Below, piece after piece: positions 1 to 29,477 of a stretch of DNA of 29,477 bases. A program made the position numbers and the translations under genes. Origin of the DNA: a virus; the IMG/VR virus record IMGVR_UViG_3300027822_000403, positions 1 through 29,477 of that record; one strand, given 5' to 3'. Position 1 is the stretch's first letter, and the number at the start of each line of letters is the position of its first letter. The notes beneath the pieces were generated by a model. The model was not told the origin of the DNA and searched no databases. It saw only the letters and a list, made by a program, of their open reading frames with translations.

Positions 1-247
1 GCCCTTGCCCTATGTCCTTAAAATCGCCATCAAGTGGTGAAATGAACACAGATCCATCACCCATGGGGACGACAACAAAACCAGGTTGCTGCCCATGCTC
101 ACCGAGCGGCCCGCACTTAGCGCAGTCTATGTATCCGCACATTTCAAGCGATACCTGCTGTGCGAGGCGCGCCGGGATTATGTCGCCGACATTTACGTCC
201 GGCAGTTCGCGGTTAGTGCCGTGCAGACTATTCGCGATCGTGATCAC
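1..247 (-). CDS. Partial hypothetical protein, continues past left edge
   Basis: A leftward frame is open from a GTG at 247 to the window edge, about 82 codons without a stop. Its GTG lies inside the last codons of the preceding gene, which fits translational coupling. The visible part has three cysteines in a row (C-x5-C-x2-C, in CGYIDCAKCG) that could bind a metal, followed by a beta-rich stretch. No family is recognised. It is the last visible gene of the leftward operon of element A, and the start is uncertain because a GTG and a TTG lie a little upstream. Confidence 0.5.
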   Translation of the reverse strand, partial: MITIANSLHGTNRELPDVNVGDIIPARLAQQVSLEMCGYIDCAKCGPLGEHGQQPGFVVVPMGDGSVFISPLDGDFKDIGQG

Positions 248-419
248 TTCGTTGCTCTTGCAGCACTGAAATCGCACGGACCGATCCAATCTCGATTAAG
301 CCGCACAAAAGGTCCTTGAGTTTTAATCGCTCGCCGCTCTCGAATGCCGCTTCGGCTTGAATCAAGCTGATCCAGTGGCGTGCTTCTGGTGTCAAATCAT
401 GCAGACTAATGTTTGGCAT
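228..419 (-). CDS. Small hypothetical protein, 63 aa
   Basis: The ATG at 419 opens a 63-residue acidic, mostly helical protein beginning MPNISLHDL. It overlaps the end of the Ash-like ORF upstream and the start of the partial gene downstream, as expected for a compact satellite operon. No membrane segment, cysteine motif or known domain is seen. The Shine-Dalgarno is weak, so translation may depend on coupling to the upstream ORF. Confidence 0.45.
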   Translation of the reverse strand: MPNISLHDLTPEARHWISLIQAEAAFESGERLKLKDLLCGLIEIGSVRAISVLQEQRSDHDRE

Positions 420-610
420 TTGGTTTCGAACTTACTGTAACGCGTTACGAAAAAGATGGATAAGCGTTTTTGGTTTGCAATAAAAACCCCCTCCGCGCGT
501 GGTAGTGGGTTTTTATTGCCGCGCCCTGGGCCAGCCTCGCCTGTGTCATCGCCACCGCGCGCGAAATCGAACGTGTCCATATCTGAGCAGTTAATAGCCA
601 TTCTGTTCAT
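392..610 (-). CDS. Ash-like small ORF containing a perfect hairpin
   Basis: This 72-codon frame starts at the ATG at 610, right after the stop of the TubC-like gene. Its sequence (DTGEAGPGRGNKNPLP, then GVFIANQKRLSIFFVTRYSKFE) resembles short ORFs often called Ash-like or Icd-like in P4-type elements. This is recalled likeness, not a search result. The middle of the ORF is spanned by a 12-bp perfect inverted repeat with a T-rich side, so the DNA may act as an attenuator or small RNA rather than, or as well as, coding protein. The last 28 nt overlap the next gene. Confidence 0.4.
   Translation of the reverse strand: MNRMAINCSDMDTFDFARGGDDTGEAGPGRGNKNPLPRAEGVFIANQKRLSIFFVTRYSKFETKCQTLVCMI
437..448. 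promoter_or_regulatory. 12-bp perfect palindrome GTAACGCGTTAC
   Basis: A perfect 12-bp palindrome lies within the Ash-like ORF, 30 bp from the hairpin at 478-518. The size and symmetry suit a dimeric repressor site, but no matching second copy was noticed in the window. Confidence 0.25.
478..518 (-). terminator. Perfect 12-bp inverted repeat, terminator or attenuator-like hairpin
   Basis: Arms CAATAAAAACCC (478-489) and GGGTTTTTATTG (507-518) pair perfectly around a 17-nt GC-rich loop. Because the arms hold A5/T5 runs, the hairpin is followed by a T-rich stretch on either strand. In the leftward transcript it lies inside the Ash-like ORF, so it could attenuate the two genes downstream. Confidence 0.5.
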
Positions 611-951
611 CCTTGCTTTGCGCTCCTGCGCTCCTGGTTGCTCCTGTTTGCAATCTTTGCAGCTTCAGCTCGCCTAAACTCTCCATCCATAACGATGCAT
701 TCAGAGTTTTTGTCCATCATTTCTTGCGCACCACGGCAAACCTCTTTCATCGAACGAATGGTAGTGCTTTCGTTAGCCAAAACCCATGTGGCAAGCTCTG
801 ACTCATGTGCCTTTATCCGCGCGATAAGATTCGGCGTGAACTGTTGAGCCCTACCCTTAATCTCAAGCCGGTTATGACAGTCCACGCTTAGATAGAAGCC
901 CTTTTTTTCAAGCCACTTTACAATTTCGGCAACGTTCATTGATTCACTCAT
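607..951 (-). CDS. TubC docking-domain-like protein, 114 aa
   Basis: The start is the ATG at 951, which has AGGAG about 6 nt upstream; an earlier in-frame ATG at 981 lacks this. Residues from about 5 to 55 (MNVAEIVKWLEKKGFYLSVD onward, then LEIKG, then LIARIKAHESELATWVL) follow the helix, beta-hairpin, helix pattern of the TubC N-terminal docking domain, which in NRPS/PKS enzymes binds a partner subunit. The C-terminal half is charged and helical. It lies directly downstream of a second protein with the same fold signature. A role in holding the element's replication proteins together is inference. Confidence 0.6.
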   Translation of the reverse strand: MSESMNVAEIVKWLEKKGFYLSVDCHNRLEIKGRAQQFTPNLIARIKAHESELATWVLANESTTIRSMKEVCRGAQEMMDKNSECIVMDGEFRRAEAAKIANRSNQERRSAKQG

Positions 952-959
952 GATTGCTC

Positions 960-1559
960 CTAAGAATCTAATCCCGGCCACCTTTCACGACCTGGCCGCT
1001 GATCCGGATCGCCCGGCAGTGGTCGAAAGTGCTCGCACCGTCGCGGCACCTCATTCGCCGGTGTGAATCCGAAATGGTTGCAGATCATGGCTGTTTCGAA
1101 TTTCTGCTTAGGGTGTGCGTCCAGCAATGGAAAGTTTCCGGCCTTCGGTGCTTTTGGCGTGACGTCTATCGATTTCTGGATTAGCCGGCGACATTCGCAA
1201 CAATGACGTCTGTCGTCATCGTCCGGCTCGTCATACCGAATAAGCGGTTCGAGAGTATCGTCCGACCCGCACCCGAGAAGGTCGACCGCCTCGGTCAGTG
1301 TTGCGCCGCCGACGATGTCCACCTCGACACCGTTGTGAAGAAAGCGCCAATATTTGATCGCTGCATTTTTTTCGGCTGCATGGCGATCCAGGTCGTAGAC
1401 GGTCGCAGATTGAAGCTCGTCGATGATTTCGGTTTTGTGGTTGCGTAAGTATTGGCGCTGCTCATCGTTTAGCTGCTTGTCAGATTTAACGCGCAGCTCG
1501 CCGTGATCCACCGAAACTAAAACGCCTCTTTCCGCCATCTTTTGAATGATCGATTTCAT
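960..1559 (-). CDS. TubC docking-domain-like protein with Cys-rich C-terminus, 199 aa
   Basis: The ATG at 1559 has a near-perfect GAGGAGG 7 nt upstream and overlaps the TGA of the DUF3631 gene, so the two are coupled. Residues 1-50 (IIQKMAERGVLVSVDHGELRVK, then LNDEQRQYLRNHKTEIIDEL) show the TubC-docking pattern. A middle segment follows. The C-terminal third has cysteines in CCECRRL, MICNHFG and RRCEHFRP contexts, which could form a zinc site. Similar Cys-rich tails occur in small proteins beside DUF3631 or primase genes of mobile elements. The function is unknown. Confidence 0.6.
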   Translation of the reverse strand: MKSIIQKMAERGVLVSVDHGELRVKSDKQLNDEQRQYLRNHKTEIIDELQSATVYDLDRHAAEKNAAIKYWRFLHNGVEVDIVGGATLTEAVDLLGCGSDDTLEPLIRYDEPDDDDRRHCCECRRLIQKSIDVTPKAPKAGNFPLLDAHPKQKFETAMICNHFGFTPANEVPRRCEHFRPLPGDPDQRPGRERWPGLDS

Positions 1560-3139
1560 CAAAAAACCTCCTCAAAACACCCACGTTCCCCAGTGTCCTC
1601 GTTTTTAACCGATACACCGGTACAAGCCGCGTCATCCGTGGCCTGCGGCGTTTTTTCAACTGGTACATAATTTTTTTCCGTACCGGTTTGAAAACCGCTG
1701 GAAGCCATGCCAGCCGTGGGATGTACCGGTGTACCGGGTTGAAAACCCCCTACGGGAGGAAGATAACGATTAAAGGCATCTTCAAACACCGATCGTTCGT
1801 AACCGTTCTTTTTCTCGCGACCGATTCGTAACTGCTTTGGTTTTATCTTGTACGGCTTCAATAAACGCGCCAGACTGTTTTGCGTCATCGGTCGCCCACG
1901 CTTCCATTCGCCCCAAGGAGATTCCTCAATGCCGACGAGCGCTTCCACAAGCTCGCCAGAAAAGACCCTTATGAGCCGCTTCTCATCAAAAATGGTTCTG
2001 ATATCGTGCAAGATCATCGGCCCGATGCTGTCGTCGTCACCGTCCATACCTACCAGCGCTTTAAATGCTTTCCTTACACGTTCCGGCCATTCGCCTCCGG
2101 CAACGTTTGCAATAGCGAACAACGGCATCCAGTTATCAATTTCTCGATCGTTTACACAGTGTGGCAGGTCCGGTTCCTCATCTTTTAACACCATGGCGTG
2201 ATCTTCTGCCCATCGCTCGGCTCTTCGACGTATCGGCTCGCATAGGTCGTCAAGGTCATGGCCCAGCCGTGCGACTTTTTCGCCAGGTAGCTTTCTGCGT
2301 AGTTGGATGATCACGGATCGGTCCACGATCGTATCGGCTGGCAACTTGATCATTCCAATTACCATCGGACACCAGGTTGAAAACACCTCCGGGTCGTTGT
2401 TATCACCGGTGCATCGAATAACGTATGCGCTCCGCTTCCTGTGGCCGCTGTTAATGACGCCGCGCAGCTCATCGTTATCCTTCAGAAACGTATCAGCTTC
2501 GTCGATCATAAGCGACGGCCTATATTTTCCGATTGTGCGAAACAATGCCGCTGCGGTGATGTTCGATGTCGGCATGGCGCATCTCGACACGGCCGCGCAA
2601 ACCTCTATGTTCCGGGTTTTGCCGCAGCGCTTTTCGGGTGATGTGATAAGCAGCTTTGGCCAGACTTGGAAATTATCAAAAACGTATGTTCCAGCCGTCC
2701 ACAAGGAAAGTGCTGTATCGGCATGATCCGGCAGTATCAGATAACGATTGAACACCTTACGGATCGAGTTCAGCAGATCAGCTCCATTTACCGCCTCGTC
2801 CCATGGTTCAGGCGGATCTATTTGCAAGCCATTATTCGCGCCGCCGCTATCGTCGCCTCGCTCCTTTTTTACGGCATCATCCAGGTCCAAGGCCCGAATG
2901 TTAAACTTCTTCGCCAGCGGTTTGCGCCGCTGAGCGTATTCCAGCGGCGGCAAATTCGCCAAGACTTTAACGATTCTCCCGAGATCCTTTACTTCGGTGA
3001 ATGTCGGCTTTGTCCATTTCTTCTTTACCCGACATGCCGCGCCGTCGGCATTGTCACCAAATCCGCCGCCTGTTAATGGCTCCGGTATGTGCAGCCCGTC
3101 CGCGAACCGCTCCGATGCGGGTGTAACTTTTTCAATCAC
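1559..3139 (-). CDS. DUF3631-type phage/satellite helicase, 526 aa
   Basis: A putative replication ATPase of element A. A Walker A-like SPEKRCGKT lies at about 167-175 and a Walker B-like SLMIDEADT at about 208-216. The stretch around DNNDPEVFSTWCPMVIGMI and the C-terminal half (DLCEPIRRRAERWAEDH, then DNWMPLFAIANVAGGEWPE) match the DUF3631 region of primase-helicase proteins. The GTG start at 3139 overlaps the TGA of the upstream gene. The last 60 residues are low-complexity and rich in T, G and P. No primase motif is seen, so priming would need another protein. Confidence 0.8.
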   Translation of the reverse strand: MIEKVTPASERFADGLHIPEPLTGGGFGDNADGAACRVKKKWTKPTFTEVKDLGRIVKVLANLPPLEYAQRRKPLAKKFNIRALDLDDAVKKERGDDSGGANNGLQIDPPEPWDEAVNGADLLNSIRKVFNRYLILPDHADTALSLWTAGTYVFDNFQVWPKLLITSPEKRCGKTRNIEVCAAVSRCAMPTSNITAAALFRTIGKYRPSLMIDEADTFLKDNDELRGVINSGHRKRSAYVIRCTGDNNDPEVFSTWCPMVIGMIKLPADTIVDRSVIIQLRRKLPGEKVARLGHDLDDLCEPIRRRAERWAEDHAMVLKDEEPDLPHCVNDREIDNWMPLFAIANVAGGEWPERVRKAFKALVGMDGDDDSIGPMILHDIRTIFDEKRLIRVFSGELVEALVGIEESPWGEWKRGRPMTQNSLARLLKPYKIKPKQLRIGREKKNGYERSVFEDAFNRYLPPVGGFQPGTPVHPTAGMASSGFQTGTEKNYVPVEKTPQATDDAACTGVSVKNEDTGERGCFEEVF

Positions 3140-3552
3140 CAGAAAATCCCCCTTGTACAGCCATAATACGAATCTCGAACGATGATGTATTCAGCACCCG
3201 AATCGCGTAAGCATTTAACAAGTTCCGATATCACGCCATCCATGCCGCGACTCGGCCAGTGTTGAACGCTGCAAATCAAGCCACGAACATTCCATTTGAG
3301 CCGTGACGGCGGCTCGCCATTTGGCAAGATTAAGGCGAATGAGTCATTGCGCTCGTTGATGGCTTTCGCGGCTTTCCATGGATCGGGCATCACCTGCCAC
3401 GGATAATTCGGCTGTCCATGGACGAGTATCTTTACGATAAATGGCGGGGGCCCACTTAGGATACGTTCTGCGAATCGTTTGCCAAACGGTGGGAGTTTTT
3501 TTCGGCGTGGAGTGGTGAATCCACCCGACTTTGTGTATAATTTGATTTGCAT
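3136..3552 (-). CDS. Hypothetical basic protein, 138 aa
   Basis: The first gene of the DUF3631 operon starts at an ATG with AGGAG upstream and ends in a 4-nt overlap with the helicase gene. The protein is basic at its N-terminus (TPRRKKLPPFGKRFAERI) and ends in an aromatic segment with one cysteine (SYYGCTRGIFW). No known domain is recognised. Position and coupling suggest a helper in replication or its control, which is inference only. Confidence 0.6.
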   Translation of the reverse strand: MQIKLYTKSGGFTTPRRKKLPPFGKRFAERILSGPPPFIVKILVHGQPNYPWQVMPDPWKAAKAINERNDSFALILPNGEPPSRLKWNVRGLICSVQHWPSRGMDGVISELVKCLRDSGAEYIIVRDSYYGCTRGIFW

Positions 3553-3593
3553 GATTGGCTCCTTATTTAGGACAAATGACGCTTCACAGCGTG

Positions 3594-3635
3594 AAAAGAA
3601 CCCTACTCGGCACCGCGGCTGAGTAGGGTTCTTTT
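3594..3635 (-). terminator. Strong intrinsic terminator
   Basis: Perfect 15-bp arms at 3594-3608 and 3621-3635 (AAAAGAACCCTACTC and its complement) enclose a 12-nt loop. On the minus strand the stem ends in a T-rich tract. It follows the stop of the 3642-4028 gene and separates the alpA/icd operon from the DUF3631 operon, whose promoter should therefore lie near 3553-3593. Confidence 0.85.
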
Positions 3636-3641
3636 GTTACT

Positions 3642-4028
3642 TCAGGTTTTTTCCAGACCTTTTCCCTCTATTGTTTTTCGCAACAAAATTTCATAGTCAA
3701 TCTGCTGAGCCTCAGCGACCAAAACCTCGTTCAATTCACCCAAGCCGCAAACCGTAAAACCGAGATCTGTCATGATGTCTTCGGGAATCTCCTTTATTTC
3801 GCAATAAGCGATTAGTGCTCCGATCACAGTATGCGCAGACGTTGTTGCAATTAAAGCATCAGCGACCGCATCACCTAAGTGTTTTAATCGCTCATCATCA
3901 ATAGGCGTTCTAAAATATTCGAGCGTTTTGTCGTATGCTCGACCAGCATGCAGCTCGCCGATCATTAGTAAATTTCTGAATCCGGTCATGCCGGCACGAA
4001 ACTCGTTCAATTTACTTTCGTCATTCAT
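3642..4028 (-). CDS. Hypothetical protein, 128 aa
   Basis: The chosen start is the ATG at 4028 (MNDESKLNEF), which has a strong GGAGG 5-8 nt upstream and overlaps the end of the Icd-like ORF by 8 nt. The protein is helical with several alanine-rich helices (DAVADALIATTSAHTVIGALIAY) and no predicted signal peptide. It is the last gene before a strong terminator. In many P4-type elements the gene after the C4/icd unit is the regulated target; this one shows no antirepressor domain that can be recognised. Confidence 0.6.
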   Translation of the reverse strand: MNDESKLNEFRAGMTGFRNLLMIGELHAGRAYDKTLEYFRTPIDDERLKHLGDAVADALIATTSAHTVIGALIAYCEIKEIPEDIMTDLGFTVCGLGELNEVLVAEAQQIDYEILLRKTIEGKGLEKT

Positions 4029-4527
4029 GGCAGCCTCCTTCGATCTGATCCGAAACGGACTCGATTTCGCCGGCGATATCAAACAGACGCGCCGATGATT
4101 CAGAATCAAATCTGCATAGCGATGCCTGCGAGCACAGTGCCGCCTGGATGACTTCGAGGTTGGATTGAATTTGCGCTAGGCGCGTGGGTTGTTGTGTGCG
4201 CGCCGGATGGCGCGATAGGGATTGGTTATTCATGATGGACTCCTCTGATTGAGATAGAGAGCTGCCACCATTGAGACTAAGCAAGAGGGTGGCAGGCTGC
4301 ACAGAGTTAGTCTTACCGCTCAGAGAGGCGGCGCTCCGAAGAGCCTCCATACAGCCTGCCAAAAACTGGATTTTGGGCGTAAAAAAAGCGCTTCGAGTGA
4401 GCGCTTGTGCGCTCTGATTCGGAAGACTAATTCCGGCCGTTGATTTTGCAACGGCAAAAACAGCATACGCCGAATTATCGGCCGCCGTCAAGCATTGATC
4501 GCAAAAAATTTTCACCGGGCGGTTCAT
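4021..4527 (-). CDS. Icd/Ash-like ORF overlapping a C4-like RNA, 168 aa
   Basis: The ATG at 4527 overlaps the TGA of the alpA-like gene. The first 95 codons run through a structured RNA region (4271-4430) whose layout matches C4 antisense RNA units, where the overlapping frame is called icd or ash (in phage P1, inhibition of cell division). An in-frame ATG at 4233 has GAGGAG 7 nt upstream and gives a 70-residue protein (MNNQSLSRHP onward), which may be the main product. The long N-terminal part may be translated mainly as part of the regulation. Confidence 0.5.
   Translation of the reverse strand: MNRPVKIFCDQCLTAADNSAYAVFAVAKSTAGISLPNQSAQALTRSAFFTPKIQFLAGCMEALRSAASLSGKTNSVQPATLLLSLNGGSSLSQSEESIMNNQSLSRHPARTQQPTRLAQIQSNLEVIQAALCSQASLCRFDSESSARLFDIAGEIESVSDQIEGGCHE
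4273..4430 (-). ncRNA. C4-like antisense RNA unit of element A
   Basis: In the leftward transcript the order is: target copy TTAGTCTT (4430-4423), a terminator hairpin (4405-4381), GGCAGGCTGT (4360-4351), a GAGGCTC/GAGCGCC hairpin, antisense AGACTAA (4313-4307), closing arm CAGCCTGCC (4299-4291), and a second target TTAGTCTC (4280-4273) followed by AATGGTGGC. This is the layout of C4 RNAs, which pair with the leader of the icd/ant mRNA and shut off translation. The same layout with compensating changes recurs at 24506-24665. Confidence 0.6.
4381..4405 (-). terminator. Terminator hairpin inside the C4-like unit
   Basis: Minus-strand AGCGCT, a short loop, then AAGCGCT followed by a run of T residues. 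It sits between the first target copy and the C4-like fold, exactly where element B has its own GCGC hairpin with T6. It probably ends short leader transcripts. Confidence 0.6.
4462..4491 (-). promoter_or_regulatory. Probable promoter of the C4-like transcript
   Basis: On the minus strand a -35 TTGACG (4491-4486), an 18-bp spacer and a -10 TATGCT (4467-4462) predict transcription from about 4455. That is just upstream of the first target copy at 4430, and inside the icd-like frame. Confidence 0.5.
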
Positions 4528-4799
4528 GCTGCAGAGTCGCCGGTATGTTGCCGCATCCTGCGAATTTTAAATTCGATAAGGTTTTTGACGCGGTAACGGA
4601 CCAGTCTGCCCGCCTTGATATAAGGTAAATTATAACGGCCGGTCGAGCGCCAGATGGCTAAAGTGCGTGCCGATGGCCCCAGGATTTTGGAAGCGCCATC
4701 CTGGTCAACTTCGGCCGGCAGATTGTCCACAGGCACGCCGAGTGAGTTGGCGGCCTCTGCCAACAGCTCCGTGAACAACTGATTGTTTTCGGAATGCAT
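4524..4799 (-). CDS. AlpA/excisionase-type HTH protein, 91 aa
   Basis: A small DNA-binding protein with a MerR-like winged helix: DGASKILGPSARTLAIWRSTGR (about residues 34-55), then LPYIKAGRLVRYRVKNLIEFKIRRM. Such proteins regulate integrase or act as excisionase in P4-like elements. The gene lies just downstream of the iteron-like block (4817-4987), which makes those repeats its likely binding sites (inference). It overlaps the Icd-like ORF by ATGA. Start: ATG at 4799. Confidence 0.75.
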   Translation of the reverse strand: MHSENNQLFTELLAEAANSLGVPVDNLPAEVDQDGASKILGPSARTLAIWRSTGRYNLPYIKAGRLVRYRVKNLIEFKIRRMRQHTGDSAA

Positions 4800-4816
4800 A
4801 TATACTCCAGCGAATG

Positions 4817-4987
4817 TAAGTGTCGTAAAACATATTAAGTGTCGCCGAGTATGTTCCGCAACTAAAAGAGAGAATCCACGACAGTTAACCAGCGAAATAT
4901 GCCGAATAACTGTCCGACACTTAAATAGCGGGAAATGCGATTTAAGTGTCCGACGCTAAAATGGTGAAAAAGGCGGTTTAAGTGTCG
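4817..4987. repeat. Iteron-like cluster of TTAAGTGTCG motifs
   Basis: Copies are seen at 4817-4825 (TAAGTGTCG), 4835-4844 (exact), 4915-4924 (inverted), 4942-4950 (TTAAGTGTC) and 4978-4987 (exact), plus an inverted variant CGACAGTTAA at 4879-4888 and a degenerate one at 4952-4960. Two copies form imperfect dyads with neighbours. The last copy spans the stop codon of the 309-residue gene. Five or more copies in 170 bp is typical of replication iterons or a regulator's operator array; this is also the leader of the alpA-like gene. Confidence 0.75.
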
Positions 4988-5907
4988 TTTTTAAGATTAG
5001 TGCTCGGGTTGCGGAAGAATGATTCTTCGCCAACCAGTATATCGCAGTAGTCTTTGCAGATTCTTTGAACGCTCCGTTCATCAAGAATTTCTTTAAACCC
5101 TCCCAGGTAAAACAGATCGGCGATGACCGCCGGGAACAGGCGCTTTTTGTTCGGATCGCGATTGAATAAGTAAATGTGACGTTTAGCTAGGTCCATCACG
5201 AAAATCCGCTCCTTGAATTTATCGCTAGCCCGGTTTATTGGGAACAAATTTTTTTGGTAGATGTGCTGCAATTTGCGCAAAGTCTGGTTGAGCGAATCTT
5301 CCGTTTTTTCTGGTAGAGAAGTATCAAGGCCATGGAAGTTGCGGAATACATTGTAGTCATTCAGCGTTTGCATATTCGCTAGTGCCGACTCTAAACTTTC
5401 GGCGCAATTTTGAACAGCTTTTTTATATTCCGCTGGCGTGTGTATTATTTCTCGGTAGTGATATCTGCTCAAACAAACAGAAACCGCTGCCATCCATCGA
5501 CCACTTAACTGCATTGCTCGGCACGCGGCATCTAAATGTATTTTGGCGGAAAATAATCTATCATCGATATTGTGGAGTTGCCCGCCAAAATTGTCGTTGT
5601 GCACGGACCGACGTAATACCCAATCGATCTTGCTTTCGAGATATCTTTCAACATCAGTTTCCGTCTCGTGCTGTTTGAATAGCCGCTTAGATGCCCGCTC
5701 ATACACTGCGCTATTTTCTTCAGCAAGCCATTTATACGCCCGCAATTGCGAGATTTCATAGAAGTCATTCTTCTTTTTTTCTTGCAAACCATAAATCGTC
5801 GAACGGACCGCGGATTCGAGATTGCTCATTTCCAAGTTCGGCCTAATCGAGCGATCCTTGCCACAGGCTTCAATCAGATCATCAAAATCTTGTTTTGTTG
5901 GAAACAC
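4978..5907 (-). CDS. Hypothetical protein, 309 aa
   Basis: A GTG start at 5907 with a GAAGG stretch upstream. The protein is soluble, helical and charged, with no membrane segment, no Walker motif and no recognised fold. It sits between the integrase and the iteron-like block, and its stop codon is part of the last repeat. Genes in this position in integrative elements are often accessory or defence cargo, or replication initiators. The iterons beside it make an initiator possible, but no winged-helix signature is evident. Confidence 0.6.
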   Translation of the reverse strand: MFPTKQDFDDLIEACGKDRSIRPNLEMSNLESAVRSTIYGLQEKKKNDFYEISQLRAYKWLAEENSAVYERASKRLFKQHETETDVERYLESKIDWVLRRSVHNDNFGGQLHNIDDRLFSAKIHLDAACRAMQLSGRWMAAVSVCLSRYHYREIIHTPAEYKKAVQNCAESLESALANMQTLNDYNVFRNFHGLDTSLPEKTEDSLNQTLRKLQHIYQKNLFPINRASDKFKERIFVMDLAKRHIYLFNRDPNKKRLFPAVIADLFYLGGFKEILDERSVQRICKDYCDILVGEESFFRNPSTNLKNDT

Positions 5908-5942
5908 AACGCACCTTCAAACGCTGAGCCTTCAAGAAGGGA

Positions 5943-5998
5943 ACCAAGCCAAGGCGGTGAAGGTAACCGCCTTTTCGGTCCGTCGACCTAGGCTTGGT
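5943..5998. terminator. Nested inverted repeat, terminator between integrase and 309-aa gene
   Basis: An inner stem AAGGCGGT (5951-5958) and ACCGCCTT (5965-5972) with a 7-nt loop is followed on the plus strand by a T-run. An outer pair ACCAAGCC (5943-5950) and GGCTTGGT (5991-5998) brackets it. It would insulate the integrase gene from the next leftward gene. Confidence 0.55.
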
Positions 5999-6006
5999 AA
6001 ACTGGA

Positions 6007-7230
6007 TTATAGCTGCTTTTCGATATTGGTTACTGTCGCCGTTTTCTTCACGCCGGCGGCTTTCAATATGAAATCGGTAATTTGCTGCATTGGTTTTCTC
6101 AGCCGCTCAACATCAGAGATGATATATCCGGCTGTCACGTCGCCTGTCATTTTGTGGTTGAGTAATCGCTTTAGTGCATAGGCAGGAATATCTAAAGATT
6201 CAGCTATGGTGCAGAACGTCCTGCGCAGATCGTGCAAGATAAACGAAATACCGGATTGTTCTATGACGTTTTGAATCTGTGATCTCACATCGATAATGTG
6301 CCCGGCCGTCCCGGAACCCGGAAAGACAAAATCATTTATTGCTGACGGTTCGCGCCTGGCGATCATGTCATAGAGGTAATCAGTCAGCGGCAGAATATGT
6401 GGGACCCTGTTTTTTGTATCGCGGATAGTAAAAGTGCGGTTCGTTAAGTCTACGTCGCACCATTCCAGCTTGGCCGCTTCCGATCGCCGTAAGCCGGTAA
6501 ACAGTATCAATCTGAAGTAGTCGCGCGCATTATGATTATCAAGACTCATCACCGCTTCAAGCCATACCTTTAAATCATGCGGCTTGATGTATGTTTGTCG
6601 TCGCTCGACGCGATACCAAGCCCTCGTGTGACTGATCCGCGTTACCGGGTTGTCGGGAAATAGCGGGTTTCCGTCCTCATCTTCGTATTCGCCGGCCGCA
6701 AAATTGAACAGAGCACGAAGCACCCTCATGGTGTTGTTTGCCCGTGCCGGCGATCGTTTACCGATATCGGTGTGACGCTTTGCAACCATGTCGCGTGTGA
6801 TCTCGGACAACGGCCTGCCGCCCCAGTCAGGCAGTGAGTGTCGCATGATCTGCTTGTAGTCGTGGACTGTGCCAGGCTTCAGTGACTTTCGCGCTTTAAG
6901 ATAGTCTTGAAACACTTCCGCCAGTGTCACGCCTCGCACCTTGGCGGCCTTTTTCTCTCTGATAGGGTCGGCGCCTGCTGCCATCTTCGATATTGCATCA
7001 AGCGCCATGCGCCGCGCCTGTTCGATCGTCAGGTACGGATATTTTCCAAGCGTCACACGAACTGGCTTTCCGCCGGCAATCCGGCGAAACACGCAGAATG
7101 TTTTTGTTCCTGTCGCCGACACACGAATTTGCAAGCTGTCTACTTTGGTGTCCCGGTAGGTCGTTCGGTCCTTCTCCGGCAGTGGCAGGTTGTCAAGGTT
7201 GCGCTTAGTGAAATTTATCCATTGGTCCAT
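6007..7230 (-). CDS. int: Tyrosine integrase of element A (P4 family), 407 aa
   Basis: Site-specific recombinase for integration at a tRNA gene. The N-terminus holds the DUF4102 arm-binding domain (about 1-95, GKYPYLTIEQARRMA), then the SAM-like core-binding region (about 100-205) and the catalytic domain. Catalytic residues are R248 (TGLRRSE), K273, H333 and R336 (HDLRRTF), H359 (LLNHK) and Y369. The length is normal for the family, so it should be active. It lies at the right end of element A, 140 bp from the tRNA-Lys fragment. The ATG at 7230 falls inside a partial copy of the attachment sequence. Confidence 0.93.
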   Translation of the reverse strand: MDQWINFTKRNLDNLPLPEKDRTTYRDTKVDSLQIRVSATGTKTFCVFRRIAGGKPVRVTLGKYPYLTIEQARRMALDAISKMAAGADPIREKKAAKVRGVTLAEVFQDYLKARKSLKPGTVHDYKQIMRHSLPDWGGRPLSEITRDMVAKRHTDIGKRSPARANNTMRVLRALFNFAAGEYEDEDGNPLFPDNPVTRISHTRAWYRVERRQTYIKPHDLKVWLEAVMSLDNHNARDYFRLILFTGLRRSEAAKLEWCDVDLTNRTFTIRDTKNRVPHILPLTDYLYDMIARREPSAINDFVFPGSGTAGHIIDVRSQIQNVIEQSGISFILHDLRRTFCTIAESLDIPAYALKRLLNHKMTGDVTAGYIISDVERLRKPMQQITDFILKAAGVKKTATVTNIEKQL

Positions 7231-7231
7231 G
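7219..7231. repeat. 13-bp copy of attachment sequence over the integrase start
   Basis: ATCCATTGGTCCA occurs here and again at 7379-7391 inside the tRNA-Lys fragment. The surrounding bases are also alike (a TTA before, GGGTT after with a 4-nt insertion here). The copy covers the ATG and first codons of the integrase. Confidence 0.6.
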
Positions 7232-7268
7232 CTGGGTTACGCGGGGGTTACGCCGTAAAGAAAACTCA

Positions 7269-7357
7269 GGAAAACTGCAGAAAATTTGAGAATACCATAA
7301 ACGCATGATACGTAAAAGATAATGCGTTTAGAGAAAAAATGGGAAAACTACGGAAAA
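7269..7357. repeat. Integrase arm-type repeats and dyad
   Basis: GGAAAACTnnnGAAAA occurs twice in the same orientation (7269-7284 and 7342-7357). Between them is an inverted repeat TAAACGCAT (7298-7306) and ATGCGTTTA (7322-7330). Paired direct repeats beside an integrase gene and an att core are typical of arm-type binding sites; the dyad may be a regulator site or terminator. Confidence 0.45.
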
Positions 7358-7371
7358 CAGCTTTTTAGGTA

Positions 7372-7415
7372 ACTCTTAATCCATTGGTCCAGGGTTCGAA
7401 TCCCTGACGGCCCAC
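7372..7415 (+). other. tRNA-Lys(CTT) 3' fragment, attachment site at the junction of elements A and B
   Basis: The sequence runs from the anticodon loop (ACTCTTAATCC) through a variable loop and a T-arm (CAGGG TTCGAAT CCCTG) to the acceptor strand ACGGCCCAC. It matches the 3' half of bacterial tRNA-Lys with anticodon CTT. The 5' half is missing and no CCA follows. A 3' tRNA fragment next to an integrase is the hallmark of an att site. Two integrases flank it, one on each side, so it probably marks the boundary of tandem elements. The intact tRNA is not in the window. Confidence 0.75.
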
Positions 7416-7492
7416 TTTAAAATCAACAACTTACGATGGCACGCTTTTCGCGTCCTGACAACCTCCTTTTTACTCGGTACAAATCGGGACGT

Positions 7493-8566
7493 TTATTCCT
7501 TGCCGGCCGGGTCAACTAAATCCGGCGTTACGTCGTAGATTCTTAACATTGCTAGGTCGCGGTGACCGGATGCTGCGAGTTTGTCGCCTTTCGTATCGGA
7601 AATCCCTCGGCGCTTCAGGTCATGGAAGGTGAACTTTTGTTTGATTGCCGGGTATTTCATCAGTCGTTGCCATGCGGTTTGGAATGTCGATTCACGCAGT
7701 CGGCCGCTGTGTACACCAACGAAAAAATAACGCTGCTCAGGCTTGATCGGCATCGGATGCCGATTCTTGTTCATGCGTTCTAATCTGATTCGCTTGGCAT
7801 CATTTATCGCAGCGCGAAGTCGTGGCGTCCATCGGGTAATATTGTCCTTCGATCCTTTGCGTCTGGATACCAAGAGGCCGTCGGGGAGCTCGTTGGCGTC
7901 GGTGAGGTCGAGCACCTCGGCGAGCCGCATTCTGCAAAGGTAGGCGATTTCCATGGCCGGTGCCATGTAGGGGCTTCCTGATTTGGCGGCGCAATCGATG
8001 GCGGTTTTATAATCTGGTTCGGCGACGTAGTGTTGCCGCGGCGCTGTTTTCAGCTTGCTGATGCCGCGTGCCGGGTTGGATTTCACTTTTTCGTATTCGT
8101 ACCCCCAGGCGAATACGCGGGCGATGTAGGATAGCTCTTTGTTGGCTCGGCTGCGCGATTCTTCGGCCCTTTTGTCGCGGTATTTGCGGACCAGTCCCGG
8201 TGACCATGAGTGCAGTGGTGCGTCGCCGAGCTTTCCGGTCGAGGTTTTACGCTCGCAGATCGCGTTGTGACAGTTGATATAGTCTTTATGGGTTGCTGCG
8301 CTGAGTTCGGCCCAGGTTGGTGATTTTTGGAAGTCGAGAGACAGCGAGCGGAATGTGTTTGCCCTGGTATCGGTGATGGCGTTGAATGCCTGCCAGATTT
8401 CTCCGATGGATGCGTCTGCCCGGCACAGCCGCTTTGATCGGCGCTTACCGTCATGGTCTTTGTATCGGAACATCCAACGGCCGTTGCCGGACGGGTCGAA
8501 CCATACATTGTCCGGCAGCTTTTTTGGATCGATGCCTGATGGTGTGTTCTTGCGGGGTCGGTTCAC
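7493..8566 (-). CDS. int: Tyrosine integrase of prophage B, 357 aa
   Basis: A phage integrase with an N-terminal arm domain (KDHDGKRRSKRL), a core-binding domain and a catalytic domain. Likely catalytic residues are R214 (CRMRLAE), H315 (FHDLKRR), H335 (ASGHRD) and Y344 (RIYDV). The box normally reading HxxR has HDLK with an arginine following, a substitution I recall from integrases found with DUF4224 partners. The GTG start at 8566 overlaps the stop of the DUF4224 gene. It is the last gene of the leftward early operon, 78 bp from the tRNA-Lys fragment. Confidence 0.9.
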   Translation of the reverse strand: MNRPRKNTPSGIDPKKLPDNVWFDPSGNGRWMFRYKDHDGKRRSKRLCRADASIGEIWQAFNAITDTRANTFRSLSLDFQKSPTWAELSAATHKDYINCHNAICERKTSTGKLGDAPLHSWSPGLVRKYRDKRAEESRSRANKELSYIARVFAWGYEYEKVKSNPARGISKLKTAPRQHYVAEPDYKTAIDCAAKSGSPYMAPAMEIAYLCRMRLAEVLDLTDANELPDGLLVSRRKGSKDNITRWTPRLRAAINDAKRIRLERMNKNRHPMPIKPEQRYFFVGVHSGRLRESTFQTAWQRLMKYPAIKQKFTFHDLKRRGISDTKGDKLAASGHRDLAMLRIYDVTPDLVDPAGKE

Positions 8567-8766
8567 AGGATTTCTATTGGGTCGTTCGGTTGAGACTCGG
8601 ATTTTACACCCAGCGCTGCGTTGAGGGCGTCGACCGTGGTAAAGATTCCGGATTTGCCATGCAGCACACGCACGCCCTGGCGCATCAGGCAGCGTTCGAT
8701 GTCGCTTTGGCGGTGGTAGCCGGTGATTTCTTCGAGCTGTGCCGATGTCAGGATGCGTTCGTTCAC
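8563..8766 (-). CDS. DUF4224-like protein, 67 aa
   Basis: A small protein beginning (V)NERILTSAQLEEITGYHRQSDIERCL with LMRQGVRVLHGKSGIFTTVDAL, the pattern of DUF4224 proteins that accompany phage integrases and may act as recombination directionality factors or DNA binders. A GTG at 8766 is preferred because upstream in-frame sequence looks unlike protein; no clear Shine-Dalgarno is seen. It overlaps the integrase start by 4 nt. Confidence 0.7.
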   Translation of the reverse strand: MNERILTSAQLEEITGYHRQSDIERCLMRQGVRVLHGKSGIFTTVDALNAALGVKSESQPNDPIEIL

Positions 8767-8804
8767 GGTCGGTGGTCTGGCTTGTCGATAGTTTCCACTG
8801 GCGA

Positions 8805-8885
8805 TTATGGGCAGTTCATCGCTGTTTCTGCCAGCCCTGGCACCACGCCGTTCGCTTTGACGGCGGCAGTTTCGCCGTTGATCAT
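8805..8885 (-). CDS. Possible 26-aa peptide coupled to the DUF7220 gene
   Basis: The ATG at 8885 overlaps the TGA of the upstream membrane protein gene (ATGA) and encodes MINGETAAVKANGVVPGLAE and six more residues. The overlap fits the pattern of this operon, where almost every gene junction is ATGA or GTGA. The size makes it uncertain. Confidence 0.35.
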   Translation of the reverse strand: MINGETAAVKANGVVPGLAETAMNCP

Positions 8886-9100
8886 TGTGCTTTTGCGTGA
8901 AGTCGGTTGAAAATCCGGCGCCAGATGTAGCAGCGGGTGATCGATACTGCCGTGAATATCGCAACGATGCCGGCATTTTGCGCCGGCGTGACCGGGAACC
9001 CGAACAGCGGATAGACGATCATGCCGAGCGCGTAGGAGATCGCCATGCCGGTGGCGACGTTGGTGACCGATTCGATGATGGATTGGGTTCTCGTTTGCAT
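8882..9100 (-). CDS. DUF7220-like two-helix membrane protein, 72 aa
   Basis: MQTRTQSIIESVTNVATGMA starts a small protein with two membrane helices: about residues 13-33 (VTNVATGMAISYALGMIVYPL) and 41-58 (QNAGIVAIFTAVSITRC), ending in a basic tail (IWRRIFNRLHAKAQ). This is the classic form of a widespread prophage family annotated DUF7220. Its function is not known. Start: ATG at 9100. It would lie in the inner membrane. Confidence 0.75.
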   Translation of the reverse strand: MQTRTQSIIESVTNVATGMAISYALGMIVYPLFGFPVTPAQNAGIVAIFTAVSITRCYIWRRIFNRLHAKAQ

Positions 9101-9106
9101 GTTTGA

Positions 9107-9376
9107 TCAATTGGTACGATCGGGCAGTCTCGGCCACAACTTTAGCAATGCCTCCTGGCGTTTGCGTTGCAGATCGGAGTCTAGCCTCGGCGCCATTGGT
9201 GGCTTGGACTTCCGGTAATTTTCTCTAGTCCGTGCTGCCATACACTTTTTGCAATAAGTCTGGATTCCATCGCCATGCTTGCCGAACGCCGCAGCGGCCT
9301 TGTAGATTGGCTTCCCGGCACGCTTGGAACAGTCCGGGCAGTGTATTCTGCCGTCCGGCAATATTCGTTTTTTCAT
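9107..9376 (-). CDS. Zinc-ribbon-like small protein, 89 aa
   Basis: The ATG at 9376 opens a basic protein with two CxxC knuckles (HCPDC and YCKKC) separated by about 25 residues, followed by a highly basic helix (ARTRENYRKSKPP). This looks like a small zinc-binding nucleic-acid-binding protein, possibly an HNH-like or zinc-ribbon remnant, but no HNH catalytic histidines are seen. It lies just downstream of the sliding clamp gene. Confidence 0.65.
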   Translation of the reverse strand: MKKRILPDGRIHCPDCSKRAGKPIYKAAAAFGKHGDGIQTYCKKCMAARTRENYRKSKPPMAPRLDSDLQRKRQEALLKLWPRLPDRTN

Positions 9377-9390
9377 TTGTCGCCGCTTCC

Positions 9391-10485
9391 CTAAAGCCGA
9401 ATCGGCATGATGCAGTATTGATAGATGTCGGACTCGGGCCGGATGAAGATGGCGCCTCTGTCGGTGTTGCCTTCCTGGTCCGGCAGGTGAAGGATCGCGG
9501 TGCCGGCGATGCCTTTTGCTGCGTCGAGGAGATATTTGTAGTTGCATCCAATGGTCATGGGTTCGCCGTCGTACTCGCATTCGATGGTCGCGATGGATTC
9601 CTGGTCGCCTGTGTCGACGGATGTCAGTGTCAGTTGGCCGGGTTCGATGTCCAGCCGGATGCCGAAGTGTTCTCCGGTCGTCGATTCGACCCGGTTGATC
9701 GTCGAGGCGAGATTGTCGGCATCGATCCGGGCGCAGTTGTCGCTTCGGCGCGAGAGAATTGCGCCGAGGTCTGGAAACTTGCCGGCGATGCATCGGCAGG
9801 TGATGGTTGTCCGTTCGTTTTCGATTCGGACGGCATCGCGAGTCATCGTCATTTGCATATCGCCCGCTTTGATCGCTTTGGCGATCGTTTGAGCGGCTTT
9901 TTTCGGCAGGATGGTCGATGCCTTTGTTTCCGCCGGGCCGTCAGGCAGATCCAGTAGGCTTCTGCCAAGCCGGTGCCCGTCGCTGGCGTTGAATGTGAGT
10001 GTGCTGTTGTCGCATTCGATGTTGATGCCGTTGAGAAAGCCCCTGACATCGTCATGCGCGGCACATTGTTCGACGTGGGCGATGTGCCTGCCGAACGCCT
10101 GGGCTTGAATTGTGAGCGTTGCGCCGTCTTTTGGCGGTTCGGTCAGCGGATACTCGCTGCCGTTTAAGATGTTTAGCCGATGGCGGCTGCGGGCTGTTTT
10201 GATCGCGAGTTTGTCGCCATCCACTTTCAATTCGATGGCGCCTTCCGGGGCATTGCGCACAATGTGCGTGAGTTTGCCGGCATGGACGCAGATGGCGCCG
10301 GGTTCTTCGATGTCAGCCGGCATACTGGTTGCGATCTCCATTTCGAGGTTGGAACCGGTGATGGTAATCCGACCATCCACGGCCTCAATCAGGACGCAAT
10401 CGAGGATTGGAATCGTGGATGTTCGCGCGACAGCTGCGCCGGTGATCGCCAGCGCATCCATCAGGTTGTTTGTCGTGAGCTTCAT
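9391..10485 (-). CDS. dnaN: Phage-borne DNA polymerase III beta sliding clamp, 364 aa
   Basis: A full-length beta clamp homologue of about the host length (366 in E. coli). It begins MKLTTNNLMDALAITGAAVARTSTIPIL, keeps the three-domain pattern (ASDGHRLGRS motif near residue 165, FPDL near 235) and ends YQYCIMPIRL, matching the canonical C-terminal MPMRL. It should form a ring that tethers a DNA polymerase. It lies in the leftward early operon and is coupled by ATGA to a short upstream ORF. It is diverged from what a chromosomal copy would be, and no dnaA or recF is adjacent. Confidence 0.9.
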   Translation of the reverse strand: MKLTTNNLMDALAITGAAVARTSTIPILDCVLIEAVDGRITITGSNLEMEIATSMPADIEEPGAICVHAGKLTHIVRNAPEGAIELKVDGDKLAIKTARSRHRLNILNGSEYPLTEPPKDGATLTIQAQAFGRHIAHVEQCAAHDDVRGFLNGINIECDNSTLTFNASDGHRLGRSLLDLPDGPAETKASTILPKKAAQTIAKAIKAGDMQMTMTRDAVRIENERTTITCRCIAGKFPDLGAILSRRSDNCARIDADNLASTINRVESTTGEHFGIRLDIEPGQLTLTSVDTGDQESIATIECEYDGEPMTIGCNYKYLLDAAKGIAGTAILHLPDQEGNTDRGAIFIRPESDIYQYCIMPIRL

Positions 10486-10571
10486 ATGCCGGGCACTAAT
10501 TCCATCCAGCGGCGGTCGATGCGCTGTGCGTGGTCCGTGGTCTCGTTTGCATGGTCACGCGATTTCTCCAT
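10482..10571 (-). CDS. Small ORF, 29 aa, coupled to the clamp gene
   Basis: The ATG at 10571 encodes a charged peptide MEKSRDHANETTDHAQRIDR and nine more residues, ending in TGA that overlaps the clamp ATG. No clear Shine-Dalgarno is visible and it overlaps the next small ORF by 17 nt, so only one of the two may be real. Its value is that it would bring ribosomes to the clamp start, which has no Shine-Dalgarno of its own. Confidence 0.4.
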   Translation of the reverse strand: MEKSRDHANETTDHAQRIDRRWMELVPGI

Positions 10572-10623
10572 GGATGATGGTGCCTGCCTCGATCGTTTCA
10601 TCGTTCAAAAACGGTGCTTTCAT
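10555..10623 (-). CDS. Small ORF, 22 aa
   Basis: The ATG at 10623 is preceded by GGAG and overlaps the TGA of the upstream gene. It encodes MKAPFLNDETIEAGTIIHGE plus two residues, which reads as ordinary protein. It overlaps the 29-residue ORF in another frame. Confidence 0.4.
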   Translation of the reverse strand: MKAPFLNDETIEAGTIIHGEIA

Positions 10624-10850
10624 ATCATCTCCGGCGGCATCTGCTGGTGCCCTTTGACGCGCTGGCGGTGATGGCTCTGGATCTTGACGATATTGATATT
10701 TGTCTGTGTTGTGGGCAGATATCCAAACTGTTGATACCATTTTCTGATCCAGTTCGATCTGCGAGTGCTGTTGCGCATGGATTCTTCGTTGCGCCTTTGT
10801 TCTTCCAGGTCGCGCTGTTTGGCTTCGGACAACAAGTCGTTTTTGATCAT
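10620..10850 (-). CDS. Hypothetical basic coiled-coil-like protein, 76 aa
   Basis: The ATG at 10850 overlaps the stop of the upstream gene. The N-terminal half is a charged helix (LLSEAKQRDLEEQRRNEESM) and the C-terminal half is basic with several glutamines. No known family. It is part of a run of ATGA-coupled small early genes, a feature of phage early operons that often encode host-interaction proteins. Confidence 0.55.
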   Translation of the reverse strand: MIKNDLLSEAKQRDLEEQRRNEESMRNSTRRSNWIRKWYQQFGYLPTTQTNINIVKIQSHHRQRVKGHQQMPPEMI

Positions 10851-11110
10851 TGTTCCATCCCGTTTTCCGTGGTTGAGAAGAGATTGAACCGGGCAGACAT
10901 GATGCGATCTGCTGCTCGGTTCAGCCGGTCGGTGTATTGCTTGTTAAGGGCGAGCAGTTCGCTGATCGTCAGTTCGTGGAGCGGTTTGCCGGATGCATCG
11001 ATGAGCTTGGCGAGCCCTGCTGTGTAATGCCATGGGCATTCGGCGATGTTGCCGATCTGGATAGCTGCGTTGAGGAGGTCGCATTCGGTTTTGGCTGTTT
11101 CACTGTTCAT
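10847..11110 (-). CDS. Hypothetical protein, 87 aa
   Basis: The start MNSETAKTECDLLNAAIQIG (ATG at 11110, overlapping the upstream stop) is chosen because sequence further upstream in the same frame reads as a shadow of the neighbouring gene. The protein is helical and acidic and contains ECPWHYTAGLAKLI. It is coupled at both ends. No family is recognised. Confidence 0.6.
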   Translation of the reverse strand: MNSETAKTECDLLNAAIQIGNIAECPWHYTAGLAKLIDASGKPLHELTISELLALNKQYTDRLNRAADRIMSARFNLFSTTENGMEQ

Positions 11111-11286
11111 CGTCGGTTTTCGATGACTGTGTGAATCGCGAGGGCGGCTTGATAGAGCAATTTTCTGTCGCTGTGGCTCATGCCGGTTTTGTCGAGTTCG
11201 AAAAGCAGCATCAGAGCTTGCAGGAGGGTTTCGCGTTGGGCGGGGCTGCATTGCCGATTTTGCTCTGTAGCGGATTGATTGGTCAT
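11107..11286 (-). CDS. Hypothetical helical protein, 59 aa
   Basis: MTNQSATEQNRQCSPAQRET, then LLQALMLLFELDKTGMSHSDRKLL, ending VIENRR. Two amphipathic helices suggest a small dimeric protein. The ATG at 11286 overlaps the stop of a 30-residue membrane peptide, and the stop overlaps the next gene. Confidence 0.6.
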   Translation of the reverse strand: MTNQSATEQNRQCSPAQRETLLQALMLLFELDKTGMSHSDRKLLYQAALAIHTVIENRR

Positions 11287-11375
11287 GGCAAATTCTCTAA
11301 TGCTACGTAGGCCAGGTGCAGATAGATTGCAGCATCGATCAATATCCAAAAATGCACGTCGATTATTTTTTCCAT
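11283..11375 (-). CDS. Single-pass membrane micropeptide, 30 aa
   Basis: The ATG at 11375 has GAGG about 8 nt upstream and encodes MEKIIDVHFWILIDAAIYLH and ten more residues, a single hydrophobic helix of about 20 residues. It ends in ATGA overlap with the next gene. The RBS, coupling and clean membrane helix make it credible despite its size. It could insert in the inner membrane during early expression. Confidence 0.6.
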   Translation of the reverse strand: MEKIIDVHFWILIDAAIYLHLAYVALENLP

Positions 11376-11405
11376 GTCGTTTGCCTCGTCGTATCTCTGG
11401 GAACA

Positions 11406-11639
11406 TCAACCATTTTGGCCGGAGTGTTCGGTCAGGATTTTTTTCAAATGATCGATTGTCTTGTCTGCTCTCTCGATCACGCTCACGTCCGTCATGTGCC
11501 TTTTGTGCTCGCGCATGAATTTGATATTCAGCCGGGTGAAACCGGCATGATCCGTGGGTTTCTGCTTCGCGAGGTTGAAGGCTTGCTCGCATAATTGTTC
11601 AGTCTTCCGGCTGATACATTCATAAGCGTTTTTTGTCAT
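11406..11639 (-). CDS. Hypothetical helical protein, 77 aa
   Basis: MTKNAYECISRKTEQLCEQA starts a charged, all-helical protein with basic patches (KFMREHKRHM). GGAG is present about 7 nt before the ATG at 11639. No known domain. Second gene of the leftward early operon. Confidence 0.6.
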   Translation of the reverse strand: MTKNAYECISRKTEQLCEQAFNLAKQKPTDHAGFTRLNIKFMREHKRHMTDVSVIERADKTIDHLKKILTEHSGQNG

Positions 11640-11695
11640 GTTCTTCTCCGAAAAAATGCCCGCCCGGGAGCGGGTTAGTGAGGAGGAGTGGTGCG

Positions 11696-11893
11696 TTAGC
11701 CCGCCTGGTGTTGCGTCAAGTCGATTATTATGGTTTCAAACACACTCAGCTCTTCAACCGGGATGCCCTCTATCCTTGCCAGCGTTTTACGAAGATCCTG
11801 TTCCGCCATCACAGCCCGGATGAATTTTCTGTATTTGCCGTGCACTCGGCACATTCCGCCTGTTACATGATCTTTCATCTCTATCGCATACAT
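11696..11893 (-). CDS. First gene of the leftward early operon, 65 aa, unknown
   Basis: The ATG at 11893 has AGGAG 8 nt upstream and lies about 45 nt downstream of the predicted early leftward promoter. The protein (MYAIEMKDHVTGGMCRVHGKYRKFIRAVMAEQDLRKTLARIEG in part) has a mixed N-terminus and a charged helix. No family recognised. Its position parallels lambda genes such as N, but it lacks the arginine-rich motif expected of an N-type antiterminator. Confidence 0.6.
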   Translation of the reverse strand: MYAIEMKDHVTGGMCRVHGKYRKFIRAVMAEQDLRKTLARIEGIPVEELSVFETIIIDLTQHQAG

Positions 11894-11941
11894 CGTGTTG
11901 GCTCCTGTTGTAGGGGGCGCGGTTTTTTGTGGTTGTTGTAC

Positions 11942-11982
11942 GTAAGTATACTTACATGTTTTTCTATGTCAAGACTGCTTAC
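11942..11982 (-). promoter_or_regulatory. Leftward early promoter (pL-like) with two repressor operators
   Basis: On the minus strand TTGACA (11972-11967), a 16-bp spacer and TATACT (11950-11945) form a strong promoter. A perfect 14-bp palindrome GTAAGTATACTTAC (11942-11955) covers the -10. A related site TCAAGACTGCTTAC (11969-11982) covers the -35. The same 14-bp motif recurs between cI and cro, so this promoter is very probably controlled by the prophage repressor. Confidence 0.8.
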
Positions 11983-12061
11983 ATTTTTTTACAAAAAAAT
12001 CATCTCTCTCGAAACTAGGCTGGGTAAAGTGGTGCAAGCGTGAGTTTTCTTGTTGGCGCTC

Positions 12062-12097
12062 TTGACAACACCAACTATCGTTGGTATCATAACCAAC
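12062..12097 (+). promoter_or_regulatory. tumE promoter with a three-arm operator
   Basis: TTGACA (12062-12067), a 17-bp spacer and TATCAT (12085-12090) predict a start at about 12097-12098, the tumE ATG itself. The arms ACCAAC (12070-12075), GTTGGT (12080-12085) and ACCAAC (12092-12097) form two overlapping dyads across the promoter, a good site for autoregulation by the downstream HTH antitoxin. Confidence 0.65.
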
Positions 12098-12385
12098 ATG
12101 CAAGCGAAACTGATCTACAGAAACAAAATGTATCTGGCGAGTGGCGCCATCGTTGAAGAGATGGTGTGGAAGTTACCGCAAGCCGACGAGGAGCGCCCGC
12201 ATGGATTGAAATACAGCCTCGTATACATTCGTGATGGTCGCCGGGTAGTCGGATACGACAATGAGCGAGGAAAGGGCGACCACAGGCACTACGGTAACCG
12301 TGAAGAGCCCTACAACTTTGTTTCCGTCGATCAGTTGATCGCTGATTTCAAAGCTGATGTTGAACGAGAGGAAAGCAAAAGATGA
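12098..12385 (+). CDS. tumE: TumE-type (DUF6516) toxin, 95 aa
   Basis: The start MQAKLIYRNKMYLASGAIVE is chosen because the promoter ends just before it; no Shine-Dalgarno is present. The core RRVVGYDNERGKGDHRHYG followed by EEPYNFVS is the signature of DUF6516/TumE toxins of type II toxin-antitoxin systems. The stop overlaps the antitoxin ATG (ATGA). It lies between the leftward early promoter and the immunity genes, a common place for lysogenic cargo. Confidence 0.8.
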   Translation: MQAKLIYRNKMYLASGAIVEEMVWKLPQADEERPHGLKYSLVYIRDGRRVVGYDNERGKGDHRHYGNREEPYNFVSVDQLIADFKADVEREESKR

Positions 12386-12732
12386 AAAAAATGACTGTCC
12401 GTGTCGAGTCTTTTGATGCCGGACTGGACCGATTCAAGCGTGCATTTGAGAGCGCCGAATATCAAGGCGAATTCGTCACGTTCGAATCAATGCGCGATAT
12501 GATGAGCGCCCTAACGTCCAGTCGCTGGGAATTGATCAGGGCATTGCAGGCAGAAGGGCCGATGAGTCTGCGTGCATTGGCGCGCCGACTCGGGCGTGAT
12601 GTTAAAAATGTGCATCGAGACGTCGCGGCGCTGAAGGATCTCGGACTGATTGACGATCACCGCGATGGTGGTATTTGGGTGCCCTATGATGAAATCGCGG
12701 CAGAGCTTTCGCTGAGGCGGGATGCTGCGTGA
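12382..12732 (+). CDS. tumA: TumA-type HTH antitoxin, 116 aa
   Basis: Partner of the TumE toxin. The C-terminal two thirds hold a winged helix-turn-helix (SSRWELIRALQAEGPMSLRA, then LARRLGRDVKNVHRDVAALKDLGLI) of the type found in TumA antitoxins, which bind DNA and the toxin. The ATG at 12382 overlaps the toxin stop. The triple-arm operator at 12070-12097 is its likely target (inference). Confidence 0.8.
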   Translation: MKKMTVRVESFDAGLDRFKRAFESAEYQGEFVTFESMRDMMSALTSSRWELIRALQAEGPMSLRALARRLGRDVKNVHRDVAALKDLGLIDDHRDGGIWVPYDEIAAELSLRRDAA

Positions 12733-12755
12733 TGCCGTTGGATCCAGGCAATAAA

Positions 12756-12777
12756 AAACCCGCCGGGTGACGGGTTT
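12756..12777 (-). terminator. Terminator between converging transcripts
   Basis: Arms AAACCCG (12756-12762) and CGGGTTT (12771-12777). On the minus strand the stem is followed by more T residues (from the A-run at 12753-12758), so it best serves the leftward transcript of the 12804-14108 genes. It may also stop the tumA message. Confidence 0.6.
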
Positions 12778-12803
12778 AGGTGTGTATCGCGAAAGCTTGG
12801 CGG

Positions 12804-13253
12804 CTATTCAGAGTCGTTTGGTGATTTAGCTTGCTGCACGGCCAGCGCCATGCCCCGCAACTCACCTTCTTCGGTCTGTGCGCAAACTCTCAATATGCAT
12901 GGACCATCCAACACAAGCGGCGAAAAAACTAAAAAGAAATTGGCTAATTGCAAGCGATGCTTGTGATCCTCGGCCTTCATGTTTTCGTACGGTTCAGACG
13001 CAGAAACGAGATCTTTCTCGTCAACGGTAATTTCTTGCATAATCTCTTCATCCTTTAGAACTCGCAAGATGAGAGATCGGAGCGGTTGATTTGGTGGTGT
13101 GACAATCTTCACCGATAGGCATAATTTAGGTAAAGTCACAGGAAATGATTGGACAATGAGAGTCCCAGAATAGACTCCAATATAGGATATTTTGTTACCG
13201 ATTTCATGACGAATATCATCACAAAAGATGGTTTGGATGTGGCGTTCAATCAT
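12804..13253 (-). CDS. DUF6941-like protein, 149 aa
   Basis: The sequence CDDIRHEIGNKISYIGVYSG near the N-terminus, followed by a beta-rich body (LPKLCLSVKIVTPPNQPL, RSLILRVLKDEEIM), resembles proteins annotated DUF6941, of unknown function. It overlaps the XRE antitoxin gene upstream by 4 nt and probably forms a three-gene unit with that toxin-antitoxin pair, transcribed in the lysogen. Confidence 0.55.
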   Translation of the reverse strand: MIERHIQTIFCDDIRHEIGNKISYIGVYSGTLIVQSFPVTLPKLCLSVKIVTPPNQPLRSLILRVLKDEEIMQEITVDEKDLVSASEPYENMKAEDHKHRLQLANFFLVFSPLVLDGPCILRVCAQTEEGELRGMALAVQQAKSPNDSE

Positions 13254-13771
13254 ATGGCTTTAGCTTTCTGTTGTGCAATGACCTCTTGACGCTTAAGGGC
13301 TTGATCAAGCGTATTCAGGTCGATCTCTAGCGTCCTGGAGAGCTTGCGGCAGGTTTCGATGGTCAAATTTTCAGTGCCTCGTTCAATCCGGGCAATATGA
13401 GGCTGACTGGTTTGCAATTCCTCGGCCAGACGCTTTTGCGACCATCCCTTGCGCAATCGCAGGGTTCGAACCGTGTCGCCATCCTCATTGTAGTCGCCAT
13501 CCTCATTGTAGAAGGCATTAGCTACCCAGCGGCGCGCATCTTCTAGGGCGTCTCGCCCTTTTTCATCCGCACTCCATTGGTCGACCAACTCGTCTATATC
13601 GGTATAGTTCGATGGTGCCTCCGGTTGAGACTCAATGTAATCATCAATAACGTAGATTTGGCAACGTGAATCACTAGCTGTCTCCGTTGCTATGCCAGGT
13701 TGGCTGATAACTTTTTCATAGTTCCTCATAGGCGCGGATGATACGTCTGCTGATCGGATGATTGGTGTCAT
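13250..13771 (-). CDS. XRE-family antitoxin, 173 aa
   Basis: The start MTPIIRSADV at 13771 is preferred over an upstream ATG that lies deep in the toxin gene. The C-terminal part is a clear XRE helix-turn-helix (LRKGWSQKRLAEELQTSQPH, then IARIERGTENLTIETCRKLSRTL). A linker has the repeat YNEDGD-YNEDGD, from an exact 18-bp tandem duplication. As antitoxin it would neutralise the RelE/ParE-like protein encoded just upstream and repress the operon. The genes overlap by 56 nt. Confidence 0.75.
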   Translation of the reverse strand: MTPIIRSADVSSAPMRNYEKVISQPGIATETASDSRCQIYVIDDYIESQPEAPSNYTDIDELVDQWSADEKGRDALEDARRWVANAFYNEDGDYNEDGDTVRTLRLRKGWSQKRLAEELQTSQPHIARIERGTENLTIETCRKLSRTLEIDLNTLDQALKRQEVIAQQKAKAI

Positions 13772-14108
13772 AGTTAAATTCTCGCGGCGCAATCGCCAAT
13801 ATATAGTGGTGCTTCTTTTGAGGAACAAAGGCATAGATGATACGGTATCTAAGCCCTTTATCCTCCAAATCCCATACTTTCAGCCGCCAGAGGTCGCGGC
13901 CCCTCTTCCAGTGCGCCAACCATTTGCTGACGTTGAAATCTGAGCAGTTGCGAGAGCCGTATCCGTGTTGCGTCAAACGATCCAAAAGATCCGGATTGCC
14001 CTTCAATTCCTGTAAGAGGGCTAGAATTCTGGCGGCGGCTTCTGGTTGTATAATCTTGAGATCTCTTAGATCAGAGACGGCGTCATTATGCAGAAAAAGG
14101 GCAATCAA
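13716..14108 (-). CDS. RelE/ParE-family toxin, 130 aa
   Basis: The pattern DLWRLKVWDLEDKGLRYRII followed by AFVPQKKHHYILAIAPRE is that of RelE/ParE/HigB-type toxins (gp49-like), which act on mRNA or gyrase; which target applies here cannot be told. A TTG at 14108 is the only standard start in frame after the upstream TAG. The gene lies directly downstream of cI and just upstream of the XRE antitoxin. The toxin-first order is typical of HigBA-like modules. Confidence 0.7.
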   Translation of the reverse strand: MIALFLHNDAVSDLRDLKIIQPEAAARILALLQELKGNPDLLDRLTQHGYGSRNCSDFNVSKWLAHWKRGRDLWRLKVWDLEDKGLRYRIIYAFVPQKKHHYILAIAPREFNYDTNHPISRRIIRAYEEL

Positions 14109-14112
14109 TATA

Positions 14113-14136
14113 TCTACCTAGGTATAGGATAGTCAA
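14113..14136 (-). promoter_or_regulatory. Operator/promoter of the RelE-XRE module
   Basis: The palindrome TACCTAGGTA (14115-14124) lies just upstream of the toxin start. A leftward promoter of the form TTGAAC, 17 bp, TATCCT fits upstream of it; an alternative TTGACT (14136-14131), 18 bp, TATATT would start inside the gene. The palindrome would be placed for autorepression. Confidence 0.4.
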
Positions 14137-14178
14137 GATAAATCTTTAGTTCAATGCCAACTTCTTAGCTTTTTCTCG

Positions 14179-14871
14179 TCACCAAGGCTTGAACTTCTGC
14201 GGAGTAATGATCGCTGACACCGAGTGAATCTTTTCGATTTCGTCTTGCCTTAGCGTCATTCTGCCGTAACTGTCGTTCACGCTGGCGAATGCAAAATCGC
14301 CGTTGCGCTCGAACAGGAACTCCTTGACCATGCATCGTTCATTTTTTGTGCAGATGACGACGTATGAGCCGGAAAGGTACTCGCTGTTCGGCTCCACAAT
14401 CACAAACCAACCGCTTCGGATCGTGGGTGACATGCTGTCGCCCTGCACGCGTAATGCGTAAGCGTCCGGATCGCGGCTGAAGAATTCCACGTACCCCTCA
14501 CCTATACCGACAGGATATCCGGTCTCTGTCCAATACCCGTCCGGGCCGAGCTGGGCCGTGCCCATGACCGGGATTCTTCTGAAGTGTTCCGGTAGTTCCG
14601 GGCCTGGCTGGAGATCGGCGTCCATGTGTCCGGCTGGCTGTTCAGCAACATCACTGTCGCACATCGGGCCTTGGCCGGTGACTAGCCATTTGGGAGATAC
14701 CCCTAAAGCATCTGACACATTGATGAGGTTTTCTGCTTTCAAACCTTTTGTTTGGCCGTTTTCCCATTGACTTACCGCGGCGCGTTCAACACCAATAACC
14801 TTGGCCAAGGCGGTTTGAGTAAGCTTTAACTCCAATCTTTTTTTCTTGATTCGATCCCCAATTGTTTCCAT
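14179..14871 (-). CDS. cI: CI/LexA-type (S24) prophage repressor, 230 aa
   Basis: Master repressor of prophage B. The start METIGDRIKKKRLELKLTQT at 14871 gives an N-terminal XRE helix-turn-helix (about 17-45, TQTALAKVIGVERAAVSQWE). A LexA-like peptidase domain has catalytic S146 (GDSMSP) and K183 (MVKEF), so it should self-cleave during the SOS response. The cleavage site is probably near GTAQLG (104-109), where the usual Ala-Gly is not obvious. The ATG directly abuts the operator with no Shine-Dalgarno. Confidence 0.9.
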   Translation of the reverse strand: METIGDRIKKKRLELKLTQTALAKVIGVERAAVSQWENGQTKGLKAENLINVSDALGVSPKWLVTGQGPMCDSDVAEQPAGHMDADLQPGPELPEHFRRIPVMGTAQLGPDGYWTETGYPVGIGEGYVEFFSRDPDAYALRVQGDSMSPTIRSGWFVIVEPNSEYLSGSYVVICTKNERCMVKEFLFERNGDFAFASVNDSYGRMTLRQDEIEKIHSVSAIITPQKFKPW

Positions 14872-14935
14872 GTAAGTAATTTTACATTGTTTGGCGGAAA
14901 GTGCGCTTGACATCCATCCGCAAGTTTGCTTACAT
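14871..14935. promoter_or_regulatory. cI-cro divergent promoters and operators
   Basis: Rightward promoter: TTGACA (14907-14912), 17-bp spacer, TTACAT (14930-14935). A 14-bp operator GCAAGTTTGCTTAC (14920-14933) spans the spacer and -10. A second operator GTAAGTAATTTTAC (14872-14885) lies at the cI start and overlaps a leftward -10 TAAAAT. Together with the two sites at 11942-11982, the consensus is about GYAAGTNNNYTTAC. Both promoters would start transcription at or next to the ATG codons. Confidence 0.75.
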
Positions 14936-14941
14936 ACACTC

Positions 14942-15148
14942 ATGACTAAGAAACAAGCAATCGCTATTTTTGGGTCGGTTAAGGAGTTAGCTAAGTCTTT
15001 GAACATAACTCCACAGGCAATCTATCAATGGCCTGATGATTTGGAGCAACACACTATTGACAGGGTTGTCGGTGCTGCTGTACGTGCAGACAGATATCGA
15101 CACCAATCAAATTCGCCGCAAACCGAGAACCAAACCAATGCAGCCTAA
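14942..15148 (+). CDS. cro: Cro-like repressor, 68 aa
   Basis: MTKKQAIAIFGSVKELAKSL begins a small helix-turn-helix protein (AIAIFGSVKELAKSLNITPQ with AIYQWPD) of the Cro/YdaS type, divergent from cI. It probably turns down the repressor and early promoters in lytic growth. The ATG at 14942 lies 7 nt after the -10 box, so the mRNA is likely leaderless. A longer in-frame start at 14891 would lie upstream of the promoter and is rejected. Confidence 0.8.
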   Translation: MTKKQAIAIFGSVKELAKSLNITPQAIYQWPDDLEQHTIDRVVGAAVRADRYRHQSNSPQTENQTNAA

Positions 15149-15174
15149 TCGGCCCGCTGCCCATAGCAGCCACA

Positions 15175-15855
15175 ATGCAGCCCAAAAGACCAAACATGCC
15201 CCGAATCAACAAAGAAAAAGAGCGCCAAGCTAAGGCGGTTATGATCAAAGCAGGTCTCGCAACCGAAGAGGATTTTATGCCAACAAAACAATGCACCCAA
15301 TGCGCCTATCACCGGCGTTCCGAAAAAATGATCAAAGGCCAATCCGAGCACCGGTGCTTTCATGCGGACGTACTGCATTTCGGAGACGGGGCCAGTTGCC
15401 TGGCCGAAAGATCGGAAAAAGGCGCATGTGGACCGGAGGGGCTGCGGTTTTCCTCGATCGATCGCGCCAGTGCAGCCGCAATCGGCAGCAAAACGCTGTA
15501 TGCCGTTGCCAAGAACCAGGATGGCTCGGTTGAATTGACCGTGTATGAGCGAGGTAGAGCATGCACGGCCAATCTCTCGAAAGAGATGGCTGTGCAATTG
15601 GCCGGAGTGCTCATAACCAAGCCGACAGTGAAAAGTTGGGTTGATCCAGTTAAAGAGGCAAGGGCGGCAGCTGTGCGTCAACGTATTATTCAAGAATCTT
15701 TAGAACCCATTGTTCGCAGTGATCGATCGCCTTTCTTCGCGCGTCTGCGCCTTCTATTGCGGAATAGAGTTCCAAATTTCGCAAGGCTTCGAGTCTCCTT
15801 AACGCATCGCGCCGAAACTCTTCCTGGGGAATCGACTCAGCGATCGCAGCGATGA
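15175..15855 (+). CDS. Cysteine-containing early protein, up to 226 aa
   Basis: After a basic N-terminus, residues about 38-70 hold CTQCAYHRRS, then HRCFHADVL and GASCLAERS, a possible zinc-binding set. A domain ending near LAGVLITKPTV follows. The last 55 codons (from about 15690) run opposite a likely leftward gene and are arginine-rich, as expected of an antisense frame, so the real protein may be conserved only to about residue 170. Starts at 15175 and 15196 are both possible; neither has a strong Shine-Dalgarno. Confidence 0.6.
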   Translation: MQPKRPNMPRINKEKERQAKAVMIKAGLATEEDFMPTKQCTQCAYHRRSEKMIKGQSEHRCFHADVLHFGDGASCLAERSEKGACGPEGLRFSSIDRASAAAIGSKTLYAVAKNQDGSVELTVYERGRACTANLSKEMAVQLAGVLITKPTVKSWVDPVKEARAAAVRQRIIQESLEPIVRSDRSPFFARLRLLLRNRVPNFARLRVSLTHRAETLPGESTQRSQR

Positions 15856-15928
15856 GTTCCTGAAGTGCATAGATTTGGCATTGAATGTAGTGAAAGTTCT
15901 GATAAACAGGCTTGCTCGATTCATTCAT
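15686..15928 (-). CDS. Hypothetical helical protein, 80 aa, antisense to the previous gene's end
   Basis: The ATG at 15928 encodes MNESSKPVYQNFHYIQCQIY, then long amphipathic helices (ALQELIAAIAESIPQEEFRR, RDALRRLEALRNLELYSAIE). The composition is far more protein-like than the plus-strand frame it overlaps for 170 nt. A GAGG lies 12 nt upstream of the ATG, which is rather far. No family recognised. It may be a lysogenic cargo gene reading against the early operon. Confidence 0.5.
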   Translation of the reverse strand: MNESSKPVYQNFHYIQCQIYALQELIAAIAESIPQEEFRRDALRRLEALRNLELYSAIEGADARRKAIDHCEQWVLKILE

Positions 15929-16007
15929 AACTTTGGAGATCCTCGTGTTAAAAAAAATGTTTCGCACCATTAAGTTTAGTTCTTGGGTCTCTCTTTTTTC
16001 TGATAAC

Positions 16008-16082
16008 CGCGGGGTGGAGCAGTGGCAGCTCGTCAGTCTCATAAGCTGAAGGTCGCAGGTTCGAATCCTGCTCCCGCAACCA
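16008..16082 (+). tRNA. Initiator-like tRNA-Met (anticodon CAT)
   Basis: A complete cloverleaf: acceptor CGCGGGG, D-stem GAGC/GCTC with a short 7-nt loop, anticodon arm TCAGT-CTCATAA-GCTGA, variable loop AGGTC, T-arm GCAGG-TTCGAAT-CCTGC, acceptor TCCCGC-A, A73 and encoded CCA. It has the C1:A72 mismatch and the A11:T24 pair typical of initiator tRNA, but its anticodon stem lacks the three stacked G:C pairs initiators need. It lies inside prophage B and is followed by a terminator. Confidence 0.85.
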
Positions 16083-16168
16083 TCCTTTGTCGGTGCGCCC
16101 ACGTCACAACCAGACGCCGGTCGACCGCCGGCCGAGTCGGTTTCCCGGCGCATCACTCCTCAAAAATT

Positions 16169-16196
16169 GCCGGGCTGTCACGGCCCGGCTTCTTTT
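16169..16196 (+). terminator. Terminator after the tRNA
   Basis: The stem GCCGGGC (16169-16175) and GCCCGGC (16183-16189) with loop TGTCACG is followed by TTCTTTT. It lies about 90 nt after the tRNA and 20 nt before the next gene. Confidence 0.75.
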
Positions 16197-16210
16197 CTCG
16201 ATGAATCGCC

Positions 16211-16429
16211 ATGGCAAGACCGAAGATTCCTGAAAGCAAACAGAACCGTAACCGCAGAGTCGTCTACCTGGACGACGATTACGACCAGTTGATCCGGATC
16301 ATCGCGGCGCGCAAGGGCATGGCGCCCGGGGTGCTCGCGCGATCTTTGCTGATCTCGAAGTTGGATCAGTTGTCATCGATGCTCGGCGGTGATTCAGGCA
16401 AAAGAATAGCGCCTGATATCCCGGAATAG
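16211..16429 (+). CDS. Small ribbon-helix-helix-like protein, 72 aa
   Basis: MARPKIPESKQNRNRRVVYL followed by a helix (YDQLIRIIAARKGMAPGVLA) resembles short Arc/CopG-like DNA-binding proteins: a basic strand with VVYL, then two helices. The likeness is weak. It is the first gene of the rightward run after the tRNA terminator. No strong Shine-Dalgarno. Confidence 0.5.
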   Translation: MARPKIPESKQNRNRRVVYLDDDYDQLIRIIAARKGMAPGVLARSLLISKLDQLSSMLGGDSGKRIAPDIPE

Positions 16430-16441
16430 AAGGCACTAAAA

Positions 16442-16633
16442 ATGAAAAAGCCGATGGTGATCGATCTGGATGAGGTCGATGCCATGAGACTGGAGATATA
16501 TGCAGGCATTAAAAACAGTTCGCCCGAAGAGGAGGGGAAGCGGCTGATTGAGCAGGCGATTGGTGAATGGATCGAAACACTGGATGAGGATTATGACGAG
16601 AGATTGCGAAGTAAAAGCGGAAGAGATACGTGA
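16442..16633 (+). CDS. Hypothetical acidic protein, 63 aa
   Basis: MKKPMVIDLDEVDAMRLEIY and a helical remainder with many acidic residues. An AAGG lies 9 nt upstream of the ATG. The end overlaps the next gene by 41 nt. No family recognised; a short strand followed by helices could suit a regulator paired with the preceding gene. Confidence 0.5.
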   Translation: MKKPMVIDLDEVDAMRLEIYAGIKNSSPEEEGKRLIEQAIGEWIETLDEDYDERLRSKSGRDT

Positions 16634-16838
16634 GGCGGTCGTGTTGAGCAGGGGAGTGATTCGAGCGTTCGAGCGCGCGGAGGTCGCGGTTGCCTTTTTC
16701 AGGCTGGCGATTGCCAAAAAAGTGTTGACGGCGGAATTGAACCGGTTGATGTTTTCCATTTCTCACCGGCGGTATCTGCAGGTAGTGCAGCGGTTGGAGC
16801 GCTTCAGTCGTGGGATCGATCAGTTCATGCGGCAATAG
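16593..16838 (+). CDS. Hypothetical helical basic protein, 81 aa
   Basis: The start MTRDCEVKAEEIREAVVLSR at 16593 has GAGG just upstream. The protein is an arginine-rich helical hairpin ending RFSRGIDQFMRQ. Its start overlaps the previous gene in a different frame. Function unknown. Confidence 0.5.
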   Translation: MTRDCEVKAEEIREAVVLSRGVIRAFERAEVAVAFFRLAIAKKVLTAELNRLMFSISHRRYLQVVQRLERFSRGIDQFMRQ

Positions 16839-16840
16839 AT

Positions 16841-17128
16841 TCATGATGAATAGGAATCGACTGATTTTTCATATGGCTTGTCACAGTTCGAACACTTATA
16901 AACCCACTTTTGCCCGCCTAAATCGCCAAAAGGGCCGTCTTCTTTTATTTCAAGCAATTTAAGCGTTTGTTGTTCGCAATATGGACATGTATCGCCTTTT
17001 GCTTCGGGGTCTGATTCAAGCTGAGCAACACGGTCTTCAAGTCTTTTCACTTTGGCTGGCAGCGCTACAAGATCTTTCCATACAGGGATCTTTTCGAGGA
17101 GTTTAAGAATGTCAGATACAGAAATCAT
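16841..17128 (-). CDS. Coiled-coil plus zinc-ribbon protein, 95 aa, leftward moron
   Basis: MISVSDILKLLEKIPVWKDL, then a coiled coil (LPAKVKRLEDRVAQLES) and a C-terminal zinc ribbon with CPYC and CSNC about 35 residues apart. This domain pair is common in small phage cargo proteins. An AAGGTGG lies upstream of the ATG at 17128. The gene runs against the operon, and its first 20 nt overlap the start of the divergent plus-strand gene, so both promoters or leaders lie inside each other's coding sequence. Confidence 0.65.
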   Translation of the reverse strand: MISVSDILKLLEKIPVWKDLVALPAKVKRLEDRVAQLESDPEAKGDTCPYCEQQTLKLLEIKEDGPFGDLGGQKWVYKCSNCDKPYEKSVDSYSS

Positions 17129-17333
17129 TGAATTACCACCTTGGTTAAATAAGATCGTGCCGAGAGATAACGGTTTAATTGTAGCCAACATCGTGACGAA
17201 AGGATTGACGATCACAAGACACGATGACGGTACGATGTTGTTGACCACCCATGATCGTGGCAAATATATGAATTTCGTGCTCGATGAGGACATTTGCAAG
17301 CATTTGGCGCGCTTGCTCCTGGGGGAAAGTTAA
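17109..17333 (+). CDS. Hypothetical protein, 74 aa
   Basis: MSDTEIIELPPWLNKIVPRD, then beta strands (IVANIVTKGLTITRHDDGTM) and a helix at the end. GGAG is 8 nt before the ATG at 17109. It overlaps head to head with the leftward zinc-ribbon gene. No family recognised. Confidence 0.6.
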   Translation: MSDTEIIELPPWLNKIVPRDNGLIVANIVTKGLTITRHDDGTMLLTTHDRGKYMNFVLDEDICKHLARLLLGES

Positions 17334-17435
17334 ATGCTGCTGTCACACAACCAACTGCTGCAGCTGATCTGCGATGGCGCTATAACAATCAGAAAACGGT
17401 GTGCGGGAGCATGGGGGCTGCATGAGCGGTTCTGA
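17334..17435 (+). pseudogene. Possible remnant of a phage dCTP deaminase, 33 codons
   Basis: The ATG at 17334 has GGGGGAAAG upstream and overlaps the previous stop. MLLSHNQLLQLICDGAI reads like the N-terminus of phage-type dCTP deaminases, which begin with a similar LLS...LL..I..G.I pattern; after about residue 17 the likeness stops and the frame ends at 17435. It directly precedes a dNMP kinase gene, so a deleted deaminase would fit. It may instead be an unrelated small ORF. Confidence 0.35.
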
Positions 17436-18027
17436 CAATATGATCCTGATCGGCCTGGCGGGCCGTGCGGGCAGCGGTAAAACGACGGTGGCGAACTATT
17501 TATACGATCGGCATAGATTTTGTCCATTAGCATTTGCCAATCCGATTAAGCATGCATTGATGATGATGTTCGATATGACATTGCATCAGCTTGATGGCAA
17601 CACGAAAGAGGAGACGATCGATTGGTTGGGACGGTCGCCGCGCTATCTCATGCAGACTTTAGGCACAGAATGGGGCCGGGAGATGGTACATGAGGACCTA
17701 TGGCTGATGTTAGCCACTAGGAATCTGCAATCGTGTAAAAAAAACTGGATAGAAGTTTTTCGCTGTAAGCCATTCATGGCGGTTTATTCCGATGTACGCT
17801 TCGAGAACGAGGCCGCCTGGATACGGGATCGCGGCGGGGTGGTGGCGCATGTCGTCAGAGATACCGGGCGCAGCAGTGAGCACGCGTCGGAAGCTGGGGT
17901 CGAACTGATCGACGGCGATTGGCGGATCGATAACGACGGGTCGCTGGATGATCTACACGGATTGATCGACAGCATGATCGCATCGCTGAGCGCATTGCGA
18001 TATTACGATCGTGCTGCAGGGGTGTGA
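17422..18027 (+). CDS. Phage deoxynucleoside monophosphate kinase, 201 aa
   Basis: The Walker A LAGRAGSGKTTVANYL lies near the N-terminus, followed by CPLAFANPIKHALMMMF and the conserved region RSPRYLMQTLGTEWGREMVH, a signature of T4 gp1-like dNMP kinases, which phosphorylate dNMPs for phage DNA synthesis. The later DVRFENEAAWIRDRGG is also typical. Start: the ATG at 17422; a GTG at 17401 is the alternative. It overlaps the deaminase-like remnant by 14 nt. Confidence 0.85.
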   Translation: MSGSDNMILIGLAGRAGSGKTTVANYLYDRHRFCPLAFANPIKHALMMMFDMTLHQLDGNTKEETIDWLGRSPRYLMQTLGTEWGREMVHEDLWLMLATRNLQSCKKNWIEVFRCKPFMAVYSDVRFENEAAWIRDRGGVVAHVVRDTGRSSEHASEAGVELIDGDWRIDNDGSLDDLHGLIDSMIASLSALRYYDRAAGV

Positions 18028-18030
18028 CGA

Positions 18031-18267
18031 ATGGATGAGCACAATATCATTGCCGATCTGGCGACTGTCAAAGCGCAGCTGGAGGGGCATAAGAACGATC
18101 GCGAAGAGCTGATTAAAAGGGATGAGCAGATTTTCGCCGCGATAGAAGGTCTGCGCAAAGAAATGAACCAAATGAAAGGCTTCATTGGAGGGGTGGCGTT
18201 TGTATTCACGGGCATTGGGACGGCCGTCGGAATGGCAATTTCATATCTTTCCGGCGTTGGTCATTGA
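18031..18267 (+). CDS. Coiled-coil membrane protein, XhlA/holin-associated-like, 78 aa
   Basis: A coiled coil (LATVKAQLEGHKNDREELIK through AIEGLRKEMNQMKG) is followed by one glycine-rich membrane helix (FIGGVAFVFTGIGTAVGMAI) and a short tail. This layout is found in XhlA-like and similar small phage membrane proteins. No lysis genes are adjacent, so a lysis role is uncertain. It lies between the dNMP kinase and primase genes. Confidence 0.6.
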   Translation: MDEHNIIADLATVKAQLEGHKNDREELIKRDEQIFAAIEGLRKEMNQMKGFIGGVAFVFTGIGTAVGMAISYLSGVGH

Positions 18268-18290
18268 TTTGTACGAGATGGAGATTGCCG

Positions 18291-19127
18291 ATGGATTACT
18301 CTGAGATAATCGATCAGATGGCGGATGTTGGAATCGGCGGGCTGCCCGCATCGGATTTGGTCGCCGACGGCAAAATACACCGGTTCAAAACGGCCGGCGA
18401 CAAAAAGAAGAATGGCTGGTTCGTTTTGTTCGATTTCGTCGGCGATTCCGGAGATCGGTTGATTGCCGGGGCATTTGGCGATTGGAAACTCGGGGTTTCC
18501 GAGCATGTGAAGGTCAATTGCGAGCGGATGAGCGATGCGGAGTGCGAGCGGTTCGTGCGCGAGCAGGAGCGGGCGAGAAAAGCGGCGCAGGAAGAGCGTC
18601 GGCTGGTGGCCGAACAGACGGCGGATCGGGCGGAGAAAATCTGGCAGGGGTTGCCGGACGAAGGTCAATCGCCATATCTCGATCGCAAGAAAGTGCGCGC
18701 GTTCGGGTTGCGATTCTCGCGTGGGAGCATTGTCGTTCCGGTGCGGGATATCGATGGCAAGCTGTGGGGTTTGCAGTTCATTGCCGCCGATGGCTCGAAA
18801 AAGTTTCTGACCGGGACGGCTAAAAAGGGTCGGATGCATTTGATCGGCGATCGTGACAGCGTCACAGTCATCGGCGTCGCCGAGGGGTATGCCACGGCAG
18901 CCAGCGTGCATCAGTCATGTGGGTGGCCTGTTGCGGTGGCGTTCGATGCCGGAAATCTGAAAGCAGTGTCGATGGCATTGCGGGGCAGGCATCCGGATGC
19001 ACGCATTGTTGTTTGCGGAGATGATGATCTAAAAACCGAGGGTAATCCTGGCAGATCTGCCGCTGAAGCAGCTGCTGCTGCCGTCGGCGGCATTGCGCTG
19101 TTTCCCGGGCTGCCAATTGCTGCGTGA
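18291..19127 (+). CDS. Toprim-domain primase, 278 aa
   Basis: The start MDYSEIIDQMADVGIGGLPA has GGAG upstream; an upstream TTG is less likely. The N-terminal part (HRFKTAGDKKKNGWFVLFD) is a small domain found before phage primases, then a charged helix, then a Toprim region with VIGVAEGYATAASVH (catalytic glutamate) and ARIVVCGDDDLKTEGNPG (DxD). It should synthesise primers or act with the helicase encoded next, to which it is coupled by GTGA. An N-terminal zinc finger of CHC2 type is absent. Confidence 0.85.
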   Translation: MDYSEIIDQMADVGIGGLPASDLVADGKIHRFKTAGDKKKNGWFVLFDFVGDSGDRLIAGAFGDWKLGVSEHVKVNCERMSDAECERFVREQERARKAAQEERRLVAEQTADRAEKIWQGLPDEGQSPYLDRKKVRAFGLRFSRGSIVVPVRDIDGKLWGLQFIAADGSKKFLTGTAKKGRMHLIGDRDSVTVIGVAEGYATAASVHQSCGWPVAVAFDAGNLKAVSMALRGRHPDARIVVCGDDDLKTEGNPGRSAAEAAAAAVGGIALFPGLPIAA

Positions 19128-20761
19128 AATCCGTGGATTGGAACGATTTGCTGGTTTCTGGCGGTACCGATGAGGTACGGCGCCAGATCGAAGCGGGCAT
19201 TGCAAAAAACGATCGATCACAACAGCAGGTCGAAGAATCGTGGAAGCGATTTGAAAAGCGCATCAATGACGCTGTCGAGGATTTCGATGGACTGATCGCA
19301 ATCGCGGATGAGATTCAGTCAGCTGACATTCATCCGGCGCATTGCGATCGATTGCTGAAACAGATTGCCAAGGCTGGTCGTGTAAGCGTCGCTTCGTTGA
19401 AAAAGAAGCGCGGAGACGGCGGGTCAGGCGGGTTTTCTGCGGATAATTTGGATTGGCTCGATGAGCTCAACGGCCGGCATGCCATCGTGCCGGTATCGGG
19501 CAAGGTCTTGGTGATGAATCAGGAATACGATCCGGCCCTGGATAGAAACCTGGTGACGTTTTCCGCGCGTCAGGATTTTCTGCTGCGCTACGAAAACCAG
19601 AAAACGTTCGTCCGAGGCACTCTTATCAGCATTGGATTGGCCTGGCTGGAGCATCCACGACGACGGCAATACGATGGAATCGTGTTTGCTCCTGGTAAGA
19701 CGGTCGACGGGCATTTCAATCTATTTCAGGGGTTCGGTGTGCAGCCATCGGAGAGCGGGTCATTCGCACTGTTCGAGGAGATGTTGACCGATATCATCTG
19801 TGGGGGTAATTCCGAGCTGTTCTGTTATGTCTGGGGCTGGCTGGCGCATCTGTTTCAGAAGCCTGCCGAGCTCCCGGGTACGTCATTGGTGCTGCGGGGT
19901 AAGCAGGGGACAGGGAAAAACACGTTCGTCGATGCGATCGGGCAGCTGGTTGGTAAATCGCATTACATTTCGCTGACCAGTTTGCAGCAGGTCACCGGGC
20001 GGTTTTCCGGGCACCTGGCGGATGCGTTGCTGATATTTGCCAACGAAGCGATATGGGGCGGCGATAAATCGGCGGAAGGTGCGTTGAAGGCGATGGTGAC
20101 CGATTCGCTCTCTGCGATCGAGCGCAAGGGGAAGGATATCGTCGCGATGCGCAATTACAAAAGGCTGATCGTTGCCAGCAACGAGGATTGGATCATTCCG
20201 CGCGGAATGGACGATCGGCGATTCATCATCATCGATGTGTCGGACGAGCACAAGGAGGATCACGCCTATTTCAAGGCGATCAAAAAACAGTTGATGCGGG
20301 GCGGGTTGGAAGCTTTGATGCAGGCATTGATGGATGCCGATATATCAGGGTTCGATCCAAGGAAAATTCCTGAGCGTGTGCGACAGTCCGGCTGGGAGTT
20401 GAAAATAAGGTCCGGCGGGTCGGTTCTGCAATGGTGGTTTTCCATACTGGACCAAGGATATCTGACAAAAGAAGGCGGGGGCTATGGCGACGAACCATTT
20501 TATCTTTGGCCGGAAAAAATGGAGAAATCAGAATTGCACCGGTTGTATCTGAGATGGTGCGAGCAACACAGATTGCAGCATCCTGAAATCGATGTCGTAA
20601 TGGCGAAAAAATTGCGCGAATGGGGGCTTGCTTCGAAACGACAACGGGAAAATGGAGAACGCATCAATCGATATCTGTTTCCATCGCTGGATGAGTTGCG
20701 TTCCGTTTTTTCAATCATATGCAATATTCCATTATCGTATTGGGATGGTGATAGTGAATAA
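19124..20761 (+). CDS. DUF5906 replicative helicase, 545 aa
   Basis: Superfamily 3-like helicase of the NrS-1 polymerase/DUF5906 group. Walker A GKQGTGKNT at 259-267, Walker B LLIFANEA at 301-308, a sensor ASNED with N353, and arginines at 365-366 (DDRRF). The N-terminal 100 residues are helical and carry no polymerase motif, the primase being a separate gene upstream. GTG start at 19124 overlapping the primase stop. The inverted-repeat region immediately downstream is the likely origin. Confidence 0.88.
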   Translation: MKSVDWNDLLVSGGTDEVRRQIEAGIAKNDRSQQQVEESWKRFEKRINDAVEDFDGLIAIADEIQSADIHPAHCDRLLKQIAKAGRVSVASLKKKRGDGGSGGFSADNLDWLDELNGRHAIVPVSGKVLVMNQEYDPALDRNLVTFSARQDFLLRYENQKTFVRGTLISIGLAWLEHPRRRQYDGIVFAPGKTVDGHFNLFQGFGVQPSESGSFALFEEMLTDIICGGNSELFCYVWGWLAHLFQKPAELPGTSLVLRGKQGTGKNTFVDAIGQLVGKSHYISLTSLQQVTGRFSGHLADALLIFANEAIWGGDKSAEGALKAMVTDSLSAIERKGKDIVAMRNYKRLIVASNEDWIIPRGMDDRRFIIIDVSDEHKEDHAYFKAIKKQLMRGGLEALMQALMDADISGFDPRKIPERVRQSGWELKIRSGGSVLQWWFSILDQGYLTKEGGGYGDEPFYLWPEKMEKSELHRLYLRWCEQHRLQHPEIDVVMAKKLREWGLASKRQRENGERINRYLFPSLDELRSVFSIICNIPLSYWDGDSE

Positions 20762-20795
20762 ATATACAAAGACCACTTCTAATGAATGGTATTGG

Positions 20796-21060
20796 CCCGG
20801 GTGGCCAATTGCCGGCCAGGGTGAGCATAAGGCGTAAACCCAGCATTCATGCGGTCTGTCCCGGGTGGCCCGGGTGACCATAGTGAATCTCGCGCGTATA
20901 CGCGCGTACGTGTCTTTTCATAAGCCATGATTAATATTTAGCAAACAGAAAGAAAATGCCCTATACGCGTAAACATTCACTATGGACACTATGGTCACCC
21001 GGGACAGACCGCATGAATGCTGACTTTTGTGACCAAAAAGTGTCCCGGGTGGCCAGGGTG
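20796..21060. repeat. Large inverted repeat and CCCGGGTGGCC repeats, candidate replication origin
   Basis: Two 47-nt arms (20842-20888 and 20975-21021) share 26 identical outer bases (starting AGCATTCATGCGG) and CCATAGTGAAT at the inner end. Between them are a 16-bp perfect palindrome CGCGCGTATACGCGCG (20891-20906) and an AT-rich segment. CCCGGGTGGCCA occurs outside both arms (20796-20807 and 21044-21055) and CCCGGGTG within them. This fills the 458-bp gap between the helicase and terminase genes; no gene is seen in it. Dyads next to primase and helicase genes suggest an origin. Confidence 0.6.
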
Positions 21061-21219
21061 AAAAACGTAAGTGCTTGATAGTTGGTGTTTGATGTCAGTT
21101 TTTAATGGGTCCTTCCTGCCGAAAGCCGGTAGCGAAACAAAAGCGCGCGGTTTTTGGCTAGTGGGTGGGGGCGGAATAGGTTGTGCTGATGAGTGGCGTT
21201 GGTTGATCGGAGTGATTTG

Positions 21220-21774
21220 ATGCCGGATTTGATGACGTATGCGGAATATGCGGGCCATCGCAAGGCGAAGGGGCTGTCGGGCGGGACCGGGCAGGCTGTT
21301 GCCAAGGCGGTGCAGTCCGGGCGGATCAGTTTGATCGATGGGAAGATCGATCCGGATGTCGCTGACATCCAGTGGGCCGCCAATACACGCAAGAGGGCTG
21401 ATTATCATGGGGACAATAGGAGCGACCGCGCGGAAGGCAAAAAACCGTTGAGCGTTGGCGCCGGCAAGCCGGGTTGGGCGGATGCGAAGGCACGCACCGA
21501 AGCTGCCACAGCTGCGTTGAAAGAATTGGAGCTCGACGAGCGCCGCGGGAATCTTGTGGACAAGACCGGTACCGAGCGCGCCGCTTTTTCGCTGGCGCGG
21601 ATGCTGCGGGATGCGCTGGTGACGACATTGCCGTCGAAATATGCCGCAGAGCTTGCATCATTGTCGGATCCGTGGGAGTTGGAATGCCGTTTGCGGGAAA
21701 TCATGCGCAACGAGCTGACAGCGGTATCCGGCATGGTGATGGAAGATCCAGAGGAGATCGATGATGCGGCCTGA
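21220..21774 (+). CDS. Terminase small subunit-like protein, 184 aa
   Basis: The start MPDLMTYAEYAGHRKAKGLS has GGAG 7 nt upstream. The N-terminal helix-turn-helix (TYAEYAGHRKAKGLSGGTGQ, then AVAKAVQSGRISLIDGKID) and the C-terminal helical part (RTEAATAALKELELDERRGN) match Nu1/DUF1441-type small terminase subunits, which recognise packaging sites. It overlaps the large subunit by 14 nt. Confidence 0.8.
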   Translation: MPDLMTYAEYAGHRKAKGLSGGTGQAVAKAVQSGRISLIDGKIDPDVADIQWAANTRKRADYHGDNRSDRAEGKKPLSVGAGKPGWADAKARTEAATAALKELELDERRGNLVDKTGTERAAFSLARMLRDALVTTLPSKYAAELASLSDPWELECRLREIMRNELTAVSGMVMEDPEEIDDAA

Positions 21775-23716
21775 TGGTTTCCGTGTTTACGCGAACGCTT
21801 TCCAATCCGGGCTGATGCCGGATCCGCCGTTGATGGTCGACGAGTGGTCCGAGAAACACATGGTGATTCCCGCCGAGGCCGGTGCCGCGGAGCCGGGGCC
21901 GTATCGGATTGCGCGGACGCCATTTGCGCGCGATGTGCTGCGAGCATTGTCGCCGGAACATCCGGCGAAAAAGGTCGTGGTGATGGGCGCGTCACAATTG
22001 CTGAAAACACAGGTCGGGCTCAACTGGGTGAGCGCCATCATCTGCAATGCGCCGGCGAATGTGATCGTGCTGTTGCCGACCGACAAGCTGGCCAAGAGGA
22101 TATCGTCCCGGTTCGACAAGATCGCTCAGGTGGTAGCACCGTTGCGTGCAACAGTGGCCGCGAAACGGTCGCGGGACAATCGGAATACGTTGGACACGAA
22201 AGAGTTCAACGGCGGCACCATCTGGTTCCTCACAGGCCGCTCAGCGGGCAATTTGTCCGAGGCCTCGGCAAGATACATCTACGTCGACGAAATCGACAGG
22301 CTGCTGCGAGAGATCCAGGGAGAGGGTGATCCGATCGGCCTGGTCGAGAAACGCGCATCGACCTACGGGAAGAAGGCGAAATTCTACTACACCAGCTCGC
22401 CGACTGAAGAAGATGCCAGCCGGATCATGGAACTGTTCCTGTCCGGCGATCAGCGCCGCTATTTCGTGCCATGTCCGCATTGCGGCGAAAAGCAGACGCT
22501 GGAATGGGAGAACCTGCAGTACGACCCGGCCAAAGGCGATGCCTGGTATGCGTGCTCGGCCAACGGCTGCATGATCCGGCACGGCGAAAAAACGAAAATG
22601 CTGGAAGGCGGAGAGTGGCGAGCCTCCGAAAAAGGCGACGGCGAGACGACCAGCTATACGATATCGGCGCTTTACGCCCCGATCGGCTGGACATCCTGGA
22701 TGGATCTCTCGCGGGAGTTCATCGACGCAGAGATCGAGTTGAAAAAGGGCGATCCGGAAAAGATGCAGGTGTTTTACAACACCAGGCTGGCGCGGGTGTG
22801 GAGCCCGGCATCAGTTCACATCAAACCGGAAGATCTGATGGAAACCGCCGAAGCATTCCCGCTCGGGATCATCCCGGAAGGCGGCATCATCCTCACGGCC
22901 GGCGTCGATGTTCAAGGCAACAGGATCGAGGTCGACATTTATGCCTGGGGACCAGGCCCATGCGGCCTCGAGCCGTGGACTGTGAATACACAGGTGATCT
23001 ATGGCAATCCGACATTGGACGAACCATGGGCCGAACTCGACACCATCCTGAAAACGCCGATCAGGCACGTCAGCGGCTCGTTTCAATTGATCACGGTCGC
23101 CTGCGTGGATTCCGGCGACGGCAATTACACGCAGGAGGTCTACGAGTTCTGCCGGATGCGGCGTCGGCGCTGGATCAACGGCCAGACTCAACACGTCATG
23201 GCGATCAAAGGCTCATCCAAGCCCGGCAGGCCGATCATCGCCGGCCAGCCGAGCGCGCAGGACGTCAATTTCCGCGGCAAATACATCCCAGCCGGGGTAA
23301 AGCTCTGGTCGGTCGGCGATGCGACCCAGAAATGGGTATCCAACCGCATCGAAACGATCATGGCCAGAGACGAAAAGATGCGCCGGCAGGCGATCCACTT
23401 CAGCAAAGACCTGCCGATCGAGTTTTACCAGCAGCTGCTCGGCGAAGCGAAGCAGATCGTTCGCCACCGCGGCCGCAAGGTCACGCGCTGGATCGCACGA
23501 TCCGGCCAGCCGATCGAGCGGCGCGATATTTTACGCTATGCGCTGTTCGGAGCCGTGTTTCTCGGGCTGGATCGGTTCACGGACGAGCGCTGGGAGCGCG
23601 AGCGCGGGAAACTGGCGCAGGCCGACCTGTTCGTCACCGGATCATCCGAAACGGCCCGGGCAAAACCGACTCCGCAGGAACCGAAACAGCCATCGGGGTA
23701 CTACGTGCCATCATGA
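21761..23716 (+). CDS. Terminase large subunit, GpA family, 651 aa
   Basis: DNA-packaging motor of the lambda gpA family. A degenerate Walker A-like GASQLLKTQ lies at 76-84, Walker B YIYVDEIDR at 172-180, a zinc knuckle with C238, C241, C265 and C270, and a nuclease core AGVDVQGNRIEVDI with D383. The length is normal and no break is seen, so it appears intact. GAGGAG precedes the ATG. Unusually, it is not followed by a head-tail connector, portal or protease gene. Confidence 0.92.
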   Translation: MMRPDGFRVYANAFQSGLMPDPPLMVDEWSEKHMVIPAEAGAAEPGPYRIARTPFARDVLRALSPEHPAKKVVVMGASQLLKTQVGLNWVSAIICNAPANVIVLLPTDKLAKRISSRFDKIAQVVAPLRATVAAKRSRDNRNTLDTKEFNGGTIWFLTGRSAGNLSEASARYIYVDEIDRLLREIQGEGDPIGLVEKRASTYGKKAKFYYTSSPTEEDASRIMELFLSGDQRRYFVPCPHCGEKQTLEWENLQYDPAKGDAWYACSANGCMIRHGEKTKMLEGGEWRASEKGDGETTSYTISALYAPIGWTSWMDLSREFIDAEIELKKGDPEKMQVFYNTRLARVWSPASVHIKPEDLMETAEAFPLGIIPEGGIILTAGVDVQGNRIEVDIYAWGPGPCGLEPWTVNTQVIYGNPTLDEPWAELDTILKTPIRHVSGSFQLITVACVDSGDGNYTQEVYEFCRMRRRRWINGQTQHVMAIKGSSKPGRPIIAGQPSAQDVNFRGKYIPAGVKLWSVGDATQKWVSNRIETIMARDEKMRRQAIHFSKDLPIEFYQQLLGEAKQIVRHRGRKVTRWIARSGQPIERRDILRYALFGAVFLGLDRFTDERWERERGKLAQADLFVTGSSETARAKPTPQEPKQPSGYYVPS

Positions 23717-23952
23717 AAGCAAACGCCATGGCCACATTGGAACGGGAAATCGCCAGAAGCGGCGTCGACCCATTCCCGATCATCGAGCGCTGGCTGATGG
23801 TTGAGGGCGGGCAGGAGGTCTATCTGCCGCGCAGCTTTCGCGACGAGCGGAATGAGCGGATATGCCGGTTGTATGCGGCTGGAGTGAAGATTTGTCAGAT
23901 ATCGAAGATTTTCGGTATCAGCCGGCGGACGGTGGAGAGGATTTTGAAATGA
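23713..23952 (+). CDS. Mor-like HTH protein, copy 1, 79 aa
   Basis: The ATG overlaps the terminase stop. The core YLPRSFRDERNERICRLYAA, then GVKICQISKIFGISRRTVER is a helix-turn-helix like that of Mor/GemA-type phage transcription activators. A diverged second copy lies at 25505-25736 after the KilA-N gene. It could regulate late transcription or simply be cargo. Confidence 0.7.
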   Translation: MKANAMATLEREIARSGVDPFPIIERWLMVEGGQEVYLPRSFRDERNERICRLYAAGVKICQISKIFGISRRTVERILK

Positions 23953-23957
23953 CCGGG

Positions 23958-24239
23958 TTATTTGAATATTCCGAAGAGAAGATCGAGATAGTCGCATTTC
24001 ATGAGGTAGCCGGAGATCCAGATAGCAACACCGATCATGAAAGCTTTCACCCGATAGATCAACGACGATTTCCTGATCCGCTCGGCAAGCTGATCGGCGA
24101 ACAATCTGCCATTCGTATTGGCGCCTTTCCAGAGAAGATCGTGGATCTCATCGGTTTTGCTGTCGCTGTCACGCAGTACCTTACCATCGGCATAGCCATC
24201 CGAGATCAGCTCGCTGGCCAATTTCCAATCTTTTTCCAT
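23958..24239 (-). CDS. Leftward hypothetical protein with membrane helix, 93 aa
   Basis: MEKDWKLASELISDGYADGK starts a charged helical protein ending in one hydrophobic helix (AFMIGVAIWISGYLM) and a short hydrophobic tail. The ATG at 24239 is preferred because further upstream the frame lies opposite the divergent gene; a longer start at 24308 exists. Like the zinc-ribbon gene at 16841-17128 it reads against the operon and suggests a lysogenic cargo gene. Confidence 0.5.
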   Translation of the reverse strand: MEKDWKLASELISDGYADGKVLRDSDSKTDEIHDLLWKGANTNGRLFADQLAERIRKSSLIYRVKAFMIGVAIWISGYLMKCDYLDLLFGIFK

Positions 24240-24258
24240 CAACTCATCGGAGTTCAAA

Positions 24259-24441
24259 ATGCGTAAGTATTCTTTTTTCCAGGAAGAATGGTTCGATGTT
24301 CTCATCATTGGTATCGTGGCATTTCCTTTAGGTGCGTTTGTTCCGCCTCATATCTCTCTCCCACTCTTAATTTTGTTTTTCGCTTTATGGTGGCCAATAA
24401 AAGAATATCTCATGGATCGATTACGAGGTGACGATGAATAG
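24259..24441 (+). CDS. Small two-helix membrane protein, 60 aa
   Basis: GGAG lies 6 nt before the ATG. MRKYSFFQEEWFDVLIIGIV starts a protein with two hydrophobic helices around a proline-rich turn (AFVPPHISLPLL), ending in a charged tail. It is divergent from the leftward gene and overlaps the Icd-like ORF by ATGA. No family recognised. Confidence 0.6.
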   Translation: MRKYSFFQEEWFDVLIIGIVAFPLGAFVPPHISLPLLILFFALWWPIKEYLMDRLRGDDE

Positions 24442-24709
24442 TGTAGTTGACCTTGTTGAAAAATGGTGTTCATTGAAAGTGCACCGGCACAATCCGGTGT
24501 CGGGATTGGTCTCCCGAAGCAATCAGCGCAGACGCGCCATTCGAGCGCGTTTTTTCATGTCCGGAATTCCAGTTATGGCGGGCTGTGCGCGGGAGCCGTC
24601 AGGCTCGCCTGACCCCGGTTGCCAGGTAGACCAACCCGTACAGCCCGCCGCCTTTGATTGGTCTCAATGGTGGCGGTTTTTCCAAAAAGGCCAAGGAGAA
24701 CCATCATGA
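24434..24709 (+). CDS. Icd/Ash-like ORF over the C4-like RNA of element B, 91 aa
   Basis: AGGTGACG precedes the ATG at 24434, which overlaps the previous stop. The frame runs through the C4-like RNA and has the recurrent wording of Ash-family ORFs (NPVSGLVSRSNQRRRAIRAR, then FFMSGIPVMAGCAREPSGSP). Its last codons overlap the KilA-N gene start. In phage P1 the matching order is c4, icd, ant; translation of icd is needed for ant, and C4 RNA blocks it. Any effect of the peptide on cell division is by analogy only. Confidence 0.6.
   Translation: MNSVVDLVEKWCSLKVHRHNPVSGLVSRSNQRRRAIRARFFMSGIPVMAGCAREPSGSPDPGCQVDQPVQPAAFDWSQWWRFFQKGQGEPS
24506..24665 (+). ncRNA. C4-like antisense RNA unit of element B
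   Basis: Order: target TTGGTCTC (24506-24513), terminator hairpin (24533-24555), arm GGCGGGCTGT (24577-24586), hairpin GAGCC-GTCA-GGCTC (24593-24606), antisense AGACCAA (24628-24634), closing arm ACAGCCCGCC (24640-24649), second target TTGGTCTC (24658-24665) followed by AATGGTGGC. This is the layout of C4 antisense RNA, known from P1/P7 and many prophages to silence the antirepressor. The gene immediately downstream is a KilA-N antirepressor, as expected. Confidence 0.7.
24533..24555 (+). terminator. Terminator hairpin in the C4-like leader
   Basis: The stem CGCGC (24533-24537) and GCGCG (24545-24549) is followed by six T residues. It occupies the same place as the hairpin in element A and probably ends most leader transcripts. 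Confidence 0.65.
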
Positions 24710-25515
24710 CCGCACTTACCGTAATCAATACCTCAATCCGTCTGCATGACGGGCTGTATTCCCTGAACGATCTGCACAAAGCCGCTGGACACGAGAAGAA
24801 ACACCAGCCAGCTCTTTTCCTGCGCACAGATCAAACTAAGGCGCTGATTGAAGAGATAGAGTGCTCTACAGATATGCAGATCACTCCAATCAAGACCATT
24901 CGCGGCAATCGTGCGGATGGAACACCACAAGGCACCTACGCCTGCAAAGAACTCGTCTACGCCTACGCCATGTGGATCAGCGCCAAGTTCCATCTGGAAG
25001 TCATCCGGGCATTCGATGCCATGGTGACCGGAAATCGGCCCGGGACCTGCGACGGCGGCAACCCGTTCGATCGTGTCAATCCAAGAATTCTGTCAGAGCT
25101 TCGGAGACTGGCGCCAAAGGCAGCGATCGAATATCTCATAGGCTGCGGTGTACCCAGGGAATATTTCCGGCCGGCACAAGCGAGCAAGCCAGTCGCTGCG
25201 AGAATGTCGTCAAGACAGAGCGTCGACGATGATGTCGTGCCGCCGGATCGGTTGATTTCCGGAATCCCGGAGCTGGCCGATTGGCAGGATGCGAATTATT
25301 GGTATCTGCTTCGCCAGAGTTTTGAACGTATCTGTGCCGGGCGTGATGTAACCGCAACCGCGCGGCACATTCGCGATCGGGGCTATCTGAAATGCGGAAA
25401 GTGGTCGCTGATGTGGCGCGCTCCTCGTGGATTTTGCAAAAAGCGATCATCCGTCTTCGCAATCAGCAAAAAAATCGCAGAACTCAACACCGATGGAGGC
25501 CGCCATGCTGCGTGA
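24706..25515 (+). CDS. KilA-N domain antirepressor, 269 aa
   Basis: The start MTALTVINTSIRLHDGLYSL has AAGGAG upstream. The N-terminal half is a KilA-N domain (LNDLHKAAGHEKKHQPALFL, then GTYACKELVYAYAMWISAKF and HLEVIRAFDAMV), the fold of P1/P22-type Ant and KilA proteins. The C-terminal half is separate, with helices and a basic end. As antirepressor it would bind or displace the prophage repressor. It is preceded by the C4-like RNA and icd-like ORF, exactly as in the P1 immI operon. Confidence 0.85.
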   Translation: MTALTVINTSIRLHDGLYSLNDLHKAAGHEKKHQPALFLRTDQTKALIEEIECSTDMQITPIKTIRGNRADGTPQGTYACKELVYAYAMWISAKFHLEVIRAFDAMVTGNRPGTCDGGNPFDRVNPRILSELRRLAPKAAIEYLIGCGVPREYFRPAQASKPVAARMSSRQSVDDDVVPPDRLISGIPELADWQDANYWYLLRQSFERICAGRDVTATARHIRDRGYLKCGKWSLMWRAPRGFCKKRSSVFAISKKIAELNTDGGRHAA

Positions 25516-25736
25516 ACCCGAACACAAGATCATCGACGACAGTCTCGGATGCAACCGCCGTTCACACAACGGCGGATCGCCTTCGGCATCCGCGCAACGC
25601 TGGCTACCTCCCGTGCAGCTTTCGGGATGAGCGGAACGAAAGGATATGCCGGTTGTATTCGGACGGTCTTGGAGTCGGGCAGATATCGGAGATGTTCAAT
25701 CTCAGCCCGAGGACCGTGCGGAGGATTGTGAGGTGA
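25505..25736 (+). pseudogene. Mor-like HTH protein, copy 2, apparently frameshifted
   Basis: The ATG at 25505 with GGAGG upstream overlaps the KilA-N stop and encodes MLREPEHKIIDDSLGCNRRS, but this frame ends at 25630. The homology to copy 1 continues in another frame from about 25604 (YLPCSFRDERNERICRLYSD, then ISEMFNLSPRTVRRIV) to 25736. The two halves together would be about 76 residues, close to the 79 of copy 1. A single-base slip, or a sequencing error, would explain it. A start inside the second frame is not obvious. Confidence 0.55.
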
Positions 25737-25740
25737 TGAT

Positions 25741-25878
25741 ATGCTTCCTGAAAGTTTCTGCTGCGCGGAAAGGATGCAAGGGATAGAATTGGAATGCACC
25801 GGTGGAAACACCGGCCGAAACGACAGCTTACTCACTTTCAGTGGCATTTCCGTGATGGACGATGCCAATGGGGCCTGA
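25741..25878 (+). CDS. Small hypothetical protein, 45 aa
   Basis: The ATG at 25741 has AGGTGAT upstream and follows the HTH copy by 4 nt. The peptide MLPESFCCAERMQGIELECT continues to a stop at 25878 with ordinary composition. No family recognised. It is the last likely gene of prophage B. Confidence 0.45.
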   Translation: MLPESFCCAERMQGIELECTGGNTGRNDSLLTFSGISVMDDANGA

Positions 25879-25945
25879 CCGGAACGGTTTTTGGCCTTCT
25901 CGGCGGAGTCTTCCACGGGCCGCAAGGTTTCAAGGAGAAATCCCA

Positions 25946-26212
25946 ATGTTGTTTGCTATCCATTACGAAATCACACCCGAGCACCGCGATACCGTTCTTG
26001 AACGCTTCTTGAAGATAGGCGATGCTGAGCCAGAGGGAGTAAAAATTATCGGGAACTGGTTTTCTGTAACCCAGCTCGAAGGCTGGAGTGTTGTCGAGGC
26101 AGCCGATTCCCTGGAGCTTGGCGCATTGTTCCATGCTTGGACCGACTTGAATGTCAACCACATTACGCCGGTGGTAGACGAAGCGGGCATGCGTAAGCTC
26201 TTAACGAACTAA
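25946..26212 (+). CDS. DUF3303-like protein, 88 aa
   Basis: MLFAIHYEITPEHRDTVLER, followed by PEGVKIIGNWFSVTQLEGWS and ITPVVDEA, matches the small alpha-beta barrel pattern of DUF3303 proteins. This family is chromosomal rather than phage, so the host flank probably begins here. AGGAG lies about 8 nt before the ATG. Function unknown. Confidence 0.7.
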   Translation: MLFAIHYEITPEHRDTVLERFLKIGDAEPEGVKIIGNWFSVTQLEGWSVVEAADSLELGALFHAWTDLNVNHITPVVDEAGMRKLLTN

Positions 26213-26564
26213 GCGCAGCTCCATTCGAGGCACCTGTCGGTCATGTGCGCTAAAAATGCATCTAGCGAATTGAGTGTTACCACAGACCGCTTGTGCAATG
26301 GGAGACCTGACCCCATGCATGCTTATGGTGCATTGGAAAATACGAAGACACCGTCAAGCTATGGTGTACACTTCGCGACAGTAGGAAATGTAGTTCGTCA
26401 ATAAATGCAACAATAAGAGAACTGACTCTGTGCTCTCTTTAAAAGAGGTCGAAAATTAATTTTACTCCGACCCAAATTATCGAGACGATCAGATCGTCGT
26501 TGACATCCACCTCAAGAATGTTGCAATGTGAGAACTGACCCCATCCGTTTGCATTGATTACGAT
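26213..26564. other. Non-coding stretch with repeat copies
   Basis: No gene is seen. The stretch holds GTGCAATGGGAGACCTGACC-type sequence at 26293-26314 and the first 112-bp direct repeat at 26439-26550, both repeated after the hydrolase gene. Several motifs of the form GAGA(A/C)CTGACYC recur. Confidence 0.6.
26439..26550 (+). repeat. 112-bp direct repeat, copy 1
   Basis: From TTAAAAGAG to CCATCCGTTT this sequence is repeated at 27533-27644 with about four mismatches by eye. It ends 14 bp before the hydrolase ATG, so it includes that gene's leader. Confidence 0.85.
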
Positions 26565-27362
26565 ATGCCAAAAGCAATATTGAATGGTATTGACCTTTAT
26601 TATGAAATTCAGGGTAAAGGCAAACCGCTGATACTTATCTCCGGTTTAGCCAGTGACTCGCAAAGCTGGCAGGCGGTAATCAAGAACCTGTCTCGGCACT
26701 ACCTTGTCATAACCCCCGATAACAGAGGTGTAGGCAGAACAATGCCTCAGAATATCGAGATAAGCATCCGGCAGATTGTCCACGATAGTGTTGCGCTTAT
26801 CAAACACCTGGGGCTTTCATACGTCAACCTGGTTGGCCATTCAATGGGGGGGTTTGTGGCCTTGGATCTCGCCATACGTTACCCTGACTGCGTTAACAAG
26901 CTAATCCTTGCTGGAACATCGGTCTCAAATTCCAAGCGCAACAATGCTCTGTTTTCTGATTGGGCCTCATGCTTGGAATCTCGGATGGACCTGGGAATGT
27001 GGTTTCGGACCATCTTCTACTGGATATTTTCGAGGCGGTTCTTTGAAAACGATGCGGCTGTAAACGATGCGGTGCGATTTGCAATTGAATATCCTTATCC
27101 GCAGAGTGCAGCCGCGTTCCGAAATCAGGTTAAGGCGATGACAAGTTATGATGGCACCGAAGATCTATCGCGAGTCCGCGCAAAGACTATGGTGATTAGC
27201 GGGAAAGAAGACCTCTTATTCCCTACGGGAGAAAGTTCTGACCTGGCACGGGCGATCCCCAGAGCCTATCTTTCGGTGATAAGCAACGCCGCCCATTCCA
27301 TACACATGGAACGACCTCAAGCATTCACCAATTGCGTTCTGGATTTCCTGCTTGATCGCTAA
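26565..27362 (+). CDS. Alpha/beta hydrolase, 265 aa
   Basis: A full-length serine hydrolase. The oxyanion region (LILISGLASDSQSW), the nucleophile elbow GHSMGG, the acid in SGKEDLLFP and the histidine in AAHSIHME form the expected catalytic triad. The substrate cannot be told. No signal peptide is seen, so it is cytoplasmic. The Shine-Dalgarno is weak. It stands alone between two 112-bp direct repeats, which suggests it moved in or was duplicated around as a cassette-like unit. Confidence 0.88.
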   Translation: MPKAILNGIDLYYEIQGKGKPLILISGLASDSQSWQAVIKNLSRHYLVITPDNRGVGRTMPQNIEISIRQIVHDSVALIKHLGLSYVNLVGHSMGGFVALDLAIRYPDCVNKLILAGTSVSNSKRNNALFSDWASCLESRMDLGMWFRTIFYWIFSRRFFENDAAVNDAVRFAIEYPYPQSAAAFRNQVKAMTSYDGTEDLSRVRAKTMVISGKEDLLFPTGESSDLARAIPRAYLSVISNAAHSIHMERPQAFTNCVLDFLLDR

Positions 27363-28018
27363 CCCGCGGCTACACCGCGCCACTGAGCTGCAACATTATC
27401 CCGATTCAAAAAGGCACATCTGAATGCCGGCTTTGGGTCGATAGCTGCTGTTCAAAGTAGCCAGAGCGATTACGAGCCCTGACCGGCAGCTACCGGCTAG
27501 GAGCGGACGCTCAAACACAATGTGCGGCATCGTTAAAAGAGATTGAAAATTAATTTTACTCTGACCCAAATTATCGAGGCGATCAGATCGTCGTTGACAT
27601 CCACCTCAAGAATGTTGCAATGTGAGAACTGACCCCATCCGTTTCAACATAATATGAGCGAGAATGAAGAACTCAAGGATCGAATTGGCGACAAGTGGCG
27701 AAAATTGATCGAGAACAAAAAAGCACGGCGAACAGATTGAACGTGCAATGGGAGACCTGACCCCGCGCATGCTTTGACCCCACGCACTTGTTTCCGATTG
27801 TAAGATTTTCTGATGCTTGGTATTCTGGCTGAGGCAAGGGCTGGTTTCGGCCATGAGTGGGCGTTGGGGCGAGCTTCATGTCTACCCATAGAGGTAAAAG
27901 ACAAGACTCGACCCCTTTATAAGCAAGCGCAGAGCTTGTGCGGGGAGCTGCAACCCCATTCGTTGTGAATGCTAAGCGTGAGAATGCCTTTGTTATCTTT
28001 GAAAAAGGAGTAACCGCT
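27363..28018. other. Non-coding stretch with repeat copies
   Basis: No convincing gene is seen in 656 bp. It holds the second 112-bp repeat (27533-27644) and the second copy of the 22-bp GTGCAATGGGAGACCTGACC motif (27743-27764). A GC-rich dyad around 27481-27510 (CCGGCAGCTACCGG) may be part of a terminator or dispersed repeat. Confidence 0.5.
27533..27644 (+). repeat. 112-bp direct repeat, copy 2
   Basis: A same-orientation copy of 26439-26550, about 1.1 kb away. A short open frame through both copies (DDQIVVDIHLKNVAM then stop) may be the 3' end of a once-duplicated gene, but it is too short to judge. Confidence 0.85.
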
Positions 28019-29380
28019 ATGACAAATAAAGAAAAGATGATCGCCAACGAGATTGGTTCAAATAAATCAAATCTTATCTTTCTCCTATTATTGTTGGCTA
28101 CTACTTTAACTACAGTATCATGTGTTAGACACAGTGGGAGCTTTGAAATAGGCCGCCCTATGGCTCTCAGCCCCGCAAAAACAGCGAACAGCCTTAAAAG
28201 TCAACAGGGGAGCGTGACAGATAAAGTAGCGCTTGCCAGCATTAATCCATTTAAAATAAATCAAGGGCATTTTTTTTCATCCAATCTATCACAGAAGGGC
28301 AAAATAGCGATAGCCCCTACTGGACCAGATGCGAGCAATCCTTCTACCGGAGATGTATCACAACAAGATTTTAAGAGTGCTGAGCCCATCGTGAAAGTTA
28401 GCGCGCCAGATTTTTCAGGGCTGGTAGGCGACGGTTTCACTAATTTGGAGTCATTTTCAGCACATAAAATTGATGTTGCGGAAGATTTCGACATTGACAG
28501 CATTGTGACCGATGGAGAAGAAGGTGAGCTTTTTAAGCTAAAATTTGATATTTGGGTTGAGCCTGAACATCAAGATTACTTGACATATATTTGGCGCTGG
28601 GTCACCGGTTTTCAGAACTACACAAAAGACTATCACGCTGAATTCCTATTTAGCATAAAGGGTCCTCCCAAAGGCACAGCTGAAGTTATTTTAGTTCAGC
28701 CCGTTCATGAAGGCATTAACTCCTACGAAATGGCTCTTCTTCAAAAAACCTCGCAATTAGCTGTAGGTGGTGGGTGGCAGGCGATTGCGGCTGAGCTGGA
28801 TTTGGCCGAAAGGCACAGAGAACAGCTCATCCAGCAGCGGAAGAACCCTATTATACGAGGCGTCATAGGGCCTGAGTCCACATTTCGTTACATAATATCG
28901 CCTCGCCAATATGTTACACAACGCTCTTTTCGCATTCCTTTCCTTATGAGCCGCTATTCTATTGAACGGGGGCTTGAATCAGGACCATACCCAGTATCTG
29001 CATATGTGTTAATCAAAGATGAAGAATTAACCAAGCTACAAATGATGGTCTGTGGATACTACAAAAAATTTGGGGATGCGCATAGATCGGGTGAGGATGA
29101 CGGAATAGGAGGAAAAGATCGAAAAGACCATTGTAAGGAATTCGAGGTGAAGCTACCAAGAGGTGAAGTAGCCAAGGCAACGGTATCGAAAGAAAGGCCA
29201 AATTTAATTTACTTGTCTTGGGGAAATCGACAGATTACGGCATTGGATACAAACTCAGAGTGTGACACTGATAATGAAAAAGAGGCAAAGGCCAGGCTGG
29301 TTTATAATGAAACTGGAATAAACCATTTTCTAACGCTGACCGCCATGGAGAGCGAAGCGAAGGCGGTTAGTCCCCGGTAG
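28019..29380 (+). CDS. Putative lipoprotein of unknown function, 453 aa
   Basis: The ATG at 28019 has GGAG 8 nt upstream. A signal sequence follows (basic MTNKEKMIANEIGSNKSN, then hydrophobic LIFLLLLLATTLTT) with a cysteine at VSC near residue 35, an imperfect lipobox. The mature part has a low-complexity linker, then a mixed region with FKLKFDIWVEPEHQDYLTYI and FRYIISPRQYVTQRSFRIPF. No family is recognised. Base composition is AT-richer than the prophage and the hydrolase, which hints at separate acquisition. Confidence 0.65.
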   Translation: MTNKEKMIANEIGSNKSNLIFLLLLLATTLTTVSCVRHSGSFEIGRPMALSPAKTANSLKSQQGSVTDKVALASINPFKINQGHFFSSNLSQKGKIAIAPTGPDASNPSTGDVSQQDFKSAEPIVKVSAPDFSGLVGDGFTNLESFSAHKIDVAEDFDIDSIVTDGEEGELFKLKFDIWVEPEHQDYLTYIWRWVTGFQNYTKDYHAEFLFSIKGPPKGTAEVILVQPVHEGINSYEMALLQKTSQLAVGGGWQAIAAELDLAERHREQLIQQRKNPIIRGVIGPESTFRYIISPRQYVTQRSFRIPFLMSRYSIERGLESGPYPVSAYVLIKDEELTKLQMMVCGYYKKFGDAHRSGEDDGIGGKDRKDHCKEFEVKLPRGEVAKATVSKERPNLIYLSWGNRQITALDTNSECDTDNEKEAKARLVYNETGINHFLTLTAMESEAKAVSPR

Positions 29381-29394
29381 CGATCAGGCCGCAC

Positions 29395-29436
29395 TGTTTT
29401 TCCGTCGTGCGAGGAACGAGCGCCAGAGGAAAAACA
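29395..29436. terminator. Inverted repeat after the lipoprotein gene
   Basis: Arms TGTTTTTCC (29395-29403) and GGAAAAACA (29428-29436) pair perfectly around a 24-nt GC-rich segment. It begins 15 nt after the stop and could be a bidirectional terminator or the edge of an inserted element. Confidence 0.4.
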
Positions 29437-29477
29437 AAGTAGGCATCCGAACAATCGCGTCTAGCCATTTGAGGGAG

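Follow-up and report, generated by a model that had tools for sequence, protein, structure and literature searches.

The stretch of viral DNA analysed here (the window, 29,477 nucleotides, IMG/VR record IMGVR_UViG_3300027822_000403) carries two small units, one in each of two neighbouring mobile elements, A and B, in which a short antisense word faces two target copies. The word differs between the units at a single position. A reading made from the sequence alone had proposed that these are C4-like antisense RNA units, that their words are kept together by base pairing and that the difference would prevent each RNA from silencing the other element. We ask how far each of these proposals holds.

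Two C4-type units in one window

Both units were compared with the Rfam covariance models for C4 (RF01695, curated cut-off 45 bits) and isrK (RF01394, 50 bits), and both cut-offs are exceeded in A and in B. The C4 model gives 61.8 bits in B and 56.3 bits in A, and the same architecture is annotated in phage P1, which confirms the two proposed units. Their features are listed below; words given with no other basis were placed by sequence position.

Element A, minus strand:
4462..4491, minus: sigma-70-like promoter (TTGACG, 18 nt, TATGCT), matching the consensus at 9/12 (chance expectation in the region: 0.7 such sites), which does not show that it functions
4381..4455, minus: leader RNA of the isrK / P4 seqA type (RF01394, 55.4 bits)
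4424..4430, minus: a1, leader target word TTAGTCT, exact complement of a'
4412..4417, minus: b1, leader copy of the second word, TCAGAG, complementary to b' over 6 nt exactly
4386-4406, minus: leader terminator-like hairpin (terminator scan)
4285..4366, minus: C4 antisense RNA (RF01695)
4320..4325, minus: b', CTCTGA, in the P3 loop of C4
4307..4313, minus: a', antisense word AGACTAA
4274..4280, minus: a2, downstream target word TTAGTCT
4243..4248, minus: b2, TCAGAG, continuing into the Shine-Dalgarno sequence (TCAGAGGAG)
4021..4233, minus: first ORF past the unit, 70 aa, weak phrog_5901 match (E 0.0004); the regulated operon is presumed to begin here

Element B, plus strand:
24481..24555, plus: leader RNA of the isrK / a1b1 type (RF01394, 56.6 bits)
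24506..24512, plus: a1, leader target word TTGGTCT
24519..24526, plus: b1, GCAATCAG, partial match to b' (by eye, one G-U and one mismatch)
24530-24552, plus: leader terminator-like hairpin (terminator scan)
24571..24655, plus: C4 antisense RNA (RF01695)
24615..24622, plus: b', CCGGTTGC, in the P3 loop
24628..24634, plus: a', antisense word AGACCAA
24658..24664, plus: a2, downstream target word TTGGTCT
24689..24696, plus: b2, GGCCAAGG, at the Shine-Dalgarno sequence, a poor complement of the b' loop of B itself
24706..25515, plus: KilA-N antirepressor-like protein (Pfam PF04383, 2.7e-21; phrog_129, anti-repressor phrog_2127), presumed regulated gene

In both elements a' is complementary to a1 and a2 at 7/7 positions, and the one position that differs between TTAGTCT and TTGGTCT is changed alike in the antisense and the two targets. 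The sequence AATGGTGGC is present twice in the window, adjoining each downstream target. The covarying word a described by the sequence-only reading is thus confirmed, while a second word, b, in which the C4 loop faces the Shine-Dalgarno region and a copy in the leader, had been overlooked. Word b of A is an exact six-base match between TCAGAG, in both copies, and CTCTGA; in B, b1 and b2 each have two mismatches to b'. A promoter scan of element B returned no promoter-like site that passed. This, together with the mismatch between b2 and B's own loop, means that the unit of element B may have become leaky or be in decay.

The genes of element A follow the order integrase, int-alpA RNA, leader, C4, small ORFs and DUF3631 protein, so that with a2 placed between C4 and the small ORFs the seqA-CI-seqC layout is present. 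A Pfam scan of six element A proteins gave matches for the integrase and the DUF3631 protein, and we infer that the latter replicates the element.

The best explanation, to which we assign a probability of about 0.9, is that A and B are each equipped with an immunity switch of the C4 type. The sequences establish membership of the family, the layout and the covariation of the words; transcription, processing, silencing and exclusion are carried over from P1, P4 and Gifsy-1. On that model a single transcript would contain, in order, the leader (a1, b1, terminator), the C4 RNA (b', a'), a2 with b2, and the regulated gene, for which the candidates are the small ORF that comes first in the P4-like island A and the KilA-N antirepressor of prophage B. 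Once processed, the C4 RNA would base-pair with a2-b2 and so prevent translation of that gene, and its pairing with a1-b1 would favour early termination. The element would in this way be kept silent, and incoming relatives with the same words would be excluded.

Covariation of the two words among Methylococcales

An exact pattern was found at six viral loci, and cmscan of five of them returned one C4 match, in locus L004 and away from the pattern site, at which reading of the sequence shows a unit with A's word; no unit was seen in the stretch read of another locus, L007. Two loose patterns on viral contigs matched at least 120 and at least 119 stretches, some of them palindromic.

We describe the covariation in 195 units from 63 Methylococcales genomes, one of 196 units having been dropped for a short flank or an N. 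The choice of genomes was non-random: among 201 searched, 92 had a match, and all 54 with at least two matches were taken together with 9 of the 38 others. Since words were extracted by best match, it is the controls, not the raw counts, that carry the argument; the shuffles were single-base.

For word a, an antisense window with an exact seven-base partner in both targets is found in 157/195 units, compared with 23/5657 in the cross-unit control, and shuffled target regions of related units gave perfect partners in both targets in 1 of 1950 trials. The position that distinguishes A from B is paired in 193/195 units at the leader target and in 192/195 at the downstream target. All four bases occur there and pairing is kept, indicating that the pairing of word a is real. 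Every position of the word is variable, and each is paired in at least 181/195 units per target. A match arising by chance, or as a by-product of conserved C4 sequence, has next to no probability given this variability; nothing was found in its favour, and the cross-unit and shuffle controls rule it out. The proposal that antisense and targets covary through true base pairing is therefore upheld by these relatives.

For word b, 162/195 units have no more than a single mismatch when both targets are counted together (2.5% in the cross control, 1.1% in the shuffles); A is outside these 162 units because its match has six bases and the survey criterion is seven. In a sample of the wider class, word a is perfect in both targets in 32/53 units and word b in 25/53, and 15 of the 21 word a misses come from two genomes, G473 and G565. 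Following up A and B has thus provided a large natural data set of 195 units with covarying antisense words and targets. It opens to test the question of how a short word written in three separate places can change in all of them at once, and whether superinfection is the driving force.

Cross-pairing, insulation and the change of words

The energies of self and cross pairing (kcal/mol, leader/downstream) support the proposed insulation only in part. The antisense of B is weak on the a sites of A, at -5.7/-3.6 versus -14.1/-9.0 on its own. The antisense of A still reaches -6.9/-6.9 on the a sites of B, versus -8.3/-7.3 on its own, because the change from A to B leaves a G-U pair. The a-word energies therefore predict a one-sided, leaky separation. 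For word b, the A loop gives -10.5/-8.7 on b1/b2 of B and -10.4/-10.5 on its own, the B loop gives -7.2 on its own b2, no better than foreign loops, and 16-nt b-loop energies discriminate poorly overall and not at all between A and B. Cofolding whole C4 RNA and targets did not discriminate either, probably because the contacts are of the loop-loop kind, which the program is unable to represent. Given the one-base difference in the three copies of word a and the difference in word b, A and B probably belong to separate immunity types that leak into each other, the RNA of B sparing A more than that of A spares B.

That the words differ because selection protects co-resident elements from mutual silencing is unlikely as an account of the survey. 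It agrees with the poor pairing of B's antisense on A, with the finding that word b, as extracted, differs in 22 of the 27 co-resident pairs having word a in common, and with a high rate of change at the code sites, which in close pairs differ at 100/465 positions versus 167/2141 elsewhere in the unit. Against it stand the G-U pairing of A on B, the sharing of word a by 27/346 co-resident pairs where 29.1 are expected from similarity-matched pairs of different genomes, which gives no sign of avoidance, and a near-full cross-match that is more frequent, not less, among ordered co-resident pairs (22/450) than between genomes (449/19856). Words are also repeated within the UBA2778 genome. The host MAG, a methane-oxidising bacterium, contains at least seven C4 units, among which L252 has B's a word exactly and L249 and L253 have both words in common. 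Since the host genome also carries units whose words are identical, caution is needed before differing words within a genome are taken as selected insulation, and insulation as a general rule is unsupported.

We consider it somewhat more probable than the opposite that the words diversify as elements escape the resident immunity met on infection, that is by superinfection and not stable co-residence, with the heteroimmunity of P1 and P7 (PMC5320573) as a precedent. Of 11 close pairs that are not identical, 9 show faster, concerted change at the code sites, and in genome G460 units of similar backbone carry six different a words. The two remaining pairs show no excess, and relaxed constraint could also speed change, as only pairing must be kept. 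Drift limited only by this need to pair, without selection favouring new specificities, is a rather improbable account: many bases work provided the copies agree, and co-residents show no avoidance, but three dispersed copies must change together and the code sites change about threefold more than the rest of the unit, in close pairs that are few and not independent. Beside superinfection escape we raise a tentative, somewhat doubtful possibility, namely that words a and b, in three copies each, form a two-word address whose copies are rewritten together at a higher rate than the remainder of the C4 unit, with either word changeable, and that some bacteria stack cassettes bearing different addresses, such as the four successive ones of G460; such stacks could be an immunity bank against several phages and satellites.

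Relation to known C4-type systems

The order a1-b1-C4(b'-a')-a2-b2 of the immI region of P1 and P7 (RF01695, leader c4-a1b1 / isrK RF01394) is the same in A and B. The P1 record annotates a1, b1, C4, a2 and b2, with a1 and b1 as putative. A point of resemblance is that the next gene of B encodes a KilA-N antirepressor-like protein; in P1, icd lies between C4 and ant, whereas in B the KilA-N ORF directly follows the unit. The words fit exactly in P1, P7 and P4 and with one b mismatch in N15, in contrast to the mismatched word b of B; P22 has no C4 match at E up to 1. PMC5320573 describes a C4 RNA processed to ~77 nt (RNase P) by which the gene downstream is silenced, and states, citing Citron and Schuster 1990, that cross-reactivity between P1 and P7 is restricted by a 4 nt deviation. 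These phages differ by two positions in a and two in b, A and B by one in a; their heteroimmunity had already established the insulation principle.

The gene order of element A is read as P4-like. The CI region of P4 is itself a C4 match, with the words GTGAGAA and TTCACAG; among the element A genes scanned, the others gave no P4 match. According to PMC4825925, CI of P4 pairs with seqA and seqC, and paired double mutants such as G28A/C162U are among its methods. The same paper describes IsrK-AnrP of Gifsy-1, which resembles our units in its leader RNA with terminator, complementary segment downstream and antirepressor gene. The C4-like Group 1 sRNAs of Acinetobacter baumannii, as presented in PMC5320573, likewise occur as many C4 units per genome with a variable a' loop; the difference is that the Methylococcales units were examined with their adjoining targets, which covary. 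A and B are thus new members of the known C4 class, whose biology is already known, and the fast-changing two-word code is the useful addition.

C4 units and surroundings of elements A and B

The sequence-only reading had claimed two C4-like units in the window, one at 4273-4430 (minus) in mobile element A and one at 24506-24665 (plus) in mobile element B. A cmscan search recovers the Rfam C4 model at both regions, each time with a match to the isrK leader (RF01394) immediately upstream:

4285-4366, minus strand: C4 antisense RNA of element A (RF01695, 56.3 bits)
24571-24655, plus strand: C4 antisense RNA of element B (RF01695, 61.8 bits)

The a words, TTAGTCT in A and TTGGTCT in B, have the sequences and positions first reported. 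A second word, b, is absent from that account: it lies in the P3 loop of C4, with copies in the leader (b1) and in the Shine-Dalgarno region (b2). In A, the loop word CTCTGA complements TCAGAG in the leader and again TCAGAG at the following ORF's Shine-Dalgarno region. These six exact bases are one short in each copy, and B's word b carries two mismatches per copy, which places both units outside the 162 of 195 surveyed units that match at b. B's b2 site, GGCCAAGG (24689-24696), pairs less strongly with B's own loop (-7.2 kcal/mol) than with the loops of A (-8.7) and of the relatives L252 (-9.3) and L251 (-10.3), whose own b words are near-perfect. No promoter-like site for B passed our scan. 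Element B's unit may be decaying; the mismatch between b2 and loop possibly reflects this or a word change only half completed.

Element A comprises an integrase (6007-7230), an int-alpA RNA, the C4 unit, small ORFs and a DUF3631 protein, and the int-alpA RNA (RF02996, 70.2 bits) lies at 5929-5998, in the interval separating the integrase from the next ORF. Element B encodes an integrase, a repressor and a primase as well as terminase subunits; its C4 unit precedes a KilA-N protein whose PHROG matches are to regulators and to an anti-repressor family. Also inside B are a phage-type DNA polymerase processivity factor (9391-10485) and a tRNA-Met gene (16008-16082). A 59-nt repeat (85% identical; 23820-23878 and 25604-25662) flanks B's C4-KilA-N unit and sits in two ORFs whose ends, in our reading, resemble a helix-turn-helix segment. 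A 115-nt direct repeat (96% identical; 26436-26550 and 27530-27644) encloses an ORF (26565-27362) named alpha/beta-hydrolase-like by reading only; together they possibly form a small mobile cassette. The window is a virus record, and its terminase matches, at 100% identity, a contig of the metagenome-assembled genome (MAG) Methylococcaceae bacterium UBA2778, in which we found seven C4 units, A and B among them, with binning errors possible in such an assembly.

Word pairing across the order Methylococcales

Under strict filters, 92 of the 201 order genomes have a C4 match, as do 24 of the 369 genomes in a class sample (2 of the 24 coming from the order sample). We took 196 units, 195 of them usable, from 63 of the 92 genomes, namely all 54 with at least two matches and 9 of the 38 with one. 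In 157 of 195 units the antisense window finds an exact 7-base complement in the leader target and again in the downstream one, compared with 23 of 5657 draws when targets came from a unit of another genome with a different word and 1 of 1950 with shuffled targets. Position 3, at which A and B differ, takes all four bases across the units while pairing is retained in 193/195 leaders and 192/195 downstream targets. The covariation between antisense and targets, proposed from A and B alone, therefore reflects true base pairing. Among the 178 units whose leader match is exact, 177 allow the leader word to be placed in a hairpin loop closed by a stem of 4 or more pairs, compared with 93/178 for random places; for the downstream word the count is 67/167.

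Word b is perfect in both leader and Shine-Dalgarno copies in 91/195 units and has at most one mismatch over the two in 162/195, a level reached by 2.5% of cross-unit and 1.1% of shuffled controls. Distinct words number 69 for a, as extracted, among the 195 units and 103 for b among those 162. C4 identity and word pairing are firmly supported.

Separation of co-resident units

It had been suggested that the differing words keep each element's C4 RNA from silencing the other. B's antisense is indeed weak on A's a sites (-5.7 and -3.6 kcal/mol, vs -14.1 and -9.0 on its own), but A's antisense still pairs with B's (-6.9 and -6.9, vs -8.3 and -7.3 on its own) because the A-to-B change still allows a U-G pair; word a therefore gives a one-sided separation. 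The b loops contribute no further separation: A's gives -10.5/-8.7 on B's b1/b2 and -10.4/-10.5 on its own, and B's gives -6.7/-7.8 on A's and -10.1/-7.2 on its own. Insulation of A and B is at best partial.

As a rule, insulation is unsupported. Within the UBA2778 MAG, L252 shares word a with B and differs from it in b, and L249 and L253 have both words in common. Across the order, word a is shared in 27 of 346 co-resident pairs (7.8%) vs 704 of 18569 between-genome pairs (3.8%), where 13.3 co-resident pairs are expected by label shuffle and 29.1 by similarity-matched comparison. In 22 of these 27 the b word, as extracted, differs; the other 5 share b as well, and their C4 backbones are 0.98 to 1.0 identical. 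Both words are thus shared in 5/346 co-resident and 13/18569 other pairs, about 5 being expected among co-residents by hand reckoning from similarity bins. Near-full cross-matches, counted in the order among the 143/195 units with perfect a2 and b2, occur in 22/450 co-resident and 449/19856 other ordered pairs, and in the class sample (31/53 units) in 9/62 and 12/868; the class sample's 93 co-resident pairs include 5 with a common a word and 1 with both words in common. No avoidance of shared words among co-resident units was seen in either sample. Selection at superinfection is compatible with these counts.

Turnover of words, tandem arrays and known C4 systems

Fourteen close pairs are 90% or more identical across 300 nt of downstream sequence, and three are identical. 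In the other 11, differences fall at 100/465 code sites and 167/2141 remaining unit positions, a contrast whose Fisher p-value overstates certainty, as the pairs have members and genomes in common and are not independent. The code-site excess appears in 9 of these 11 and is missing in L284/L414 and L346/L357. One genome, G460, has six units (loci L510, L511 and L512) whose backbones are similar and whose a words all differ, with b almost constant (differences at 106/314 a sites, 30/315 b sites and 324/2714 other positions). Four of the six stand in tandem, about 350-600 bp apart, on contig 9 (L510 1700-3092), in what looks from its ORFs like a putative island carrying both an integrase and an ORF of replication type; the other two lie elsewhere. 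This fast-changing two-word code and the tandem arrays are the part deserving further attention.

Among other loci, the G067 chromosome has 13 C4 units, three in tandem about 1 kb apart (L513 3900-5925), each followed by an ORF that we read as resembling a Bro-N antirepressor. Viral contig L004 has two, one at 5020-5220 with A's TTAGTCT, read from sequence, and one at 12684-12764 above the Rfam cut-off.

A literature search, with subscription papers mostly outside its scope, returned none testing co-resident C4 units with their own targets. Closest to the question of specificity where one genome has several C4 units is work on A. baumannii C4-like sRNAs, which describes the a' loop as the variable part conferring specificity and a 4-nt deviation as sufficient to limit cross-reactivity between P1 and P7 (PMC5320573). 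The c4 antisense RNA and c4-a1b1 motif are listed by Weinberg et al. 2010 (PMC2864571), the role of C4 in P1/P7 heteroimmunity is restated in a 2025 review (PMC12197685), and a Gifsy-1 paper describes IsrK as having a structural homolog in P4 SeqA RNA, and P4 CI as pairing with seqA and seqC (PMC4825925). Set against the P4 record, element A's gene order reads to us as P4-like. The P1 record annotates a1, b1, C4, a2 and b2, and P1 and P7 have two words each, every word in three places: TTGACAG and GTTAGTG in P1, TTAGCAG and GATTGTG in P7.

Follow-up and report, generated by a model that had tools for sequence, protein, structure and literature searches.

The 29,477-nt stretch of viral DNA analysed here (IMG/VR record IMGVR_UViG_3300027822_000403; hereafter the window) carries a large inverted repeat in the intergenic region between the stop of a helicase gene (20761) and terS (21193). 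A contig of the host MAG, UBA2778 (Methylococcaceae), matches window positions 14124 to 25758 exactly. The locus is organised as follows.

18264–19127, plus strand: Toprim (DnaG-type) primase (Pfam Toprim_3, E 3e-10; PHROG DNA primase, E 1e-73)
19124–20761, plus strand: DUF5906/D5-type helicase, the proposed origin-binding initiator (Pfam DUF5906, E 2e-24)
20306–20758, plus strand: helicase C-terminal region, predicted winged helix and candidate iteron-binding domain (AF2 pLDDT 81.6)
20793–20830, plus strand: outer left iterons, exact at 20793 and degenerate at 20802 (by eye), 20813 and 20822
20841–20888, plus strand: left arm of the inverted repeat (repeat search, arm alignment)
20857–20883, plus strand: inner left cluster of three forward iterons, TGTCCCGGG, TGGCCCGGG and TGACCATAG
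20891–20906, no strand: 16-bp palindrome CGCGCGTATACGCGCG (sequence reading, spacer comparison)
20907–20965, no strand: AT-rich stretch, candidate DNA unwinding element (composition, 69% AT)
20975–21022, minus strand: right arm of the inverted repeat (repeat search, arm alignment)
20980–21006, minus strand: inner right cluster of three reverse iterons, TGTCCATAG, TGACCATAG and TGTCCCGGG
21030–21058, plus strand: outer right iterons, exact at 21041 and 21050 and degenerate at 21030
21193–21774, plus strand: terminase small subunit, a neighbour outside the proposed origin (PHROG phrog_57, E 1e-18)
21761–23716, plus strand: terminase large subunit of the gpA type, likewise a neighbour outside it (Pfam GpA_ATPase, E 7.5e-71)

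The primase and helicase genes overlap by 4 nt. At the other end of the locus, the sequence that follows TerL (23716–29477) yielded no identifiable gene for a portal, capsid or tail protein, and the prophage may therefore be defective, a remnant or rearranged. This interval holds KilA-N, DUF3303 and alpha/beta-hydrolase genes, and two short HTH-like C-terminal segments that resemble each other (SFRDERNERICRLY...; 23820–23952 and 25605–25736) lie on either side of the KilA-N gene. A search for att repeats yielded no convincing pair. Elsewhere, the window encodes a phage-borne homologue of the DNA polymerase III beta clamp (9391–10485) and a tRNA-Met gene (16008–16082) that separates the repressor region from the replication genes. 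Adjacent tyrosine integrases (6007–7230 and 7493–8566), together with a DUF3631 gene (1559–3139), suggest that positions 1–8976 are two mobile elements side by side.

A repeat search of the region aligned 20836–20888 with 20975–21027 at 87% identity. The two arms match at 42 of 47 tested positions, compared with 27–29 at best in five shuffles of the region, and the outer 26-base block CAGCATTCATGCGGTCTGTCCCGGGT, which starts at 20841, recurs as its reverse complement at 20997. The preliminary description of two arms with 26 identical outer bases is thus borne out, as is the AT-rich segment that it had reported: the spacer between the inner iteron clusters (96 bp) is 60% AT and its AT-rich stretch exceeds this value, against 48% for the window. 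On the other hand, the 16-bp palindrome described as central does exist, but adjoins the left arm instead of occupying the centre. Similarly, the CCCGGGTGGCC boxes placed outside both arms are indeed repeated and flank them (20796 and 21044), but a further copy, at 20860, lies within the left arm.

What had been overlooked is the building block common to these boxes and the arm interiors, a 9-bp tandem iteron (TGDCCNNRG) found on the plus strand at 20793, 20857, 20866, 20875, 21041 and 21050, and on the minus strand at 20980, 20989 and 20998. With at most one mismatch, a two-unit iteron pattern yielded eight matches where 1.2 were expected, a count reached in none of 100 shuffles. All six exact matches to the two-unit pattern map to the inverted-repeat region, which is also the sole occurrence of the three-unit pattern in the 3.9-Mb host MAG.

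The first exact iteron (20793) lies directly 3' of the helicase stop. The structural model of this helicase (pLDDT 84.6) retrieved in Foldseek the NrS-1 helicase (6k9c, E 4e-16) and the SaPI5 primase-helicase (7ola, E 4e-9). Most hits of its last 150 residues were to winged-helix proteins, the RFX DNA-binding domain (1dp7) among them, all weak and none significant. Sequence searching of the PDB gave nothing beyond the NrS-1 helicase and weak matches to RFX winged helices. Divergence of the iterons correlated with that of the helicases (Mantel r 0.48); the C-terminal domain was not singled out, with a partial r of 0.14 (p 0.034) versus 0.17 for the ATPase domain. Covariation specific to the C-terminal domain could not be separated from overall helicase divergence and was set aside.

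We then turned to related loci. Relatives of the helicase and of TerL in viral contigs were collected with alignment queries; single-sequence scans gave nothing. The raw iteron pattern proved unspecific across viral contigs, with many matches inside long ORFs, because collagen-like genes share its 9-nt period, and a motif-free detector of tandem 9–10-bp repeats on both strands within 420 bp (threshold score 3) was therefore used. The layout, whose occurrence in relatives had been put forward as a check, was recovered directly 3' of the gene in all four distinct members of the closest viral helicase relatives (49–56%), each time with another iteron: TGTGCCAGG in L099, TGGTCCAGG in the near-identical loci L100–L102, TGGTCTAGG in L103 and RCGTCCYRA in L104. 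More broadly, 33 of 80 helicase loci, three of these 33 being near-identical, scored at least 3, and shuffled loci reached a maximum of 2. Every one of the 33 repeats lies downstream of the helicase, 28 of them no more than 450 bp from its stop where two were expected. The other 47 relatives, many of which are virulent YuA-like phages, fell below the threshold of a detector with limited sensitivity, which misses both L104 and the window itself (found by motif scan) because their iterons are degenerate. A frequent arrangement among detector loci is the mirror image 2F-1R-3F / 3R-1F-2R (L144, L147 and L177), and across seven measured loci, the starts of the inner clusters are separated by 112–134 bp.

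The layout also occurs ~3 kb downstream of the helicase in Roseobacter phage RDJL6 and Rhizobium phage RHph_X2_30, while the scans made of phages Sonora, CN1, S218 and Donnerlittchen revealed no matching iteron pattern behind it. Among 185 genomes of the host class, 13 encode the domain. A two-strand repeat, if only a weak one, is present at eight of the 15 loci, in most cases directly behind the helicase; the score admitted here is low, and some of these repeats may be noise. Further arrays were seen along the way. An inverted-iteron layout (TGTCCCAAG) lies behind a D5_N-type primase-helicase in L058 (1–250) and L091 (5800–6130), preceding in the latter genes that resemble packaging-side genes; a second DUF5906 gene of the host MAG is followed by a separate array of AACCGCAC repeats (L292, 840–1050); and a long GCGCCCT tandem array sits beside TGGCCAGGG iterons behind a DUF5906 helicase in L062 (480–750).

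Comparison of the spacers uncovered a CGCGCG tract, represented in the window by the palindrome at 20891–20906, in 22 of the 24 examined, mostly near the left inner cluster, a feature that is also new. Alternating GC-rich runs of at least 10 nt were present in 96% of these spacers versus 3% of background windows, and AT-rich maxima were raised (0.63 versus 0.52 in the background), figures that are descriptive in that the spacers were taken from detector-positive or hand-read loci. It is conceivable, though less likely than not, that the CG tract just inside one iteron cluster is a conserved working part of this class of phage and plasmid origins; a barrier prone to forming Z-DNA or a hairpin, for instance, could fix the side of melting. 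If so, the origins would be structurally asymmetric despite their mirror-image iterons.

Since the terminase genes begin just after the repeat block, the preliminary description had also considered a packaging recognition site. At a cos or pac site of this sort, the small terminase would bind the boxes and the terminase would cut nearby to start packaging; the block does lie between the replication genes and terS, starting ~130–400 bp upstream of the latter, and a gpA-type TerL is present. Lambda-type phages do have cos sites upstream of terS. Nevertheless, the gene that follows the layout is not constant. It is terS plus a gpA TerL in the window, L104 and L144, an HK97-type TerL in L101 and L109, a tape-measure protein gene in L152 and L156, and a member of an unknown family in L133, L146 and L176, with reverse-strand genes elsewhere. 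Moreover, the dyad follows the helicase gene in small circular plasmids for which no terminase is annotated, namely Roseomonas NZ_CP024585.1, Vibrio vulnificus pMP1 and M. nodulans pMNOD07 (L269, L270 and L271), with a weaker one in a C. freundii plasmid (L273). In a K. pneumoniae plasmid with the helicase, the 9-bp repeats all run the same way, and behind the helicase of Rhizobium pTH2c no such repeats were seen. Conversely, among 77 gpA-TerL relatives with enough upstream sequence, the sole convincing dyad belongs to L234, which is also the sole one with a related helicase; the 76 loci without the helicase gave no convincing dyad and four weak score-2 matches. The site does not travel with terminase genes, and we rejected the packaging reading, which we now deem improbable, on this linkage to the helicase instead of the terminase. 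A separate cos site within the same intergenic stretch is possible.

A regulatory region with no start site, in which the iterons would be operators that let the helicase or a repressor govern the late genes or its own dosage (by handcuffing), is similarly hard to sustain. The outer clusters do lie near the terS start, and iterons elsewhere have copy-control roles too, but the layout keeps its position downstream of the helicase whatever the next gene and strand, and resembles a tested origin. That the block arose by chance or is of low complexity, for instance a terminator or the decayed remains of a repeated coding sequence, can be practically dismissed: collagen-like Gly-X-Pro coding sequence also yields a 9-nt repeat, but the block is intergenic, runs in both orientations and keeps its layout in relatives despite sequence change.

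Because the layout is conserved behind the helicase in phages, prophages and plasmids and matches the functionally tested origin of the E. coli satellite EcCICFT073, we are confident that the prophage starts its replication here, as the preliminary description had proposed, at an origin (ori) whose iterons the upstream DUF5906/D5-type helicase would bind. A GC-skew check, suggested at the same time, did not help this case, with no sign change at the repeat site; the 47 helicase relatives below the detector threshold, the covariation that is not specific to the C-terminal domain and the possibly defective state of the prophage likewise weigh against it. By analogy with SaPI Rep and Cch2, on which we modelled the mechanism (PMC7581432), copies of the helicase would bind the 9-bp iterons, probably via the C-terminal winged helix, and form oppositely oriented rings, presumably on the two inner clusters. 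These rings would melt DNA, probably where the spacer is AT-rich, and load onto the strands, where the adjacent Toprim primase could prime two forks. Alongside the observed repeat anatomy, conservation and linkage to the helicase, both helicase binding and the sufficiency of the initiator plus an iteron ori are supported by precedent.

A 2018 paper knew this layout from no other replicon. New here is that a prophage with a terminase of its own, many phages and plasmids have it; an earlier phage description may exist, the literature covered being open-licence papers. Behind one and the same helicase family, the layout is now known from prophages that carry a terminase, from many metagenomic phages, from several small plasmids and from two named phages. 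The survey thereby gives a sequence-only rule to locate replication origins, turns a domain labelled a 'family of unknown function' into a testable candidate family of origin-binding initiators, and supplies dozens of iteron-initiator pairs for deciphering the recognition code.

Among known systems, the alpha protein of satellite P4 is a primase-helicase initiator that recognises short iterons, as proposed for the window, and P4 ori and crr are two cis elements with iterons other than those found here. The helicase domain of NrS-1 is the best structural match of the window helicase but, unlike it, is fused to an AEP PrimPol, and what has been considered as a possible origin in the NrS-1 genome is a pair of 8-nt primase sites, not an iteron dyad (PMC7102993). 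SaPI Rep/ori and SCCmec Cch2, which binds repeats downstream of its own gene, share with the window a self-loading D5-type helicase and iterons just 3' of the gene (PMC7581432), the SaPI5 primase-helicase being a Foldseek relative. However, these are Gram-positive islands, SaPIs have AEP-type primases where the window has Toprim, and the likeness considered is one of layout. In PICIs, the origin directly follows the initiator gene on its 3' side, and two iteron sets flanking an AT-rich stretch are always part of it; rep-ori of EcCICFT073 supports the replication of a plasmid, which fails when either rep or ori is deleted (PMC6092414). Our scan of the EcCICFT073 region uncovered 9-bp TGTCTACC iterons, arranged 2F-1R-3F followed by reversed copies and positive in the detector. 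It differs from the window in being a satellite without its own terminase, as expected of PICI satellites, whereas the window encodes a gpA TerL (21761–23716), and in having an SSB gene downstream, an inner gap of ~25 bp where the window has 96 bp, no CGCGCG tract in the part that was read, and full-length proteins that align weakly (25% over 102 aa). In both, however, iterons of similar period and order lie directly behind a D5_N/DUF5906 gene (pri-rep in EcCICFT073) and opposed sets, three forward and three reverse 9-mers in the window, flank an AT-rich stretch. Together, this pattern shared with an experimentally proven origin indicates that the repeat block is most likely an iteron origin of the PICI (rep-ori) kind.
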